Part shown: positions 1-64,000 of the stretch, piece by piece
Numbering within the stretch: position 1 is the stretch's first letter
Layout of the letters: the number at the start of each line of letters is the position of its first letter
Assembly: GCF_013459645.1 (NCBI RefSeq)
Contig: NZ_CP054861.1
Span: 5,134,001 to 5,198,000, forward strand
Direction of reading: 5' to 3'
DNA: 64,000 nt
Origin: Martelella sp. NC20
GTDB taxonomy: Bacteria > Pseudomonadota > Alphaproteobacteria > Rhizobiales > Rhizobiaceae
Position numbers and translations under genes: made by a program
The notes under the pieces: model-generated
The model's input: the letters and a program-made list of their open reading frames with translations, nothing else
The model's database searches: none
Told to the model about the DNA's origin: nothing

Positions 1-1
1 G

Positions 2-319
2 GAGCGCGCGCGCCTGCCGGAACTCGTCACGCGCCTGTCGCTTCCGCAAGCCGCCCGTCCCGACATTGCCTTCGCCGATATCTTCGTCGACTGGTACCGC
101 CTGCGCGAGGCCGGCGGGGGCGCTGCGGCCGGCGTATCGAGGGAGCGCCGCGCGCTTTACGCCGAGCTTGCGCAAGGCTGCGCCCGGATGGATTACCCGG
201 AGGGCTCCGACGCCGCCATTCTCGCGGTCTTCCTGCGCACGCTCGGACTTCTGCTCAAAGGCTATGACGCGAAACGGGCGGCGCTCGACCGGCTCAAGGA
301 GGCCTATGTCCCGTGCTAG
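2..319 (+). CDS. C-terminal part of an unidentified protein (5' truncated)
   Basis: An open frame enters from the left edge and runs 105 codons to a TAG, ending ...LDRLKEAYVPC. It is rich in Ala, Arg and Leu and looks alpha-helical, with segments such as FADIFVDWYRLREA and AAILAVFLRTLGLLL. I see no catalytic motif, signal peptide or convincing membrane span. The coding frame is inferred from GC-rich third positions and the absence of stops. The family is not recognised; the missing upstream part is needed to name it. Confidence 0.55.
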   Translation, partial: ERARLPELVTRLSLPQAARPDIAFADIFVDWYRLREAGGGAAAGVSRERRALYAELAQGCARMDYPEGSDAAILAVFLRTLGLLLKGYDAKRAALDRLKEAYVPC

Positions 320-329
320 AGCAATTCCA

Positions 330-352
330 GGAAAAGCGGATACCGGTTTTCC
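330..352. repeat. Rhizobial-type short palindromic repeat
   Basis: Arms GGAAAAGCGG and CCGGTTTTCC flank a 3-base centre, with one mismatch in ten. The element sits between the end of the partial gene and the end of the convergent LacI gene. Related hairpins occur at 51374-51418 and 59802-59834, all with a GGAAAA/TTTTCC-like or CATTTCCGG core. This style of dispersed extragenic palindrome is typical of Hyphomicrobiales genomes. Confidence 0.6.
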
Positions 353-372
353 GTCCGGAGGTGCGTGACATT

Positions 373-1392
373 CTAGCCCATGCGCACGGTCTTGCGCCAG
401 ACCGGCAGCACCTCGAAGGCGGAATCGCTGCCGATGGTATCCGAGGTCAGGATCTCGGCAATGCGGGCGACCATCTCGTCCATGGGCTGGCGGAACGTGG
501 TCAGCTCATAGCAGGACCAGCGCGCCTGCGGCACGTCATCGAACCCGATCACGCAAAGGTCGCGCGGGATCTCGACGCCGAATATGTTGCGGGCGGCATC
601 GATGAAGCCGAAGGCCAGCAGATCGGTCACGCAGAACACGCCGTCGGGCGGGTTCGACCGCCCCAGAAGAACGCGGGCGGATTCCTGACCGGTTTCATAG
701 CTAGTGGGGCCGACCCGGACAACGTCGATCTCGATCCCCACCTCGGCGGCGGCCTCGGCGAAGGCGCTCTCGCGCGTGGTCATGGACGAGGTCCGCGCCT
801 GCGACGAGACACAGGCCAGCCGCGCGCAGCCCGCCCGCCTAAGCAGCGCCAGCGCTTCGCGGCAGGCCGAGCGATTGTCGATACGGATGCGCTCGGCGCC
901 TTCGGCGTCGTCGTCGCGGTTGACCAGCACCACCCGCTGACCGTTCGAAAGACAGCTCTGCACCAGCTTTGCCGGCGGCGACCCGCTGAGCACCACCGAG
1001 GCTTCTGCACGGTAGTGCAGGCTTTGCCTCAACGCCTGGCTGACGCTATCATCGTCGCCGGCGGTATTGATCAACATCGCCACCTTGCCGTGGAGCTGAA
1101 GCTGGCGGGTGACCTTGTCGATCATCGCGCTATGGTAAGGCTGCCCGACATCGGCGGCGATCAGACACACGATCTTGGACGGCTCGCCGACCAGTCCACG
1201 CGCCAGGAGATTGGCATGATAGCCCAGTTCCTCTGCCGCTTTCATCACCTTGCGCCGCGTGGCGGGCGCCACGCTGCCGGCGCCGGAAAAGGTGCGCGAC
1301 ACGGCCGACCGGGAAACCCCGGCGCGTTCCGCCACCTCGTTGGCGCTGACGTAGGAAACCCTGTCGGCGCGGGGCGTGGTCGATCCAGTCAT
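373..1392 (-). CDS. LacI-family transcriptional regulator
   Basis: A 339-residue DNA-binding repressor with the LacI architecture. The N-terminal helix-turn-helix reads VSANEVAERAGVSRSAVSRT, followed by the hinge helix region (ELGYHANLLARGL) and a periplasmic-binding-protein-like effector domain with GVFCVTDLLAFGF and VIGFDDVPQARW near the end. I chose the ATG at 1392 (MTGSTTPRADRVSYV) over an in-frame start at 1461, because the longer form would cover a palindrome at 1409-1420 that looks like its own operator. Family members normally sense a sugar or other small metabolite. The neighbouring genes do not reveal the effector here: one is truncated and one is a phosphate-type transporter. Confidence 0.9.
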   Translation of the reverse strand: MTGSTTPRADRVSYVSANEVAERAGVSRSAVSRTFSGAGSVAPATRRKVMKAAEELGYHANLLARGLVGEPSKIVCLIAADVGQPYHSAMIDKVTRQLQLHGKVAMLINTAGDDDSVSQALRQSLHYRAEASVVLSGSPPAKLVQSCLSNGQRVVLVNRDDDAEGAERIRIDNRSACREALALLRRAGCARLACVSSQARTSSMTTRESAFAEAAAEVGIEIDVVRVGPTSYETGQESARVLLGRSNPPDGVFCVTDLLAFGFIDAARNIFGVEIPRDLCVIGFDDVPQARWSCYELTTFRQPMDEMVARIAEILTSDTIGSDSAFEVLPVWRKTVRMG

Positions 1393-1408
1393 GCACAGCC
1401 TTTGAAAA

Positions 1409-1420
1409 TTGTTGCAACCA
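1409..1420. promoter_or_regulatory. Candidate LacI-family operator
   Basis: TTGTTGCAACCA is a near-perfect dyad (10 of 12 positions match the reverse complement), centred 22 bases upstream of the lacI-family start at 1392 and about 100 bases before the Na/Pi gene. Such sites near the promoter are the usual place for autoregulation. The assignment is inference from position and symmetry. Confidence 0.4.
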
Positions 1421-1511
1421 TGTTCACTCGTGAGACTAATGCCTTGCCCCGCGCCGCTCAAGCAAAAGCTGACGCCGGCATGCCACCGGCAAACCGGAGC
1501 GGAGGCGCGGC

Positions 1512-3167
1512 ATGAACTCGACGATCCAGCTCATCGATCTTCTGGGTGCGGGCGCGCTGGTTCTCTGGGCCCTGCGGATGATCAAGTCGGGGATCCTGTC
1601 GGGCTTCGGCGCTTCGCTCAGGCAGGGCATCGCCAGGGGCACCGGCAACCGGGTCTTCGCGGCGATCTCGGGCATGTTGGTCACCATCGCGGTGCAATCC
1701 TCGACGGCAACCGCGGTGATCGCCGGCTCTTTCGTCTCGCGCAACATCATCGCCCCGCGCATGGCGCAGGCGGTGCTGCTCGGCGCCAATCTGGGCACGG
1801 CCCTGACCGCCGCTATCCTGGTGCGTGACCTGCACTGGCTGTCGCCGGCGCTGGTTCTGTGCGGCGTCGTGATCCATGCCCGCAGCCGGCTTGCGCGCGG
1901 GCGGGGCATTGGCAAGGCGCTGATCGGGCTTGGCCTGATGCTGCTGGCGCTGGAACTGCTCGGCGGCGCCACGGAGCCGCTTCGGGAGGCGGAGGTGACC
2001 GGCGCCATCCTCTCGGCGCTCGATCAGGGGCTGATCTTCGGCCTGCTGCTGTCCGCCGTGCTGGCCTTCGCATCATCCTCGAGCCTCGCCGTCGTGCTGT
2101 TTATCTCGATGCTCGCTCAAAGCGGCGGCGTGACGCCTTCGCTGGTGCTGGTGCTGGTGGCGGGCGCCAATCTGGGCGGCGCGATACCGCCCTGCCTGGC
2201 CGTCACCGGCGACGGCCCCAAGGCGCGACGCCTTGTGCGCGGCAATCTCGCGGTGCGCGGCGTCGGAGCGCTACTGGTGCTGGCAACCGCCGGCATCGCC
2301 GGCCCGTCTCTCGCCGATCTTCTGCCGCCCGACGCGCGCCTCGCCATCGCCGCGCACCTGGCCTTCAACGCGATCCTGCTGGCGCTGTTCCTGCCCCTGC
2401 TCGGCCCGCTCGACCGCCTCACCCGTCTGATATGGCCCGATCCCGCCGCCGAACGGGGCGAGGCCTCCTATCTGGACGACGCGGCGCTCGACACCCCCGC
2501 CCTTGCCATCGGCGGCGCGGCGCGCGAGGTGCTGCGGATCGGCGACAACGTGGCCCTGATGATGGAGCTGAACCTGCGGTCGCTGCTGGTGGACGACCCT
2601 AACGCCGCGCGCGACATCTCCAAGCTCGACGACCGCGTCGACGCCGCCTTGACAGACCTGAAGCTCTATTTTGCCCGCCTCGGCCGCACCGAACTGAGCG
2701 ACGACGAGAATGCCCGCATGCGCGAGGTTCTGTCCTACGCGATCAACCTGGAACATGTCGGCGATATCATCGACCGCGATCTTTCGGAAATGGCGCGAAA
2801 GAAGACCGACCGGCAGGTAAAGTTCTCGGCCGCCGGCGAAGAGGAAATCGGCGAACTCTACCGCCAGACGCTGCTGAACCTCGAACTGGCGCAATCGGTC
2901 TTCCTCAGCCGCGACGTGAACCTCGCCCGCCGCCTGACGGCCGAGAAGGTTCATGTCCGCCAGATCGAGGAACGCTCGCAGAAGAAACACATCGAACGCC
3001 TGCAGAACGGCCAGCCGGAAACGATGGGCTCGTCGACGCTGCATCTCGATATCCTGCGCGACCTGAAGCGCATCAACGCCCATATCGCGGCGGTATCCTA
3101 CCCGATCCTTTCCGAGGTCGGGGAGTTGTCGGCCAGCCGCGTGATCTCGCTGCAGAATGCCGGCTGA
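1512..3167 (+). CDS. Na/Pi-cotransporter family protein with PhoU-like C-terminal domain
   Basis: A 551-residue inner-membrane protein of the NptA/YjbB type. Two repeated transporter halves carry the family signatures AVQSSTATAVI (about residues 60-70) and FASSSSLAVVLF (about 185-197), separated and followed by hydrophobic spans up to about residue 305. The last 200 residues are soluble and helical, with a PhoU-like pattern (LDDRVDAALTDLKLYFARLG, ...YAINLEHVGDIIDRDL...). The family moves phosphate with sodium or modulates phosphate efflux. It stands alone, convergent with the siderophore operon and separated from it by only 6 bases, so no terminator fits between them. Transport direction and regulation cannot be read from the sequence. 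Confidence 0.88.
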   Translation: MNSTIQLIDLLGAGALVLWALRMIKSGILSGFGASLRQGIARGTGNRVFAAISGMLVTIAVQSSTATAVIAGSFVSRNIIAPRMAQAVLLGANLGTALTAAILVRDLHWLSPALVLCGVVIHARSRLARGRGIGKALIGLGLMLLALELLGGATEPLREAEVTGAILSALDQGLIFGLLLSAVLAFASSSSLAVVLFISMLAQSGGVTPSLVLVLVAGANLGGAIPPCLAVTGDGPKARRLVRGNLAVRGVGALLVLATAGIAGPSLADLLPPDARLAIAAHLAFNAILLALFLPLLGPLDRLTRLIWPDPAAERGEASYLDDAALDTPALAIGGAAREVLRIGDNVALMMELNLRSLLVDDPNAARDISKLDDRVDAALTDLKLYFARLGRTELSDDENARMREVLSYAINLEHVGDIIDRDLSEMARKKTDRQVKFSAAGEEEIGELYRQTLLNLELAQSVFLSRDVNLARRLTAEKVHVRQIEERSQKKHIERLQNGQPETMGSSTLHLDILRDLKRINAHIAAVSYPILSEVGELSASRVISLQNAG

Positions 3168-3173
3168 CGACCC

Positions 3174-4232
3174 TCAGCCGCTTTCGCCGCCGCGCTCCCA
3201 GTACCAGGCGACATACATCCGCTTGCGATCGTGTTGTCTGTCCTTCAGCAACGCGCGAATGTCGCGGATATCGCCCCTCTCGCACGCGATCCACATGAAG
3301 GTTTCGGGGGGCAGGCTGGCGATCTTGTCCTTGATAGCCGGCAGCAAACCACCCGTCGCGGCATGTTCCGCACGGTGGATCCAGTTGAGGTCGAGGCTGG
3401 CGGCGCTTTCGATCGGCTGTTCCTCGTCCTTGTTTTCCACCTCGATGATGGCCGTCAGCCGGGTTCCGGCCGGGGCTTCCTCGGCAATCCGGGCGATGGC
3501 GGGAAGCGCCGCCTCGTCGCCCGCCAGAAAGATGTGTCCGGCTTCCGGAACGCCGCCGCCGCCGGGTCCCAGGAACGCCGCCCTGTCACCGGGCCTGGCG
3601 TCACGCGCGAAGTCAGCGCCCGGCGTCGCTGTGTCGGGGTTCGGATGCTGCAGGAAATCGACCCAGACTTCGTTGCGCCCGGTGTCGACGAACCGGATCG
3701 TATAGACCCGGACCAGAAGCGCATCCTCGCCTTCCGGCCACTTTATCCGACCGTCATCGTCGATAACCGGCCAGACCGGCGGCCTTCCCTTCGGCGGCAC
3801 CAGAAGCCGGACATGCATCTGGCCGCCGACAAACGGCGTCACGTCGGCGCAGGCGAATTTCACCCGCAGCATATGCGGCGTCACAGGCTCGGCGGAGACG
3901 ACGCGGACCTCGTGCAGGTTCGCGAGGACGGCGGGCGGGGGCGGATCGGACCATGTCAGCTCGAACGGCGCGTCGCCGGCGAAATAGAACAGGTGTTCGG
4001 CCAGCATGGTCCGCGCCAATTGCAGCTTTACGGTGCTTTGCGCGGCAAGGTCGATCCGCAGAAGGCTGCCGTCCAGGGCGAGCTCGGCCTCGCCGACCTC
4101 GCTCGTTATCGTTACGCGATCGCCGGTTCTTGCGACCGCCGCATGTTCGGCGAAGTGCTCGGCGGCAATGTCGAGCATACCTGCGGCGTCTTGCGGCATG
4201 GCTATGCCGGAAAGCCGGAAATTCTCGGTCAT
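3174..4232 (-). CDS. Siderophore-interacting protein with N-terminal DUF2218 domain
   Basis: A 352-residue cytoplasmic flavoreductase expected to release iron from imported ferric siderophores. Residues 1 to about 95 match the small DUF2218 module often found alone or fused in iron loci (ATVKLQLARTMLAEHLFYFA-like). From about 105 onward it is a ViuB/SIP-type reductase: FAD-binding RVYTIR, then FLQHPNPDTATPGADFARDA and FLGPGGGG, an NAD(P)H-binding second half (HIFLAGDEAALPAIARI), and a terminal YVAWYWERGG. It is the last gene of the iron operon and its ATG overlaps the ATPase stop by four bases. The DUF2218 function is not established. Confidence 0.9.
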   Translation of the reverse strand: MTENFRLSGIAMPQDAAGMLDIAAEHFAEHAAVARTGDRVTITSEVGEAELALDGSLLRIDLAAQSTVKLQLARTMLAEHLFYFAGDAPFELTWSDPPPPAVLANLHEVRVVSAEPVTPHMLRVKFACADVTPFVGGQMHVRLLVPPKGRPPVWPVIDDDGRIKWPEGEDALLVRVYTIRFVDTGRNEVWVDFLQHPNPDTATPGADFARDARPGDRAAFLGPGGGGVPEAGHIFLAGDEAALPAIARIAEEAPAGTRLTAIIEVENKDEEQPIESAASLDLNWIHRAEHAATGGLLPAIKDKIASLPPETFMWIACERGDIRDIRALLKDRQHDRKRMYVAWYWERGGESG

Positions 4233-5062
4233 GACTGTCTTCCTTTGATAGCGTCCGGCAGACCCCGGCCACCGTGATGGCGTCCGATCGGCAGCATCAT
4301 CGGTCTTGCGGAAACCGGATCCGTGACGATCCTGCTTTCGAGCCCGAACACCTCCCTGATATGGTCTTCGGTGAGAACGGCTTCGGGCGTGCCCGCGACA
4401 TGCAGCCTTCCGGCCTTCATCGCGACCAGATGGTCGGCATAGCGCGCGGCAAGGTTCAGGTCGTGCAGAACCATGACGATGGTGGTTCCGCCGGTCCGGT
4501 TGAGGTCGGTCAGAAGGTCCAGCACCTCGACCTGATGGCTGATGTCGAGAAAGGTCGTGGGTTCGTCGAGGAGCAGGATATCGGTCTCCTGCGCCAGCAC
4601 CATCGCGATCCAGACCCGCTGGCGCTGTCCGCCGGAGAGCTCGTCGACCGGTCGGTCCGCCAGGTCTGCCGTTCCGGTGGTATCGAGGGCCAGCGCCACC
4701 GCCGCATCATCCTGCCGGCTCCAGCGCGAGAACATGGTCTTGTGCGGATGCCGGCCCCGGCTGACGAGATCGGCGACCGTGATCCCTTCCGGCGCCAGCG
4801 GCGATTGCGGCAGCAGGCCGAGCGCGCGCGCGATCGTCCTCGTCGGGCTGCGATGGATCGCCTTGCCGTCCAGGATCACCTCGCCCGCCACTGGCGTCAG
4901 CAGGCGCGAAAGCGTCCTGAGCAGGGTCGACTTGCCGCAGGCATTGGCGCCGACGATCACGGTGATCCGGTTCGGGGGCACGTCGAAGCTGAGGTCTTCG
5001 AGGATGGTCCTGTCGCCATAACCGGCGGAAATCCTGCGCGCGCTGAGGGAATGCGGGGTCAT
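4229..5062 (-). CDS. Iron-siderophore ABC transporter ATP-binding protein (FecE-like)
   Basis: The 277-residue ATPase of the siderophore importer. Walker A is GANACGKSTLL, the Q-loop region is LGLLPQSPLAPEG, the ABC signature is LSGGQRQRVWIAMVLA, Walker B with the catalytic Glu is DILLLDEPTTFLD, and the switch His lies in MVLHDLNLA. I chose the ATG at 5062 (MTPHSLSARRISAGYGD), which gives a normal FecE length and a 4-base ATGA overlap with the upstream permease; a longer in-frame extension to 5194 has no family resemblance. It would couple to the two FecCD-type permeases encoded just upstream. Confidence 0.92.
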   Translation of the reverse strand: MTPHSLSARRISAGYGDRTILEDLSFDVPPNRITVIVGANACGKSTLLRTLSRLLTPVAGEVILDGKAIHRSPTRTIARALGLLPQSPLAPEGITVADLVSRGRHPHKTMFSRWSRQDDAAVALALDTTGTADLADRPVDELSGGQRQRVWIAMVLAQETDILLLDEPTTFLDISHQVEVLDLLTDLNRTGGTTIVMVLHDLNLAARYADHLVAMKAGRLHVAGTPEAVLTEDHIREVFGLESRIVTDPVSARPMMLPIGRHHGGRGLPDAIKGRQS

Positions 5063-6093
5063 AGCGAACCTCTGTTGACCCGGATGATCAGGTAGATGAG
5101 ATAGGGCGCGCCAAGCGCGCCGGTGACCACGCCAACCGGGTAGCGCGCGGGAAGCAGGAATTGTCCGGCATAGTCCGCGACCAGAACCAGACACGCGCCG
5201 ACGAGTGCCGACGGCAGCAGCAGCGATCCGTTGTTGCGCATGATCCGGGCCGCGATCGGCCCCGACAGGAACGCCACGAAGGCGATCGGCCCTGTGACCG
5301 CGGTCGCGATCGCGATCAGGCCGACCGCAGAGATGGTGATCACAAGCCGGGTGCGCGCGACGCCGACGCCAAGCGCCTCGGCGGTGTCGTCACCAAGCCT
5401 CAGCGTTTCGAGGTCGCGGGCACGGCTGAGGAGCAGGCCGCCGAACAGCACGATGCTGATGGCAAGCGGGCCTGCCTGATCGAGCCTTGCACCGTTGATG
5501 CTGCCCGTCAGCCAGCGCATCGCCTCCTGCAGGTCCCAGGTCGGCGCCCTGGAGAGAACATAGGCGATGATGCTCTCGAGCATCGAGGAGATGCCGATCC
5601 CGACGAGGATCAGGCGCGTTCCGGCAACGCCGTTCTTTGCCGCAAGGCCGTAGACCAAAAGCGCCACGCCGAGCCCGGCGGCGACCGCAAACACCGGAAC
5701 GACCGGCCCGTCCAGGGCAAGCACCACGATGGCGAAGACGGCCGCAGCACTCGCCCCGGAACTGATGCCGATAATGTCGGGGCTCGCCAGCGGATTGCGC
5801 AGCATCAGCTGGAAGGCGACGCCGCCGAGGCCGAAGCTTGCCCCCGCGAGGATCGCAAGCACGGCGCGCGGCAGGCGCAACTGGCCGACGGTGAAGGAAA
5901 GGCCCGGCACGTCCTCTCCCATCAGCACGCGGAGGACGGCGCGCGGCGGCGCGAAGGACTGCCCGAGCATCAGCGTCAGCGCGAAAAAAGTCGCGAGCAG
6001 GGCGACAAACAGCGCCAGGACAAGGCACCGCCGCCGCGCGCGCCTTGCTCTCGTCGCGCTGACGGTTTCGATGGTCAGGGAGATCGCCGTCAC
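5059..6093 (-). CDS. Iron-siderophore ABC transporter permease (FecD-like)
   Basis: A 344-residue polytopic inner-membrane permease of the FecCD/BtuC family, with about ten hydrophobic segments beginning around residue 22. Conserved stretches include LRLPRAVLAILAGASFGLGG near residue 75 and RNPLASPDIIGISSGASAAA, the part that contacts the binding protein and ATPase. The start is a GTG whose bases overlap the upstream permease stop (GTGA), so translation is probably coupled. It pairs with the permease at 6090-7136 to form the channel heterodimer. Confidence 0.92.
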   Translation of the reverse strand: MTAISLTIETVSATRARRARRRCLVLALFVALLATFFALTLMLGQSFAPPRAVLRVLMGEDVPGLSFTVGQLRLPRAVLAILAGASFGLGGVAFQLMLRNPLASPDIIGISSGASAAAVFAIVVLALDGPVVPVFAVAAGLGVALLVYGLAAKNGVAGTRLILVGIGISSMLESIIAYVLSRAPTWDLQEAMRWLTGSINGARLDQAGPLAISIVLFGGLLLSRARDLETLRLGDDTAEALGVGVARTRLVITISAVGLIAIATAVTGPIAFVAFLSGPIAARIMRNNGSLLLPSALVGACLVLVADYAGQFLLPARYPVGVVTGALGAPYLIYLIIRVNRGSL

Positions 6094-7136
6094 AGTTCAC
6101 GCACCTGCTGCCGCCTGACGATCCAGATGAAGAACGGCCCGCCGACCAGCGCCGTGACGATGCCGACATCCACTTCGCCGGGTCGCGCGGCGATCCGCCC
6201 GACGATGTCGCTCGCAAGCAGGAGGACGGCCCCGCCGAGCGCCGAGAACGGCAGCAGCCAGCGGTGATCGACCCCGACGATCAGGCGGCAGACATGCGGC
6301 ACCACGAGGCCGACGAAGCCGATCGGCCCGCAGATAGCCGTGGTCGCGCCGCTGAGCAGCACCGCGGCAAGCGCCGCGATGCCACGTCCGAGCGCGACGT
6401 TCTCGCCGAGACCGGCCGCCAGTTCATCGCCCAGCGCCATGGCATTGAGCTTGCGGGCCGAGATCAGCGCGAGCACGAGGCCGAGGAGCAGAAACGGCAG
6501 AACGGGAACGATGCGCGCGAAGGTCGCGCCGCCGACGCCGCCGATCTGCCAGGCGCGGATGCCGCCGGCGATATCGCCCCGGGGAAGGACGATGGCGATC
6601 ACCAGCGAGGCGAAGGCGATCGAGGTCGCGGCGCCCGCAAGCGTCAGTTTCAGCGGGGTTGCGCCGCCGCGTCCGAGCGAGCCGACGAGGTAGACGAACA
6701 TCGCGGTCACGCCCGCTCCGAGGATGGCGGCCCAGATATAGGCGCCGGACGAGCTGATACCGAACCAGGCGACGCCGATCACCACGGCGAGCGACGCCCC
6801 CATGTTGACGCCGAACAGGCCGGGATCGGCAAGCGGGTTGCGCGTCATGCCCTGCATCAATGCACCCGAAAGCCCGAGCGCCGCGCCCGCCAGCACGGCA
6901 AGCACCGTGCGCGGAATGCGCATCGCCACCACCGCCTCGCCGATCGTGTCGTCATGGCCCGCAAGTGCAGCGATAAAATCGGCGGGCGAAACCAGCCGCG
7001 TGCCGATGGCAAGCGATGCCGCGGCCAGCAGCACGAGACCGGCAAGCACCACGACCAGCCATGACAGCCGCCCGTGGTCGCCGATCCCGGGCAGGCGACG
7101 GTTCGCCCCGGATGCATGGGAGCCCGGCTTCGTCAT
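6090..7136 (-). CDS. Iron-siderophore ABC transporter permease (FecC-like)
   Basis: A 348-residue FecCD-family permease. After a short charged N-terminus it has repeated membrane spans with family motifs MRIPRTVLAVLAGAALGLSG and TRNPLADPGLFGVNMGASLA, and a late PIGFVGLVVPHVCRLIVG segment that couples to the ATPase. Both ends overlap their neighbours by four bases, within a five-gene unit 8125 to 3174. Two permease genes in tandem, as in fecCD/fepDG, support a heterodimeric channel for a ferric siderophore rather than vitamin B12, though the exact siderophore cannot be told. Confidence 0.92.
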   Translation of the reverse strand: MTKPGSHASGANRRLPGIGDHGRLSWLVVVLAGLVLLAAASLAIGTRLVSPADFIAALAGHDDTIGEAVVAMRIPRTVLAVLAGAALGLSGALMQGMTRNPLADPGLFGVNMGASLAVVIGVAWFGISSSGAYIWAAILGAGVTAMFVYLVGSLGRGGATPLKLTLAGAATSIAFASLVIAIVLPRGDIAGGIRAWQIGGVGGATFARIVPVLPFLLLGLVLALISARKLNAMALGDELAAGLGENVALGRGIAALAAVLLSGATTAICGPIGFVGLVVPHVCRLIVGVDHRWLLPFSALGGAVLLLASDIVGRIAARPGEVDVGIVTALVGGPFFIWIVRRQQVREL

Positions 7137-8125
7137 TGCGATTTTCGGGCGGCTTCCGCAAGCTTTGCCACATAGTCCTCCAGCACGAAGGAGATCGACA
7201 GCGGGGTCGGGTTGGCCGCCGTGCCGAGGGGATCGCGGCCGAGAAGAACCACGGCGCCGTTTTCCACCGCGGGCATGTGCCGGAAAACCGGGTTCTGCCG
7301 CATCGCCTCCAGAAGCGTGCCGTCGCCATAGGTGACGATGATGTCGACATCGTCGAAAGCATCGATGCGCTCGACGCTGACCGAGCCGGCAAAGCTGCCG
7401 CCCTTCGAGGCTTCGATGACGCTTTCGGGGGTTTCAAGCCCGAGATCGGCAAAGAACTGCACGCGAGTGTCATGCGTCGTGTAGAAATTCACGACGCTCA
7501 GGTCGGTGGCATCGAGATGGGTGATGAACATCGCCTTCCTGCCGCTGATCTCCGGATATCGGGCAATTTCGGCCGCAATCTCGGCCTCGATCCGCGCGAT
7601 CAGCGCCTCGCCCTCGTCCGGCGTGCCGAGGCCGGCGCTGTTGAGGCGGATCATGTCGCGCCAGCTCGTCGACCATGGCGCCTCCGGATAGGCCACGACC
7701 GGCGCGATCTGGCTCAGCGTGTCATATTCGCTCCGGGTCAGGCCCGAATAGGCGGCGAGGATGACATCGGGCCTGACGGCGGCGACCGCCTCGAAATCGA
7801 TGCCGTCTCCCTCGTCGAACAGGGTCGGCGTATCGGCGCCGAGTTCATCGAGTTGGCGGGAGACCCAGGGTAGAAGGCCGTCGCCATCATCATCGCCGAA
7901 ATTGGCGGCCGCGAAGCCCATCGGCACCACGCCCAGCGCCAGCGGCACCTCATGATTGGCCCAGGCGACGGTTGCGACGCGCTCGGGTTTCTCGGTGATC
8001 ACGGTCTGCCCGAAGGCATGTTCGATCGTGATCGGTTCGGGGAGGGGCTCGCCTGCACGGGCGACGGCGGTCGTCAAAAGCACGATCGCGGCGATGAGCA
8101 GGGGCAAACCAGGCAAGCGCGACAT
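7133..8125 (-). CDS. Periplasmic iron-siderophore binding protein (FecB/FepB-like)
   Basis: A 330-residue substrate-binding protein. Residues 1-24 are a Sec signal peptide (MSRLPGLPLLIAAIVLLTTAVARA), with no lipobox Cys, so it is probably soluble in the periplasm. The mature protein has the two-lobe class III fold markers: HAFGQTVITEKPERVATVAWA at the start of lobe 1, AAVRPDVILAAYSGLT, and a late ERIDAFDDVDIIVTYGDG. It is the first gene of the operon, just downstream of a candidate iron-response box at 8151-8165 and divergent from the outer-membrane receptor, as expected for an iron-repressed uptake system. Confidence 0.92.
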   Translation of the reverse strand: MSRLPGLPLLIAAIVLLTTAVARAGEPLPEPITIEHAFGQTVITEKPERVATVAWANHEVPLALGVVPMGFAAANFGDDDGDGLLPWVSRQLDELGADTPTLFDEGDGIDFEAVAAVRPDVILAAYSGLTRSEYDTLSQIAPVVAYPEAPWSTSWRDMIRLNSAGLGTPDEGEALIARIEAEIAAEIARYPEISGRKAMFITHLDATDLSVVNFYTTHDTRVQFFADLGLETPESVIEASKGGSFAGSVSVERIDAFDDVDIIVTYGDGTLLEAMRQNPVFRHMPAVENGAVVLLGRDPLGTAANPTPLSISFVLEDYVAKLAEAARKSQ

Positions 8126-8150
8126 GGCGATCTCTCCGGGTGGCTAAAGT

Positions 8151-8165
8151 TGATCCTCATTCTCA
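8151..8165. promoter_or_regulatory. Candidate iron-responsive operator (RirA/Fur-type)
   Basis: TGATCCTCATTCTCA matches the TGA-N9-TCA iron-rhizo box bound by RirA in Rhizobiales; the opposite strand reads TGAGAATGAGGATCA, which also resembles a Fur-type AT-rich box. It lies 26 bases before the start of the binding-protein gene and about 210 bases before the TonB receptor, in a 252-base divergent intergenic region that also holds an AT-rich stretch at 8228-8285. The consensus is short, so chance occurrence is possible; the context is what makes it likely. Confidence 0.5.
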
Positions 8166-8377
8166 TGTTCAATAAGGAGGGTCAAGCCGGCCGCTGTGGT
8201 CTTCCGCCATGGCGGCTGAAGTTGCAGGGGAATCCTACAAAAACGAGGAAATATACAATACTAGACTAAAATAATCAGGTTAATCGCGATCTGAACACGA
8301 GAGCAGCCTCGGTCCGATGCCGACCGGTTCGCTGCAACGACTGTCAATCCGCGGGACGCGATTTCTGGAAGCTGAAG

Positions 8378-10501
8378 ATGAACCACGCAAAAAGCAAACA
8401 CGACGACCGGCACGCAATGATCAGGCAGAGGGCAGCCGTTCTTCTCGGCTGCACCGCACTGGCCGCGAGCCCGATGACCCTTCGGGCGCAGGATCAGGGC
8501 GATAGCGCCGGCACGACGGTGCTGGAACCGGTGACCGTCGAAACCAGCGGCATCGGCGCCAGCGACGCGGACTCGATCGTCGCCTTCGGCAATTCCGGCG
8601 GCGGCAAGCTGGCGACCGATTTCCTCGATACCGCCGCCTCGGTTTCCGTCATCACCGCCAAGGAGATCCAGCAGCGCGATGCCCGGACCGTCGAACAGGT
8701 GCTGGATTACACCGCCGGCGTGACCACCGATTTCTACGGCTCAGACGACCGCTTCGACTATTACAAGATCCGCGGCTTCGACGCCTATACCTATCGTGAC
8801 GGCCTTCCTCTCGGCGCCCCCTTCGGCGGCGTTCGCGAGGAGCCTTACGCGTTCGAGCGGGTGGAGGTTCTCAAGGGCGCCGATTCGACGATCTTCGGCG
8901 TCTCCGATCCGGGCGGAACGGTGAATTTCGTGTCCAAGACGCCACGGGACGAGCGCTTCGGCGAGGCCTATATCACCGGCGGTTCCTATAATCACGCCGA
9001 GGTGGGTTTCGACTTCGGCGACAATATCACCGAAGACGACACGCTCTCCTATCGCCTGACCGGCAAGTTCCAGAATTCCGACGCGGAATACGACTATTCC
9101 AATGATGACGAGAGCTTCATCATGGGCGGGCTGACCTGGCGCATCGACGATGCCACGACGATGACGCTGATCTACGACTATCTCGATAGCGACGGCACGC
9201 CGGGCAGCGGCGGGCATCCGATCGGCTCGGATTTCGACCGCAGCTTCTTCCTCGGCGAACCCGACTACAATTACAACGACGTGACCCGCAACACCGTCAC
9301 CTGGATGTTCGACCACGATTTCGGCTCGGGGCTGACATTCAGCTCGCGGGCGCGCTATTCGAATTCCGAAACCGGTTTCGGCTATGCCTATGTCTACGAA
9401 CCGGTCGACAATGGCGACACGATCGCCGACCGCTATTATTTCGGCAATGCCCAGTCCTATGACGATTTCGTCATCGATGCCCATTTCCAGTACGATACGT
9501 CGTTCGCGAACATTGAAAGCCGGACGCTCGCCGGTCTGCAATACGAGACCTATTCCGGCACCAACGACAGCTACTGGGCCGCAGCCCCCGGCATCGACTG
9601 GACCAATCCGGTCTATTCCGGCGGGCCGGATTACAGCGGACCCTATGCCAGCACCAAGAGCGACCAGAACACGACCTCGGTCTACCTGCAGCAGGAACTG
9701 ACCTTTTCCGAAAAGCTGATCGCCTCCGTCGGCCTGCGCAATGACTGGCTGGACCTGAAGCAGCTCGATCAGCTCACTGACACCACGACCAGCGGAGATT
9801 ACAGCGAGTTCACCGGCCGCGCCGGGCTGACCTACCGGATCACCGACGAGGTCTCGACCTATGCAAGCTACGCCCAGTCGGTCGCGCCGCCGACGCTCGG
9901 GATCGACCCGGAGCGCGGCGAGCAGTATGAAGTCGGGGTGAAATATGCTCCGCTCGCTTTCCCGGCGCTGTTCAGCGCTTCGGTCTACGACCTGACGAAG
10001 ACGAACATCACGGTCACCAATCCCGCAACCAACATGCAGGAATCGATCGGCGAGGCGCGGGTTCGCGGCATCGACCTCGAAGCCAAGGCCGAACTGATGA
10101 ACAATATCAGCCTCACGGCCGCCTATTCCTACATGATGTCGGAAATCGTGGAGAACGGTTCAGGCGGCAATGTCGGCAACGAGCTCAGTTTCGTCCCAAA
10201 CAATGTCGCCTCGTTGTGGGTAGATTATGAGCTCGAGGGCGAAGGCCGTCGCGGCGACATGACCTTCGGCCTCGGCGCGCGCTACCAGAGCTCCTACTAT
10301 TTCGGCGAGGACAACCTGATCAAGTCCGATCCCAACATCACCTTCGATGCCGCCTTCAGCTATGACGTCGCGGAACACACGACGCTTCAGGTCAATGCGA
10401 CCAATCTCTTCAATGAGAAATATGTCGCCTATGGCGGCTACGGCGCCGACTGGTACAATCAGGGCCGCGCGGTCTACGTGACGCTCAGGCAGAGCTGGTG
10501 A
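8378..10501 (+). CDS. TonB-dependent siderophore receptor
   Basis: A 707-residue outer-membrane gated channel for a ferric siderophore. The N-terminus is a long signal peptide (IRQRAAVLLGCTALAASP..., cleaved near RAQDQ). The plug domain follows, with TAASVSVITAKEIQQRDA, VEQVLDYTAGV, DYYKIRGFDAYTYRDG and FERVEVLKGADSTIFG. The rest is a beta-barrel with alternating aromatic residues, and it closes with FNEKYVAYGGYGADWYNQG and a terminal VYVTLRQSW, where Trp replaces the more usual Phe. A second possible start is the ATG at 8417 (MIRQRAAV), which gives a more ordinary signal peptide. Divergent from the transport operon, it is the outer-membrane half of the same uptake route. Confidence 0.93.
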   Translation: MNHAKSKHDDRHAMIRQRAAVLLGCTALAASPMTLRAQDQGDSAGTTVLEPVTVETSGIGASDADSIVAFGNSGGGKLATDFLDTAASVSVITAKEIQQRDARTVEQVLDYTAGVTTDFYGSDDRFDYYKIRGFDAYTYRDGLPLGAPFGGVREEPYAFERVEVLKGADSTIFGVSDPGGTVNFVSKTPRDERFGEAYITGGSYNHAEVGFDFGDNITEDDTLSYRLTGKFQNSDAEYDYSNDDESFIMGGLTWRIDDATTMTLIYDYLDSDGTPGSGGHPIGSDFDRSFFLGEPDYNYNDVTRNTVTWMFDHDFGSGLTFSSRARYSNSETGFGYAYVYEPVDNGDTIADRYYFGNAQSYDDFVIDAHFQYDTSFANIESRTLAGLQYETYSGTNDSYWAAAPGIDWTNPVYSGGPDYSGPYASTKSDQNTTSVYLQQELTFSEKLIASVGLRNDWLDLKQLDQLTDTTTSGDYSEFTGRAGLTYRITDEVSTYASYAQSVAPPTLGIDPERGEQYEVGVKYAPLAFPALFSASVYDLTKTNITVTNPATNMQESIGEARVRGIDLEAKAELMNNISLTAAYSYMMSEIVENGSGGNVGNELSFVPNNVASLWVDYELEGEGRRGDMTFGLGARYQSSYYFGEDNLIKSDPNITFDAAFSYDVAEHTTLQVNATNLFNEKYVAYGGYGADWYNQGRAVYVTLRQSW

Positions 10502-10554
10502 GGTTTGAACGCTGACAAACACCGTGCGTGGTCGCTGCGTTGCCCCGCTCTCTG

Positions 10555-10670
10555 CCGTCATCCCGGACTTGATCCGGGATCCAGTAAGCGCAAGTCCTTG
10601 CGCGCAAAGACTTTTTTTTTGAGATGCACCACAAACGGCCCTGGATGCCGGGTCAAGCCCGGCATGACGG
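10555..10670. repeat. Large inverted repeat, alphaproteobacterial palindrome family
   Basis: Two 30-base arms (10555-10584 and 10641-10670) are near-perfect reverse complements, differing at about five positions. Their cores are CCCGGACTTGATCCGGG and GCCGGGTCAAGCCCGGC. A diverged relative occupies 17259-17361, and both are followed by CGAGCTT. It sits between the convergent receptor and AraC genes and may also act on transcript ends. Confidence 0.65.
10588..10620 (+). terminator. Possible terminator of the TonB receptor gene
   Basis: Inside the repeat, a small hairpin (GCGCAA, loop GTCC, TTGCGC) is followed eight bases later by a run of nine T. The gap between stem and T-run is longer than in a standard intrinsic terminator, so activity is uncertain. 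Confidence 0.35.
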
Positions 10671-10723
10671 ACGAGCTTGGGAAGCGCTTTCTCAACAAAC
10701 TGATCGCTGACCCATGCCGTGGG

Positions 10724-11614
10724 TCAGCGGTTTTTCAAACCAGAGGCCTGCGACCGCCGCCAGGCGGCCGGCGTCTCGCCGGTGATCTGGCGGAACACCC
10801 GGGTCAGATGCGCCTGATCGGCAAAGCCGAGCTGCGCCGCGACCTCCGCGACGCTGCCGTTGCCTTGGTCGAGAAGCGCCTGTGCCTTCTCGATGCGTCG
10901 CGCAAGCTGCCACTGCAGCGGCGTCCGGCCGGTGGTCTGTTTGAAGGCGGTGGAAAACCAGCTTTCCGACAGGCCGACGGTTTCGGCCATTTCGGCAACG
11001 CTCATACGGCCTTCGGCTGTCTCGGAAAACCGGGCTGTGAGGCGGTTCATCTGCGCCTTCGTGATCCGGCCGCCGGCCGTGCGCCGTCCGCCCTCTGCCG
11101 GAAATTCGAGAAGCGCCGTGGCGACGCTGCCGACCAGGCTTTCGGCATAGAGCGAATGCCGCGTCGGATCGGAGACTTCATCGACGATCAGCCGCGCCAG
11201 CGTTTCGATCGGGCCGACATCCTGGATCTCGACCGGCCGTCGCAGCACGGCGCGCGCGGCGGACATGCCGATCGAGGGCGCGATGAAGCGCAACAGCCGG
11301 TCTTCATGCAAATGGAGGTCGAGATGGGAGAAACGGTGCCAGGCCGTGAACCGGGTCCACATCGGAAGCCCGGCCGGCACGAAGATCGCCCGCGTCAGCG
11401 GCCGGTCATGGGCGCCCAATTCGCCGTTCCTGTTCGACATGCGGATGTGGCGCGACACATCGTTGAAGAAAATCACGATCCTCGGGTCCGGTGACAGATA
11501 ATAGGCGTTCGCGCCGGGATGGCCCTCCGCATCCCAGTAGACACTGACGAGCCCATCGAGGCCGCGCCATTTGACCGGCGCCACCGGATGGATACCCTCA
11601 GTCTGGCAGATCAT
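10724..11614 (-). CDS. AraC-family transcriptional regulator
   Basis: A 296-residue regulator. The C-terminal ~100 residues are the paired helix-turn-helix of the family: MSVAEMAETVGLSESWFSTA for the first and GSVAEVAAQLGFADQAHLTR for the second, with the linking TGRTPLQWQLARRIEKAQ. The N-terminal ~180 residues form a cupin-like sensing domain (IRMSNRNGELGAHDRPLTRA region). I take the ATG at 11614; a TTG at 11632 would add six residues and neither has a clear ribosome site. It lies convergent with the siderophore receptor. A role in siderophore-responsive control, as with PchR-type regulators, is possible but not shown; it could regulate something outside the iron module. Confidence 0.88.
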   Translation of the reverse strand: MICQTEGIHPVAPVKWRGLDGLVSVYWDAEGHPGANAYYLSPDPRIVIFFNDVSRHIRMSNRNGELGAHDRPLTRAIFVPAGLPMWTRFTAWHRFSHLDLHLHEDRLLRFIAPSIGMSAARAVLRRPVEIQDVGPIETLARLIVDEVSDPTRHSLYAESLVGSVATALLEFPAEGGRRTAGGRITKAQMNRLTARFSETAEGRMSVAEMAETVGLSESWFSTAFKQTTGRTPLQWQLARRIEKAQALLDQGNGSVAEVAAQLGFADQAHLTRVFRQITGETPAAWRRSQASGLKNR

Positions 11615-11802
11615 GGAATGCTGATAGATCAAGACAGAACACCATTTTCCCGGGCGCAGGTCTGGCTTGCGCCCGTCGATGGGGTTGGGTGATCCTGCTC
11701 GTCCCGCGCGAGACCAACAGGCTCAGCCATTTAACTGGACTATAAATATCATATTTTTTCCACGCGCAAGCATCGAAACCGCTCCGACCGCCGGGAGGAG
11801 CT

Positions 11803-12801
11803 TCAGGAAAGCCCTGCCCTGTTAGGCGCTTCCGTCCATGCCGAGGCGGGGATCGGATAGTCATCGGGCGAAGGCTCCCGCGGGGCCAGGGTGGGAACAA
11901 TCCCCTCCGCGCTCAGTCTCTCGAGCTGCTGCCACAGCAGCGTCCGCACCGCGCGCACCGCGGCCGAGTTGGGGCGCTCCGTACTGGTAATGACGAACAT
12001 CTGCCGCGTCAGGGGCAGATCGGGGATCGGGCGGATGAAGAGCTTGCCCTCGCGCACGCCCTCCAGCATCCCCGCGCGCGGCATGATCGTGTAGGCATAG
12101 CCGCAGGCCAGCAGCTTGCGCAGCAGCGACGAACTGTCCTGGCGGGTGCGCAGGTTCAGGTGCAGGCCGCGGTCGAAGGCGACCTGGTCGATGGTCCTGT
12201 GCGTAAGGTGCCCCTGGGACGGCAGGACCAGCGGCGCGCGGCAAGCCTCCGCGAACGCGATCGGCCCCGGCTGGTCGAGCGGCATGCCGACCCCGCCGGC
12301 AAAGATCATCTCGTCGATATAGGCGAGTTCGGCCCTGACATTGGGCATCGATTTCGCGCCCGGCACGATGCCGACATCGACCTGCCCTTCCCTGATCATC
12401 TGGGCGGCCGGATAGCTCATTGCGCGGCGCACGGTTATCTTCACGTCGGGAAACAGCGCTTCTGCGCGTATCATCAGCTCGGGCGCCAGGAGGTTGGCGA
12501 CGGCGGCCGCGATCACCACGGTCACTTCGCCCGCCGGCACCTGGCTGGCGTGCTTCACATCGAGCCGGGCCTGCTCGAAATCCGCGGAGATTTTCTTGGC
12601 GTATTTCAGGAACATCTCGCCCGCCGGGGTCAACTCCATCCCGGTTGTGCGGCGATGAAACAGCGTTGACCCCAATGAATGTTCGAGATTGGCGACAAGC
12701 TGGCTCAGCGCCGGTTGCGCGATCCCGAGGCTGCCGGCCGCTTTCGACAGCGAACCGGCATGGGCGATCTCTATGAAAATGTTCAGATTCCGCAATTTCA
12801 T
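11803..12801 (-). CDS. LysR-family regulator, probably of the adjacent dicarboxylate genes
   Basis: A 332-residue LysR-type regulator. The winged helix-turn-helix is at residues 1-60 (MKLRNLNIFIEIAHAGSLSK, then AAGSLGIAQPALSQLVANLE), followed by a two-lobe effector domain that starts near VTVVIAAAVANLLAPELM. I chose the ATG at 12801 because it gives the canonical family N-terminus and leaves a strong dyad (12808-12827) outside the gene; the alternative ATG at 12822 would overlap that dyad. It is divergent from tctBAC and the CoA-transferase, the classic arrangement for a LysR activator responding to the transported acid. In Pseudomonas, GcdR, also LysR-type, controls glutarate gcdHG, a possible analogy. 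Confidence 0.9.
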   Translation of the reverse strand: MKLRNLNIFIEIAHAGSLSKAAGSLGIAQPALSQLVANLEHSLGSTLFHRRTTGMELTPAGEMFLKYAKKISADFEQARLDVKHASQVPAGEVTVVIAAAVANLLAPELMIRAEALFPDVKITVRRAMSYPAAQMIREGQVDVGIVPGAKSMPNVRAELAYIDEMIFAGGVGMPLDQPGPIAFAEACRAPLVLPSQGHLTHRTIDQVAFDRGLHLNLRTRQDSSSLLRKLLACGYAYTIMPRAGMLEGVREGKLFIRPIPDLPLTRQMFVITSTERPNSAAVRAVRTLLWQQLERLSAEGIVPTLAPREPSPDDYPIPASAWTEAPNRAGLS

Positions 12802-12807
12802 GAGGAG

Positions 12808-12827
12808 GTATAATAAAAACATTATAC
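12808..12827. promoter_or_regulatory. Candidate LysR binding site
   Basis: GTATAAT, six bases, ATTATAC forms a perfect 7-base inverted repeat and contains the T-N11-A pattern of LysR-type sites. It lies immediately before the lysR start and about 95 bases before tctB. A second, smaller palindrome GGTATACC is at 12873-12880 and could be the activation half-site. Confidence 0.55.
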
Positions 12828-12921
12828 CCGGTGGTCAATCTTTGACTTATTCAGGCTACCGAAACTCCCGTAGGTATACCGGCAAAACAACGCCAATTTA
12901 AGCTGGCGCGGGAGGGAAAAC

Positions 12922-13371
12922 ATGAAAAAGGCAGAGCTGGTTTCCGGCTTGGTGCTTATGGCATTCGGTATTTTATTATGGCTTGTCCTGGTCCCCTGGC
13001 AAATCGCCGAGGCGCCGACGGCGACCATATCGCCGCGCATGATGCCGCTTCTCTGTGCGGCCATTCTGGTGCTTTTGAGCCTGGTGCTGATCGTCCAGTC
13101 CTTTCTGGCCCTGCGTCAGGTCCGCGATGACAGCGGGCCGGTCTTCAGTCGGAGCGAAGTCATCGCCACCCTCGGCGTCGTCGCTCTGTTCGCCATCGCC
13201 ACGCTGCTCTTCGTCTACACCGGGCCGCTGCTGCCGGGGCTGATGATTGTCATCCTGCCGATGCTGGCGCTTGGCGAGCGGCGGATTGCGATGCTCACCC
13301 TGCTGCCCGCCGGCCTCATGGGCGGCGCCTGGCTGTTGTTCTACGTCGTGCTGGGGACGAGCTTCCAATGA
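12922..13371 (+). CDS. tctB: Tripartite tricarboxylate transporter small subunit TctB
   Basis: A 149-residue membrane protein with four hydrophobic segments, at about residues 7-25, 38-60, 78-98 and 102-140, the usual size and topology of TctB. An early ATISPRMMPLLCAAILVLLS stretch matches the family pattern. The ribosome site GGGAGG lies just before the ATG. TctB is the small membrane partner of TctA in the TTT family, which takes up citrate, glutarate and other carboxylates by a proton- or sodium-coupled, binding-protein-dependent mechanism. It is first of four genes and overlaps tctA by four bases. Confidence 0.88.
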   Translation: MKKAELVSGLVLMAFGILLWLVLVPWQIAEAPTATISPRMMPLLCAAILVLLSLVLIVQSFLALRQVRDDSGPVFSRSEVIATLGVVALFAIATLLFVYTGPLLPGLMIVILPMLALGERRIAMLTLLPAGLMGGAWLLFYVVLGTSFQ

Positions 13372-14933
13372 TCGATGCATTCATCACTCCGCTCGCTGCC
13401 GGGTTCGCCTCCATCGCCAATTTCTGGACGCTTTTCTACGTCTTCATCGGCGTGGCGGTAGGATACGCGGTCGGCGCCATCCCCGGCCTTGGCAAGGGCA
13501 CCGCCACCGCCGTCCTGATCCCGGTGACTTTCTATCTGGACCCCGTTGCCGCCATCGGCCTGCTGATCGGCATCGCCAAGGGTTCGACCGCGGGCAGCGC
13601 GATCTCCGCCATCCTCATGAACACCCCCGGCGAGCCGTCCTCCGCCGCCACGGCCTTCGACGGCTATCCGCTGGCGCAGCAGGGCAAGGCCGGCAAGGCG
13701 TTGAAGATGGGGCTCTATGCCTCGGTGATCGGCGACCTGATCTCGACCCTTTGCCTGATCGCGCTCGCCGCGCCGCTGGCCCAGTTCGCGCTCGAGATCG
13801 GGCCGGTCGAACAATTCGCCATCCTGCTGTTCTCGCTGACCTTCATCGGGGCGCTTGCGGGCAAGTCCCTGGTAAAGGGCCTGATCTCCGGCACGCTCGG
13901 CCTGCTGGTCGCAACGGTCGGCCTGGAGATCGAAACCGCCGTGCCCAGATTCACCTTCGGTCAGCTCTCGCTGTTCGACGGCTTGGCGCTGATCCCCGTC
14001 GCTATCGGCATGATGGCGGTGTCGGAGATGATCCTGCAGATGGCCGACCACCGCGCCCTTGATCGGAAGGTGGCCGAGATCCGCGTCTCGTCCGATCCGG
14101 ATGACAGCCGGGTGACCGGTCAGGATTGGCGCCGCTGCCTGCCCGTGATCCTGCGCGGCACCGGGATCGGCGTGTTTGTCGGCATCCTGCCGGGTCTTGG
14201 CGCCAGCGTCGCATCGTTCATGTCCTATGGCGCCACCGCGCGGATGTCGAAGACCCCGGAGCGCTTCGGCAAGGGCGCGATCGAAGGCGTCGCCGCGTCG
14301 GAAAGCGCGGACAACGCTGTGGTGCCCTCCAGCTTCGTGCCGCTTTTCGCGCTCGGCATCCCCGGCTCCGTGATCGCCGCGATCCTGATATCCGCCTTCG
14401 TCATTCACGGGATCACCCCCGGTCCGCTGATGTTCGTCGAGGACGCGGAGATCGTCCAGAGCCTCTACGCGGCGATGATCGTGGCGAGCTTCGCCCTGCT
14501 GGCGATCGGGCTGATCGGCCAGTCGTTCTTTACCTGGGTGATCCGCTCGCCGATGCGGCTGATCGCACCCGCGGTCCTGTTCTTCTGCGCGATCGGATCG
14601 TTCATGCAGGGCGGAGGACTGTTCGGCATCGGGTTGATGCTGCTGTTCGCGGTGCTCGGCGTGCTGGCCAAGAAGCTCGACTATTCCTTCGTCACGTTTC
14701 TGATCGGCTTCGTCATCGGGCCGTCGCTGGAACTGACCCTGCGCCAGACGATTCCGCTGCTCGACCGGGATGTCACCAACCTTGCGCAGCATCCAATTGC
14801 GGCCGTTTTCATCGGCCTGACCGTCGCGCTCATCGCGATCCTGGCGCTGGCCGAAATCCGGCGCCGCACACGGGCGGCCCTCGAAATATCCGAAGGGTCC
14901 GTCGCATTCGATAAAACCGGGAGGAACTCATGA
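13368..14933 (+). CDS. tctA: Tripartite tricarboxylate transporter large permease TctA
   Basis: A 521-residue polytopic permease, the transport channel of the TTT system. It shows the family hallmark near residues 35-50 (AIPGLGKGTATAVLIPVTF), the strongly conserved SAISAILMNTPGEPSSAATA and DGYPLAQQGKAGKALK, and a second copy of the hallmark in the internal repeat (VGILPGLGASVASFMSYG). Length and about twelve membrane segments are normal. ATGA overlaps join it to tctB and to tctC, so the three subunits should be made together. Substrate is inferred from the neighbouring glutaryl/pimeloyl-type CoA enzymes to be a dicarboxylate. Confidence 0.93.
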   Translation: MIDAFITPLAAGFASIANFWTLFYVFIGVAVGYAVGAIPGLGKGTATAVLIPVTFYLDPVAAIGLLIGIAKGSTAGSAISAILMNTPGEPSSAATAFDGYPLAQQGKAGKALKMGLYASVIGDLISTLCLIALAAPLAQFALEIGPVEQFAILLFSLTFIGALAGKSLVKGLISGTLGLLVATVGLEIETAVPRFTFGQLSLFDGLALIPVAIGMMAVSEMILQMADHRALDRKVAEIRVSSDPDDSRVTGQDWRRCLPVILRGTGIGVFVGILPGLGASVASFMSYGATARMSKTPERFGKGAIEGVAASESADNAVVPSSFVPLFALGIPGSVIAAILISAFVIHGITPGPLMFVEDAEIVQSLYAAMIVASFALLAIGLIGQSFFTWVIRSPMRLIAPAVLFFCAIGSFMQGGGLFGIGLMLLFAVLGVLAKKLDYSFVTFLIGFVIGPSLELTLRQTIPLLDRDVTNLAQHPIAAVFIGLTVALIAILALAEIRRRTRAALEISEGSVAFDKTGRNS

Positions 14934-15880
14934 CCATACTGAAGAAACTCGCCGCCGCCGCGGCCTTCGCCACGGCGACACTCGTCGCAGGGGCAGCGTT
15001 GGCGGAAGACTATCCCTCTAAAGCGATCACCGTGCTGATCGGCTACGAAGCCGGCGGCGGCACCGACACGATCGGCCGGGTCCTGTTCGAGGAGATGAAG
15101 GAAACCCTCGGGCAACAGATCATCGTGGTCAACCTGCCGGGCGCGGCCAGCAGCGTCGCGGCGCTCAAGCTGAAGATGGCGAAGCCCGATGGCTACACGC
15201 TGATGCTGGCCCCCTCGAGCGCAGTCGCCACCAACCAGATCTGGAACCCGAGCGCCGATTACAAGGTCGGGGATTTCACCATGATCGGTTCGGTCGCGGC
15301 CTACCAGCCCGCCTTCGCCGCGCCCATGGATCGCCCCTACGACACGTTCGACGAATTCGTCGCCTTCGCCAAGGAAAACCCCGGCGCCAAGGTTGCGACG
15401 ATCACGCCGGCCTCGAAGGTGCAGCTGGAACTGGTCGCCAAGAAGGAAGGCCTGGAACTGAACTTCGTCCCGGTGAAGGGCGGCGCCGGCATGATCAGCG
15501 GATTGCTCGGCGGCGATTTCGACGTCGCCTATAGCGGCGGCGCGCACCAGAAATATCCCGACGAGATCAAGACCATCGCCTCGACCGGGGAAGAACGCCT
15601 GGTGGCCAGCCCCGACATCAAGACGATGAACGAATACGGCTACATGTCCAGCTACGGCTCGAAGCTGGTTCTTGTCGGTCCGGCCGGTCTGCCTGACGAC
15701 GTCGTTGCCACGCTCGAGAAATCGCTGCTGGAGGCCGGCCGCACCGAAAGCGTCCGCCAGATCATGGCCAACCTCGACTTCCCGCCCGCCGAGAAGGGAG
15801 CGGCCGAACTCACGGCAGAAGTCAACGCGGCCTACGAGGCCGAACTCGCACTCAGGGAAGCCGTTGCGGCGCCCAACTGA
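14930..15880 (+). CDS. tctC: TTT transporter periplasmic binding protein TctC
   Basis: A 316-residue binding protein of the Bug/TctC family. Residues 1-25 are a Sec signal peptide ending in GAALA before EDYPSKAI. The mature N-terminus has the family pattern YPSKAITVLIGYEAGGGTDT followed by GQQIIVVNLPGAASSVAALK, and LMLAPSSAVATNQIW. In solved members the loops around these motifs hold a carboxylate through two water-bridged contacts. It captures the substrate for TctAB and ends 54 bases before the CoA-transferase gene. Confidence 0.93.
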   Translation: MTILKKLAAAAAFATATLVAGAALAEDYPSKAITVLIGYEAGGGTDTIGRVLFEEMKETLGQQIIVVNLPGAASSVAALKLKMAKPDGYTLMLAPSSAVATNQIWNPSADYKVGDFTMIGSVAAYQPAFAAPMDRPYDTFDEFVAFAKENPGAKVATITPASKVQLELVAKKEGLELNFVPVKGGAGMISGLLGGDFDVAYSGGAHQKYPDEIKTIASTGEERLVASPDIKTMNEYGYMSSYGSKLVLVGPAGLPDDVVATLEKSLLEAGRTESVRQIMANLDFPPAEKGAAELTAEVNAAYEAELALREAVAAPN

Positions 15881-15934
15881 ACACCATACCCGGGGCGCGA
15901 TGGTCGCGTCCCGGAATTTCCGGGAGTATCATCC

Positions 15935-17188
15935 GTGTTTGAGCCCCTTAAAGGCCTCCGCGTCATCGACACCAGTCAGGTTCTTGCCGGCCCCTATGCC
16001 GGATATCAACTGGCCCTGCTCGGGGCCGACGTCATCAAGATCGAGGTGCCGGGTATCGGCGACTGGACCCGCAAGGGCGGCCAGATTCCCGAACTCAACG
16101 AAGCGGGCATGGGGCTTTCCTACATGTCGCAGAATGCCTCCAAGCGCTCGGTGGCGCTGAATATCAAGAGCCCCGAGGGACGCGATATCCTCAAGCGCCT
16201 CACCGCGACCGCCGACGTGTTCATCGAGAACATGCGTCCGGGCACAATGGACCGCAACGGGCTTGGCTATCAGGATATGAAGGCCGTCAAACCCGACCTG
16301 ATCTATTGCTCGATCTCGGCCTTCGGGCAGGACGGCCCCTATAGCCGGCGCGGCGCCTATGACCATGTGATCCAGGGCATGTGCGGCATCATGGGCACGA
16401 CAGGGACGCTGGAAAGCGGACCGACAAAGGTCGGCGCGCCCTATGTCGACTTCGCCACCGGCCTGAATGCGGCCTATGCCATCTCCGCGGCGCTGCACCA
16501 GAGACGGGCGACCGGCGAAGGCGTGCACCTCGACGTCGCCATGCTCGATACGTCGATGATGCTGATGGCCTCGCTGCTGACCAGCCATCTCAGTTCCGGC
16601 TGGGCGCCTGAGCCCGCGGGCAATGAAGCCTGGAGCCGGAGCCCGACATCGGGCTGTTTCCAGACATCCGACGGACTGCTGATGCTGGCGGCAAACAATC
16701 TCCGCCAGATCGTACCGCTGCTCGAAACGCTCGGCCTGTCCGATCTTGCCGAAAAGGCGCGGATCGACCCGATGGCGGCCAAGGGCGAGTTGAACGGGTT
16801 GCGCCCCATACTCGAAGCCACCCTTTTGACCCGCCCCGCGCGCGAATGGGAGGAAGACCTCAACGCCGTCGGCGTACCCGCCGGTCGGGTCCGCAATCTT
16901 TCCGAAATGCTGGCGGAAGAGCACGCCGTGGCCCGCCAGTTCACCATGCCGATCGAAGCGATGCCCGGCATGACGGTGCACGTCCCGACGGCGGGCTTCA
17001 AGGCCAACGGCGCCGCGATCGCGCCCACGACGCCGCCCCCGCGCCTCGGGGAACATTCGCGCGAAGTGCTGGGCGACCTCGGACTGTCGGAGGACGAGAT
17101 CGATGCCCTGGTCTCCGCGAATATCGTAGGAACGGCCGACAGGCACGGGACGGGCACGCCCGCCAGCGCCGCCTTTGCCAGAGTATGA
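15935..17188 (+). CDS. Class III CoA-transferase (CaiB/BaiF family), probably dicarboxylate-activating
   Basis: A 417-residue CoA-transferase starting at GTG. Family signatures are LKGLRVIDTSQVLAGPYAGY at residues 6-25, SVALNIKSPEGRDIL, FIENMRPGTMDRNGLGY, and VHLDVAMLDTS around residue 205, where the Asp corresponds to the catalytic aspartate that forms the acyl-enzyme anhydride in formyl-CoA transferase. Standing between the TTT transporter and gcdH, it most likely transfers CoA from succinyl-CoA to the imported dicarboxylate, as GcdG does for glutarate in Pseudomonas. The acceptor is inference from context. Confidence 0.85.
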   Translation: MFEPLKGLRVIDTSQVLAGPYAGYQLALLGADVIKIEVPGIGDWTRKGGQIPELNEAGMGLSYMSQNASKRSVALNIKSPEGRDILKRLTATADVFIENMRPGTMDRNGLGYQDMKAVKPDLIYCSISAFGQDGPYSRRGAYDHVIQGMCGIMGTTGTLESGPTKVGAPYVDFATGLNAAYAISAALHQRRATGEGVHLDVAMLDTSMMLMASLLTSHLSSGWAPEPAGNEAWSRSPTSGCFQTSDGLLMLAANNLRQIVPLLETLGLSDLAEKARIDPMAAKGELNGLRPILEATLLTRPAREWEEDLNAVGVPAGRVRNLSEMLAEEHAVARQFTMPIEAMPGMTVHVPTAGFKANGAAIAPTTPPPRLGEHSREVLGDLGLSEDEIDALVSANIVGTADRHGTGTPASAAFARV

Positions 17189-17258
17189 GGGCGCGAGCGC
17201 CCTCGGACTGCCGACAAGGCCGGAGGTGCATGTCACCGCCGGCCTCTCACATGCTCGA

Positions 17259-17361
17259 ACTTGATCCGGGCATCCATTGCGTTCAAGCCTTTGAGCACGA
17301 AGACGCTTTCGCAAGCATACGTCGCGTTGCCCTGGATCCCGGCTCGAGGCCGGGATGACGG
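17259..17361. repeat. Second copy of the alphaproteobacterial palindrome family
   Basis: The right arm 17332-17361 (core CCCGGCTCGAGGCCGGG, then ATGACGG) closely matches the right arm at 10641-10670; the left arm begins ACTTGATCCGGGCATCCA at 17259 and is more diverged. It fills most of the 212-base gap between the convergent CoA-transferase and gcdH genes. Confidence 0.55.
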
Positions 17362-17400
17362 GCGAGCTTCTTGAAAGGCTCTGCCTGACCGAAAAGCCCC

Positions 17401-18603
17401 TCAGAAAAATGCCTGCAGGCCGGTCTGGGCGCGGCCCAGGATCAGGGCATGCACATCATGGGTGCCTTCATAGGTGTTGACGGTTTCGAGGTTGACCATG
17501 TGACGGAACACATGGAATTCCTCCGATATGCCGTTGCCGCCATGCATGTCGCGGGCGTTGCGCGCGATATCCAGCGCCTTGCCGCAATTATTGCGCTTGA
17601 TCAGCGAGATCATCTCCGGCGCGGCATCGCCCTGCTCGAGCAACCGGCCGACCCTGAGCGCTGCCTGAAGGCCCAGCGTAATCTCGGTCTGCATATCCGC
17701 CAGCTTCTTCTGATAAAGCTGGGTCTGGGCCAGCGGCCTGCCGAACTGCTTGCGGTCAAGACCATATTGACGCGCCGCATGCCAGCAGAACTCGGCCGCG
17801 CCCATCGCACCCCACGCAATACCGTAGCGGGCGCGATTGAGGCAGCCGAAGGGGCCCTTGAGCCCCTCGACATTCGGCAGCAGCGCATCCTCGCCGACCT
17901 CGACCCCGTCCATGACGATTTCACCGGTGACGGAAGCGCGCAGGCTGAGCTTGCCGCCGATCTTCGGCGCGCTGAGGCCCTTCAGCCCCTTTTCCAGCAC
18001 AAATCCCCGGACCTTGCCGCCATGGGCATCCGACTTGGCCCAGACGACGAAAACGTCGGCGATCGGCGCGTTGGAAATCCACATCTTCGCGCCATTCAGC
18101 ACATAGCCGCCATCTGTCTTGCGCGCGGTGGTCTTCATGCCGCCCGGATCGGAACCGCTGTCAGGCTCGGTCAGACCGAAACAGCCGATCCATTCGCCGG
18201 CGGCGAGTTTGGGCAGATATCTGTTGCGCTGTTCCTCGGAGCCATAGGCATAGATCGGATACATGACCAGCGAGGACTGTACGCTCATCATCGAGCGATA
18301 GCCCGAATCCACACGCTCGATTTCTCGCGCAATCAGGCCATAGGCAACATAGCCGGCATCCGCGCCGCCATATTGCTCCGGCAAGGTCGCGCCGAGCAGG
18401 CCCATCCCGCCCATTTCGGCAAATATCGACGGATCAACGGTCTCATTCGCAAACGCCGCGACCACGCGAGGCTGCAGCTTGTCCTGGGCGAAGGCATTCG
18501 CCCCGTCGCGCAACATGCGTTCCTCGTCCGTCAACTGGTCTTCCAGCAGGAACGGATCGTCCCAGATAAATCGGCCGAGTTCCGGCCCGTTCGTATCGCC
18601 CAT
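17401..18603 (-). CDS. gcdH: Glutaryl-CoA dehydrogenase
   Basis: A 400-residue flavoenzyme that oxidises and decarboxylates glutaryl-CoA to crotonyl-CoA, passing electrons to ETF. Similarity to GCDH is very close: [20 protein letters not shown] carries the Arg that binds the distal carboxylate in the human enzyme, followed by [17 protein letters not shown] and [19 protein letters not shown]. The catalytic base is Glu379 in [20 protein letters not shown]. It is the last gene of a minus-strand operon, one base after the bifunctional enzyme, so it would drain glutaryl-CoA produced by upstream beta-oxidation of longer odd dicarboxylates. Confidence 0.93.
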
Positions 18604-18604
18604 C

Positions 18605-20575
18605 TTACACCTCGCCCTTTATAGCCTGCGCCCCGTCGCGCAAATGATCGTCCCAGTACATCGGTCCGCCGAGATCGCGGGGGAAACCGTATCCATGCGT
18701 CCACACAACGTCGATATCGGAACTGCGCGCCGCAATCCCTTCCTCAAGAATGCGCCGCCCCTCCGCGACCATCGGGCCGTGCGTGCGTTCGATAATCTCG
18801 GCATCGGATACGTTCCGCCGCGCAACGCCGCTCTGTTCGGCAATCCCGGCGATGATCGCATCCACCTCCGGGTCGGGCCGGGGCGTGCGGCTGTCGTCGT
18901 AAAGATACCAGCCCTTGCCCGCCTTCTGGCCAAACCGCCCAAGTTCGCAAAGCCGGTCAGGCAGCGCGTCGGTCCTGCCCAGCGCCTTGCGGTTTCGCCA
19001 GCCGATATCGAGCCCGGCCAGATCCTGCATCTGGCAGGGGCCCATCGGCCAGCCGAAAGCCCGGAAGGCAGCGTCGATCTCGTCCGGCTTCGCACCCTCC
19101 AGAAGCAGTTGCGACAATTGCCCGTTGCGGGCCTGCAGCATGCGATTGCCGACAAAGCCGTGGCATACGCCCACCACCACCGGCTGCTTGACGAGGCGTC
19201 TGGCGACCTTGAGCGCCGTCGCCACAACGTCAGGCGACGTCTCCGCTGCCCGCACGATTTCCAGCAGGGTCATCACATTGGCCGGCGAAAAGAAATGCAG
19301 CCCGAGCACGTCGGAGGGACGCGCAGTCGAGCGCGCGATCTCGTTCACGTCCAGATAGGAGGTATTGGTCGCAAGGATAGCGCCTTGCCGCGCAACGCCA
19401 TCGAGCTCGGCAAATATGGCTTTCTTGACGGCCATGTCCTCGAAGGCCGCCTCGATGATCAGGTCGGCGGAAGACAGGTCGGCGATATTGGTCGTGCCCG
19501 CAATCCGGCCCCTGCGCCTGCCGGCTTCTTCCGCGCTCAGGGAACCGCGCCTGACAGAGCGATCGTAGATCTCCGCCATGCGCTCCATGCCGCGTTGCAA
19601 GGCCGCCTCGTCGGTTTCGCGCACGATCACGTCAAACCCGCTATTGGCGAACGCCATCGCGATCCCGGCGCCCATTGTGCCCGCACCGATAACGGCCACG
19701 GACTGGACATCGCGCGTCTCGGTCCCTGCGACGTCGCCTGAAGGCTTTGCCGCGGCCCGCTCGGCAAAAAACAGGTGGCGCAGCGCGCCGAACCGGGGGC
19801 TCCGGGTCGCGGTCTCGAATATCCGCCGCTCTTCGCGCATCGCATCCTCAAACGACAGCGCCAGCGCATTGCGCACGGATTGCGCCGCAAGCTCGGGCGC
19901 GGATGAGCGCGCCTTCTTGCAGAGTTCGGCCGTCAGGGTGTTCAGAACCTCCGGTTCACAAGCCGGCATCCGGTCGCGACGGCGGCTCACGGGCGGCGGG
20001 ATATCCTCTGCGGCGATCCTGTCGGACAGATACCGTATCGCATTGGCGGTCAGGTCGTCGTCGAAAACCGCGTCCACAAGGCCGATCGCATGTGCCGCTT
20101 CCGCGCCCATCATGTCGCCGCTGCCGGCCAGTCTCAGCGTCGCCTCCGCGCCGATGAGATAGGTGGTCCGCACGGTTCCGCCTGCGCCCGGCAACAGGCC
20201 CAGCTTCACCTCCGGCAGGCCGAGCCGGGCATTCCGCCTCGCGACCCGGAACGTGCAGCCAAGCGCCAGCTCAAATCCGCCGCCGAGGGCCGTGCCATGA
20301 AGTGCCGCGACGCTCGGCTTGCCCAGGGCTTCGAGTTTGTCGATCACGTCGCGCAGCGTTGGCGGCCTGACCTCACCCAGCTCTTCTATATCGGCGCCGG
20401 CAACAAATGTGCGCCCGGCGCAGGCCAGGACCACGCCCTTGACCGCGGCATCCCCCGCCACCTCGTCCAGCCGCGCGTCGATCAGCTTGCGCAATGCCTG
20501 CGACAGGGCGTTTACCGGCGGGCGATCAATGGTAATGACCGCGATCCCGCCGAATTTTTCAAGATCAACCTTCAT
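18605..20575 (-). CDS. Bifunctional enoyl-CoA hydratase/3-hydroxyacyl-CoA dehydrogenase (PimF/FadJ-like)
   Basis: A 656-residue two-step beta-oxidation enzyme. Residues 1 to about 190 are a crotonase domain ([40 protein letters not shown], then [17 protein letters not shown]). From about 285 comes the Rossmann NAD domain ([20 protein letters not shown]), [35 protein letters not shown] and the C-terminal helical domain with [13 protein letters not shown] and GFGWPMGP-like [12 protein letters not shown]. The ATG at 20575 is preceded by GGAGG at proper spacing, so I prefer it to one at 20602. With the PimC/D-like genes and gcdH it fits the bifunctional step of pimeloyl-CoA degradation; no thiolase is in this operon. 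Confidence 0.9.
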
Positions 20576-20621
20576 GTCACGCAGCCTCCACTGCAAGTTC
20601 AATCATGTCCGATGGCTGCTA

Positions 20622-21683
20622 TCAGTTGAGCGCAACGCTGATATTGCTTGCAAGCAACCGTTCCATGCAGCTCCGGCTGTCACCGGAGCAGATCCGCAGC
20701 GCGGTCAGGCGACTGAAAATGCGGCCGGTCAGGCTTTCTTCCGTCATGCCGATGCCGCCATGGAGCTGGACGGCGCTCTCCCCGACGAGCTTTGCCGCCC
20801 CGTTCATCTTCAGCTTCACAGAATCCAGCGCCAATGCCCGCTCCTCGACAGCCGCGCCGACCATCAAGCTTCCGAAATCGAGCATTGCGCGCGCCGTTTC
20901 CAGCTCGATATACATGTCGACCGCAGCATGTTGCAGCGACTGGAAACTGGACAAAGGCTGGCCAAACTGGCGCCGGTCGCGCAGATAGTCCACCGTCAGT
21001 TCCAGCAACCGCTCCATGCCGCCCAGCATTTCGGCGGATGTGATCAACTGGCCGAGCGCCGTGGCGTCCGCGATCAGTTGCGCGGCCTCCCCGCCCACAG
21101 CCAGCAGCGCCGTTTGCGGCAGGGTCACCCCTTCCAGCGAAATGTCGGCCCCGGCAGCCGGACCTGCCGGCATATAAGGGGTCTTCGTCACAGCCACGGC
21201 CTGAAGATCGAGCAGGAACAGCGCCGGGCGTTCATCGAGCATCGCGCTCACGATCACGACGTCTGCGGCGGCCCCTGCCGGCACGACCATCTTGACGCCG
21301 CCAAGGATGAACGTGTCGGACACGCGCCGCGCGACAACCGGTACCAGGTCATGAAGCGCCAGCGTCGCGATGCGCGCGCCGCTGGCAAGATCGGCCAGCA
21401 AGGCCTTCACCTTCGGCTTATCCGCCAGCCGGCCCAGCAAGGGCATGGCGAGGGCTTCCGACGCCAGAAACGGCGTTGCGATACCGGCCCGTCCAAAGGC
21501 GCGCGCAAACACCATCAGCGCCTGCGGGCCCAGTTCGGCACCGCCGGCGCTTTCGGGCAATGCAAGGCCAAGCATGCCGAGCTCGGCCAGTTGCGGCCAC
21601 AGGTCCGCCGGATCGGCAACTTCCGACAGGATTCCCTGCACGCTGTCCCGCAGCATCCGTTCTTCGTCGGTCAAAGCTTCCAT
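20622..21683 (-). CDS. Acyl-CoA dehydrogenase small subunit (PimD-like)
   Basis: A 353-residue acyl-CoA dehydrogenase-fold protein, shorter than the usual 380-400. It has the N-terminal helical domain ([35 protein letters not shown]), a weak central beta domain, and a C-terminal bundle with RDRRQFGQPLSSFQSLQHA and LHGGIGMTEE. The usual YEG-type catalytic Glu segment near the end is replaced by RLTALRICSGDSRSCMERLL. Such small partners pair with a large subunit encoded next door, as PimD with PimC in Rhodopseudomonas and FadE pairs in mycobacteria. It starts 7 bases after the large-subunit gene. Confidence 0.82.
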   Translation of the reverse strand: MEALTDEERMLRDSVQGILSEVADPADLWPQLAELGMLGLALPESAGGAELGPQALMVFARAFGRAGIATPFLASEALAMPLLGRLADKPKVKALLADLASGARIATLALHDLVPVVARRVSDTFILGGVKMVVPAGAAADVVIVSAMLDERPALFLLDLQAVAVTKTPYMPAGPAAGADISLEGVTLPQTALLAVGGEAAQLIADATALGQLITSAEMLGGMERLLELTVDYLRDRRQFGQPLSSFQSLQHAAVDMYIELETARAMLDFGSLMVGAAVEERALALDSVKLKMNGAAKLVGESAVQLHGGIGMTEESLTGRIFSRLTALRICSGDSRSCMERLLASNISVALN

Positions 21684-21690
21684 GTGCGCC

Positions 21691-22887
21691 TCACAGATTC
21701 AGAATTGTCTTGGCGATGATATTCTTCTGAACCTCGTTCGAGCCGCCATAGATCGAGACCTTCCTGAAATTCAGATAATTGTTGAGCGCTGTCGCGGCCG
21801 CCAGGTCCTCTTCGGCCGCGTGATACGGGTCGGCAACGTCGCCCGGCGCGCGCAAGGCCGCGACACCCTCGAGCTCCATCAGAATTTCCGAAGCGCGCTG
21901 CTGAAGTTGCGAGCCGCGCAGCTTGAGGATTGACGATGCCGGGTCCGGCCGGCCAGCGTTCTCGCCGGCCCGCGCCAGAATCTGCATCTGGGCGACTTCG
22001 AGCGCCTTCAGCTCGACTTCAAGCCGTATGACGTCCGCGCGGAACAGCGGGTCGTCCCAGACGCCGTTCTCTTCCGCCCTGCGGCGAATGCGCGACACGC
22101 GTTCCTTGGACAGGCCTATGCGGGCAATGCCCGAGCGTTCGTTCGCCAGCAGGAACTTGGCATAATCCCAGCCGCGATTTTCCTCGCCGACCAGATTTTC
22201 AACCGGCACCCGCACATCGGTAAAGAAGATCTCGTTCACCTCATGCCGGCCATCCATCGTGATGATCGGCCGCAATTCCACGCCAGGGGTGTCCATCTCG
22301 ATGAGCAGGAACGAGATTCCCCTTTGCTTCTTCGCCTCTAAATCCGTTCTGACCAGACAGAATATCCAGTTGGCGTACTGTCCGTAGGTCGTCCATGTCT
22401 TCTGGCCATTGACGATATAATCGTCGCCGTCACGCACGGCCCTTGTCGTCAGCGAAGCAAGGTCCGAGCCCGCATTGGGTTCCGAAAAACCCTGGCACCA
22501 CCAGTCGTCAAGATTGGCCGCCCGCGCCAGGAATTTCTCCTTCTGCGCCTGATTGCCAAAGGCGGCGATCACCGGCCCGACCATGAAACAGTTGAACTGC
22601 AGCGGAAGCGGCACCGCGTTGAATTGCAGCTCCTCGATGTAGAGATAGCGCTGGATCGGCGTCCAGTCCCTGCCGCCCCATGCGAGCGGCCAGTTCGGCA
22701 CCGCCAGTCCATTAGCGTTTAGAATGCGCTGCGAGGTCACGATATCCTGCTTTGCCAGCGGCTGGCCCGCACTGACCTTGGCGCGAATTTCGGCGGGAAT
22801 ATTATCCTGAAAGAAGGCCCGCATTTCAGCACGAAATTCCTGATCTTCCTTCGCAAGATAACCGCTTGAGGGCCCGGTCTTCCCCAT
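21691..22887 (-). CDS. Acyl-CoA dehydrogenase large subunit (PimC-like)
   Basis: A 398-residue FAD-dependent acyl-CoA dehydrogenase. Conserved segments are AVPNWPLAWGGRDWTPIQRY, WCQGFSEPNAGSDLASLTTR, YIVNGQKTWTTYGQYANW and the C-terminal SIYGGSNEVQKNIIAKTILN. Layout and length match the PimC type (pimeloyl-CoA dehydrogenase large subunit). It is the first gene of the minus-strand operon pimC-like, pimD-like, pimF-like, gcdH, and would introduce the 2,3-double bond into a dicarboxyl-CoA. A palindrome at 22923-22938 lies in its promoter region, and a truncated TetR gene lies just upstream. Confidence 0.86.
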   Translation of the reverse strand: MGKTGPSSGYLAKEDQEFRAEMRAFFQDNIPAEIRAKVSAGQPLAKQDIVTSQRILNANGLAVPNWPLAWGGRDWTPIQRYLYIEELQFNAVPLPLQFNCFMVGPVIAAFGNQAQKEKFLARAANLDDWWCQGFSEPNAGSDLASLTTRAVRDGDDYIVNGQKTWTTYGQYANWIFCLVRTDLEAKKQRGISFLLIEMDTPGVELRPIITMDGRHEVNEIFFTDVRVPVENLVGEENRGWDYAKFLLANERSGIARIGLSKERVSRIRRRAEENGVWDDPLFRADVIRLEVELKALEVAQMQILARAGENAGRPDPASSILKLRGSQLQQRASEILMELEGVAALRAPGDVADPYHAAEEDLAAATALNNYLNFRKVSIYGGSNEVQKNIIAKTILNL

Positions 22888-22922
22888 CTGAGCACATCCC
22901 CTTCTGGTCGCGACACATTAAA

Positions 22923-22938
22923 TACCGTCTGGCCGGTA
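22923..22938. promoter_or_regulatory. Candidate TetR-family operator
   Basis: TACCGTCTGGCCGGTA is a dyad with 5-base arms TACCG/CGGTA, located 36 bases before the start of the PimC-like gene and downstream of the truncated TetR gene. TetR regulators of acyl-CoA operons often bind such CCG-containing palindromes. With its local regulator broken, the operator may be orphaned or served by another TetR protein. Confidence 0.4.
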
Positions 22939-22984
22939 ATAAAATATGCCATACTCTTTGTCAATCGCCAGGAAGAGCGAACGC

Positions 22985-23160
22985 CTATCTGGCGGAAATG
23001 CCGGCCAGCAATGTCTGCGCGTAGGATTCGGCTATTTCGGTGGCCGTGAGCCGCTCGTCGGGACGATACCATCTGGCCATCCAGTTCAGTATGCCAAGCA
23101 CGCCTCTGGCAAAGGTCGGCACATCGGGAACCGTGATTGCCCCTGCCGCAACGCCGGCGT
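22985..23160 (-). pseudogene. C-terminal remnant of a TetR-family regulator
   Basis: Reading the minus strand from about 23160 to the TAG at 22985-22987 gives ADDAGVAAGAITVPDVPTFA, then RGVLGILNWMARWYRPDERL and TATEIAESYAQTLLAGISAR. This matches the last ~58 residues of fatty-acid-type TetR regulators, where N-x-x-x-W-Y-x-P and EIA-x-x-Y-x-x-x-LL-x-G are conserved. The DNA-binding domain and most of the ligand domain are absent: upstream in this frame is a TAA, and the sequence becomes the end of the dctM gene. The break coincides with the dctM stop, so a rearrangement joined the TRAP module here. Confidence 0.7.
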
Positions 23161-24638
23161 CATCCGCCGAGGCCGGGAAGCCAGGTTACCACATCGGGCG
23201 CGAGGATCAGGATCAGGACCACGCAGAGCGCGGCGACGGTGAACGGCGCGACGCCGAGAAACACGGATGTCAGCGGCACCGGCCGGCCGAGATTGGCTTC
23301 CGGATCCGATGCGATCCGGTGGACGATGAAGCTCAGAATGCCGAGCGGCGGCGTCAACAGCCCGACCTCCGCCATGATGACGAGAAATACCCCGAACCAG
23401 AGCGGATCCACCCCGAGCGCGCCAAGGGGGCCGAGCAGAACCGGAATGGTGAGAAGCATCATGGCGAGCGTATCCATGAACATGCCAAGCACCAGATAGA
23501 CCAGGATCAGGATCAGGAGCAGGCCTTCGCGGCTCAGCCCCAGATCCACCATGGCGGAAGCGAGCGCGTTCGGCACCTGACTCAGCGCCGTGGCGCGGGT
23601 GAGCACGGAAACGCCGAGGATCAGAAGGAAGATCGAGGCGGAACTGACCAGCGTTCCCGCAAGCGATTCCTTCAGCGACAGTGCGATCGCCCGCCAGCCA
23701 AGCCCCTGACGAAGCTGATGGATAACGCCGAATAACAGCGCCGCCAGCATGCCGAAGACGCCGGATTCGGTCGCAGTGAACACGCCGCTGAAAAGACCGC
23801 CGATCACGATGAGGACGACGAGGATGATCGGCAGACTGCCCAGAAGGGATTCGATCCGCATGCGCCAGGTCACGGTGCTCATGTCGATCCGCGGCGCAAG
23901 CGAGGGCCAGATCGTTGCCTGACCGATGATCAGGAACGCGAAGGCGAGCGTCAGCATCAGGCCCGGCACGACGCCCGCGAGTAGCTGCTGGCCGACCGGC
24001 ACCTGGGCGGCGCCGGCATAGATCACCAGAAGCAGGCTCGGCGGTATGATCTGGCCAAGCGTCCCGGCCGCAGCAACGCTGCCGACCGCGATCTTCGGAT
24101 CATAGCCCGATTTCAGCATTTCCGGGATCGAGACGCGGCCGACCGCATGGGTGATCCCGATGGTGCTGCCGCTCGAGGCGGCGAGCGCCGCGCCGGCGAA
24201 ATTGGTGGCGACCGCAAGGCCGCCCGGCAGCCAGCCGAGCCAGCGGCGCGCCGATTCGAAGGCATTCGCCGTCAGCCCCGAGCGCCAGAGGATCATGCCC
24301 ATCAGCACGAACATCGGGATGACGCTGTAGGACCAGGAGGCGGATGAATCGAAGGCGACATTCCTGAGGGTCGAGGCCACAACCCGCATGCCGCTCATCG
24401 ACCAGAGACCGAGAAGCGAAGCGCCGAGCATGGCGATGCCGACCGGCACGCCCATCAGCAGGAGAACGATGCTGAGCACGATCACCAGTACGCCGACGGC
24501 ATGGTTCGACGGATCCAGAAACAGCATCGCGCCGGCGGCGGCAATCGCGACAGCCAGGCCGATCGCAAAAAAGACGACGCCACCCCGCCCGGGCGCCGGG
24601 CGCGTCATGGGGTTTTCCTCAAGAAGCGGTTTGGGCAT
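23160..24638 (-). CDS. TRAP transporter large permease (DctM)
   Basis: A 492-residue polytopic membrane protein, the transport subunit of a TRAP system. Family motifs include SYSVIPMFVLMGMILWRSGL, ALAASSGSTIGITHAVGRVS, GTLGQIIPPSLLLVIYAG and, late, AEVGLLTPPLGILSFIVHRI. It is longer than the common ~425-residue DctM because of an extra hydrophobic N-terminus (FFAIGLAVAIAAAGAMLFL and VGVLVIVLSIVLLLMGVPVG). It follows dctQ by three bases. The 3' end abuts the truncated TetR gene. Substrate class is unknown beyond an organic acid-like anion. Confidence 0.9.
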   Translation of the reverse strand: MPKPLLEENPMTRPAPGRGGVVFFAIGLAVAIAAAGAMLFLDPSNHAVGVLVIVLSIVLLLMGVPVGIAMLGASLLGLWSMSGMRVVASTLRNVAFDSSASWSYSVIPMFVLMGMILWRSGLTANAFESARRWLGWLPGGLAVATNFAGAALAASSGSTIGITHAVGRVSIPEMLKSGYDPKIAVGSVAAAGTLGQIIPPSLLLVIYAGAAQVPVGQQLLAGVVPGLMLTLAFAFLIIGQATIWPSLAPRIDMSTVTWRMRIESLLGSLPIILVVLIVIGGLFSGVFTATESGVFGMLAALLFGVIHQLRQGLGWRAIALSLKESLAGTLVSSASIFLLILGVSVLTRATALSQVPNALASAMVDLGLSREGLLLILILVYLVLGMFMDTLAMMLLTIPVLLGPLGALGVDPLWFGVFLVIMAEVGLLTPPLGILSFIVHRIASDPEANLGRPVPLTSVFLGVAPFTVAALCVVLILILAPDVVTWLPGLGG

Positions 24639-24641
24639 GGT

Positions 24642-25202
24642 CTATCCAAGATCGGCGTCGTTGCTATACTCATGGACACGCGGCAGATGCCCCGTGAAAT
24701 AGCGCCAGGCCGTCGCCACCGTCTGCAGCGTCATCAGGCCGACGCCCGCAAAGGCAACGAATTTGAAGGGCCAGATCAGAACCGGCGGCGTGCCGGCGGT
24801 GGTCTGACCGATATGCTCGGCCTTCAGCGCGCCCTGAAAAGTGTAGACCGTCAGCGCCAGAAGGATGCCGGCGGCAATCAGTCCGAAGACGCCCTCGACA
24901 TACCGGCGCATGCGCGGGGGAAGGACGTCGAGCAGTACCGTCACCTTGATGTGTTCCTGCTCGCGCTCGGTGAAGGCGAAGGCCAGCAGCACCAGCGTCG
25001 GCATCCACCAGTTCGCCGTCATTTCGAGCGTGCCCTGGAACGGCGCGCTGAAGAAGGTGCGGCCGACGACATCGACGAAGACGTTGACGACGAGCATCAC
25101 CACGGCGGCGGCGGCCAGGATGCCGGCAAGCCCGCTCATGCGGTCGATCAACCGGATGATGGCGGGAAGCCGCGATGCTTCCGGCGGGTCGATTGCGGAC
25201 AT
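24642..25202 (-). CDS. TRAP transporter small permease (DctQ)
   Basis: A 186-residue membrane protein with four hydrophobic spans, the size and pattern of DctQ: LAGILAAAAVVMLVVNVFVD first, then a conserved EMTANWWMPTLVLLAFAFTE with the ERE/EQEH motif (TEREQEHIKVTVLLDVLPPR). The ATG at 25202 is preceded by AGGAG at 6 bases, which decides the start over an upstream in-frame one at 25280. It stabilises or assists DctM and lies between dctP and dctM in the operon. Confidence 0.88.
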   Translation of the reverse strand: MSAIDPPEASRLPAIIRLIDRMSGLAGILAAAAVVMLVVNVFVDVVGRTFFSAPFQGTLEMTANWWMPTLVLLAFAFTEREQEHIKVTVLLDVLPPRMRRYVEGVFGLIAAGILLALTVYTFQGALKAEHIGQTTAGTPPVLIWPFKFVAFAGVGLMTLQTVATAWRYFTGHLPRVHEYSNDADLG

Positions 25203-25269
25203 GGCGCTCCTGCCCTTTCTGACGCTTGAGGAACGGGACGGCCGCCCGGACGAGGCCGGGCGACAGAAA

Positions 25270-26493
25270 TTACTGCACAAGCTTCGGGGTCACCTCGGCA
25301 TTGAACTTCGCATAGAAATCCGCGAGGTCAACATCGCGAAGTCCGGCAAAGGCCCTGGCAATCGCCTCGGGCGTCCTCTCGGTCACGGGATAGCCCTCGT
25401 CCTCGAGCACTTTGGTCCAGTCGGCGATCCGGTCGAGATAGGTCTGAACCACCTGTTCCGGGTTGTCGACGCTCGACGGCGCCGATTGCGGCAGCGCCAT
25501 CACCGCGGCCTCGCGCTGGGCCCTTGCAATGGGCTCGAGTTCGGAGACGTCATTGGTATGGATTTCCTTGCCGGCGGCGATCAAGTCGCCCGCCTCGGCC
25601 TCGATCTCGAGATAGCCCTTCCAGATGTCGTAGGCGGCCTTGACGTTCTGTTCGGTGATGAAGTTCTGAAGCTCCACCGGGAAATCGTTCCAGACATCGA
25701 GATTGATGACCCAGGTCGAGGACTGCAACTGCGCCATCGTCACCGGCACATATTCCGGGGCGACATCCTTCAGGATCAGACCGTTCACATACTGGTTCGG
25801 GTTGATCACCATGCATTCGAACACGCCGCGCTGAAGCCCTTCATAGGCCTCGTTCCAGGCAATGGCGACCGGGCTCATGCCAAGCGCCACGACCGTGTCG
25901 GACCAGACCGCGCCGATTGCGCGGGCGCGCTTGCCCTTTGCCTCCTCCAGCGAGGAGATCGGCGTGTTGCAGAGCAGATTGTAGGCGGGCGTCGAGGTGC
26001 CCTGCAGCACCTTCACATTGTGCGCCGCATATTCCTCCGTCAGCGCAGGCAGCGTCAGCACCGTCTCGAGCGCCGCGGCGCCGCCGGCGGCGACATCGTG
26101 CACGGTCGAACCCGACAGCGCGCCGCCAAGGCCGAACAGCCAGGAGCCGACCGGCAGGTCCTGCGGATAATAGGACGCAATGATCAGGCCGATATCGGCC
26201 ACCCCGTCGCCCACGCCGGAAAGCGTGTTGGTCGCATTCAGAAGCGAGGACGACCAGTAGTTCTCAAAGGTGATTTTGCCCTTGGTATAGGCGGTGATCG
26301 CCTCTTCCCACGCAACCATCGCCTTGCCGAAATTGGCGTTCTGGTCGCCGGAAAAATCGGCGAGCTTCAGAACCTGCGGCTCAAGCTTGTCCAGCCATGC
26401 ATCGTCGGCAGAGGCGAGCGATGCTGTCGTGACGAAAAGGCCTGCCGCGAGCGCCGCCAGAGACAGCCTCGCCTTGATTCCAGTTTGCTTCAT
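25270..26493 (-). CDS. TRAP transporter substrate-binding protein (DctP)
   Basis: A 407-residue periplasmic binding protein. The ATG at 26493 follows GGGAGGAG and begins a Sec signal peptide (MKQTGIKARLSLAALAAGLF...ASADDAW). TRAP features follow: FENYWSSSLLNATNTLSGVG with VADIGLIIASYYPQDLPVGS for the cargo-sensing first lobe, LEEAKGKRARAIGAVWSDTV for the hinge and conserved Arg segment, and FECMVINPNQYVNGLIL. It is some 70 residues longer than typical DctP proteins, as in members of the DctP family that bind aromatic or larger acids. First gene of dctPQM, divergent from iclR. Confidence 0.88.
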   Translation of the reverse strand: MKQTGIKARLSLAALAAGLFVTTASLASADDAWLDKLEPQVLKLADFSGDQNANFGKAMVAWEEAITAYTKGKITFENYWSSSLLNATNTLSGVGDGVADIGLIIASYYPQDLPVGSWLFGLGGALSGSTVHDVAAGGAAALETVLTLPALTEEYAAHNVKVLQGTSTPAYNLLCNTPISSLEEAKGKRARAIGAVWSDTVVALGMSPVAIAWNEAYEGLQRGVFECMVINPNQYVNGLILKDVAPEYVPVTMAQLQSSTWVINLDVWNDFPVELQNFITEQNVKAAYDIWKGYLEIEAEAGDLIAAGKEIHTNDVSELEPIARAQREAAVMALPQSAPSSVDNPEQVVQTYLDRIADWTKVLEDEGYPVTERTPEAIARAFAGLRDVDLADFYAKFNAEVTPKLVQ

Positions 26494-26586
26494 GCTCTCC
26501 TCCCGCATGTGAATACAGCCCCTCCGACACTGCCGGCAGGAGCGCGCCCGGAACCCCAACTCCCGGCACCATTCCCCTCTAACATA

Positions 26587-26601
26587 TCCTACGATATGGA
26601 A
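26587..26601. promoter_or_regulatory. IclR-type box, site A
   Basis: TCCTACGATATGGAA, a pseudo-palindrome related to sites at 26773, 27691, 27797 and 41358. It lies 94 bases upstream of dctP and overlaps the left arm of the 10-base inverted repeat. Confidence 0.5.
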
Positions 26602-26772
26602 CAATATCAAAGCATGCAGGATATGTTTTTGTTGCCATCGGAAAGGCATGAACCGACGATTTACCTAAATTAATCATTATTTTTCAGATATATAAGATTA
26701 CGTCACGTCCGTTCCTTTCGACAGACATTCCTCGAAAATGGACGCATCGACGACAAGCGCAATTGCATTTCA

Positions 26773-26787
26773 TCCTACAATATGGGA
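26773..26787. promoter_or_regulatory. IclR-type box, site B
   Basis: TCCTACAATATGGGA, differing from site A at two positions, lies 89 bases before the IclR start. It is well placed for autoregulation. Confidence 0.55.
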
Positions 26788-26875
26788 GATACGGTACATC
26801 ACCGCGCCCTTTCCACTGCGGCGCGCGCGATGCTATAGCCGACAGAGGAAACAGCCACCCAACGGAAGAAAACGG

Positions 26876-27637
26876 ATGAGCGAACCGAAACAGGAAGGCA
26901 CGCAGGCAATCCGCCGCGCCGCCGCGGTATTGCGCCGGGTTGCGGCCGACGCCGACAATGGCACAAACCTGCGCGAGGTCTGCGAGGCGACCGACCTCTC
27001 CCGCTCGACCGCCCATCGGATCATGAAATGCCTGATGGAAGAGCAGTTGCTCGATTACAACGAGAACACGCGGCGCTACACGGTGGGCAATCTCGTCTTC
27101 GAACTGGGCCTCGCCACCACATCGCGACAGACCGAGGTGATGAAATGGCGCGCCCTCATCGATGAACTCGCCCGCCGCTGCGGCGCCACGTCCTATCTGC
27201 TGGCGCGCAGCGGCTATGAAAGCGTCTGCCTCTACAAGGCGGAAGGCTCCTCGGTGCTGCGCGCCATCCCCGTCGAGGTCGGCCAGCGCCGACCGCTCGG
27301 CGTCGGGGCGGCGGCAACCGCGCTCCTCGCCGACACGAGCGAGGCCGAGACGGAGCGCATCCTCGCCGCCATCGCCCCGCATCTTGCCGCGCATTCGCGG
27401 CTCGATACCGCACAGATCCGCCACAACATCGCCGAGGGTCGCAAGACCGGCTTCACCGAAAGCCGCGATTTCGTTGCCGACAATGTCTATGGCCTCGGCA
27501 TGGTACTGCCGACCGGGCAGCACCCGGCCATGCTGGCGATGAGCATCGCCACCCACACCTCGCTCGCCACGCCGCAAAACATTGCAGCCTGGAAGCGCCA
27601 TTTCGATGATCTGCGACAGCAGGCAAGCGCGGGGTAA
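26876..27637 (+). CDS. IclR-family transcriptional regulator
   Basis: A 253-residue regulator. The N-terminal winged helix covers TQAIRRAAAVLRRVAADADN, LREVCEATDLSRSTAHRIMK and CLMEEQLLDYNENTRRYTVG; the C-terminal GAF-like effector domain includes SYLLARSGYESVCLYKAEGS and the end segment GLGMVLPTGQHPAMLAMSIA. I chose the ATG at 26876 because residues before it resemble nothing in the family. Divergent from dctPQM, it probably responds to the transported acid or a breakdown product. Matching 15-bp sites before this gene, before the etf remnant and before the 41384 operon suggest a wider regulon. Confidence 0.9.
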   Translation: MSEPKQEGTQAIRRAAAVLRRVAADADNGTNLREVCEATDLSRSTAHRIMKCLMEEQLLDYNENTRRYTVGNLVFELGLATTSRQTEVMKWRALIDELARRCGATSYLLARSGYESVCLYKAEGSSVLRAIPVEVGQRRPLGVGAAATALLADTSEAETERILAAIAPHLAAHSRLDTAQIRHNIAEGRKTGFTESRDFVADNVYGLGMVLPTGQHPAMLAMSIATHTSLATPQNIAAWKRHFDDLRQQASAG

Positions 27638-27690
27638 CCCCGAACAAGCCGCCGCTCACCAAACTCCCCCAGAATGCGAGCCAATCGTAA

Positions 27691-27705
27691 TCTCATATTG
27701 TGGGA
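27691..27705. promoter_or_regulatory. IclR-type box, site C
   Basis: TCTCATATTGTGGGA, on the opposite strand TCCCACAATATGAGA, lies 151 bases before the etf remnant. It matches site B at 12 of 15 positions when read on the minus strand. Confidence 0.5.
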
Positions 27706-27796
27706 CGCAATAGTCTCATTTCTTTCGTGATTTGTGCTGACTTCATTGACATTCGGCTTTCTCCTTGTGATCAATCGTCAATGGGAAAAAAGTTCA

Positions 27797-27811
27797 TCCC
27801 GTATTTTGGGA
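27797..27811. promoter_or_regulatory. IclR-type box, site D
   Basis: TCCCGTATTTTGGGA has perfect TCCC/GGGA outer arms and lies 45 bases before the ATG of the etf remnant, where a repressor would block the promoter. Confidence 0.5.
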
Positions 27812-27855
27812 TACTCGCGGTCAGCTTTCCCCGCCCGGCCATATGGAGGATAAAC

Positions 27856-28111
27856 ATGAAAATTCTGGTCCCGGTGAAACGGGTTTGCGCCGAACGACTG
27901 GCAGGTCGGCCAGACCGGCAAGGTGGTCGCCCCCGATCTCTACATGGCCTGCGGCATATCCGGCGCGATCCAGCATCTGGCCGGCATGAAGGACAGCAAG
28001 GTGATCGTCGCGATCAACAAGGACGAGGAAGCCCCGATCTTCCAGGTCGCCGATTACGGCATTGTCGGCGACCTGTTCGTGGTTCTGCCGGAGCATGAAA
28101 AGGCGCTTTGA
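27856..28111 (+). pseudogene. etfB-etfA deletion remnant
   Basis: The ATG at 27856, with ribosome site GGAGG, begins [10 protein letters not shown], the invariant N-terminus of the electron-transfer flavoprotein beta subunit. Near 27887 the sequence switches, out of frame, to the C-terminal part of the alpha subunit ([20 protein letters not shown], then [20 protein letters not shown], ending EHEKAL at a TGA). One deletion of well over a kilobase would remove most of etfB and the first two-thirds of etfA. The start codon now reads a meaningless 80-residue frame. The lost ETF would have accepted electrons from the nearby acyl-CoA dehydrogenases, so a working copy must exist elsewhere. Confidence 0.85.
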
Positions 28112-28139
28112 ACAGCAACCATCGGGAGGGAGGCCCACC

Positions 28140-29765
28140 ATGGCAAAACGCATGAAAGTCCAGGAACGTCTCGCCGGGGCGCTGGCGAAGGCTGGCCTCG
28201 GTCCGCTCTTCGGCGTCACCGGCGACGCCAATGTCTATCTGATCGACGCCTTCGTCAGCGGCCATGGCGGCCGCTTCGTCGCGGCAGCCAACGAAGCGGG
28301 CGCGGCGCTGATGGCGCTGGGTCATGCCTCGGTTTCGGGCCGGGTCGGCCTTGCGACCGTGACCCACGGGCCCGCGCTCACCAACACCCTGACGGCGCTG
28401 GCCGAAGGCGTGAAAGCCGGAACGCCGATGGTGCTTCTCGCCGGCGATACCCGCCACGGCGAACGCGAGAACCTGCAGAACATCGCCCAGCGCGACCTCA
28501 TCCTCGCGACCGGCGCCGGGTTTGAGACGATCCACCGGCCCGAGACCGCCGTCGACGATCTTGCCCGCGCGATCCGCCGCGCCGGCGCCGAGCGCCGCCC
28601 GGTCGCTTTCAACATGCCCGTCGATCTTCTCTCAAGCGAGGTCGAGGACGACGCCTGCGAGCTTCGGATCGCCTTGTCCCGCCCCGAAATCACGCCCTCC
28701 GGCGATGATCTCGACAATGCCATCGGCATGATCGCCGCCGCCCGCCGGCCGATCATACTCGCCGGGCGCGATGCCATCGACGATGCCGCCCGCGACGCCC
28801 TGATCCGGCTTGCCGACCGCATCGAGGCGCCGCTTGCAACGACGCTCCGGGCCAAGGGGCTTTTCTCCGGCCATCCCTACCATCTCGGCATCATGGGCAC
28901 GCTCAGCACGCCACAGGCGACCGAGGCGCTGATTTCGAGCGATTGCATCATCGCCTTCGGCGCCGGCCTCAATTTCCACACAACTGCCGAGGGCAGTCTC
29001 GTCGAAGGCAAGCGGGTGATCCAGATCGCGCGCCAGGAAGCCGGGATCGGTCGCGGTCACACCCCGAGCGTCGGCCTCGTCGGCGGCATCGCCGAAACCG
29101 CCGGGCGCATGCTTTACTGGCTGGACGAGGCCGAAATCGCGGGCTCCGGTTTCCGCACCGCCCTTCCCGCCGGCTCGCTCGCGCAACAGCCCGGCCCGAC
29201 GCGTATTTCATCCCCCGGCGACCTCGACTATGTCGACGCCCTGACCCGGCTTGACGCCCTGTTGCCTGAAAACCGGATGCTCGTTACCGATGCAGGCCGC
29301 CACATGGTCAAGGCCATGCAATATCTCGATGTCGAGCATCCCCGGCTCTATGTCCAGACGGCTTCCTTCGGCTCGATCGGCCTCGGCATGGCCGAGGCGA
29401 TCGGCGCGGCGGAAGCGGAGCCGGATCGGCCGGTTGTGCTGACCGTCGGCGATGGCGGTTTCATGCTCGGCGGGCTCACCGAATTCAACACCGCCGTGCG
29501 CCACGGCACCGACCTGATCGTCCTTCTCATGAACGACAATTGCTACGGCGCCGAATATGCGATCCTGCGCGACAAGCAGATGGATACCGCGCTCAGCCGG
29601 TTCGACTGGCCCGCCTTCGCGCCGATTGCCGAGGCGCTTGGCGGGCGCGGCGTCACCATCGAAGGCCCCGACGATTTCGGCCGCGCCGCCGAGGCGATCG
29701 CCAGCCGCGACCGGCCGCTGCTGATCGAGCTCCGCCTCGATCCGGCGAAGATGCCGTTCTGGTGA
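28140..29765 (+). CDS. ThDP-dependent enzyme of the acetolactate synthase-like family
   Basis: A 541-residue ThDP enzyme with the three-domain fold. The N-terminal pyrimidine-binding domain has FGVTGDANVYLIDAFV and the cofactor-activating Glu in FVAAANEAGAALMALGHAS; the middle domain starts about residue 195; the C-terminal diphosphate-binding domain carries the GDG-N30 motif, from GDGGFMLGG to MNDNCYG. Start chosen at 28140 after GGGAGGGAGG. Members decarboxylate or ligate 2-oxo acids, or cleave 2-hydroxyacyl-CoA; I cannot decide between these by reading. It follows the etf remnant by 28 bases and shares its promoter region with two IclR-type boxes, so it may belong to the TRAP substrate pathway. 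Confidence 0.85.
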   Translation: MAKRMKVQERLAGALAKAGLGPLFGVTGDANVYLIDAFVSGHGGRFVAAANEAGAALMALGHASVSGRVGLATVTHGPALTNTLTALAEGVKAGTPMVLLAGDTRHGERENLQNIAQRDLILATGAGFETIHRPETAVDDLARAIRRAGAERRPVAFNMPVDLLSSEVEDDACELRIALSRPEITPSGDDLDNAIGMIAAARRPIILAGRDAIDDAARDALIRLADRIEAPLATTLRAKGLFSGHPYHLGIMGTLSTPQATEALISSDCIIAFGAGLNFHTTAEGSLVEGKRVIQIARQEAGIGRGHTPSVGLVGGIAETAGRMLYWLDEAEIAGSGFRTALPAGSLAQQPGPTRISSPGDLDYVDALTRLDALLPENRMLVTDAGRHMVKAMQYLDVEHPRLYVQTASFGSIGLGMAEAIGAAEAEPDRPVVLTVGDGGFMLGGLTEFNTAVRHGTDLIVLLMNDNCYGAEYAILRDKQMDTALSRFDWPAFAPIAEALGGRGVTIEGPDDFGRAAEAIASRDRPLLIELRLDPAKMPFW

Positions 29766-29771
29766 CGGGCC

Positions 29772-30701
29772 TCAGCGCCCGCAGAATTCCCCAACCGCCG
29801 CCTCGTATTCGGCAACCAGCCGGTCGCAGAGTTCGGCAGCGGGGAGAATATCCGAGATCCCGCCGACGCCCTGACCGGCAGACCAGACCGCCTTCCACGC
29901 TCTTGACTCATTCTTCATGTCGAGCTCGGCATGGGCGGGAAGATGATCGGGGTCGAGCCCCGCCGCAACGATGCTGGGCTTGAGGAAATTGGCATTCACC
30001 CCGGAAATATTGGGGGTATAGACGATATCGGCGGCGGCGGCGGAAACGATCATGTCCTTGTAGGCCGCAGGCACCATCGCCTCGCGCGTGGCGATGAAGC
30101 GGGTGCCGAGATAGGCCATGTCGGCACCCATCATCCGCGCCGCGGCGATATCCCGGCCCGTGCCGAGCGCGCCGGCAAGGATCACCGTGCCCTTGAAGAA
30201 GGAACGGATCTCGCCCAGAAGCGCGAACGGGCTCAGCGCGCCGGCATGGCCGCCCGCTCCGGCGCTAACGGCGATCAGCCCGTCGACGCCCGCCTCCGCC
30301 GCCTTTTCCGCGTGGCGCCGGCTGATGACATCGTGGAACACCAGCCCGCCATAGGAATGCACCGCATCGACGACATCCTTCACCGCGCCGAGCGAAGTGA
30401 TCACCAGCGGCACCTTGTGGGCGACGACCGCGGCGAGATCGGCCTCAAGGCGCGGATTGGTGCGATGGACGATCAGGTTGACGCCATAGGGCGCCGCGCC
30501 GGAAACGCCCTCAAGACGGGCCTCGATCTCGCCGAGCCAGTCGACAAAACCTTGCGTCGAGCGCTGGTTCAGCGCCGGAAACGTGCCCACAAGCCCCGAC
30601 CGGCAGACCTCGACCACGAGATCCGGACCCGATGTCAGAAACATCGGCGCGGAAATGACCGGCAGGCGCAGCCTGCCCTGAAATGCGATCGGCAGTGCCA
30701 T
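29772..30701 (-). CDS. Nitronate monooxygenase-like FMN protein
   Basis: A 309-residue TIM-barrel flavoprotein of the nitronate monooxygenase/2-nitropropane dioxygenase family: LRLPVISAPMFLTSGPDLV at the N-terminus, GLVGTFPALNQRS, VFHDVISRRHAEKAAEAGVD, the phosphate-binding GAGGHAGALSPFALLGEI with the conserved GGHxG, and GADMAYLGTRFIATREA. In acyl-CoA catabolic loci such proteins are common and often have unknown substrates, including enoyl-CoA-type reduction or isomerisation, so true nitronate activity should not be assumed. It ends 6 bases from the convergent ThDP gene and is 3 bases downstream of tetR, with which it is probably co-transcribed. Confidence 0.85.
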   Translation of the reverse strand: MALPIAFQGRLRLPVISAPMFLTSGPDLVVEVCRSGLVGTFPALNQRSTQGFVDWLGEIEARLEGVSGAAPYGVNLIVHRTNPRLEADLAAVVAHKVPLVITSLGAVKDVVDAVHSYGGLVFHDVISRRHAEKAAEAGVDGLIAVSAGAGGHAGALSPFALLGEIRSFFKGTVILAGALGTGRDIAAARMMGADMAYLGTRFIATREAMVPAAYKDMIVSAAAADIVYTPNISGVNANFLKPSIVAAGLDPDHLPAHAELDMKNESRAWKAVWSAGQGVGGISDILPAAELCDRLVAEYEAAVGEFCGR

Positions 30702-30704
30702 GCC

Positions 30705-31349
30705 CTATTCCTTTTCATGAGGCCGGCTGCGCGGGGCAAGACCCACGACCAGCTGGCCGACAACGGCTTTCGCCACGATATCCGCCGGCACCGGCCCTTT
30801 AGGGTCGTACCATTTGGCAATGCCGTTCAACGCGCCGGTCAGCGTGAAAGTCACGAGCCGCGGATCGCCGGGCGCGATCGAGCCGTCGGCCATACCCTCG
30901 GCCACCACGCCACGGATAAACTGATCGATCTCGCGCTTCAGCGCGCGGAATTTCCTGCCGCTTTCCGCCGATAGTTCGTGATCGGAGGTGCGCGAGACGC
31001 ATATGCCGAAATCCTGCGTCATCGTCAGAGCATAGCCCTCCATCAGCGCGACCAGCCGCGAGAGCCCCGACCCCTTTTCGCCGGCAACGGCCTCGGTCGC
31101 GCGCCGGATAGCGCCCAAACCTCGTTCGACGCACTCGAACAGGATGTCATCCTTGGTCGGAAAGTAGTGATAGATCGTCGGCTTGGTGACGTTGAGCCGG
31201 GCCGCGACCTCATCCAGCGAGGTGGCATGGAAGCCGACCTCGTTGAACAGGGCGACCGCCGTTTCAAGCACGGCGTCGCGCTTCTCGCTGCGTCCGCGCT
31301 TTCGTTCCTCCGCCCCGGGCCAGGGCGATTTTGCCGTCGCCTGCGCCAT
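30705..31349 (-). CDS. TetR-family transcriptional regulator
   Basis: A 214-residue regulator. The helix-turn-helix is at about residues 25-65: KRDAVLETAVALFNEVGFHA, TSLDEVAARLNVTKPTIYHY and FPTKDDILFECVERGL. The ligand domain ends with the KWYDPKG segment common in fatty-acyl-CoA-responsive TetR proteins (compare KstR and FadR-type). The ATG at 31349 follows GGAGGTGG; a longer form to 31496 would read through the operator. Divergent from the thiolase operon that starts at 31482, it probably represses that operon and itself through the site at 31421-31444, released by an acyl-CoA. Confidence 0.9.
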   Translation of the reverse strand: MAQATAKSPWPGAEERKRGRSEKRDAVLETAVALFNEVGFHATSLDEVAARLNVTKPTIYHYFPTKDDILFECVERGLGAIRRATEAVAGEKGSGLSRLVALMEGYALTMTQDFGICVSRTSDHELSAESGRKFRALKREIDQFIRGVVAEGMADGSIAPGDPRLVTFTLTGALNGIAKWYDPKGPVPADIVAKAVVGQLVVGLAPRSRPHEKE

Positions 31350-31420
31350 CAGCCACCTCCTGCAGCACATCATTGAGAGCCGGCGCGATATGAGACCGAT
31401 TCCCGCTTGATTTTTCTCTT

Positions 31421-31444
31421 GAGTAGAAACTATACTCATGAGTA
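31421..31444. promoter_or_regulatory. Candidate operator for the adjacent TetR regulator
   Basis: Three alternating half-sites occur here: GAGTA (31421-31425), TACTC (31433-31437), GAGTA (31440-31444). The last two make the perfect 12-base palindrome TACTCATGAGTA. It lies 38 bases before the thiolase start and 72 bases before tetR, an ideal place to control both. Confidence 0.6.
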
Positions 31445-31481
31445 AAGAACTGTCAATTCCGGAGACGAAGGAGGCGCATCC

Positions 31482-32648
31482 ATGGAGACTGATCACGTCG
31501 GCATCGCTATACTTTCAGCCGCCCGCACGCCGATCGGCAGCTTTCAGGGTGCGCTGTCGGGCGAAAGCGCAACCGCGCTTGGCGCCGCCGCCATCCGCGA
31601 GGCCACCCGCCGCGCGGGCATCGCGACGGAGGAGGTCGAGGAGGCCTATATGGGCTGCGTGCTGCCGGCCGGCCTCGGCCAGGCGCCGGCGCGACAGGCG
31701 GCGCTCGGCGCCGGCCTGCCGCTTTCCGTGCCGTCGACCACCGTCAGCAAGGTCTGCGGTTCGGGGATGAAGGCGATCATGCTGGCGGCCGACGGCATCA
31801 AGGCCGGATCGACGACGATCGCCGTCGCCGGCGGCATGGAGAGCATGAGCAATGCCCCCTATCTGCTCGACAAGGCGCGCGGCGGCTACCGCGCCGGCCA
31901 CGGCCGCCTCTACGACCACATGTTCCTCGACGGACTTGAGGACGCCTATGATCGCGGCCGCGCGATGGGCGGTTTTGCCGAGGAAACCGCCACCCATTAC
32001 GGCTTTACCCGGGAAGAGCAGGATGCCTATGCGCTCGCCTCGCTTGAGCGCGCCCGCGCGGCCCTCGCCGAAGGCCGGTTCGTAAGCGAGATCGTCGCCA
32101 TCGGCGCGGTCGCGGAGGACGAGCAGCCCGCGCGCGCCAGGCCGGAGAAGATCCCGCTCCTGAAACCCGCCTTCCGCGAAAACGGCACGGTGACGGCGGC
32201 GAATTCCTCCTCGATTTCCGATGGCGCGGCGGCGCTCGTGCTTGCAAGCCGGACGGCTGCCGAAACCCGCGGACTTTCGCCGCTGGCGCTGATCCGCGGC
32301 GCCGCAAGCCATGCCCAGGCGCCGGCCTGGTTCACCACCGCACCGGTCTTCGCCATCCGCAAGCTCCTCGACAAGGTGGGCTGGACGAAGGCCGATGTCG
32401 ATCTCTTCGAGATCAACGAGGCGTTCGCGGTGGTCGCCATGGCGGCAATGCGCGAACTCGATCTGCCCCACGACAGGGTCAACATCCATGGCGGGGCCTG
32501 CGCGCTCGGCCATCCGATCGGCTGTTCCGGCGCACGGATCGTGGTGACGCTGATTTCGGCTCTGAAACGTCACGGCCTGAAACGCGGCGTCGCGGCGCTG
32601 TGTATCGGCGGCGGCGAAGCGACCGCGCTCGCCATCGAAATCGCCTGA
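31482..32648 (+). CDS. Acetyl-CoA acetyltransferase-type thiolase
   Basis: A 388-residue thiolase. The N-terminal AILSAARTPIGSFQGALSG is typical of AtoB/PhaA enzymes. The nucleophilic Cys is in VSKVCGSGMKAIMLAADGIK (about residue 91), the catalytic His lies in GGACALGHPIGCSGARI, and the second Cys is in AALCIGGGEATALAIE. It is the first of five genes running 31482-38044, opposite tetR. It would cleave or form 3-oxoacyl-CoA; its pairing with a second, FadA-like thiolase suggests two chain lengths or a branched intermediate. Confidence 0.9.
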   Translation: METDHVGIAILSAARTPIGSFQGALSGESATALGAAAIREATRRAGIATEEVEEAYMGCVLPAGLGQAPARQAALGAGLPLSVPSTTVSKVCGSGMKAIMLAADGIKAGSTTIAVAGGMESMSNAPYLLDKARGGYRAGHGRLYDHMFLDGLEDAYDRGRAMGGFAEETATHYGFTREEQDAYALASLERARAALAEGRFVSEIVAIGAVAEDEQPARARPEKIPLLKPAFRENGTVTAANSSSISDGAAALVLASRTAAETRGLSPLALIRGAASHAQAPAWFTTAPVFAIRKLLDKVGWTKADVDLFEINEAFAVVAMAAMRELDLPHDRVNIHGGACALGHPIGCSGARIVVTLISALKRHGLKRGVAALCIGGGEATALAIEIA

Positions 32649-32666
32649 ACGGCGCAAGGAGACACA

Positions 32667-33806
32667 ATGCTGCTTTCGGCTGAACATCTGATGGTCCAGG
32701 ACATGGCGCGGCGCTTCGCCGAGGAGCGGCTGAAGCCCTTCTCCGCCGAATGGGACCGCACGAAGACCTTCCCGCGCGACCGCATCGCGGAGATGGGGCA
32801 ACTCGGCTTCATGGGCATGCTGGTGCCCGAGGAAATGGGCGGATCGCTGACCGATCTCATCGCCTATGCCGTGGCGCTGGAGGAGATCGCCGCCGGAAAT
32901 GGCGCGCTTTCGACGGTCATGAGCGTCCACAACTCCGTCGGCTGCGGCCCGATCCTGAAATTCGGCAGCGATGCCCAGAAAGAGCGTTTCCTGAAGCCGA
33001 TGGCGCGGGGCGAATTGCTCGGCGCCTTCTGCCTGACCGAGCCCCATGCCGGCTCGGATGCCGCGGCGCTGAAGTGCCGTGCCCGGCGGGTGGGCGAGCG
33101 CTACGTCCTTTCCGGCACCAAGCAGTTCATCACGTCGGGCAAGAATGCCGATATCGCGATCGTGTTCGCCGTCACTGATCCGGACGCCGGAAAACGCGGA
33201 ATTTCCGCCTTCATCGTCCCGACCGACACGCCCGGCTACCGCGTCGCACGGATCGAGGAGAAGCTCGGCCAGAACCTTTCCGACACCGCCCAGATCGCCT
33301 TTGACGATCTCGAACTCGATGCCTCTCTGCGCCTGGGCGACGAGGGCGAGGGCTATCGCATCGCCCTTGCCAATCTCGAAGGCGGGCGCATCGGCATCGC
33401 CGCGCAATCGGTCGGCATGGCGCGGGCAGCGCTTGAGGCAGCACTTGCCTATGCCGGCGAGCGGACAAGCTTCGGCAAGCCGCTTCACGCCCATGGCGTG
33501 ATCGCCGCAAGGCTTGCCGACATGGCAACAGAGATCGAAGCGGCGCGGCAACTCGTGCACCATGCGGCCGCACTGCGCGGGGCGGGCGAGCCGGCGCTGA
33601 AAGCCGCCTCCATGGCCAAGCTCTTCGCCTCGGAAATGGCCGAGCGGGTCGCCTCGGAGGCGCTGCAGATCCACGGCGGCTATGGCTATGTCACCGATTT
33701 TCCGGTCGAGCGGATCTATCGCGACGTTCGCGTCTGCCGGATCTACGAGGGCACCAGCGACATCCAGCGCATGGTCATCGCCCGCGAGATCATCAGCGGG
33801 CGATGA
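32667..33806 (+). CDS. Acyl-CoA dehydrogenase (short-chain type)
   Basis: A 379-residue classical homotetrameric-type acyl-CoA dehydrogenase. It has MVQDMARRFAEERLKPFSAE at the N-terminus, AFCLTEPHAGSDAAALKCRA for flavin binding, FITSGKNADIAIVFAVTDPD, and near the C-terminus IHGGYGYVTDFPVERIYRDV with the catalytic base in CRIYEGTSDIQRMVIAREI. Butyryl-, isovaleryl- and 2-methylacyl-CoA enzymes share this layout; the subtype is undecided. It follows the thiolase by 18 bases with an AAGGAG ribosome site. Electrons would go to an ETF encoded elsewhere. Confidence 0.9.
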   Translation: MLLSAEHLMVQDMARRFAEERLKPFSAEWDRTKTFPRDRIAEMGQLGFMGMLVPEEMGGSLTDLIAYAVALEEIAAGNGALSTVMSVHNSVGCGPILKFGSDAQKERFLKPMARGELLGAFCLTEPHAGSDAAALKCRARRVGERYVLSGTKQFITSGKNADIAIVFAVTDPDAGKRGISAFIVPTDTPGYRVARIEEKLGQNLSDTAQIAFDDLELDASLRLGDEGEGYRIALANLEGGRIGIAAQSVGMARAALEAALAYAGERTSFGKPLHAHGVIAARLADMATEIEAARQLVHHAAALRGAGEPALKAASMAKLFASEMAERVASEALQIHGGYGYVTDFPVERIYRDVRVCRIYEGTSDIQRMVIAREIISGR

Positions 33807-33830
33807 CCCGGAAGAAAAAGGAAGAGTGCC

Positions 33831-34619
33831 ATGACCGGAGAGCCTCCCGTTCTCACCGTCTTCGATCCCTCGACCGGCATCGCCCGCATCACCTTCAACC
33901 GGCCGGAAAAGCTGAATGCCATCGACCAGAAGACGGCGGAGGCCTTCCGCGACGCCGCCGAATGGGCAGCCACCCGCGCGGGGCTGCGGCTCATTCTCCT
34001 GGATGCGACCGGCCGCGCATTCGTTGCCGGCGGCGACATAGAAACCTTTGCCGATCCCCGATCGGCGCCAGCCGCGATCGACCGGCTGCTCGCGGCGATG
34101 AATGCCGGGCTTCTGACGCTGAGAAAAGCGCCGGCGCCGCTTGTCACCGCGGTTCAGGGCATGGCCGCCGGCGCGGGCTTTGCGCTCGCGCTTTCCGGGG
34201 ATCTGGTTTTCGCGGCGCGGTCCGCCCGCTTTGCCGTTGCCTATACCCGCCTCGGCGGTACGCCCGATTGCGGCCTCACCCATGCGCTTTCACGCCGCAT
34301 CGGCCCGGCCCGGACGGTGGAAATGCTGATCAACGATGCCACCCTCGATGCGCCGGCCGCTGCCGCCATGGGCCTCGTCACCGAAGTGCTCGACGATGAC
34401 GGCTTTGCCGCGGCGGTCGCAGCGCGCGCCAGCCGCCTTGCTGGCGGCCCGACGCGGGCTTTTGTCGCCGCCCGCGACCTGCTCGACCGGGAACGCTCCT
34501 TCGAAGAGCAGATCACGCGTGAGCGGCAGGCCTTTATCGCGGCCGCCGGCAGCGCCGATTTCGCGGAAGGCGTTGCAGCCTTTCGCGCACGCCGCGCCCC
34601 GCGCTTCGAGGGACAATGA
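33831..34619 (+). CDS. Enoyl-CoA hydratase/isomerase family protein
   Basis: A 262-residue crotonase-fold protein: RITFNRPEKLNAIDQKTAEA, the oxyanion-hole segment GRAFVAGGDIETFAD, and VQGMAAGAGFALALSGDLVF for the second oxyanion loop. At the position of the two catalytic glutamates the sequence reads FAVAYTRLGGTPDCGLTHAL, so the usual Glu residues are not evident (Thr and Asp occur). It could therefore be an isomerase or another crotonase activity rather than a hydratase. Third gene of the 31482 operon. Confidence 0.85.
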   Translation: MTGEPPVLTVFDPSTGIARITFNRPEKLNAIDQKTAEAFRDAAEWAATRAGLRLILLDATGRAFVAGGDIETFADPRSAPAAIDRLLAAMNAGLLTLRKAPAPLVTAVQGMAAGAGFALALSGDLVFAARSARFAVAYTRLGGTPDCGLTHALSRRIGPARTVEMLINDATLDAPAAAAMGLVTEVLDDDGFAAAVAARASRLAGGPTRAFVAARDLLDRERSFEEQITRERQAFIAAAGSADFAEGVAAFRARRAPRFEGQ

Positions 34620-34652
34620 GATTTCAGGATGGATTCAATGGAGGTAAAACCG

Positions 34653-35786
34653 ATGACCGAGGCTTATATCGCGGGCTATGTACGCAGCCCGTTCACATTC
34701 GCGCGCAAGGGCGCGCTGGCCGGCGTCCGGCCGGAAGCGCTCGGCGCTCATGTGATCCGCGCGCTTCTGGAGCGCACCGGCGCACCCGGCGACGAAATCG
34801 AGGACGTGATCTGGGGCTGCGCCTTTCCCGAGGGCGAGCAGGGGCTGAATATCGGCCGCGTTACCGGCCTTGAGGCCGGGCTGCCGGTGACCACCTGCGG
34901 CATGACCGTCAACCGCTGGTGCGGCTCCTCGATCCAGGCGGTGCAGATCGCCTCCGGCATGCTGATGATGGGCGCGGGCGATGCCTTCATTGCCGGCGGC
35001 ACGGAATGCATGTCGCGCGTGCCGATGATGGGCTTCAATCTCCTGCCGCCGCCAGGCTGGAGCAAGGATGCGGTCGATGACTTTGTCAGCGTCGGGCTGA
35101 CGGCCGAGCGCGTTGCCCGCGAATGCCATGTGAGCCGCGCGGAACAGGACCTCTTTGGCTATCAGAGCCACCAGAAGGCGCTTGCCGCAAGACGCGCCGG
35201 ACGTCTCGAAAGCGAGATCGTGCCCTTTGCCACGGCCGACGGTCTCGTTTCGGACGACGGCTGCGTGCGCGACACCCCGCTTGAAAAGATGGCCGAACTG
35301 AAGCCGGTGTTTGTCGCAGGCGGCTCGGTGACGGCGGCCACATCCTCGCCGACGACCGACGGCTCGGCTGCCGTTCTGGTCTGCGGCGAGGCCTTCCTGA
35401 AACGCCATGGACTTTCCCCGCTCGCCCGGGTCGCGGGCTTTGCCGTCTCCGGTTGCGAACCGGGGGTGATGGGGCTCGGGCCGATCGGCGCGTCACAAAA
35501 GGCGATGGCGCGCGCCGGACGGACGATCGCCGATATCGGCGTCATCGAGATGAACGAGGCCTTCGCCTCCCAGGCCGAGGCCTCGCGCCGGGCGCTCGAC
35601 ATCAACCCGGAAAAGCTCAACCGCGATGGCGGGGCGATCGCGCTCGGCCATCCGCTCGGCGCGACCGGGGCAAGGCTCGTCGGCAAATGCGCCACGCTCC
35701 TGAAGCGTGACGGCGAACGCTACGGCCTGGCCACCCAGTGCATCGGCGGCGGTATGGGCATCGCCATGGTGCTGGAGGCAGCATGA
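34653..35786 (+). CDS. Acetyl-CoA C-acyltransferase (FadA-like thiolase)
   Basis: A 377-residue thiolase. The start at 34653 (MTEAYIAGYVRSPFTFARKG) is preceded by GGAGGT at 7 bases, so the upstream in-frame ATG at 34629 is less likely. Catalytic Cys is in TVNRWCGSSIQAVQIASGML, the His in NRDGGAIALGHPLGATGARL, and the second Cys in ATQCIGGGMGIAMV. This resembles the beta subunit partner of fused hydratase/dehydrogenase enzymes, and indeed its stop overlaps the start of the bifunctional gene, so it is likely the final thiolytic step of this chain. Confidence 0.9.
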   Translation: MTEAYIAGYVRSPFTFARKGALAGVRPEALGAHVIRALLERTGAPGDEIEDVIWGCAFPEGEQGLNIGRVTGLEAGLPVTTCGMTVNRWCGSSIQAVQIASGMLMMGAGDAFIAGGTECMSRVPMMGFNLLPPPGWSKDAVDDFVSVGLTAERVARECHVSRAEQDLFGYQSHQKALAARRAGRLESEIVPFATADGLVSDDGCVRDTPLEKMAELKPVFVAGGSVTAATSSPTTDGSAAVLVCGEAFLKRHGLSPLARVAGFAVSGCEPGVMGLGPIGASQKAMARAGRTIADIGVIEMNEAFASQAEASRRALDINPEKLNRDGGAIALGHPLGATGARLVGKCATLLKRDGERYGLATQCIGGGMGIAMVLEAA

Positions 35787-38044
35787 TGAACACGACCCGG
35801 AAAGCAGCCCTCGGCGCGCTTGAAAGCGGTGTCCGGCGCGCGGCGGTGATCGGCGCCGGCACGATGGGGAGCGGCATCGCCGCGCAATTCGCCAATGCCG
35901 GCATCCCTGTCGACCTCCTCGACATCGCCGGTCCCGATGGCGGCCCAGGCCCGGCCCAAGCCGGGATCGCCCGCCAGACAAAGGCCGGCGGCTTCATGGG
36001 CGAGGCCGCCGTGACACGCGTCGCCCCCGGCACGATCGAGCATGATCTCGACCGCGTCGCCGGGGCTGACTGGATCATCGAGGCGATTGTCGAGAACCTC
36101 GACGTCAAGCGCGATCTCAACGCCCGCATCGACCGCGCCCGCAAGCCCGGGAGCATCGTCTCCTCCAACACCTCGACCATTCCCCATGCCGCACTGACGG
36201 CGGGTATGCCCGATGGGTTCCGGCGCGATTTCGTCATCAGCCATTTCTTCAATCCGCCGCGCAGCATGCCGCTGATGGAACTGGTGATCTGCGAGGAGAC
36301 CGCGCCCGAAATCGCCGCGACGGTGCGCCGCGCCGCCCGCGACGGGCTCGGCAAGACGGTGATCGACTGCCGCGATGCGCCCGGTTTCATCGCCAATCGC
36401 ATCGGCTGCTACTGGCTCGCGGTGGCGCTTCTGGAGGCCGAGCGCATGGGCCTGACGGTCGAGGAGGCCGATGCCGTTCACGCCGCACTCGGCATGCCGC
36501 GCACCGGCGTCTTCGGGCTGATGGACCTTATCGGCATCGACCTCATTCCAGCCGTCTGGGGCAGCCTGATGGCCGCCCTTCCCGCCGATGACGACCTGAA
36601 GCATTTCGATCTTCCGGAATGGGAACGCGCCCGCGAGATGATCGCAGCAGGCCATCTCGGCCGCAAGAGCGGCGCCGGCTTCTACCGCAAGGACAAGGAT
36701 GGCGCCCGTTTCGCCCTCGATCTCGTTTCGGGCGAGTACCGGCCGCAGCAGACGCCGGAACCGCCGCCGGGCGCTGGCAATATTGCGGCGCTGATTGAAA
36801 GCGAGAGCCGGCTCGGACGTTACGCGGCGGCTGTGCTCGCCCGCGTCGTCGCCTATGCCGGCGCACATGGCCGCGCCATCGCCCATGATCCGGCCGATGT
36901 CGATACCGCCATGGTGCTCGGCTATTCCTGGCGCGAGGGACCCTTCGCGCTTGCAAGCCGGGCCGGCCTGCCGCTGATCCGGAGGAACATCGCGGATCTC
37001 GGACTTGCCGTTCCCGCACTTCTCGAGGACGACCGACTGCCCGAGGCGAAAACGGCGGCCCCCGCGTTTCTTTCGGGTGCGAACCTGCTCGCCGGCAATG
37101 ACGATGCCTCGCTGCACATCATGAAGGACGGGCTAGCCGTCTTCGAGATCCACCGCAAGATGAACGCGATTTCGCCCGGTGTGCAGGACATGCTCGAAGC
37201 CGCGATCGGCAAGGCCGGCAGCGACTACCGGGCGCTGGTGCTGGCCAGCCGCTCGCCGCGCGCCTTTTCCGCCGGCGCCGATCTCGGCTATTTCGTCACG
37301 GCGATCGAGGCGGGCGATTTTGCCGGCATTTCCAGCTTCATCCGTCGCGGCCAGCAGCTCTTTCTGGCGCTGAAATATGCGCCCGCGCCGGTGGTGGCCG
37401 CCGTGCAGGGCGTGGCGCTTGGCGGCGGCTGCGAACTTGCGCTCCACGCCGATGCGATCGTCGCCCATGCCGAAGCGCGCTTCGGCCTGCCCGAGGCCAA
37501 TCTCGGCCTCCTGCCCGGCTGGGGCGGCTGCACACAGGCGCTGCTGCGCGCTCAGGAGCGGGCACGACCGGCGGGTCCGCTTGCCAGCGCCGCCCACGCC
37601 TTCAATCTCGTGCTCGGCGCCTTCGTTTCCGGTTCCGCGCCGGAGGCAGCCGAAAAACTGCTGCTCCGGCCGGATGATGCCATCGTGATGCATCGCGACG
37701 CCGTGTTCGATGCCGCCCGGCAGAAGGCGCTTGAGCTCGCCGAGGCCTACGCGCCGCCGCCGCAGGCGCTCCTCACCGTCACCGGCCATTCCGGCTTTCT
37801 CGGGCTGACGACGGCAATGCGCGGCAATCTCGCCGCCGGCCGCAGCACGGGAACCGATCTGCGCATCGCCGAGGCAATCGCCGATGTGATGACCGGCGGA
37901 CCGGAGGCCGACCAATCGCGCGCGATCAGCGAAGACGAGATGATGCAGCGCGAATGCGAAGCGCTGACGATGCTGATCCAAACACCGGAAACGGCCGCGC
38001 GCATGGCCCATTTCCTGAAAACCGGCAAGCCGCTCAGGAACTGA
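35783..38044 (+). CDS. Bifunctional 3-hydroxyacyl-CoA dehydrogenase/enoyl-CoA hydratase
   Basis: A 753-residue enzyme in which the dehydrogenase comes first. Residues 15-60 are the NAD-binding Rossmann region ([20 protein letters not shown]), then FEDLDVKRDLN-like ENLDVKRDLNARID, VISHFFNPPRSMPLMELVIC, FIANRIGCYWLAVALLEAER and FGLMDLIGIDLIPAVW. The hydratase part begins about residue 450, with FSAGADLGYF and VQGVALGGGCELALHADAIV, then FGLPEANLGLLPGWGGC. This order is the reverse of FadB/FadJ and of the enzyme at 18605-20575. It starts within the thiolase stop (ATGA) and closes the operon. Confidence 0.9.
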   Translation: MMNTTRKAALGALESGVRRAAVIGAGTMGSGIAAQFANAGIPVDLLDIAGPDGGPGPAQAGIARQTKAGGFMGEAAVTRVAPGTIEHDLDRVAGADWIIEAIVENLDVKRDLNARIDRARKPGSIVSSNTSTIPHAALTAGMPDGFRRDFVISHFFNPPRSMPLMELVICEETAPEIAATVRRAARDGLGKTVIDCRDAPGFIANRIGCYWLAVALLEAERMGLTVEEADAVHAALGMPRTGVFGLMDLIGIDLIPAVWGSLMAALPADDDLKHFDLPEWERAREMIAAGHLGRKSGAGFYRKDKDGARFALDLVSGEYRPQQTPEPPPGAGNIAALIESESRLGRYAAAVLARVVAYAGAHGRAIAHDPADVDTAMVLGYSWREGPFALASRAGLPLIRRNIADLGLAVPALLEDDRLPEAKTAAPAFLSGANLLAGNDDASLHIMKDGLAVFEIHRKMNAISPGVQDMLEAAIGKAGSDYRALVLASRSPRAFSAGADLGYFVTAIEAGDFAGISSFIRRGQQLFLALKYAPAPVVAAVQGVALGGGCELALHADAIVAHAEARFGLPEANLGLLPGWGGCTQALLRAQERARPAGPLASAAHAFNLVLGAFVSGSAPEAAEKLLLRPDDAIVMHRDAVFDAARQKALELAEAYAPPPQALLTVTGHSGFLGLTTAMRGNLAAGRSTGTDLRIAEAIADVMTGGPEADQSRAISEDEMMQRECEALTMLIQTPETAARMAHFLKTGKPLRN

Positions 38045-38045
38045 C

Positions 38046-38076
38046 GAGGGCGGGCCACAAAAAACGCCCGCCCCTC
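38046..38076. terminator. GC-rich hairpin between convergent operons
   Basis: GAGGGCGGGC and GCCCGCCCCTC form a stem (one bulge) around an A-rich loop, two bases after the bifunctional gene stop. No T-run follows, so it may be a transcript-end stabiliser or a weak bidirectional stop. The remaining ~110 bases to the SDR gene hold nothing else recognisable. Confidence 0.45.
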
Positions 38077-38185
38077 ACGCTCGGCCATGCACGGGCCGGT
38101 TCCAAGTCCCGACTGCGGCCCGGTGCAGACCTGGGCAAGCCCACCCACCCACAATCTCCGCCCTTGAGGGGGAGATTGGAAGTCC

Positions 38186-39007
38186 TCACTCCGCCTCCTC
38201 CCCCCGTCTGCCCGAATGGCTGAAACCGGGATCGACGAAGGTGCGCTCGGCGGTGAGCGCCGCCTCGCTCAGGAACCGGGTCGAAGACCAGCCACCATCG
38301 ACGGCGAGCACCTGGCCGTTGATGAAGCGCGAGCGTCTCGAGGACAGAAACAGGATCGCCTCGGCGACATCCTCCGCCCGGCCCATGCTGGGAGCGGGCG
38401 TCATGTCGATGTTCATCCGGCGGAAGCCCTCATCCTCCAGGCGGTGCAGGGTCATCGGCGTCGGGATCACCCCCGGCGCCACGGCATTGCTGCGGATGCC
38501 GGAGGCGCCGTACTGGCAGGCGAGGTGGCGGGTCAGCGCGTCGATGCCGCCCTTCGCCGCCGAATAGGCGCCGCCGCGAAGCCCGCCGACCAGCGCATAG
38601 GTGGAACTGACATTGACGATCGTGGCCTCGTCGCCGAAATGCCTCAAGGCCTCGCGGCAAAGCCGGAAGGGCGCGCGCAGCATCAGGCCCAGAAAGGCGT
38701 CGAGTGTCTCGTCATCGGTCTCGTGCACAGGTTTCGGGCTGCCGATGCCGGCATTGTTGACGAGATGATCGAGACGGCCGAAGCGCTCGATCGCGCAGGC
38801 GACGGCCCGGCGCGGTCCGTCGTCTTCGGTCACGTCGACGGCAAGTGTTGCAAGCTCCGCGCCGAGGACGGCGCTATCGGCCTCCATCCGGCGAAGTTTT
38901 TCGGGATCGCGCGCCACCGCGACGACGGCGATGCCGGCGCCGAGAAAGGCCCGCGCGGTGGCAAGGCCGATGCCGCTCGAAGCGCCGGTGATCAATGCAA
39001 CGGTCAT
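38186..39007 (-). CDS. Short-chain dehydrogenase/reductase
   Basis: A 273-residue classical SDR. Cofactor motif TGASSGIGLATARAFL, NNAG at HLVNNAGIGSP, catalytic Ser in NVSSTYALVGGLRGGAYSAA, and the Y-x3-K in YSAAKGGIDALTRHLA. The ATG at 39007 follows GGGAGGTAAC and overlaps the upstream dehydrogenase stop by four bases; a longer frame exists but lacks resemblance. As third gene in the minus-strand unit 41096-38186 it probably oxidises a 3-hydroxyacyl-CoA or a ring hydroxyl formed after the dehydrogenase step. Substrate is unknown. Confidence 0.88.
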   Translation of the reverse strand: MTVALITGASSGIGLATARAFLGAGIAVVAVARDPEKLRRMEADSAVLGAELATLAVDVTEDDGPRRAVACAIERFGRLDHLVNNAGIGSPKPVHETDDETLDAFLGLMLRAPFRLCREALRHFGDEATIVNVSSTYALVGGLRGGAYSAAKGGIDALTRHLACQYGASGIRSNAVAPGVIPTPMTLHRLEDEGFRRMNIDMTPAPSMGRAEDVAEAILFLSSRRSRFINGQVLAVDGGWSSTRFLSEAALTAERTFVDPGFSHSGRRGEEAE

Positions 39008-39978
39008 GGTGTTACCTCCCGGCTTGGCGCGCGCGGCGCCATCGGCGCGGGCTCGGCCAGCATGTCGCGCGGCGAAAGCAGAAGCCGCAACAGATGCGCC
39101 TGCTTGAGAAAACGATGCACGGACGCCTCCGCCGAAAAGCCGATGCCGCCGTGAAGCTGGATCGCGGTCCGGGCATTGGCAAGGGCAGCGTCCGGGGCGA
39201 TCAGGCAAAGCGCCGCGAGTTGAAAGCCCGCATCCGCGCGCCCGTCGCGGAGGGAAATTGCCGCCATGTCGAGCGTCGCGGACAGGGTTTCAGCGGCGAT
39301 CGCCATATTGGCCGCGTGATGCTTGACCGCCTGGAACGCGCCGATCGGCTTGCCGAACTGGCGGTGCGTGCCGGCATAGGCGACCGCAAGATCGCGCGTC
39401 GCCTCGGCAATGCCCAGAAGTTCGGCCGAAACCAGCAAATCGGCGAAGGCGCGGATGTCGGCATCCGCGGTTTCGGCAACCGTGTCCGCCGCCCCGGCTT
39501 CAACCGTGCTCAGGGCCACCGTCCCGCCAAGCCCCGTTTCAGTGCTTCCCGCGAGACCGGCAACCGCGACGAGACGGAGTCGGTTGCCATCGAAGACCAC
39601 CGCATGTCTGGCACCGGCGGGTTCGACCAGACGCAGGGCGCCGCCGGCGGCGACCGCGACGGCCGCCATCTGCGCGCCGGACGCAAATTCCGTGGCCAGT
39701 TCGTCAAGCCCCGCCCGCGCGGCAATCCGGACGGCGAGCGTGGTCGCAAGCGCATGGGTCGAGACGAGATGCCGACCGAAGAGAACATGAAGCAGCGCAT
39801 CCTCGACGAGAGTAAACCCCGCGCCGCCGAATTCCTCGTCGAGCGACAGGGCGAAGGCGCCGAAGCCGGCAATTTCCGCCAGTGGGTCCGGTGCATCGGC
39901 CGCAAGCAGCGCGGCGGCGGCATCGAGGATCTGTCGCTGATCGGCGTTGAGATTGAGATCGCAGGCCATATCGCTCAC
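39004..39978 (-). CDS. Acyl-CoA dehydrogenase small subunit-like protein
   Basis: A 324-residue acyl-CoA dehydrogenase-fold protein with a GTG start that overlaps the stop of the large-subunit gene (GTGA). The C-terminal domain retains AYAGTHRQFGKPIGAFQAVK, HHAANMAIAAETLSATLDMA and IQLHGGIGFSAEASVHRFLK, but the chain is short and the usual catalytic Glu loop is missing. The central domain is degenerate. Tight coupling to the 373-residue neighbour suggests a heteromeric enzyme like ChsE-type FadE pairs from actinobacterial steroid catabolism. Confidence 0.82.
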   Translation of the reverse strand: MSDMACDLNLNADQRQILDAAAALLAADAPDPLAEIAGFGAFALSLDEEFGGAGFTLVEDALLHVLFGRHLVSTHALATTLAVRIAARAGLDELATEFASGAQMAAVAVAAGGALRLVEPAGARHAVVFDGNRLRLVAVAGLAGSTETGLGGTVALSTVEAGAADTVAETADADIRAFADLLVSAELLGIAEATRDLAVAYAGTHRQFGKPIGAFQAVKHHAANMAIAAETLSATLDMAAISLRDGRADAGFQLAALCLIAPDAALANARTAIQLHGGIGFSAEASVHRFLKQAHLLRLLLSPRDMLAEPAPMAPRAPSREVTP

Positions 39979-41096
39979 TCCCGGGGCAGGCCGAGAATGC
40001 GCTCGGCAATGATGTTGCGCTGGATTTCGGCCGTTCCGCCGGCAATCGTCTCGCTGTAGCTTTCGAGATAGTCATGGCTCCAGCGGCTGTGGCCAAGTCC
40101 GTCAGGGCCCAGCACGTCCATCGCCGCGCGGTGGATCGCCTGCGACAGTTCGCCGAAACGAAGCCGCACCAGCGAGCCGTCGAAGGGACCAGACGGTTCG
40201 CGCAGCAGCGAACGCCAGGTCATGGCCCGAAGCGCCGCCGCTTCGGCCCGAAGCCTGCCGAGGCGCTCGGCGATCGCCGAGCCGGGTGAAGGCCGCGCCA
40301 TCGCGATCAGGTCCTCGATCTTCACCGAAAGTTCGAATTGCAGGCCCATGGCGGCAGTCCGGCGCTCGAAGCCGAGCGTGGTCATCGCCACGCGCCAGCC
40401 GTCATGCAGCCCGCCGACGACGTTTTCGAGCGGAATGCGGACATCATCATAGAAGACCTCGGCGAAATGGGTCGCCCCCGCCATGTTCTCGATCGGCCGC
40501 ACGGTGATGCCCGACGTCTTCATGTCGCAGATCACCCAGGAAAGTCCCTTGTGCCGTTTCGAACCCGGCTCGGTGCGCACCAGCAATTCCTGATAGTCGG
40601 CGATATCGGCGAAACTCGACCAGATCTTGGCGCCGTTGACCACGAGCTCGTCGCCGTCGATGACAGCGCTGGTGGAAAGGGAGGCGAGATCGGAGCCGGC
40701 ATTGGGCTCAGAAAAGCCCTGACACCAGATCGACTGCCCGGCGAGGATCCGGGGCAGATGGAAGGCCTTCTGCGCATCCGAGCCGCGGGCGATCAGCGTC
40801 GGTCCCGCATGGTTGAGCGCAACGAAGGTGCAATCAAGCGCGGAGGGCGCGCGGGCGCGGACATATTCCTCGTACCAGATCAGCAGCCGCTCGGGCGCAA
40901 GCCCCCGACCGCCATAGTCTTCCGGCCAGGCGATGCCGGCAAAGCCGCCGGCATGGCAGCGCGCCATCCAGGCGGCGGCAAAGTCGCGCGCCGCCATTCC
41001 GTCAGCGGGGGCGTTTTCCTGCGGCACGTTTTCGGCAAGCCATTGCCGCGCCTGCTGCCGGAAGGCCTCATCCTCAAGCGAGAATTCAAGCTCCAT
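39975..41096 (-). CDS. Acyl-CoA dehydrogenase large subunit
   Basis: A 373-residue flavoprotein: MELEFSLEDEAFRQQARQWL, GIAWPEDYGGRGLAPERLLI, WCQGFSEPNAGSDLASLSTS, VVNGAKIWSSFADIADYQEL, and the C-terminal SETIAGGTAEIQRNIIAERI. This class, with the GGTxEIQ ending, occurs in paired dehydrogenases acting on bulky or branched acyl-CoAs. It is the first gene of the minus-strand unit with the small subunit and an SDR. Its promoter shares the 287-base gap with the oppositely oriented operon at 41384, which has its own IclR-type boxes. Confidence 0.86.
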   Translation of the reverse strand: MELEFSLEDEAFRQQARQWLAENVPQENAPADGMAARDFAAAWMARCHAGGFAGIAWPEDYGGRGLAPERLLIWYEEYVRARAPSALDCTFVALNHAGPTLIARGSDAQKAFHLPRILAGQSIWCQGFSEPNAGSDLASLSTSAVIDGDELVVNGAKIWSSFADIADYQELLVRTEPGSKRHKGLSWVICDMKTSGITVRPIENMAGATHFAEVFYDDVRIPLENVVGGLHDGWRVAMTTLGFERRTAAMGLQFELSVKIEDLIAMARPSPGSAIAERLGRLRAEAAALRAMTWRSLLREPSGPFDGSLVRLRFGELSQAIHRAAMDVLGPDGLGHSRWSHDYLESYSETIAGGTAEIQRNIIAERILGLPRE

Positions 41097-41203
41097 CGTC
41101 TCAATCCCTCCCCGAACGCCGCCATCGATCGCGGAATGACCCTACCTCCTGAGAGGAGCCATCCGCTCGGAAATCGCCAGCTGATCGACTTATTTCACTA
41201 TTG

Positions 41204-41218
41204 TTCCACTATGTGGCC
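41204..41218. promoter_or_regulatory. IclR-type box, site F (weaker)
   Basis: TTCCACTATGTGGCC contains a CCAC/GTGG dyad and aligns with site B at 10 of 15 positions. It is 108 bases before the minus-strand dehydrogenase gene. The reverse string CCACATAG recurs at 41272-41279. Confidence 0.4.
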
Positions 41219-41278
41219 ACTCTTTGCCGTAAATCATTTGCCCCAACTTTATGTCATAGACAAATGAAAATCCACATA

Positions 41279-41300
41279 GAACCCGAATTAAATTGGGTTC
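41279..41300. promoter_or_regulatory. 22-bp dyad in the divergent promoter region
   Basis: Arms GAACCC and GGGTTC flank an AT-rich centre; 9 of 11 positions per half are symmetric. It is centred in the 287-base gap between the two acyl-CoA dehydrogenase operons and could bind a regulator that acts on both. Confidence 0.4.
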
Positions 41301-41357
41301 TTGACAAGGTTGCCCGCGCAGTTCAGTTATTTCGATGAAAAGAGAATACGAAAATCA

Positions 41358-41372
41358 TCCCATAATGTGGAG
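41358..41372. promoter_or_regulatory. IclR-type box, site E
   Basis: TCCCATAATGTGGAG matches site B at 11 of 15 positions and lies 12 bases before the ATG of the 41384 gene, overlapping its ribosome-site region (GTGGAGG). A bound repressor here would block expression of the 41384-46646 genes. Confidence 0.5.
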
Positions 41373-41383
41373 GATACTGGGCC

Positions 41384-42538
41384 ATGGATTTCGAATGGAC
41401 GGACGGGGAACGGGCGTTTCGCGCGCGGGTCCGCGAATTCCTCGACCGCGAGCTGCCACCGGGATGGGACGCAATCCGCCGTCACGGGCCGGGTTCGCGT
41501 GAACAGACCGCGTTCAGTCTGGAATTCTGCCCGAAACTCGCCGCCGCCGGCCTGCTGGTGCCGCACTGGCCGCGCGAATGGGGCGGCGCGGGGCTCAGCA
41601 CCTGGGAACACTTCATACTCGGCGAGGAAATGTGGGCGGCCGGAGAGCCGCGCGGCGGCCAGTACATGAACGTCAACTGGATCGGCCCGACGCTGATGCG
41701 CTTTGGCAGCGACGAGCAGAAGCGCCGCTTCATTCCGCCGATGGCGGCGGGCACGGCGATCTGGTGTCAGGGCTTTTCCGAGCCCAATGCCGGCTCCGAT
41801 CTCGCCGCTCTTTCGACGCGGGCCGTTCGCGACGGCGACGATTATATCATCAACGGGTCGAAGATCTGGACCTCCTATGCCGGCATGGCCGAGCATTGCT
41901 TTCTTCTGGCGCGCACGGCCGGCAAGGCCGGCGACAAGCAGGGCATCTCGATCGTGCTGGTGCCGATGGCAAGCCCCGGCATCGAGGTTCGGGCAATTCC
42001 GAGCCTGATCGGCCATGGCGATATCCACGAGGTGTTCTTCACCGATGTGCGCGTGCCGGTCACCGCCCGGCTTGCCGGGGAAGGCGAGGCCTGGTCCGTG
42101 ATCGGCTATTCGCTCGCCAACGAGCGCGTCGGCATTCCGCGCTATGAACTCTCCGGGCGGGTGCTCAATTCCATGGTCGAGGCACTGAAGCAGCGCGGCG
42201 ATTTCTCCGGCGCACCGGTGCGCGCCCGCGCGGCGGCAGCGACCGGGGCCTGCGAGGCCGCGCGGTTGCTGGTCTACCGGGTCGTTGACCGGATCGCCCG
42301 CGGCATCGATCCCGGCGCGATGGCCAATATTGCCCGCTCCGCCGTCATTCGGGCCGATCACGCCGTTGCCGATTTCGGCCTTGATTACCTACCGGACGCC
42401 TATTCCGGCGATGCGAGCCCGGAGTTCCTCGCCCATCACGAGCGCGCCATCGTCACCGGCATTGCCGCCGGCGCCAGCGAAATCCAGCTCGGCCTGATCG
42501 CGCGCCGACACCTCGATCTGCCGCGGGAGGTAAGCTGA
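41384..42538 (+). CDS. Acyl-CoA dehydrogenase large subunit
   Basis: A 384-residue flavoprotein with MDFEWTDGERAFRARVREFL, VPHWPREWGGAGLSTWEHFI, WCQGFSEPNAGSDLAALSTR, YIINGSKIWTSYAGMAEHCF and the terminal GIAAGASEIQLGLIARRHLD. The family is that of PimC and the large FadE partners. It opens the plus-strand operon 41384-46646, and its stop shares a base with the next start (TGATG). Three such large/small pairs occur in this window, so each may handle a different intermediate or chain length. Confidence 0.87.
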   Translation: MDFEWTDGERAFRARVREFLDRELPPGWDAIRRHGPGSREQTAFSLEFCPKLAAAGLLVPHWPREWGGAGLSTWEHFILGEEMWAAGEPRGGQYMNVNWIGPTLMRFGSDEQKRRFIPPMAAGTAIWCQGFSEPNAGSDLAALSTRAVRDGDDYIINGSKIWTSYAGMAEHCFLLARTAGKAGDKQGISIVLVPMASPGIEVRAIPSLIGHGDIHEVFFTDVRVPVTARLAGEGEAWSVIGYSLANERVGIPRYELSGRVLNSMVEALKQRGDFSGAPVRARAAAATGACEAARLLVYRVVDRIARGIDPGAMANIARSAVIRADHAVADFGLDYLPDAYSGDASPEFLAHHERAIVTGIAAGASEIQLGLIARRHLDLPREVS

Positions 42539-43455
42539 TGCTGTTCGAGCCGAATGACGACCAGCAGGCTTTCCTCGCGATGCTGGAAAAGATGATGACC
42601 GCGCCGGAAGCCGGTTTCCGAGCCGGCGCGGACTGGGCCCGTTTCGAATGGTCTGCAAGCTTCGACCGATTGCTCGAGGAGCAGGGCTTTTATGACTGCG
42701 CGCCGGAGGAAACCCTCGGTCCGGCGGCGGCGGCAACCCTGATCGGCCGGCTCGCCCGGCTGCCGGTCACGGTGGAAGCGGCGGCCTCCGCCCTCATCCG
42801 GCCGCTTGTCGGCGCCGAGCTTCCCCGGCCGATCGCCGTGATCGAGGGCGCGGCCGACCGGCCGACGCGCTTCCTGCCGGTGGCGAAGACCGTCATCCGG
42901 ATCGACGATGACGGCGTCAGCTCCGCGCCGGTCTCGCCCGCCTCATGCCAAGAAGTTGCGAGCCTGTTTGCCTATCCGATGAGCGTTCTTTCCGGTGAAT
43001 ATCTCGACTGGAACCCGATCGACATCGACCCCGAGGTCGTGCGCACCCGCTGGCGCGTCGCGGTAGCCGCCGAGCTTGCCGGCGTGCTTGCCGGCGGGTT
43101 CCAGGCAGTCCTTGCCCATGTCCGCGAGCGCCGGCAGTTCGGACGCCCGCTCGGCGCCTTCCAGTCGATCCAGCATCGGCTCGCCGAGGCCGTCATCTCG
43201 ATTGAAGCTGGCGAACTGATGGTGCAGAAGGCGGCGCAGACCGGCGATCCCGCAATGGCCGCATTGTCGCTCGGCTATATCCAGGAGGCCTCCGGCCGCA
43301 TTGCCGGCGATCTGCACCAGTTCATGGGCGCCATGGGTCTGACGCTCGAACATCCTTTGCACCGCTGGACATATCGCGCCAAGCTCTTAAAGTCCGCTCT
43401 TGGCGGCGCGGGGGAGAATCAGACAATGGCAGCCGACCGCCTGTGGGGGAATTGA
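42538..43455 (+). CDS. Acyl-CoA dehydrogenase small subunit-like protein
   Basis: A 305-residue protein, the shortest of the three small partners. The C-terminal half has the acyl-CoA dehydrogenase pattern (HVRERRQFGRPLGAFQSIQH, AEAVISIEAGELMVQKAAQT, LHQFMGAMGLTLEHPLHRWT), while the N-terminal half is poor in recognisable flavin motifs and no catalytic Glu loop is seen. TGATG junctions join it to the large subunit before and the hydratase after. It probably completes the FAD or substrate site of the 41384 product. Confidence 0.8.
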   Translation: MLFEPNDDQQAFLAMLEKMMTAPEAGFRAGADWARFEWSASFDRLLEEQGFYDCAPEETLGPAAAATLIGRLARLPVTVEAAASALIRPLVGAELPRPIAVIEGAADRPTRFLPVAKTVIRIDDDGVSSAPVSPASCQEVASLFAYPMSVLSGEYLDWNPIDIDPEVVRTRWRVAVAAELAGVLAGGFQAVLAHVRERRQFGRPLGAFQSIQHRLAEAVISIEAGELMVQKAAQTGDPAMAALSLGYIQEASGRIAGDLHQFMGAMGLTLEHPLHRWTYRAKLLKSALGGAGENQTMAADRLWGN

Positions 43456-44249
43456 TGCACGGCCTGCCCGAATTCGAGACGATCCTGCTTCAGCGGCGCG
43501 ACCGGCTGCTGACGATCACCTTCAACCGGCCGGAGGTGCTGAACGCCTTTGGCCCGACCATGCATGGCGAACTCGTTGATGTTCTCGACTTCGCCGACCG
43601 GGACGAGGGCTCCGACGTCATCGTCCTGACCGGCGCCGGCCGGGCCTTTTCCGCTGGCGGCGATCTTTCGCGCATGGAGGAAATCATCGCCGATCCGGCC
43701 GCCTTCGACCAGGAAGTGGCCGACGCGAAGAGGATCATCTTTCGCCTGCTCGACATCGAAAAGCCGGTGATCGCCAGGGTCAACGGACCGGCCGTCGGTC
43801 TCGGCGCGACGCTGGCGCTTTTCTGCGACGTCATCTTTGCCGCCGAGACGGCGCGGATCGGCGATCCGCATGTGAGCGTCGGGCTTGTCGCCGGCGATGG
43901 CGGCGCGGTGATCTGGCCGCAACTCGTCGGTTTTGCCCGCGCCAAGGAATATCTCCTGACCGGCGACCTTGTTTGCGCGCGCGAGGCCGAGCGGATCGGC
44001 CTCATCAACCATGTGGTCGCCGATGCGGAACTCGATCAGACGGTCGATGCCTTTGTCGACCGGCTTCTCGCCGGCGCGATCCAGGCGCGGCGGCGGACGA
44101 AGGCGGTGATCAATCTCGAACTGAAGCGGATCGCCCATATGGCGATGGATACGGGCCTTGCCTACGAGGCGCTTTCGGTGCACTCAAACGAGCACCGCGC
44201 CGCTGTTCAGGCGATGAAGGAGCGGATCGCGCGGAAGCAGAAGTCATGA
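43455..44249 (+). CDS. Enoyl-CoA hydratase/isomerase family protein
   Basis: A 264-residue crotonase: LLTITFNRPEVLNAFGPTMH, oxyanion segment GRAFSAGGDLSRMEE, VNGPAVGLGATLALFCDVIF, and DPHVSVGLVAGDGGAVIWPQ at the catalytic region, where Asp replaces one of the usual Glu residues. The start at 43455 overlaps the previous stop. It most likely hydrates the enoyl-CoA formed by the dehydrogenase pair, but isomerase or hydrolase chemistry remains possible in this family. Confidence 0.86.
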   Translation: MHGLPEFETILLQRRDRLLTITFNRPEVLNAFGPTMHGELVDVLDFADRDEGSDVIVLTGAGRAFSAGGDLSRMEEIIADPAAFDQEVADAKRIIFRLLDIEKPVIARVNGPAVGLGATLALFCDVIFAAETARIGDPHVSVGLVAGDGGAVIWPQLVGFARAKEYLLTGDLVCAREAERIGLINHVVADAELDQTVDAFVDRLLAGAIQARRRTKAVINLELKRIAHMAMDTGLAYEALSVHSNEHRAAVQAMKERIARKQKS

Positions 44250-45874
44250 CCACGCTTGAAAACCGACTGGAGGCGCTGCGCGCGGCCGGCCGCACCAGCA
44301 TGGCGCACGGCCCCGGCCTCGGCGCGATCGCGCTTGAAAAGACGGCAGCGGACCCGGAGCGGATCGTCGTCATCGAGGGCGGACGGGCGGTCAGCCGCGC
44401 CGAAATGCTTCAGGCGGCGCTGAATCTCGGCGGCGCGCTTACCGCGCGCGGCCTTCAGCCCGGCGCCGCGATCGGCTTCCAGTTGCCGAACTGGTGGGAG
44501 GCCTGCGTCATCAACCTCGCGGCATCGCTTTTCGGTTACCGGATCGTGCCGCTTCTGACGATCTACCGCTCGGCCGAGCTTTCGACCATGCTGCCGCTTT
44601 GCGGCGTCGAGGCGCTGTTCGTGCCCGAAACCTTTCGCGGCAAGGATTTTCCGGCGCTGATCGCGGATTTGCCGGCGCCGCCGCGCCTCGTGATCACGCT
44701 GCGTGACGGCGCGAAAGGCGAACTGAGCTTCGACCGGCTGATCCGCCATGCGCCCGGCACGCCGGCCCTTGCCGAAAACGACGACATCAAGATGATCCTC
44801 TTCACCTCGGGCACGACCGGCGGGCCGAAGGGCGTATTGCACAGCCATGCCTCTATCGATGCGGTGATCCGCATGGCAGCCGGGTTCTGGGGGATCGGGG
44901 CCGATGACCGGCTCTATGTCCCCTCGCCGATCGCCCATATCGGCGGCTCGATCTATGCCTTCGAATTTCCCTGGATCACCGATTGCGCCGCCGTGCTCGC
45001 CGAAAGCTGGGACCCGGACCGCGCCGTCGCCGACATCGAAGCGCACGGCGCGACCTTCATGGCCGGGGCGACGCCATTTCTGCGCGGCCTGATCGAAGCT
45101 TCCGGGCGGGCCGGCACCCGCCTTCCCGGTCTGAGGCGTTTCATATGCGGCGGCGCCCAGGTGCCGCCCGAACTGATCCTCGAGGGGCTCGCGCATTTTC
45201 CCGATACCGTGGTCTCGCGCGCCTACGGCTCGTCCGAAGTGCCGCTGGTCTGTCCCGGTATCACCACCCGGGAGGATGCGGCCGCCCATGCCGGAACCGA
45301 TGGGTATTGCGAGGCGGAACTGCGCATTCTGGGAGCAGACGGAGACCCCGTCGCGAACGGGCAAAGCGGCGAGATTGCAGTCCGTTCGCCACGCATGTTC
45401 CTCGGCTATCTCGACGCCCGCGACGACGAAGGGGCGTTCATCGCCGACGGTTTCTTCATGATGGGCGACCTCGGACGGCGGCTCGAAGGCGGTTATCTCG
45501 AAATTACCGGCCGCAGCAAGGATATCATCATCCGCAAGGGCGAGAACCTCTCACCGCTCGAGATCGAGAACGCGCTCGCCCGCCATCTCGCCATCCGCCA
45601 GTCGGCGGTGGTCGGCATCCCCGATCCCGAGCGCGGCGAACTGGTCGTCGCCTTCGTCATCCTGCGTGATGGCGCGGGCTTCGATTTCGCCGAGATGACG
45701 GCGCATCTCGATCGCCTCGGACTTGCCCGGCAGAAGTTTCCCGAACGGCTGGAAACGGTCGAAACACTGCCGCTCAATACGATCGGCAAGGTCGTCAAGA
45801 CGGAATTGCGCCGATGGGCGATTGAACGAAACGCCGCGCCGGCGCCCTTGCGCGCCACAAACGGCCGAAATTGA
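44246..45874 (+). CDS. Acyl-CoA ligase (AMP-forming)
   Basis: A 542-residue ANL-family ligase that would activate a free acid to its CoA ester. Motifs in order: the P-loop ILFTSGTTGGPKGVLHSHAS at about residue 188, RAYGSSEVPLVCPGIT (A5-like), GYLEITGRSKDIIIRKGENL (A7-A8 hinge), and the C-terminal catalytic Lys in LPLNTIGKVVKTELRRWA. Start ATG at 44246 overlaps the hydratase stop by four bases. It shows what the operon is for: an unesterified acid enters here, perhaps delivered by the IclR-linked TRAP transporter. The acid cannot be named; medium-chain, cyclic and aromatic acids are all possible. Confidence 0.9.
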   Translation: MTTLENRLEALRAAGRTSMAHGPGLGAIALEKTAADPERIVVIEGGRAVSRAEMLQAALNLGGALTARGLQPGAAIGFQLPNWWEACVINLAASLFGYRIVPLLTIYRSAELSTMLPLCGVEALFVPETFRGKDFPALIADLPAPPRLVITLRDGAKGELSFDRLIRHAPGTPALAENDDIKMILFTSGTTGGPKGVLHSHASIDAVIRMAAGFWGIGADDRLYVPSPIAHIGGSIYAFEFPWITDCAAVLAESWDPDRAVADIEAHGATFMAGATPFLRGLIEASGRAGTRLPGLRRFICGGAQVPPELILEGLAHFPDTVVSRAYGSSEVPLVCPGITTREDAAAHAGTDGYCEAELRILGADGDPVANGQSGEIAVRSPRMFLGYLDARDDEGAFIADGFFMMGDLGRRLEGGYLEITGRSKDIIIRKGENLSPLEIENALARHLAIRQSAVVGIPDPERGELVVAFVILRDGAGFDFAEMTAHLDRLGLARQKFPERLETVETLPLNTIGKVVKTELRRWAIERNAAPAPLRATNGRN

Positions 45875-45884
45875 GGAGGAAAAC

Positions 45885-46646
45885 ATGGACCTGAATAATC
45901 TTCACGCTATCATCACCGGCGGCGGCTCCGGGCTCGGCGCGGCCACCGCCCGGGCGCTTGCCGCGCGGGGCGCCAATGTCACGCTCGTCGATTTCAACAT
46001 CGAGGCCGCGCGCGCCGTCGCAGAGGAAATCGGCGGGCTTGCGCTGCGCTGCGACGTCGCCTCGTCAGACGAAGCGGAAGCAGCGTTTGCGGCCGCCGAG
46101 GCGAAGAACGGCAAGGCGCGTGTCCTTGTCAATTGCGCCGGGATCGCGCCCGCGAAAAAGATATTGTCCAAAGCCGGCGTCATGCCGCTCGTGGAATTCC
46201 GGCGCGCCGTTGAGGTCAATCTGATCGGCAGTTTCAACATGTTGCGGCTTTTCGCCGAGGCCGCCGCGACGCTCGATCCGCTCGATACCGGCGAGCGCGG
46301 GGTTGCGATCAACACCGCCTCGATCGCGGGCTTCGAGGGCCAGATCGGCCAGACCGCCTATGCCGCCTCCAAGGGCGGGATCATCGCGCTGACGCTGCCG
46401 GCCGCCCGCGAACTTGCGCCGCTCGGCATCCGCGTCATGGCGATCGCTCCCGGCATTTTCGAGACCGCGATGCTGAAGGGCCTGCCCGAAGCCGCGCAAC
46501 AGAGCCTCGGCGCCTCCGTGCCCTTCCCGTCCAGGCTCGGCCAGCCGGCCGAATATGCCCGCCTCGTGCTGTCGATCCTCGACAATCCGATGCTGAACGG
46601 CGAAACGATCCGTCTCGACGGCGCCCTGCGCATGGCGCCCAAATAA
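45885..46646 (+). CDS. HSD10-like short-chain dehydrogenase (3-hydroxyacyl-CoA dehydrogenase type II)
   Basis: A 253-residue SDR with TGGGSGLGAATARALAARGA, VNCAGIAPAKKILSKAG, SIAGFEGQIGQTAYAASKGG (catalytic Ser and Y-x3-K) and the diagnostic C-terminal run NPMLNGETIRLDGALRMAPK. This ending and the FEGQIGQ motif are characteristic of the mitochondrial HSD17B10 group, which oxidises 3-hydroxyacyl-CoA and 2-methyl-3-hydroxybutyryl-CoA. GGAGGAAAAC precedes the ATG. It supplies the dehydrogenase step missing from the 41384 operon. Confidence 0.88.
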   Translation: MDLNNLHAIITGGGSGLGAATARALAARGANVTLVDFNIEAARAVAEEIGGLALRCDVASSDEAEAAFAAAEAKNGKARVLVNCAGIAPAKKILSKAGVMPLVEFRRAVEVNLIGSFNMLRLFAEAAATLDPLDTGERGVAINTASIAGFEGQIGQTAYAASKGGIIALTLPAARELAPLGIRVMAIAPGIFETAMLKGLPEAAQQSLGASVPFPSRLGQPAEYARLVLSILDNPMLNGETIRLDGALRMAPK

Positions 46647-46647
46647 C

Positions 46648-46669
46648 GGCCCTGCCCGGGTCAGGGGCC
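46648..46669. terminator. Hairpin after the HSD10-like gene
   Basis: GGCCCTG and CAGGGGCC pair around CCCGGGT, one base after the SDR stop (46646). There is no T-run, so this is at best a weak terminator. Confidence 0.3.
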
Positions 46670-46760
46670 ATGGCAACCGGCCTATCCAAATTTCGAAAAC
46701 TGGCTCTTTTCAGTAGGCCGGATATTCGCGAGACAAATGTCAAAACGCAAGAGGCCTTCA

Positions 46761-46871
46761 ATGTCGAAATCCGCCCTGATCCTGCGCCGCGAGGCCCGGC
46801 CCCATGGCCCGTCGCTGAAGCGCGCCGGCGGGTCCATGCTCCGGGCCTGGCTGCAAGGTCTGCCTGCATGA
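46761..46871 (+). CDS. Possible 36-residue basic protein preceding the MOSC gene
   Basis: An ATG at 46761 opens MSKSALILRREARPHGPSLK then RAGGSMLRAWLQGLPA, and its TGA overlaps the MOSC start as ATGA. The same four-base overlap links MOSC to pdxY, so the small frame could be the first gene of a coupled unit. A weak AAGAGG lies upstream. It is very basic. No family is recognised, and a non-coding leader is the alternative. Confidence 0.35.
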   Translation: MSKSALILRREARPHGPSLKRAGGSMLRAWLQGLPA

Positions 46872-47548
46872 CCGCGATCACCCTTCTGACCGGGCGCGCC
46901 CGGCCGCTGGCGGAAAGCGGCGCGCTAAGCGGCATTGTGAAACAACCGGCGGACAGACCGCTTCGGCTTGGTCCCGAAGGGTTCGAGGGCGACGAACAGG
47001 CGGACCGGCGCGTCCATGGCGGCGTCGAGAAGGCGGTGCATCATTATCCGCTGGATCATTACACGCTATGGCGCGAGGAGTTGGGGGATCTGCCGGCGCT
47101 GGGCGCACCCGGCGGATTTGGCGAGAACATCTCGGCCTCCGGTCTGACCGAGATCAACGTCGCCGTCGGCGACATCTTCCGGCTAGGCACGGCGCTGGTG
47201 CAGATCTCCCAGGGACGGCAGCCCTGCTGGAAGCTCAACCACCGTTTCGCCGTGCCGGACATGGCCCGCCGTGTGCAGCAGACCGGCCGGACGGGCTGGT
47301 ATTATCGGGTGCTGGAACACGGCATCGTGACGACGGGGGACCGGCTCGAGCGTGTCGACCGCACGGCCCCGGACTGGACCCTGCACCGGCTCTGGCATGC
47401 GCTTTATGTCGACCGGCTGAACCTGAATGAACTCAAGGGCATTGCAGCGCTTGACGTGCTGGCTGAAGGCTGGCGGAAATATGCGGTGCGGCGGCTTGAA
47501 AGCGGCCGCGTCGAAGACTGGCGCAACAGACTGGACGGCACAGCATGA
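46868..47548 (+). CDS. MOSC domain protein (YiiM-like)
   Basis: A 226-residue protein of the MOSC superfamily, which binds sulfur-carrying molybdenum cofactor or handles N-hydroxylated base analogues. LGPEGFEGDEQADRRVHGGV is the family signature, followed by HHYPLDHYTLWREELG, GGFGENISASGLTEINVAVG, and the conserved Cys in ISQGRQPCWKLNHRFAVPDM. The start at 46868 gives the ordinary YiiM length. Its stop overlaps the pyridoxal kinase start. A direct functional link between the two is not obvious from known pathways. Confidence 0.85.
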   Translation: MTAITLLTGRARPLAESGALSGIVKQPADRPLRLGPEGFEGDEQADRRVHGGVEKAVHHYPLDHYTLWREELGDLPALGAPGGFGENISASGLTEINVAVGDIFRLGTALVQISQGRQPCWKLNHRFAVPDMARRVQQTGRTGWYYRVLEHGIVTTGDRLERVDRTAPDWTLHRLWHALYVDRLNLNELKGIAALDVLAEGWRKYAVRRLESGRVEDWRNRLDGTA

Positions 47549-48387
47549 ACCCACCGCCTTTCGTGATCTCGATCCAGAGCCAGGTCGTGTTCGGCCATGT
47601 CGGCAATTCCGCGGCGCTGTTTCCCATGCAGGCGGCGGGGCTGGAGGTAGCGGCGATCCCGACCGTGATCTTTTCCAACACGCCCGACTATCCGACGCTG
47701 CGCGGCCGGGCGCTTCCGCCCGAATTTTTCTCCGATCTGCTGCAAGGCGCGCGCGAACGCGGCCTGCCGGAGCGGGCGGATTTCATTCTGACGGGCTATA
47801 TCGGCTCTCTCGACGTGGCGCTGATGGTGGCGGATTTCGTGGCCGAGGCCAAGGCCGTCAACCCACGCCTCGTCTATCTTTGCGACCCGGTGATGGGCGA
47901 CACCGGCCCCGGGCTTTACGTGCCGGAAGCCATTGCCGACGTCATGCGCGACCGCCTGCTGCCGATGGCCGACATCGCAACCCCGAACCCGTTCGAACTC
48001 GCCTGGCTGACCGGGCGGAAGATCGCGAACCTGAACGACCTCGAAGCGGCCAGAACCTACCTCCGCATCGCGCCCAACGCACATCTGATCGCGACGGGCT
48101 GCGCGCTGGAAGACACCCCTGCCGGTCATATCGAGAGCGTCATTCTCGGCGATGACGGCCCAAGCCGGCACCCGGTGGAGCATCTGCCGGTCGCGCTGCC
48201 CGGAACCGGCGATCTCTTTGCAGCGCTGATTGTCGCAGGGCTGGCGCGCAGGTTGACCCTGCCGCGCGCCGTGGAGATCGCCCAGCGCCTCACCGCGCGC
48301 GCGCTCACCCATGCCAGCGCGCTTGGCGCCGGCGAAGTGGTTCTCAGCGAGCCCGAATTCCGCCGCGCCCTTCTGACGCTCGCATGA
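47545..48387 (+). CDS. pdxY: Pyridoxal kinase
   Basis: A 280-residue ribokinase-fold kinase that phosphorylates pyridoxal to pyridoxal 5'-phosphate in the salvage pathway. SIQSQVVFGHVGNSAALFPM is the pyridoxal-site signature, followed by VIFSNTPDYPTLRG, LTGYIGSLDVALMVADFV, the metal-binding YLCDPVMGDTGPGLYV, NPFELAWLTG and the anion-hole/catalytic Asp region LPVALPGTGDLFAALIVAG (usually GTGD). All motifs look intact. It is coupled by ATGA to the MOSC gene. Confidence 0.9.
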   Translation: MNPPPFVISIQSQVVFGHVGNSAALFPMQAAGLEVAAIPTVIFSNTPDYPTLRGRALPPEFFSDLLQGARERGLPERADFILTGYIGSLDVALMVADFVAEAKAVNPRLVYLCDPVMGDTGPGLYVPEAIADVMRDRLLPMADIATPNPFELAWLTGRKIANLNDLEAARTYLRIAPNAHLIATGCALEDTPAGHIESVILGDDGPSRHPVEHLPVALPGTGDLFAALIVAGLARRLTLPRAVEIAQRLTARALTHASALGAGEVVLSEPEFRRALLTLA

Positions 48388-48541
48388 CGAACGCGGCTTC
48401 CGCGAAGCCGGCGGCATGAGAAATGCTGCGGACCCGTTGAGATGATTTCATTTTCCGGCCTCCCGCAAGGGCCTATGATCCTCACGCGAAGAACACGGTT
48501 GGCCGGGGTGAGAGCCTGGCCTCTCCAGATACGGCGGCACA

Positions 48542-49081
48542 ATGACCTCATTCATCACGCTTCCGGGCATTGGCGGCTCCGGCGAAACCCACTGGCAAAG
48601 CCATTGGGAAGCCGCGGACCCTTGCTTCGCCCGGTTCCGTCCGTCCGACTGGGATAAGCCCGTTCTTGCCGACTGGCGCCTTGCGCTGGAACGACAGATC
48701 GACAGCGCGCGATCACCGCCTGTTCTGGTCGCGCACAGCCTCGCCTGCCTGCTCGTCGCTCATGCGGCCGAGCAGATCGCGGGCCGCATCAGCGGCGCTT
48801 TTCTCGTTGCCGTACCAGATCCCGGCTCCGCGGCATTCCCGGCGGCAGCGGCCGGCTTCGCAAACCCGCCCCGGCGGCCGCTTCCGTTTCCAGCGCTGAT
48901 CATTGCAAGCGCCAATGATCCCTATGCCGCGCCGGACCATGTCAGGACGCGCGCGAAGGAATGGAAAGCCGGTCTCGTGGAGGTCGGCGCCTGCGGCCAC
49001 ATCAACGGCGCAAGCGGCCTTGGCGCATGGGCTCAGGGGCGCATGCTCATGGATGCCTTCTGCGCCGGACTGAGGTGCTGA
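48542..49081 (+). CDS. RBBP9/YdeN-family alpha/beta hydrolase
   Basis: A 179-residue small serine hydrolase. The family opening is FITLPGIGGSGETHWQSHWE, with conserved FRPSDWDKPVLADWRLALER. The nucleophile is Ser in VLVAHSLACLLVAH (about residue 65), the Asp is in LIIASANDPYAAPDH and the His in GACGHINGASGLG, so the triad is complete. Substrates of this family are largely unknown. A 154-base gap separates it from pdxY; that gap contains only a small hairpin (48395-48409) without a T-run. Confidence 0.87.
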   Translation: MTSFITLPGIGGSGETHWQSHWEAADPCFARFRPSDWDKPVLADWRLALERQIDSARSPPVLVAHSLACLLVAHAAEQIAGRISGAFLVAVPDPGSAAFPAAAAGFANPPRRPLPFPALIIASANDPYAAPDHVRTRAKEWKAGLVEVGACGHINGASGLGAWAQGRMLMDAFCAGLRC

Positions 49082-49162
49082 CATCAAGACTTTGCCAAAT
49101 ATGTTCCCTCCAATATCATCGTCGCTCGTCATGCCTCCGCTCGCCGCCCATCCTCACGAAAG

Positions 49163-50128
49163 ATGAAGCTGCGGGGCGCGGCGATGGAACAGGATTTGGA
49201 GACGCGGATTTTGGAAAGTCACCGGATCGAGCCGAACCGGCTCACAGTGCCCTTGAATGCGCTGCGCGCCTTCGAGGTTGCCGCGCGCCATATGTCCATC
49301 AAGGACGCGGCCGAAGAAATCGGCGTGACGCCGTCGGCCGTCAGCCATCAGCTTCGCATCCTCGAGGATATGCTGGGGGTCGAGCTGATGCGCCGCGTCG
49401 GCGCGCGCCTTGAGCTGACGGAAACCGGACGGCAGCTGTCCCCGGACCTGACCATCGGTTTCACGCGGATCATCGAGGCGGTCGGAGCCTTGAAGAAGGA
49501 GCGCAAGCTTGGCCCGCTGCGCCTGTCCATGCTGCCGACATTCGCGGTCCACTGGCTGTCGCCGCGAATGGCCTCCTATCCGTTTGCGCGATCCGGCTTC
49601 GAACTGCTGATATCCACGACCCAGACCGCCGTCGATCTGGGCGCCGGCGTCGCGGATGCCGCCGTGCGTCACGGTTCCGGGCAATGGGCGGGCGTCCTCT
49701 GCGAACGCCTGTTCGATGAACACCTGACCCTGCTTGGTCGTCCGGCCGACTGGCAAGGGCGGGACCAAGCCGATATCCGCAAGGCCATCTCCGAAACCAA
49801 CCTGTTTCTTTCCCAGCACCGGCGCGGCGATTTCCAGCGGTGGAACGAGACCCTGCCCGGCGGTCCCGTCAAGCCGGGCGCAATCACAATCGTCGACTCC
49901 TCCGGTCTCGGCCTCAAGGCGGCGATCGACGGCGCCGGCTTCGCATTCGCGGGCGTCGAGATTGCGGCCTGCGATATCGCCGCCGCCAGGCTCTCCCCGA
50001 TCATGAAGCATCAGGTTCCGGCAAATGGCGGCTATTATCTGTGCTATCCGCCCGCCCTTGAGCGCGACCGCCGCATCAGAAACCTCCGGACCTGGATGCT
50101 GGCTGAGGCGGCAGGCGGAACGTCATGA
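49163..50128 (+). CDS. LysR-family regulator (GcvA-like)
   Basis: A 321-residue LysR-type protein of the GcvA subgroup. After about 25 extra N-terminal residues comes NRLTVPLNALRAFEVAARHM, the helix-turn-helix MSIKDAAEEIGVTPSAVSHQ and LRILEDMLGVELMRRVGARL. The effector domain follows, with RLSMLPTFAVHWLSPRMASY and FELLISTTQTAVDLGAGVAD. The start could also be the ATG at 49184 (MEQDLETRI). Its neighbours are a hydrolase and convergent YbhB/cupin genes, so its target is not evident. Confidence 0.88.
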   Translation: MKLRGAAMEQDLETRILESHRIEPNRLTVPLNALRAFEVAARHMSIKDAAEEIGVTPSAVSHQLRILEDMLGVELMRRVGARLELTETGRQLSPDLTIGFTRIIEAVGALKKERKLGPLRLSMLPTFAVHWLSPRMASYPFARSGFELLISTTQTAVDLGAGVADAAVRHGSGQWAGVLCERLFDEHLTLLGRPADWQGRDQADIRKAISETNLFLSQHRRGDFQRWNETLPGGPVKPGAITIVDSSGLGLKAAIDGAGFAFAGVEIAACDIAAARLSPIMKHQVPANGGYYLCYPPALERDRRIRNLRTWMLAEAAGGTS

Positions 50129-50177
50129 AACCAGAAGGCGTTTGAGGCGCTCCGGTCTTGCCCGGAAACGCACTCCG

Positions 50178-50741
50178 TCAGCGCCCGAAAAGCCCTGTGA
50201 TACGCGCCCTGGCAAGCGCATGGCTGTTGATCATGTATCCCGCCATCGCACCCGACGACATGGCGTCCAGCGGCAGGCTGTCGACATCGAGCGCATAGAC
50301 GGTGATGACGTAGCGATGCGGCGCAGCGCCGGCCGGCGGACAGGGACCGCCGTAACCGGCCATGCCGAAATCCGTCCTTGTGGCGAACGCCTTTCCCGGC
50401 CGCGCCCCTTCGGCCAGCGCCGTCACATCGGCAGGAATATTGACCAGCACCCAGTGCCACCAGCCGCTTCCGGTTGGCGCATCCGGATCGAACATGGTCA
50501 CGGCAAAGCTTTTGGTTTCCGGAGGCGCATCGTTCCATTCAAGCGCCGGTGAGACGTTCTGTCCAAGACATCCCGATCCGCGCAGCGCATGGCGAAGCGG
50601 AACAGCACCGCCATCGTCAAAAGATGAGCTTGTCAGCTCCATCGCCAAGGCGGATGCGGGCAGCACGGCAATGGCCGCGAGAACGATGAACGCCCGGCTG
50701 CCGTCGGAACGCAGGGTTTTCCTGTTTCGGAGCGAATTCAT
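50178..50741 (-). CDS. Secreted YbhB/YbcL-family (Raf kinase inhibitor-like) protein
   Basis: A 187-residue phosphatidylethanolamine-binding-protein fold. Residues 1 to about 33 are a signal peptide (FIVLAAIAVLPASALA), so it acts in the periplasm. Ligand-pocket motifs are present: MFDPDAPTGSGWWHWVLVNI, GYGGPCPPAGAAPHRYVITV and YALDVDSL. Bacterial members bind small anionic ligands and have no established enzymatic role. Its start overlaps the upstream cupin stop by four bases, so the two are co-expressed. Confidence 0.87.
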   Translation of the reverse strand: MNSLRNRKTLRSDGSRAFIVLAAIAVLPASALAMELTSSSFDDGGAVPLRHALRGSGCLGQNVSPALEWNDAPPETKSFAVTMFDPDAPTGSGWWHWVLVNIPADVTALAEGARPGKAFATRTDFGMAGYGGPCPPAGAAPHRYVITVYALDVDSLPLDAMSSGAMAGYMINSHALARARITGLFGR

Positions 50742-51232
50742 TCCTCTCCCTCCCAGTATCCGACGGCCGCATTTTTCTTCACCGTCAGTTCCAGACGTCG
50801 GGCCGTTTTTTCGCCGCCCGGCGCGGAACCTGCGAACACCGCCACCTTGCCGCTGTCGGGATATTCCAGAACATCGGGCTCGTTCATCGTGCTGATCGCC
50901 AGGTAACGAAGCGGTTCAGCGCCTTCAGCCCGCAATTGATGGGCCGTTTCGACCCCGCCGGCGGGACAGACGACCACATCGCCGGCGCTCACGCCATGTT
51001 CCTCCCCGCCATATCGCAGCACGCCGGCCCCGGACAGGATCACAAAGAGCTCGTCATTGGCGTGATGGCAGTGAAAGGGCCAGGCCTTCTTGCCCGGAGG
51101 AAGCTCGACATAGCGCGCGCCGAGCCGCTTTGCGCCAAGCGGCGCCGCCACGGCGGCCAGACGCGCCTCATAGGTTTCACCATGGGATTGTGTCTGGAGC
51201 GACAGCGCCCGCAGACTGACGATTGGATGCAT
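50738..51232 (-). CDS. Cupin domain protein
   Basis: A 164-residue single-domain cupin. The metal-binding motif 1 is PGKKAWPFHCHHANDELFVI with G-x5-H-x-H-like spacing and Glu; motif 2 includes GDVVVCPAGGVETAHQLRAE. The two halves are separated by LSGAGVLRYGGEEHGVSA. Close relatives are annotated only as cupins with glyoxalase- or mannose-isomerase-like folds; no reaction can be assigned. It is first in the pair with the YbhB-like gene, and a rhizobial-type repeat lies about 140 bases upstream. Confidence 0.82.
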   Translation of the reverse strand: MHPIVSLRALSLQTQSHGETYEARLAAVAAPLGAKRLGARYVELPPGKKAWPFHCHHANDELFVILSGAGVLRYGGEEHGVSAGDVVVCPAGGVETAHQLRAEGAEPLRYLAISTMNEPDVLEYPDSGKVAVFAGSAPGGEKTARRLELTVKKNAAVGYWEGEE

Positions 51233-51373
51233 TGGTCATACCTGCCTGATTCCGGATGATCCGATAAAAGGCACCGGTCAGCGACCAACGCAATTGAGCG
51301 CTTCTCATGCCGGGAGGAAGGATGCTCATTCGACAATCCCCACCGCCCGCGTTGAAGCAGGCGATGGAATAGA

Positions 51374-51418
51374 GCGTCGGGCGAAAAAGTGGAATCCGGT
51401 TTTTCGCTAACCCGACGC
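51374..51418. repeat. Rhizobial-type palindromic repeat
   Basis: Nested arms: outer GCGTCGGG and CCCGACGC, inner CGAAAAA and TTTTTCG, enclosing GTGGAATCCGG. It lies in the 240-base gap between the divergent cupin gene and the end of the ridA gene. Same style as the elements at 330-352 and 59802-59834. Nothing else is recognised in the gap. Confidence 0.6.
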
Positions 51419-51472
51419 GTCAAGACAGGCGACACCGACCAGGAATGGCCGCTGCCGCGGCATGCACGGTTT

Positions 51473-51898
51473 TCAGCCGAGCGAAATGGTGATTTCCTCG
51501 ACGTCGGCCTTGGCAGCGCCGCGATAGGCTGTGACTTCGATCTCGACCTTGAAGTCCGGCGCGCCGAGCGGCGAGCAGGTGACGGTGCGCTGTGGGTCGA
51601 TGCCGCGGAAGCGCTCGCCGACATATTCCATCACCGCCTTGGCGTCCTCGACATAGGGGATGAAGATCTTCGACTGGACGACATCTTCAAGGCAGGAATC
51701 AACCGCCTTCAGCGCGCCCTCGATATTGTCGAAGCACTGGCGGGCCTGCTCGACCGGATCGGTCGACATTTCGCGGGTCTTGTAGTTGCGGCCGGCGGTG
51801 TTGGAGACGAAGATCCAGTCGTCGACGCAGACAATGCGCGAATAGCTTTCCTTGGTTTCGAAGATGGAGCCGGATTTGACTTTGGTGATCTTGACCAT
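51473..51898 (-). CDS. RidA-family reactive-intermediate deaminase
   Basis: A 141-residue YjgF/YER057c/UK114 protein. It shows VCVDDWIFVSNTAGRNYKTR, EQARQCFDNIEGALKAVDSC and the trimer active-site region with SKIFIPYVEDAKAVMEYVGE, then RTVTCSPLGAPDFKVEIEVT. The Arg that in RidA binds the carboxylate of imine substrates appears in DPQRTVTCSPLG. RidA proteins hydrolyse enamines/imines released by amine-forming or oxidising enzymes. Next to an FAD amine oxidase and hydantoinase-type genes, it fits removal of an imine intermediate. Confidence 0.88.
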   Translation of the reverse strand: MVKITKVKSGSIFETKESYSRIVCVDDWIFVSNTAGRNYKTREMSTDPVEQARQCFDNIEGALKAVDSCLEDVVQSKIFIPYVEDAKAVMEYVGERFRGIDPQRTVTCSPLGAPDFKVEIEVTAYRGAAKADVEEITISLG

Positions 51899-52006
51899 GG
51901 TTTTTCCTGTTCTGGGTTGAAAGGGTCAAAGGGAGAGTGTCCGCAGGCGCGAGCGCCTGCGATCAGGATGGAAATCGGATGAAAGGCCGGCCGCGACCGG
52001 CTGCCG

Positions 52007-53623
52007 CTACTGCTTGTAGACGCGCTCGGCGGTCGCGGCGCTGATGCGTCCCTCGGCAAGGTCGCGCCGGACGGCTGCCGGGTCGCGTGCCGCCGGATCG
52101 CCATAGCCGCCGCCGCCGGGGGTCACGATCGAGACGATCTGGCCCGGTTTCAGGTCGACCATGCCGGAAAAATCGGTGCGGCCGTCGCCGAAGTCGAGCA
52201 CGGTGCCACGCGCCGAGGTGCCGCCATCGAGGCCCCAGGGCTCGGAAGCGACGCGGGAACCCTCGACGGTGAACCGGCAGGCTTTTTCCGCGCGATAGAC
52301 CCGGCGCACGCCCATACCGCCGCGATAGGTGCCGGCGCCGGCGGAATCATCCACCAGTTCGTAGCGCAGCAGCGTCAGCGGATATTCGAGCTCCAGCGAT
52401 TCCACGGGAAGATTCGAGGTGTTGGTGAGGCTGACATGGATGCCCGAGAGGCCGTCGGAGGACGGTCGCGCGCCGCCGCCGCCGCCGATGGTTTCGAGAT
52501 AGACCCAGATCGAGCCGTCCGCATGGGTGCCGTTGAAGATCGCGCCGGTGCAGCAGCCGTTGCCGGCCGCCATGACCTTGCCGGGCAGCGCCTTGGCAAG
52601 CGCGCCGTAGACGAGGTCGCAGACCCGCTGGGCGGCGGCGATACGGCCGTCGACGGCGGCAGGATGCTCGCAGTTGAGGATCGAGCCCTTGGGTGCCGTC
52701 ACCGTCAGCGGACGGGCGAGCCCGGCATTGGGCAGGATCGTCGGATCGACGACCGATTTCACCGCGAAATAACTTGCCGCCAGCAGCGAGGTATAGATCA
52801 GGTTCAGCCCGGCACGAAGCTGCGGCGGGCCATCGAAGGCGAGCGTCATCTCGTCGCCGGCAATGGTGATCTCGACGGAAAGCCGGATCCGGTCGCCGCG
52901 TTGATTGCTGTCGAACTGGTCGGAGAAGCTGTAGCTGCCGTCAGGAATGGCGGCAATGCCGGCGCGCATCTTGCGCTCGGCATAGTCCTGCAGCGCCTCG
53001 CCGGCGGCCAGCACCTTGTCCGTGCCGTATTTGCCACACAGATCCTGCATGCGCCGGACCGCGAGCCGGTTGGCCGACATCTGGGCGCGCAGGTCGGACA
53101 GGCGCTCGCGCGGGACCTGGCAGTTGAGCAGGAACATCTCCTGCAGGTCCTCGTTCAGCACGCCTTCGCGATAGAGCCGGACCGGCGGAATGCGCAGGCC
53201 TTCCTGGTAAATATGTTCGTGTCCGCGATCGGCAAAATCGGAATGGTGGGCGGTGTTGACCGCCCAAGCCACCAGCGTTTCATCAACGAAGATCGGCTCG
53301 GCGAGCACGATATCCGGCAGGTGAGTTGCACCGCCGGCATAGGCGTCATTGGCCATGAACACATCGCCGGGCTTGATATCATCCATCCTGAAGCGGCCGT
53401 GGATCGCGCCGATCACGCCGAGGAAGGAGCCGAGATGCATCGGGATGTGCTCGGCCTGGCAGAGCGTGTTGCCGTGACGGTCGAAGAGCGCTGTCGAGCA
53501 GTCGCGGCGTTCCTTGATGTTGGTGGAATAGGAGGCGCGCACCAACGCCTCGCCCATCTCCTCGACGATGGACTGCAGGGCCGAGCCGATGACTTCTACT
53601 GTGATAGGATCGATTGCGGTCAT
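52007..53623 (-). CDS. Hydantoinase/oxoprolinase family protein, B subunit
   Basis: A 538-residue HyuB-type subunit. Family landmarks include DPITVEVIGSALQSIVEEMG at the N-terminus, RASYSTNIKERRDCSTALFD, GDVFMANDAYAGGATHLPDI, NTAHHSDFADRG and a glycine-rich end (SIVTPGGGGYGDPAARDP). Together with subunit A it forms ATP-dependent amidases such as 5-oxoprolinase, N-methylhydantoinase and acetone/acetophenone carboxylase relatives. It starts 3 bases after the A subunit gene. The reaction cannot be fixed by reading. Confidence 0.92.
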   Translation of the reverse strand: MTAIDPITVEVIGSALQSIVEEMGEALVRASYSTNIKERRDCSTALFDRHGNTLCQAEHIPMHLGSFLGVIGAIHGRFRMDDIKPGDVFMANDAYAGGATHLPDIVLAEPIFVDETLVAWAVNTAHHSDFADRGHEHIYQEGLRIPPVRLYREGVLNEDLQEMFLLNCQVPRERLSDLRAQMSANRLAVRRMQDLCGKYGTDKVLAAGEALQDYAERKMRAGIAAIPDGSYSFSDQFDSNQRGDRIRLSVEITIAGDEMTLAFDGPPQLRAGLNLIYTSLLAASYFAVKSVVDPTILPNAGLARPLTVTAPKGSILNCEHPAAVDGRIAAAQRVCDLVYGALAKALPGKVMAAGNGCCTGAIFNGTHADGSIWVYLETIGGGGGARPSSDGLSGIHVSLTNTSNLPVESLELEYPLTLLRYELVDDSAGAGTYRGGMGVRRVYRAEKACRFTVEGSRVASEPWGLDGGTSARGTVLDFGDGRTDFSGMVDLKPGQIVSIVTPGGGGYGDPAARDPAAVRRDLAEGRISAATAERVYKQ

Positions 53624-53626
53624 CGT

Positions 53627-55675
53627 TCAAACCTCCAGGATGAGATTGAGATAGGGATCGACCGTGCCGGTCATGTCGGGCAGCAGCACGGTGGTCGTAT
53701 CCATCTGCTCGACGATCGCCGGACCGGTGATGACGTTGCCGGCCTTCATGAGACCGCGTTCATAGACCGGGCAGGTGACGAAGCCGCCGGCCTCCGACAT
53801 CCACACATCGCGTTCGCCGATCTTCGCGCCCGAGGCATCGGGGCCGTGATCGTCCTGTTTCTGGAATTCGGCCTTGTCGACAATGCCGGCCGCCTCGATG
53901 CGCAGGGTGACAAGCTGGATCGGCTCGCCCTCGGCGATGAAGCCGAAACGCTGGCGGTGTGCCGCCTCGAAGCCCTTTTCGAGCGCCGTGAAGGTCTCCG
54001 TCGTGATCGGCCCCGCCGGAACCGCGACCGAGAGTTCGTAGTTCTGCCCGGCATAGCGCATGTCCACCGTGCGGGTGATGACGCGACGATCCTCGGCGAT
54101 GTTTTCGGCCGCGAACCAGACATCGGCCTGTTCGGCAAGCGTTGTGAAACCTTCTTCCACGGCGGGAAGTGCCGCCTCGGACAGTTCCATCAGCCTCGAC
54201 AGCGCGAAATCGGAGCGCAGATCGGTGAGCAGCAGGCCGAGCGCGCAAAGGGTTCCCGGCGTCAGCGGCACGATCACTTTCTTCATGTCCAGCTCGCGGG
54301 CAAGGCGGGCGGCATGCAGCGGACCGGCGCCGCCGAAGGCCATCAGCGCATAATCGCGCGGATCATGGCCGCGCTGGACCGAAATCACCCGGATCGCCTT
54401 GGCCATGTTGGCAGTGACGACCGAGATGATCCCCTGCGCGGTCTCCATCACGCCGACGCCGAGCCTGTCGGCGAGCCGCTGGATTGCGGCGAGCGCCAGA
54501 TCGTGCCGCACCTTCATGCGGCCGCCGAGAATTTCGACCGGGTTCAGGGTCTGGAGCACGATATTGGCGTCGGTCACCGTCGGCTCCTCATTGCCGAGCC
54601 CGTAGCAGACCGGCCCCGGATGGGCGCCGGCCGAACGCGGGCCGACCTTCAGGAGGCCGCCGGTATCGACATGGGCGATCGAGCCGCCGCCGGCGCCGAC
54701 CGTGTGGATATCGAGCATCGGCGCCTTGATCGGATAGCCATGGACATCGGCCTCGCCGGTGAGCTGGCAGACGCCGTTTTGCAACAGCGCCACATCGGAC
54801 GAGGTGCCGCCGACATCGAAGGTGATGATATTGTCGAAACCGGCCATACGGCCGATCGCCTGGGCGCCGACGACGCCGGTCGAGGGACCGGACAGCACGG
54901 TGCGCACCGGCAGGCTGCTCGCCTGATCGAAACCGATAACGCCGCCATTCGACTGGGTGAGTTGCGGCGCGACCCTGAGGCCGATTTCTGAGAGCCTGTC
55001 CTTGAGGCGGCGGATATAGCGCTGCATCACCGGGCCGAGATAGGCATTGACGACGGTGGTGGACAACCGCTCGTATTCGCGGAATTCCGGGGCGACGGCA
55101 TGGGAGGCGGAGACGAACACGTCCGGCAGTTCCTCGGCCGCAATTTCAAGCGCGCGCTGTTCATGCGCGGTGTTGAGAAAGCCATAGAGGAAGCAGATCG
55201 CCAGCGCCTTGATGTCCTCGGCGGCGAGCGCGCGGAAGGCTTCGCGCAGCGCCTGCTCGTCCAGCGGCACGGCGACGCTGCCATCGGCCTTCAGCCGCTC
55301 GGGTACTTCCCGGCGCAGGTCGCGGGTGACGAGCTGCTCCGGCTTTTCGGCGAACATATCGTAGAGGTTCGGGCGCTTCTGGCGGCCGATCTCGAGCAGG
55401 TCGCGGAAGCCGTCGGAGACGACGAGGCCGGTTTTCACGCCGCGCAGTTCGATCAGCGCATTGGTGGCGACCGTGGTGCCGTGGCCGAGGAAGGCAAGGT
55501 CCCCGGCCTTCGCGCCGACCTTTTCCAGCCCCTCGACCACGCCTTGCGCGATGGCGCGCGACGGATCGTCCGGGGTGGACGAGACCTTCCAGATCTCGAT
55601 TGCTCCGGTTTCATCATTGAAGAGGCAGACATCGGTGAATGTTCCGCCGGAATCGACGCCGATTCTCCAGGCCAT
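53627..55675 (-). CDS. Hydantoinase/oxoprolinase family protein, A subunit
   Basis: A 682-residue HyuA-type ATPase. The actin-fold phosphate loop is WRIGVDSGGTFTDVCLFND at residues 3-21; then GHGTTVATNALIELRGVKTG, RDLLEIGRQKRPNLYDMF, the second phosphate region TFDVGGTSSDVALLQNGVCQ and DIHTVGAGGGSIAHVDTGG. Start chosen at 55675 (MAWRIGV); the longer frame to 55831 is not family-like. With HyuB it should hydrolyse a cyclic amide or similar bond using ATP. It belongs to the minus-strand set RidA, HyuB, HyuA, FAD oxidase, SDR. Confidence 0.93.
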   Translation of the reverse strand: MAWRIGVDSGGTFTDVCLFNDETGAIEIWKVSSTPDDPSRAIAQGVVEGLEKVGAKAGDLAFLGHGTTVATNALIELRGVKTGLVVSDGFRDLLEIGRQKRPNLYDMFAEKPEQLVTRDLRREVPERLKADGSVAVPLDEQALREAFRALAAEDIKALAICFLYGFLNTAHEQRALEIAAEELPDVFVSASHAVAPEFREYERLSTTVVNAYLGPVMQRYIRRLKDRLSEIGLRVAPQLTQSNGGVIGFDQASSLPVRTVLSGPSTGVVGAQAIGRMAGFDNIITFDVGGTSSDVALLQNGVCQLTGEADVHGYPIKAPMLDIHTVGAGGGSIAHVDTGGLLKVGPRSAGAHPGPVCYGLGNEEPTVTDANIVLQTLNPVEILGGRMKVRHDLALAAIQRLADRLGVGVMETAQGIISVVTANMAKAIRVISVQRGHDPRDYALMAFGGAGPLHAARLARELDMKKVIVPLTPGTLCALGLLLTDLRSDFALSRLMELSEAALPAVEEGFTTLAEQADVWFAAENIAEDRRVITRTVDMRYAGQNYELSVAVPAGPITTETFTALEKGFEAAHRQRFGFIAEGEPIQLVTLRIEAAGIVDKAEFQKQDDHGPDASGAKIGERDVWMSEAGGFVTCPVYERGLMKAGNVITGPAIVEQMDTTTVLLPDMTGTVDPYLNLILEV

Positions 55676-55760
55676 ATCGTGTTCCCTTGTTCTGACGCGC
55701 GTTGCGAACGAAAAAGTCTGCAACTTTTTCTGCCCGCGCTCTGCGCCGTTGCGCCGCTCT

Positions 55761-57077
55761 TCAGGCGGCCTTGGCGGTCTTCGAAAAGCGTTCATACCGG
55801 AAAGGCGCCGGATCAACGCAGGGTTTTTCATTGCGGACGAGTTCGGCCATCAGGCGGCCCGCGCCCGGCCCGCTGCCGAAGCCGTGGCCGGAAAAGCCCG
55901 ATGACAGATAGAGCCCCGGCACGGCCGCAATCGGACCGATCACCGGAATGGCATCCGGCGTCGCATCGATCATGCCGGCCCAGCTATCGGTCAGGCGGGC
56001 ATCGGCGAAGGCCGGGAAGGCGCGCGCGAGGTTCGCCAGCGCATTGCGGTTGAACGGTGCGTGCGGCACCGGATCGAGCATGCGGATCGCCTCGAAGGGC
56101 GTGACCTGATCGAGCGACCAGCGCCGCGGCATCTTCAGCTCACTCACCGTCTGGCCGTTGACGCGCAGCTTCAGCTCCCGCCAGCTTGTCAGCAATGTCG
56201 GCAGGAAATCGAAGAACAGGCGGAAGCTGTCGGGCGTGATCGGCGCGACATTGGCATTGCGCTGGGCGATGGTATAGCCGCCGTCGAGACGCTTGCGGAA
56301 CGAGAAATCGCCGCCGCCGACCGGCATGTCCGGCACGGCGCCATCGCTTTCGATCCGCGCGGCCGTGCCGAGCAGCTTCAGCTGCGGAAAGTCGAGCCCG
56401 AGATTGCCGAGGAAAAGCCGCGACCAGGCCCCGGCCGCCACGACGACGCTGGACGTCGCGATCGTGCCGTTTTCCGTCACCACGCCGCTGATGCGTCCTC
56501 CGGACCGCTCGGACCCGCGTACCGCGCAATTCTCGATGATCCTCGCGCCAAGCCTGACGGCGGCTGCGGCCATCTGCGGCACGGCCTGCCCGGGTTCGGC
56601 CCGGCCGTCATTGGCGGTATAAAGACCAAGCTTGTAAGGCGAGGTGATCCCCGGAAGCAGTGCCTGAAGGCCGCTCGCATCGAGAAGCCGCGACAGCATT
56701 CCAGCCTCGCGGGCGTATTTCTCCCAGGCGGTAAATTCGGCGATCTCCGCCTTCGTGCGGCACACATAGGTGATGCCGGTCTCACGAAAACCGGTCTCGA
56801 TACCGAAGCGACGGTCGACATCGCGCCAGAGGTTGAGGCTTTCGATGGTCAGCGGCAGTTCGGCGGGGTCACGCCCCATCTGCCGCACCCAGCCCCAGTT
56901 GCGCGAACTCTGCTCGGCAGCAACCGTCCCCTTCTCGCACAGCACGACATTAACACCGGCCTCGGCCAGGAACAGGGCGGTCGTCACCCCGGCGATGCCG
57001 CCGCCGATCACGACGACATCCGCGCTTTCAGGCAGGGGGGCCGAAAAGCCCGGACGTTGCAAATTCGGAACCGGCAT
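55761..57077 (-). CDS. FAD-dependent amine/amino-acid oxidoreductase (DadA-like)
   Basis: A 438-residue DAO-fold flavoprotein. The dinucleotide-binding motif is VVVIGGGIAGVTTALFLAEA at residues 21-40, followed by SSRNWGWVRQMGRDPAELPL, a motif of a rhizobial DadA-like group. The C-terminal FAD contact reads DATPDAIPVIGPIAAVPGLY, LSSGFSGHGFGSGPGAGRLM. Such enzymes oxidise C-N bonds of D-amino acids, N-methyl amino acids or similar to imines. Adjacent RidA could then hydrolyse the imine. It lies 85 bases before hyuA. Confidence 0.9.
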   Translation of the reverse strand: MPVPNLQRPGFSAPLPESADVVVIGGGIAGVTTALFLAEAGVNVVLCEKGTVAAEQSSRNWGWVRQMGRDPAELPLTIESLNLWRDVDRRFGIETGFRETGITYVCRTKAEIAEFTAWEKYAREAGMLSRLLDASGLQALLPGITSPYKLGLYTANDGRAEPGQAVPQMAAAAVRLGARIIENCAVRGSERSGGRISGVVTENGTIATSSVVVAAGAWSRLFLGNLGLDFPQLKLLGTAARIESDGAVPDMPVGGGDFSFRKRLDGGYTIAQRNANVAPITPDSFRLFFDFLPTLLTSWRELKLRVNGQTVSELKMPRRWSLDQVTPFEAIRMLDPVPHAPFNRNALANLARAFPAFADARLTDSWAGMIDATPDAIPVIGPIAAVPGLYLSSGFSGHGFGSGPGAGRLMAELVRNEKPCVDPAPFRYERFSKTAKAA

Positions 57078-57089
57078 GACGACGTCTCC

Positions 57090-57806
57090 TCAGAGCATGT
57101 CTTCGAGGCGGCAGTTGACCAGCATTTCCGCCATCGCCGCGTTGTTGGGAAGCTCGATTGCGGTGCGAACCAGTTCGGCCATGGTCTCCGGCTGGATCAT
57201 GTCGTCGGGCTTGACCTTGCTGGTGTAGGAACTCATTTCGGTGCGCACGAAGCTCGGGCAGATGGCGGTGGCGCGCACGCCCTTTTCCCAGGCGACGTGA
57301 CGCGTCGTGTGGGTCAGGCCCATCACCGCGAATTTGGTCATGTTGTAGCCGACAAAGCCGTTGCGGACGCGCTTGCCGGACATCGAGACGATATTGACGA
57401 TCCGGCCGCGGCCGGTCTCCTCCAGATACGGCAGGCACAGCCGCGTTAGCCTGAGTGGCGCCTTGACGTTGACGGCCCAGAGCCGGTCCAGCGCTTCCTC
57501 ATTGTCATCGGTGAGCAGAACCTGCTCGCCGCTGCCGGCATTGTTGACGAGGCCATCGATGCGCCCGAACCGGGCAACCGTCTCGTCAACCCACTGCCTG
57601 GCCGTCTCCGGCTCAAAGGCATCGAAACGGTGATAGCTTAATGTATCCCCGGGCGCGCCGTGCTCGGCCTCGAGCGTCGCGACATCGCGCGCTCCGAGGG
57701 ACAGCCGGTAACCATGCTGGAGAAGGTCCCGGACGATCGCCGCGCCGATGCCGCGATTGGCGCCGGATATCATGATGACCGGTGCGCTCTGTGGTGAAGT
57801 GTGCAT
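57090..57806 (-). CDS. Short-chain dehydrogenase/reductase
   Basis: A 238-residue SDR with the cofactor motif ISGANRGIGAAIVRDLLQHG, LVNNAGSGEQVLL, catalytic Ser in NIVSMSGKRVRNGFVGYNMT and Y-x3-K as YNMTK. It heads the minus-strand set, 12 bases before the FAD oxidase, and is divergent from the TRAP transporter across a 302-base gap. It probably interconverts an alcohol and carbonyl in the same catabolic route. Confidence 0.88.
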   Translation of the reverse strand: MHTSPQSAPVIMISGANRGIGAAIVRDLLQHGYRLSLGARDVATLEAEHGAPGDTLSYHRFDAFEPETARQWVDETVARFGRIDGLVNNAGSGEQVLLTDDNEEALDRLWAVNVKAPLRLTRLCLPYLEETGRGRIVNIVSMSGKRVRNGFVGYNMTKFAVMGLTHTTRHVAWEKGVRATAICPSFVRTEMSSYTSKVKPDDMIQPETMAELVRTAIELPNNAAMAEMLVNCRLEDML

Positions 57807-58108
57807 TTATCAAATTCTCTTGCAACGTTATCTGAAAATCGATCGCCGTTTTATGCGTCTATGTGACGTTTTATGATCGATATGCCGTCAAATGACAACC
57901 GATAATCGACGTATGCGCCGCAAACTTTTCAAAACACGCAGGAATTGACGCAATATCCAGCGCAACTTAGCAAAAAAGATGACCTTTTGTGCGTTTTTAA
58001 TTGACAGTTTTTGGCGAGACTGCTTTCCTTGACAAATCCGAAGAACGAACACGTCTCGGTGCCCGGCCGCAAATCGGGCGGGCGCAAAGCCTTCGAAAGG
58101 GGAACCGA
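57807..58108. promoter_or_regulatory. Divergent control region with direct repeats (SDR/TRAP)
   Basis: This 302-base AT-rich gap carries CGTTTTATG twice (57847-57855 and 57867-57875), exactly 20 bases apart, and a related CGTCAAATG at 57886-57894, all on one DNA face. Spaced direct repeats are typical of DeoR-family operators, and a DeoR gene lies at the end of the divergent operon. A TTGACA hexamer at 58001-58006 may be a -35 element for dctP; no convincing -10 was found. Confidence 0.5.
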
Positions 58109-59125
58109 ATGACCATTACAAGACGCGTGCTGATGCGCAATGCCACTATCGCCGGCGCTGTCTGCGCCCTTGGCAACCGTGCCTTTGCCGCTTCCACCGT
58201 CCGCTGGGATATGGCGGACGAGTACAATGCCGACGCCCTCTCGGGCAAGGCATCAAAGTACTTTCTGAGCGAGTTGCAGAAGAAGGTCGGCGACCAGATC
58301 GCCATTACCTATCAGGGCGGCGGTGCGCTCGGCTACAAATCGGCGGACCAGTTCGATGCCGTGCAGGACGGCGCCGTCCAGACTGCGGTGACGCTGATGA
58401 CCCAGCTCGGCGGCATCGATCCGCTGTTCAACCTCTCCTCCCTGCCCTTCATCGCGAAGACGCCGAAGGAAGCCTATCTTCTCTGGCAGGCCGCCCGGCC
58501 GGAATACGAAAAAATCTTCGCCGACAACAATATGGTGCTGCTCTGGGCGATGCCGAACCCGCCGTCCGGCATCTTTGCCGATCGGGCGATCGCATCGCTG
58601 GAAGCGCTCAACGGCCTGCGCATCCGCACCTATGACGTCAACGGCACGCAGACGCTGATGAAGGCCGGCGCGGCACCGCTGCAGATCGCCTGGTCCGATC
58701 TCATCCCCCAGCTTTCGACCGGCGCGATCGACGCCGTCCTGACCTCCGCCGACGGCGGCGTGCAATTGTCCCTCTGGGATTATCTCAGCGATTTCACCGA
58801 GATGAACTACGCCATGGGCCTGTTCATGTGCCATGTGAACAGGGACGCGTTCGACGCCCTGCCGAAGGACGTCCAGGAGGCCATGCTCGGCCTTACCGAA
58901 AGCTGCGACGCCTATAACTGGCAGATCATGACCGACAGCATCGAGGCCTCCTACAAGATCCTGCGCGACCACGGCATGACGGTGACCACCGCCAACGATG
59001 TACCGGATGCCGTCTTCGAAGCGCTCAACACCGCCGGCGCGGCGGTGCGCGAGGACTGGGTGGCGAAGACCGGATCGCGCGGCGCCGACGTGCTGGCAAA
59101 GTTTGATGCGCTGAAGGCAGGCTGA
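58109..59125 (+). CDS. TRAP transporter substrate-binding protein (DctP)
   Basis: A 338-residue DctP-family protein. The N-terminus TRRVLMRNATIAGAVCALGN has twin arginines followed by a hydrophobic stretch and AFA-A, so export by Tat is likely. Mature features: ALGYKSADQFDAVQDGAVQT, LPFIAKTPKEAYLLWQAARP, the conserved Arg segment LNGLRIRTYDVNGTQTLMKA, and TGAIDAVLTSADGGVQLSLW. The start at 58109 follows GGGGAACCG. It is the receptor for the second TRAP system of the window. Confidence 0.9.
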   Translation: MTITRRVLMRNATIAGAVCALGNRAFAASTVRWDMADEYNADALSGKASKYFLSELQKKVGDQIAITYQGGGALGYKSADQFDAVQDGAVQTAVTLMTQLGGIDPLFNLSSLPFIAKTPKEAYLLWQAARPEYEKIFADNNMVLLWAMPNPPSGIFADRAIASLEALNGLRIRTYDVNGTQTLMKAGAAPLQIAWSDLIPQLSTGAIDAVLTSADGGVQLSLWDYLSDFTEMNYAMGLFMCHVNRDAFDALPKDVQEAMLGLTESCDAYNWQIMTDSIEASYKILRDHGMTVTTANDVPDAVFEALNTAGAAVREDWVAKTGSRGADVLAKFDALKAG

Positions 59126-59135
59126 TATCTCTCCG

Positions 59136-59166
59136 GCAGCCCGCCTTCTTGATAAGGGTGGGCTGC
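59136..59166 (+). other. Hairpin between dctP and dctQ
   Basis: GCAGCCCGCCTT and AAGGGTGGGCTGC form a strong stem with a 6-base loop, 10 bases after dctP. Hairpins here commonly protect the binding-protein message and lower expression of the membrane genes downstream; there is no T-run to make it a full terminator. Confidence 0.5.
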
Positions 59167-59233
59167 ATGAAGCTTTCATTCAGCGGGCATGCAGCGCACG
59201 ATCTGCCGCTGCCTTTCCGTTCCGGAGACGACA

Positions 59234-59800
59234 ATGGCGCTTGAAGAACCGCATTCACACCACATGACCGAGGCGACCGACGATCCGAAATGGCTGCGGC
59301 TGATCGCTCATGCCTCGACGATGCTCAACCGGGCCGCGGCCCTCGTCGCCGCCTGCATCCTGGTGTTCATGACCGCATTCACGCTTCTGGAAATCTGCCT
59401 GAGGCTGTTTTCGAAATCGACCTTCATGGCCGACTCGCTGGTCGGCAACGGCGTCGCCGCCGTCGGCTTCCTCTCCGCCGCCTGGGCGCTGGAGGAAGGC
59501 TTCATGATCCGGGTGAAGGTCATAACCGATCGTGTCGGCCCCAGAATGGCCTGGCTGTGCGAATTCTTCACGCTGGCTACCGTCGAGGCGCTGATGCTGT
59601 TCATGGCCTATTATCAGTGGAAATCCGTCTTCAAGAACTGGAGCCGGGGCACTGTCTCCGAATCCTACCTCCCCATTCCCATGTGGATCCCCGAAAGCTT
59701 TTTCCTGATCGGCCTTTGCCTGATGGCGTTCCAGGTTTTCGTGCGGCTCCTCCGGCTTCTGGCCGTCGGTCACGCCGACGAACGCGCGCTGACGCTTTAG
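59234..59800 (+). CDS. TRAP transporter small permease (DctQ)
   Basis: A 188-residue DctQ protein with four hydrophobic segments: ALVAACILVFMTAFTLLEIC, GVAAVGFLSAAWALEEGFMI with the conserved charged turn IRVKVITDRVGPRMAW, LATVEALMLFMAYYQWKSVF and SFFLIGLCLMAFQVFVRLLR. The ATG at 59234 follows GGAGACGACA. It bridges the binding protein and DctM. Confidence 0.87.
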   Translation: MALEEPHSHHMTEATDDPKWLRLIAHASTMLNRAAALVAACILVFMTAFTLLEICLRLFSKSTFMADSLVGNGVAAVGFLSAAWALEEGFMIRVKVITDRVGPRMAWLCEFFTLATVEALMLFMAYYQWKSVFKNWSRGTVSESYLPIPMWIPESFFLIGLCLMAFQVFVRLLRLLAVGHADERALTL

Positions 59801-59801
59801 C

Positions 59802-59897
59802 GCATTTCCGGTGAAAACGGGATCACCGGAATGCTCTATCTGTTTGTTTTGACGCATTTTCGCGGACGTCAGGTGGCTCCACCTGACTGCGAAATGC
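59802..59897. repeat. Two-hairpin rhizobial-type (RIME-like) repeat
   Basis: First hairpin: GCATTTCCGGTG (59802-59813) with CACCGGAATGC (59824-59834). Second: 59854-59897, with GCATTTTCGC and GTCAGGTGG pairing to CCACCTGAC and GCGAAATGC. It occupies the whole 118-base gap between dctQ and dctM, so it is transcribed within the operon. Confidence 0.65.
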
Positions 59898-59918
59898 TCC
59901 AGGACAGGAAGGAAAACC

Positions 59919-61223
59919 ATGTCCGTCTCTATGTCCGTCCTTACGCTGCTGCTTCTGCTGGTGGTCTTTCTCGGCGCCGGCACGTGGATCTTCGCCGGTC
60001 TGATGCTGGTCGGCGCGGGCGCGATGTATTTCGCGCTCGATTTCAACTGGGTCCGGATCGGCTCGATCGCCACCAAAGTGGTGTCTTCCTCGGCCGTGTC
60101 GTGGGAGCTTGCCGCTATCCCGATTTTCATCTGGATGGGCGACATCATCTTCCGCACGGATATTTCGAACCGCCTGTTCCGCGGCCTCTCGCCGCTGGTC
60201 TCCCGCATACCCGGAGGCCTGCTGCATACCAATGTCATCGGCTGCACCATCTTCGCCGCGATCTCGGGCTCCTCGACCGCGACCACCGCGACGGTCGGCA
60301 AGATCACTATTCCCGAACTCAAGGCGCGCGGCTATGACGTCGCGCTCGCCTCCGGCTCGCTTGCCGGCGCGGGCAGCTTCGGCCTGCTCATTCCGCCCTC
60401 CATCGCAATGATCGTCTATGGCGTGCTGGCGCAGGTCTCGATCGCCAAGCTGTTCGCGGCCGGTCTGCTGCCCGGCCTGATGATGGCGACGCTCTACTCC
60501 GGCTATATCGCAATTGTATCGCTCATCCGGCCTTCCGTGGCCCCGCCCCATGGCGAACCGGTATCTTGGAACGTCATCTGGAGAGGCCTTCTGGATCTCG
60601 TCCCCATCCTGGTGCTGATGACGATCGTGCTCGGGGCGATCTACTCCGGCGTCGCCACGCCCTCCGAAGCGGCGGCGGTGGGGGTTTTCGGCGCGATCGT
60701 GATCACCCTCGTCACCCGCCAGTTCTCCTGGCAATTGATGGCCGACAGCCTGAAGAGCACGATCCGGGTCTCCTCGATGATCCTGATGCTGATCGCGGCA
60801 TCGGCGTTCCTGTCCTCGGCCATCGCCTACATGCACCTGCCGTCGATGATCACCGAAAGCATCGCCGCCATGAACCTTTCGCCCTACGGCGTGCTGCTGA
60901 TCCTCGCGGTTCTCTACATCATCCTCGGCATGTTCCTCGACGGCACCTCGATGACCGTGATGACCGTTCCGATCGCGGTTCCGCTGATCGTGCATGCGGG
61001 CTTCGATCCGCTCTGGTTCGGCATCTATCTCGTGATCATGATCGAGATGAGCGCGCTCACGCCGCCGGTCGGCCTGAACCTGTTCATCCTTCAGGCGCTG
61101 ACCGGGGAGACCATCGGCAAGACCGTGCGCGCCGCCTTGCCGTTCTTCCTGCTGTTGTGTATCGGTACAGCCCTGCTTGCGGTTTTCCCGCAGATTGTGC
61201 TTTGGTTGCCCAACGCCCTGTGA
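59919..61223 (+). CDS. TRAP transporter large permease (DctM)
   Basis: A 434-residue DctM of normal length with about a dozen membrane segments. Family motifs: VSWELAAIPIFIWMGDIIFR, FAAISGSSTATTATVGKITI, AGAGSFGLLIPPSIAMIVYG, FLDGTSMTVMTVPIAVPLIV and IEMSALTPPVGLNLFILQAL. AGGAAGGAAAAC precedes the ATG. Separated from dctQ by a two-hairpin repeat, but still the third gene of dctPQM. The 3' end is 43 bases before the DeoR start chosen here. Confidence 0.92.
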   Translation: MSVSMSVLTLLLLLVVFLGAGTWIFAGLMLVGAGAMYFALDFNWVRIGSIATKVVSSSAVSWELAAIPIFIWMGDIIFRTDISNRLFRGLSPLVSRIPGGLLHTNVIGCTIFAAISGSSTATTATVGKITIPELKARGYDVALASGSLAGAGSFGLLIPPSIAMIVYGVLAQVSIAKLFAAGLLPGLMMATLYSGYIAIVSLIRPSVAPPHGEPVSWNVIWRGLLDLVPILVLMTIVLGAIYSGVATPSEAAAVGVFGAIVITLVTRQFSWQLMADSLKSTIRVSSMILMLIAASAFLSSAIAYMHLPSMITESIAAMNLSPYGVLLILAVLYIILGMFLDGTSMTVMTVPIAVPLIVHAGFDPLWFGIYLVIMIEMSALTPPVGLNLFILQALTGETIGKTVRAALPFFLLLCIGTALLAVFPQIVLWLPNAL

Positions 61224-61266
61224 TGGCAAGCTGCGCGCGCCCCCCATACGACCCGAAGGCCGGACA

Positions 61267-62070
61267 TTGAACGAAGAGAGCAACAGCGAAGAACTCCTGC
61301 CCGCCGAGCGGCGTCAGCAACTGGTGGACTGGTTCAAGAGCAACCAGGCCGGCACCAGCCAGGATCTGGCGCGCATGTTCGGCATCTCCGTGTCGACGAT
61401 CCGGCGCGACCTTGATCTGCTGGCCTCGGAAGGCCTGGTCAAGCGCACCCATGGCGGCGCCGTCAGCATCCGCTCGCGCGCGACCTACGAGCCTTCGACG
61501 GATCTCGCGCGCCGCACGGCGCTTGAGGAAAAGCAGGGGATCGTGCGCGAGGCCATGCGCTTCATCGAACCCGACCAGGCGCTGCTGATTGATACGGGCG
61601 CTGTCATCTGTCACCTGCTGGCGGAAGAAATCGCCGGTCTCGATATTCCGCTGACCATCATCACCAACGATCTCCATGTCGCCAAGGTGCTGACCTACAA
61701 GCCGAACATCAAGCTGATCGTCCCCGGCGGCGGCTGCAGGTTCGGTTCGTTCAGCCTTCTCGGCGAACCCGGCCTGAGCTTTCTCGCAGATATACGCTGC
61801 GACCTGTTCTTCATGTCGGCGGCCGCGATCGACGAGCAATGCGTGTCGGAGACCCTGCTCGAACTGGTGCAATTGAAGCGTGCCATGATCGCGGCGGCCA
61901 ACAGGGTCATCCTGATGGCCGATTCCAGCCGCTTCATGGAGCGCGCCCTGCACAAGACCGCCCCGATCGACGCGATCGACACCATCATCACCGATGAGGG
62001 CCTCGGCCGCGACCAGATCGACAAATTCCCCTCCCCCGGCCCCGAATTCATCACCGCGGAAATGGGGTGA
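61267..62070 (+). CDS. DeoR-family transcriptional regulator
   Basis: A 267-residue DeoR-type repressor. The N-terminal winged helix has LPAERRQQLVDWFKSNQAGT, SQDLARMFGISVSTIRRDLD and LLASEGLVKRTHGGAVSIRS, a strong match to the family signature. The C-terminal sensor domain has LLIDTGAVICHLLAEEIAGL, IITNDLHVAKVL and VPGGGCRFGSFSLLGEPGLS, a phosphosugar-type fold. I propose the TTG at 61267; an in-frame ATG at 61177 would overlap dctM by 47 bases and add residues unlike the family. It probably controls the TRAP and RidA-Hyu-oxidase genes. Confidence 0.88.
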   Translation: MNEESNSEELLPAERRQQLVDWFKSNQAGTSQDLARMFGISVSTIRRDLDLLASEGLVKRTHGGAVSIRSRATYEPSTDLARRTALEEKQGIVREAMRFIEPDQALLIDTGAVICHLLAEEIAGLDIPLTIITNDLHVAKVLTYKPNIKLIVPGGGCRFGSFSLLGEPGLSFLADIRCDLFFMSAAAIDEQCVSETLLELVQLKRAMIAAANRVILMADSSRFMERALHKTAPIDAIDTIITDEGLGRDQIDKFPSPGPEFITAEMG

Positions 62071-62131
62071 GCATATCCGTCGGGCTCCCGCCGAGGCAAA
62101 ACGCACGCGCGGGCCGGAGAAGGCCGCTGTT

Positions 62132-62302
62132 TCAGCCCGAAGCCGGCTGCTTATCCGGAACCGGGCCCGAAGACCCGCGCGCGATGATCTGGCAGGGAAC
62201 AGTAAACAGGTGACCGACCCGCATGCCTGAAACAGCGCGGTGAACGTGCTTGCCTGGGTCGACAATATCGAAGCCCTCGACGCTTCCATCATGTCGGAAA
62301 TC
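62132..62302 (-). pseudogene. C-terminal remnant of a LacI-family regulator
   Basis: The minus-strand frame ending at the TGA 62132-62134 reads ...HRAVSGMRVGHLFTVPCQII then ARGSSGPVPDKQPASG. The run VPCQIIARGSSGP matches the usual LacI-family ending (VPCELIVRGSTGP). Upstream the frame loses resemblance and the helix-turn-helix is absent, so only the tail survives. It sits in the 484-base gap between deoR and the efflux adaptor; the rest of that gap shows no gene. Confidence 0.5.
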
Positions 62303-62510
62303 AAATCGCCGCGGTTCCGGAAGGCAAGAGCAAGGTGACGCGTTCGGGACAGAGCGCGAGATAACAGCGCTCGCACAGAGAGTTCGGCCGATCGACGGAA
62401 GCCTTCCCGACAAAGATCGCTGTCGCCTCGCTCCCCGGCAAATGAACCCCGCAACATTTCGTAACATAACGTAGCACCCCCTGCCTGCCTGCTCTGGCAG
62501 AGGTCATGGC

Positions 62511-62531
62511 GGGGCCGGATGATCCGGCTCC
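62511..62531. promoter_or_regulatory. 21-bp palindrome before the efflux genes
   Basis: Arms GGGGCCGGAT and ATCCGGCTCC around one central base, nine of ten positions symmetric, lie 23 bases before the adaptor ATG. This is the normal place for a repressor site controlling an RND efflux operon, although no regulator gene for it is present in the window. Confidence 0.4.
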
Positions 62532-62554
62532 GGGTTCTCAGACAGAGATCGGCC

Positions 62555-63814
62555 ATGACAGACAGAAACACCATTTCTTCCTCCGGCAAGCAGCAGGGCC
62601 GGCGGCGGGCGCTGTTGCGCTCCCTTGTCCTGCTGCTCGCGATGGCGCCCGTTTCCCTCGCTTCGGCGCAGGATATCAAGCGCGTCACGGTCGTCTCGGC
62701 GCGTGAAGGCGCGGTTGTCGGCACGGTTGCGGCAACCGGCACGGTCGTCGCCCGGGAAGAGGTGCCGGTCCATGCCGAGGTCGACGGGGGAATCATCCGC
62801 GCCGTTCTCGTCGATGCGGGCGAGTACGCTGAAGCCGGCATGCCGCTTGCGGAAATCGACACGGCCGATGCCGAACTGGCGCTCGACAGGAACACCGTCG
62901 AACTGCGCCGGGCCCGGATGATGATCGCTCAGGAAACGGCGCGGCTGGAAAAGGCCCGGGTCAGCGAGGCCGAGGCCGGAAAGGAACTGGAGCGCAGCCG
63001 GTCTCTGACGGCCGAGGGCGCGTCGTCCGAACGCATGTTCAGCGAGCATGAAAACGAACATGCCCGCGCCGCCGTCGATCTGGAGATCGCAGGTCAGACA
63101 CTTCAGGTCGCGCACGCCGAACTGGAGCTGATCGAACACAACCGCGCATAGATCGAGCGCACGATCGAGACGAGCACGGTCAAGGCGCCGACCGCAGGCC
63201 TCGTGCTGTCGCGCAACGCCCGCACCGGCCTTGCCGTCGAAACAGGCGGGGAGCCGCTCTTCGTTCTGGCCGAAGACGGCGCGCTCGAACTGGAGGTCGA
63301 AGTCGCCGAGGCAGACCTACCGCTGGTGCGCGAAGGACAGCCGGCGATCTTCCATCTCTCCGGGCACGCCGCTCCACTCACGGGCACTGTGCGGCATCGC
63401 GCGGCGCGGATCGATGCGGCAAGCCGCATGGGGCGCGTGCGCATCGCGCTTGAAGACCCGGCGGGCCTTGTGGTCGGCGCCTTCGTCAGCGGGCGGATCG
63501 AGGTGTTCGCCCGGCGTTCGGTTCTGGTGCCGGCGACGGCTGTCCGCTTTACCGGCGACGGCGCCACTATAACCACTGTGGAGGACGGCATTGTCTCGAA
63601 ACGAAGCGTTGAGATCGGGCAGGTCAGAGGAGACCTTGTCGAAGTCATCGACGGCCTCGCCCCCGGCGTCCTCATCGTGCTGAAGGCGGGCAGTTTTCTG
63701 AAACCGGGAGAGCCCGCAACGCCGGCGCATCTTCAATATAGGCTGCCCTTTGAAAACGGCGTCGCCTCCGATCGCCCCGTGTCCGCGCCAACGACGATCT
63801 CGAGGGCTGACTGA
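62555..63814 (+). pseudogene. RND efflux periplasmic adaptor, interrupted by an in-frame TAG
   Basis: The full frame is 419 codons plus one internal stop. Residues 1-38 form a signal peptide (LLRSLVLLLAMAPVSLASAQ), then VGTVAATGTVVAREEVPVHA (barrel-sandwich domain) and a coiled-coil hairpin (ARMMIAQETARLEKARVSEA, EAGKELERSRSLTAEGASSE). At 63149-63151 a TAG interrupts ...LIEHNRA; the same frame resumes IERTIETSTVKAPTAGLVLS and continues through the beta-barrel and membrane-proximal domains to a TGA at 63814. No frameshift is needed, so a single base change, for example CAG to TAG, explains it. A sequencing error or readthrough is the alternative. Confidence 0.82.
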
Positions 63815-63815
63815 G

Positions 63816-64000
63816 ATGAATATGAGTATTTCCGCCTGGGCGATCCGCTCGCCGCTGGCTTCGGTCCTGCTTTTCATCGTGCTGATGGCCGCCGGAATCT
63901 ATGGCTTCATGCGCCTGCCGGTGACCTACTTCCCGACGATCGACACGCCGGTGGTCAGCATCACCGTCGAACAGTCCGGTGTTGCGCCGGAAGAACTCGA
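63816..64000 (+). CDS. RND efflux pump permease, N-terminal part (cut by window end)
   Basis: The ATG at 63816, one base after the adaptor stop, begins MNMSISAWAIRSPLASVLLF, a first transmembrane helix, then GIYGFMRLPVTYFPTIDTPV and VSITVEQSGVAPEEL, the conserved porter-domain entry of AcrB/HAE-type and related RND transporters. Only 61 residues are visible. It is coupled to the broken adaptor, so the pump may lack its own functional partner. Confidence 0.9.
   Translation, partial: MNMSISAWAIRSPLASVLLFIVLMAAGIYGFMRLPVTYFPTIDTPVVSITVEQSGVAPEEL

Follow-up and report, generated by a model that had tools for sequence, protein, structure and literature searches.

The window, i.e., the whole 64,000-nucleotide stretch of the Martelella sp. 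NC20 genome analyzed in this work, carries the genes of a TRAP transporter, an IclR-family regulator, a ThDP-dependent enzyme and several CoA enzymes, arranged as follows:

23160..24638, minus strand: dctM, TRAP large permease
24642..25280, minus strand: dctQ, between dctP and dctM
25270..26493, minus strand: dctP, TRAP solute-binding protein
26876..27637, plus strand: gene of the IclR-family regulator
27856..28111, plus strand: remnant of the first etfB codons followed, in another frame, by the C-terminal end of etfA
28140..29765, plus strand: gene of the ThDP-dependent enzyme (start refined to the ATG at 28140)
29772..38044: TetR-linked beta-oxidation module (NMO-like, TetR, two thiolases, acyl-CoA dehydrogenase, enoyl-CoA hydratase, FadB-like)
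38186..41096, minus strand: divergent operon with an acyl-CoA dehydrogenase (39975-41096), a second subunit (39004-39978) and an SDR (from 38186)
41384..46646, plus strand: operon with two acyl-CoA dehydrogenase subunits, enoyl-CoA hydratase, AMP-binding acyl-CoA ligase (within 43973-45874) and an SDR

The regulator belongs to the IclR family, as it exceeded the cut-offs of both HTH_IclR (37.8 bits; cut-off 22) and IclR_C (40.7 bits; cut-off 24), and its relatives were found in 26 loci. Its best NCBIfam match was BhcR (NF045644); with 79.6 bits against an equivalog cut-off of 350, this assignment was rejected. The presence of DctP, DctQ and DctM in one operon identifies the transporter as TRAP: the dctM (TIGR00786, 256 bits vs. 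a cut-off of 268) and dctP families were recognized, each below its NCBIfam cut-off, and dctQ, which had no NCBIfam match, was assigned by its position, its homologs being likewise placed in relatives. DctP shares 69-76% identity with its counterparts in eight relatives; the alignment agrees with the dctP start at 26493 and shows R189 and R191 to be invariant. The AlphaFold model of this protein is of low quality (pLDDT averaging 64.5 and falling under 50 in residues 182-257).

The ThDP-dependent enzyme contains three TPP_enzyme domains, and in ten aligned sequences (the window and nine relatives) E52 and GDGG are invariant and N465 nearly so; a conserved Glu and a GDG...N motif have established roles in ThDP enzymes, and the protein was placed in this superfamily. 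Among the 25 NCBIfam families listed for it, none reached its cut-off. The second piece of the etf remnant retains an ETF_alpha domain (E 2.9e-15). The remnant was rejected as a working gene, since its pieces lie in two frames and the genome has two more pairs of ETF matches at other places. In the operon starting at 41384, the gene order dehydrogenase-dehydrogenase-hydratase-ligase is one that was found again in relatives.

The initial annotation had reported five sites close to TCCCACAATATGGGA, all of them intergenic, and on both points it was right. A search with at most three mismatches found exactly five places in the window (26587, 26773, 27691, 27797 and 41358), compared with 0.66 expected from shuffling (five were reached in 1 of 100 shuffles). 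All five are intergenic (dctP starts at 26493, iclR spans 26876-27637 and the etf remnant begins at 27856), and 41358, together with a weaker site at 41204, lies between the divergent gene starts 41096 and 41384. The predicted operators are:

26587..26601, plus strand: predicted IclR operator, gene-proximal to dctP (centred 101 bp upstream of its start), 20.4 bits
26773..26787, plus strand: predicted IclR operator, partner of 26587 at 186 bp (centre 96 bp before iclR), 22.7 bits
27691..27705, minus strand: predicted IclR operator, paired with 27797 and upstream of it, 21.7 bits
27797..27811, minus strand: predicted gene-proximal IclR operator, 106 bp from 27691, 19.2 bits
41204..41218, plus strand: weak operator prediction, lying towards the divergent operon 41096-38186, 9.4 bits
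41358..41372, minus strand: predicted IclR operator directly before the 41384 start codon, 17.3 bits

These scores come from a position weight matrix built from other species only, which gave the five strong sites 22.7 (site 26773, the highest-scoring predicted operator of the window), 21.7, 20.4, 19.2 and 17.3 bits and placed the six positions at ranks one to six in the window. The weaker site proposed at 41204 stands in part. It ranks sixth with the full matrix, has a partner 154 bp away and has a counterpart in the matching gap of locus L040 (a 23.7-bit site with a partner at 157 bp), but its score is within the background: about 2.6 such hits are expected per 64 kb, so it is not significant by score alone, and its support is positional. 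After retraining without the two closest relatives, L040 and L041, the five strong sites were still at the top of the window and 41204 fell to rank seven.

Within the genome itself (6.11 Mb), the survey was based on pattern searches, scoring of single stretches and a 400 kb sample. At most three mismatches to the motif were found in 49 places, vs. 15 for the reversed pattern, and five of the 49 are in this region; at two mismatches or fewer there were five places, three of them here. The degenerate palindrome TCYYAYWWTRTRRGA has two exact places genome-wide, both in this region. Among the own-genome sites scored in full, the best outside the region, all of them single, were:

C1:4245532 and C1:1459855: 15.4 bits each
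C1:779380 and C1:2872298: 14.5 bits
C1:4512328: 14.0 bits

For the ten best outside sites checked, no partner was found 90-210 bp away (the best candidate had 0.9 bits), and these sites were treated as background. The site at C1:4245532 precedes an uncharacterized ORF of 438 residues. In the 400 kb sample, 16 hits exceeded 9 bits, the best having 12.6.

The training set for the matrix comprised 34 gaps from 21 of the 26 loci of other species; L046, L056, L057, L061 and L062 had no qualifying gap and were therefore outside it, and one gap (L043) originated from a 79-residue ThDP match that is probably spurious. The top dyad found de novo over the 34 gaps, TCCC-N7-GGGA, occurs in 15 of them, compared with six at most in 60 shuffles. 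Upstream regions were counted when at least two sites of at least 8.5 bits, the best of at least 15, lay within 330 bp. Two or more sites were found in all 20 readable upstream regions of the 41384 orthologue and in all 12 readable ones of dctP in relatives (L057 and L062 being edge cases of the count). As most of the counted gaps had also trained the matrix, a leave-one-locus-out test was added, in which 36 of 42 top-two hits fell inside the gaps, vs. 1.14 expected. Of the 26 loci, 21 have iclR less than 10 kb from the 41384 orthologue and 13 have it that close to dctP, and IclR and the 41384 orthologue co-occur in the same 9 of 297 family genomes. No site above 9.0 bits was present at seven homologous acyl-CoA dehydrogenase loci; an IclR-like gene is absent from the fetched stretch in six of these, and the seventh has a distant one (30% identity). 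Two cases count against the prediction: Variovorax L104, with an IclR of 47% identity and both the transporter and dehydrogenase genes, has one weak site (12.7 bits) between the regulator and transporter genes, and L043, where a relative of IclR occurs without the cluster, has no site above 7.1 bits. Still, the previously claimed shared IclR regulon is strongly supported as a prediction, by a motif that arises de novo elsewhere, occupies orthologous gaps and tracks the regulator.

The sites are predominantly paired. When partners of at least 8.5 bits were sought at distances of 90-210 bp, 33 sequences gave 48 pairs (two of which, in L059, have a site in common) vs. 7 single sites, the chance of a partner being about 1.1% per site. 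In a wider grouping, the 38 spacings between the best two sites ranged from 99 to 192 bp, and additional inner sites at 25-32 bp were found in four loci. No helical phasing at 10.5 bp was seen in the spacings (R 0.13, p about 0.46), which leaves the pairing as the one argument for looping. Of the 16 periods tested (10.0-11.5 bp), those of 11.1-11.5 bp reached p of about 0.015-0.036, which was discounted, as this concerned 5 of 16 periods away from the helical repeat and a larger set gave p 0.11 at 11.0 bp. Comparison between genomes shows the motif, its pairing, the gene linkage and the co-occurrence.

Between paired sites, two candidate promoter elements were recognized:

27746..27751, plus strand: TTGACA, candidate -35 element; the centre of 27797 follows at 58 bp (the same layout in L040 and L041)
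41301..41306, plus strand: TTGACA, candidate -35 element of the 41384 operon

A perfect TTGACA occurs in 19 of 21 orthologous 41384 promoters, the window counted (0.3% by chance per 25-position window), and both at these and at the iclR-downstream promoters it lies between two predicted operators, the second of which is centred 54-65 bp after it. This layout was not found at dctP (best 5/6, in 1 of 10), nor clearly at the iclR (best 5/6, in the window), NMO or TctC promoters; the binding-protein gene of L042 has TTGACG at 49 bp.

As regards the extent of the predicted regulon, the divergent operon 41096-38186, sharing the 41096-41384 gap, had been overlooked. The proposed non-contiguity of the pathway applies to this genome, where the halves are split by the TetR-linked module 29772-38044 (no operator in its TetR/thiolase region), and not to L040, where the cluster is contiguous. 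The idea that the ThDP enzyme is now driven by a promoter formerly belonging to another gene is borne out by Oricola, which has the same operator pair before an intact etfB start. Membership of the ThDP gene itself applies here, where a predicted operator pair precedes it, and does not extend to 9 of 12 relatives, which have no site within 330 bp upstream; its predicted operator control is lineage-specific. The suggested link between the TRAP substrate and the ligase is supported indirectly by other transporter classes. In L042 and L048 this TRAP is absent within 10 kb and an ABC or TTT transporter is present instead, with an operator pair before its periplasmic binding-protein gene (ABC type or TctC), and on a Terrarubrum plasmid the ligase gene is located between the binding-protein and permease genes of an ABC transporter. 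Since three unrelated transporter classes take the same place in the regulon, each with an operator pair, the operator appears to guide pathway membership better than gene order does.

Quite probably, then, the IclR protein encoded at 26876 regulates, most likely as a repressor, one acid-catabolic cassette with paired palindromic operators. The cassette, consisting of TRAP uptake, acyl-CoA ligase, two pairs of acyl-CoA dehydrogenase subunits, enoyl-CoA hydratase and SDRs, would take up, CoA-activate and beta-oxidize one carboxylic acid. IclR would bind the palindrome (G)TCCCAYWWWRTGGGA(C), which each regulated promoter region is predicted to carry twice, at a distance of about 100-190 bp. In the 41384 promoter and the one downstream of iclR, the second copy would be centred between about +18 and +29 relative to the inferred start of transcription, and IclR bound there may block initiation or early elongation; a tetramer on both copies could reinforce this block, and a pathway metabolite would release it. 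Binding by the IclR protein, repression, the inducer, looping and the identity of the imported acid with the ligase substrate are what we infer. Among the titles and abstracts listed in literature searches, none concerned this cluster. The view that the IclR regulon predicted here is a new one, of an ordinary kind, is well supported.

Several other readings have to be weighed against this regulon. The 49 genomic places might suggest chance clustering of a loose AT-centred palindrome, but the model from other species selects the same places in the window and nothing in the 400 kb sample reaches 13 bits, and we consider this explanation negligible. The palindromes might also be bound by another regulator, e.g., a second IclR-family protein, iclR being a mere neighbor; sites of IclR-family proteins are alike, and the assignment of the sites to this protein is itself a prediction. 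The motif, however, follows this IclR: every readable locus having the regulator carries it at the cluster, it is missing at the seven dehydrogenase loci without a close IclR relative in the fetched stretch, and the co-occurrence of IclR with the 41384 orthologue is complete (9/9 among 297 genomes), which makes another regulator very improbable.

Whether one regulon implies one substrate is a separate matter. A common signal could govern two substrates, the TRAP cargo not being the acid of the ligase; in line with this, 13 of the 26 loci (some of them short contigs) lack a dctP of at least 60% identity less than 10 kb from iclR, and the ThDP gene is only sometimes under the operator. Against it stand the other transporter class under the operator pair in L042 and L048, the ABC transporter in the ligase operon of the Terrarubrum plasmid, and the 69-76% identity of dctP across eight relatives, as expected with one specific ligand; we regard two substrates as unlikely. 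A closer call, which we put only slightly below even, is that paired sites represent one operator per back-to-back promoter, with no cooperation: many pairs lie in divergent gaps and helical phasing was not found, but pairs also occur at genes read in one direction (ThDP in L040, etfB in L041, binding-protein genes in L042 and L048, and dctP in L044 and L054). Going further than the repressed cassette preferred here, we can tentatively envisage, as a possibility less likely than not, that the clade uses long-range repression by a tetramer bridging palindromes 100-190 bp apart, the whole module of operator pair and promoter having been passed from gene to gene (the etfBA promoter to ThDP after a deletion; TRAP/ABC/TTT), for uptake of a bulky cyclic acid by a pathway not yet described. 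Through the predicted regulon, an orphan TRAP transporter is linked with a defined group of CoA enzymes, and its substrate can therefore be searched for by a binding-protein screen combined with a ligase assay.

Turning to known systems, the best PDB matches of the 41384 protein were Tcur3483 and the 4x28 enzyme, the latter of which we take to be ChsE4-ChsE5; both are presumably two-subunit enzymes serving steroid side-chain breakdown. This function was considered because of these matches and is not claimed, as the NCBIfam IpdE2 matches of the shorter subunits were far under the cut-off. As in those enzymes, the genes of a large and a shorter dehydrogenase subunit adjoin here; unlike in their setting, no steroid-ring genes were noticed in the general annotation of the genes. 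Likewise, genes of the beta-hydroxyaspartate cycle, in which BhcR has its role, were not noticed in the general annotation of the cluster. In gal-type repression, two operators flank the promoter, and at the 41384 and iclR-downstream promoters a promoter element similarly lies between two predicted operators; unlike gal, the spacings here lack phasing and a loop would be hypothetical.

Within the IclR family, the palindrome found de novo in relatives fits group 1 except for one position per half-site. In the survey of Suvorova and Gelfand (2021, PMC8222616), the group 1 motif is GKTYCRYW3-4RYGRAMC. Our palindrome has the same 17-bp length and a W3 centre, and most of its half-site positions carry the base expected from that motif, but it has C, not T, at position 6 from the centre. 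The survey names DctPQM and LivKHMGH among the transporter subunits co-occurring in IclR regulogs, and gives -22 as the commonest site position of the family, near which the 41384 site is centred (-19). It stresses tandem sites 18-22 bp apart, a subgroup of 94 of 181 groups, to which the pairs predicted here, 99-192 bp apart, do not belong. With their wide and near-universal pairing, the sites here differ from the closely spaced tandem sites that are frequent in the IclR family.

The initial annotation had described five copies of a 15-bp palindrome in three intergenic regions of the window, together with a weaker sixth site at 41204, and a mismatch search returned exactly those five places. 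The features concerned are:

23160-26493, minus strand: dctPQM, the TRAP transporter genes
26587 and 26773: predicted operators in the dctP-iclR gap
26876-27637: iclR, encoding an IclR-family member by domain
27691 and 27797: predicted operators behind iclR
27856-28111: etfBA operon remnant, the first etfB codons followed by the etfA end in another frame
28140-29765, plus strand: ThDP-enzyme gene
41204 and 41358: predicted operators in the 41096-41384 gap
41384-46646: ligase operon, with its first acyl-CoA dehydrogenase gene at 41384

Gene order was compared to the window in 26 loci from named genomes, each with an IclR relative at 43-68% identity, and spaced pairs of four-letter words were counted in 34 gaps adjoining orthologues of window genes, drawn from 21 of the 26 loci. 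The top pair, TCCC-N7-GGGA, was found in 15 of the 34 gaps (maximum 6 in 60 dinucleotide shuffles). A palindromic weight matrix was then grown from these gaps, with the window sequence excluded, and on scanning the window it placed the six positions at ranks 1-6. After removal of the two nearest relatives, the same five remained on top (16.5 to 22.2 bits), but the sixth dropped to rank 7. In the leave-one-locus-out test (21 loci), 36 of 42 top-two hits fell inside the gaps, with 1.14 expected. Four of the six misses are sites in front of further credible targets: one before etfB in L041, one before a TctC gene in L048, and the two members of a pair before an NMO-like gene in L050. The remaining two belong to L043, a locus with an IclR relative and without the cluster, where no site exceeded 7.1 bits. 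We conclude that the window sites are genuine.

Within its own genome, the 15-bp pattern with up to 3 mismatches occurred at 49 places versus 15 for the reversed control; five places had at most 2 mismatches (three of them in the window), and a stricter degenerate palindrome matched exactly at two positions of the 6.1 Mb, each of them within the window. Among the matches listed and scored in full, the best other sites reached 15.4 (two), 14.5 (two) and 14.0 bits, the highest score in twenty 20-kb stretches being 12.6 bits, and none of the ten best sites outside the window that were checked had a partner at 90-210 bp. As this scoring covered listed pattern matches and sampled stretches, with low-scoring cores re-scored only in part, further, weaker regulon members may have been overlooked.

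Pairing is the rule across 33 sequences, in which 48 pairs and 7 single sites were counted, while by chance about one site in 90 would have a partner. Where a cluster gap seemed to hold a single site, a lower-scoring partner was present at the distance expected, and 41204 should be read likewise. The pair spacings show no phasing with the DNA helix. In L059, the dctP-ThDP gap (14253-14707) holds four predicted operators (12.3-15.0 bits) in place of two. Of 21 orthologous promoters of the 41384 gene, window included, 19 have a perfect TTGACA, and the gene-proximal predicted operator is centred 54-65 bp past it; this layout recurs at the promoter behind iclR in the window, L040 (a close relative with a contiguous cluster) and L041. 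This layout was not found at dctP, nor was it clear at the other promoters examined. It fits a repressor, which at 41384-type and iclR-downstream promoters would act just past the transcript start.

The regulator had been proposed to link the TRAP transporter, the ThDP enzyme and the acyl-CoA operon 14 kb away, and comparison with relatives supports the link for dctP and the 41384-type gene. At least two sites (at least 8.5 bits, the best of each at least 15) precede the 41384 orthologue in 20/20 readable regions and dctP in 12/12; most of these gaps also served as matrix training data, hence the weight placed on the leave-one-out test. Site pairs were also present in five upstream regions that had not been used for training (L095, L096, L097, L099 and L103, a Terrarubrum plasmid); one site of the L096 pair is weak, at 9.3 bits. 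The ThDP gene is not a core member, since no site lies within 330 bp upstream of it in nine of 12 relatives. The description of this promoter as the one now driving the ThDP enzyme was borne out by comparison: the pair behind iclR stands before an intact etfB start in Oricola, directly before the ThDP gene in L040, and in the window before the etf remnant, with the start of the ThDP gene following at 28140. Elsewhere, the genome has two further pairs of ETF matches.

The recurrent gene order comprises an SDR and two acyl-CoA dehydrogenase genes and, divergently, two dehydrogenase genes, an enoyl-CoA hydratase and the ligase. In many cases iclR comes next; dctPQM and the ThDP gene are close by. 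In L040 the whole cluster is contiguous, with a site pair in each of three gaps. The 41384 orthologue (at least 60% identity) is found no more than 10 kb from iclR in 21 of the 26 loci, and dctP in 13. Of 297 genomes of the family, nine have the IclR gene, and the same nine have the 41384-type gene; the four sampled congeners have neither, and the cluster therefore behaves as a mobile cassette. In Terrarubrum flagellatum (L103), the dehydrogenase-ligase-iclR cluster and an ABC transporter are carried on a 435 kb repABC plasmid, with a predicted operator pair at 17820/17969.

Seven control loci, each carrying a related dehydrogenase, had no sites above 9.0 bits. The identity of this dehydrogenase is 49-59% in the six loci from plasmid records and 51% in L100. 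Six of the seven fetched stretches gave no match in the IclR protein search, the Rhodococcus stretch contained a distant relative (30%), and the L100 genome has this regulator, but on another contig. The Variovorax plasmid locus L104 runs counter to the rule: a 47% identical IclR adjoins a transporter gene and dehydrogenase genes, with a single weak site (12.7 bits).

Regarding the substrate, L042 has no TRAP genes within 10 kb and a site pair upstream of an ABC-type periplasmic binding-protein gene, L048 has a pair upstream of a TctC-type gene, and L103, the Terrarubrum plasmid, has its ligase gene between the ABC transporter's binding-protein and permease genes. From these transporter swaps, the best available evidence, we infer that the imported acid is the substrate of the ligase. 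A long ORF before iclR is common to four loci (L044 7218-9926, L056 7652-9922, L061 7612-9915, L064 7141-9909); by eye it resembles an NDP-forming acyl-CoA synthetase, which might offer another route of CoA activation. The gene adjoining iclR in L063 (10743-11933) and L065 (10734-11921) resembles, by eye, a CaiB/BaiF-type CoA-transferase or racemase, and a CaiB/BaiF gene is annotated in the L104 cluster too.

Between the two halves of its cluster, the window carries at 29772-38044 a TetR-linked module (NMO/FabK-like protein, thiolases, acyl-CoA dehydrogenase, FadB-like protein), parts of which also lie near the IclR cluster in L042, L052, L056 and L063; no operator was found in the window's TetR/thiolase region. 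Past the end of dctM, and on its strand, the window has a pimC-like gene (TIGR03204 match of 500 bits, under the cut-off) and another dehydrogenase gene (20622-22887). Neither is preceded by an operator, and they are possibly transcribed by read-through from dctPQM.

None of the titles and abstracts listed by the literature searches concerned this cluster. As far as the consulted part of the survey of IclR-family regulons goes (Suvorova and Gelfand 2021, PMC8222616), the motif matches the group 1 consensus except at one position per half-site. The same part emphasises tandem sites 18-22 bp apart, unlike the arrangement described here, which is unusual and testable.
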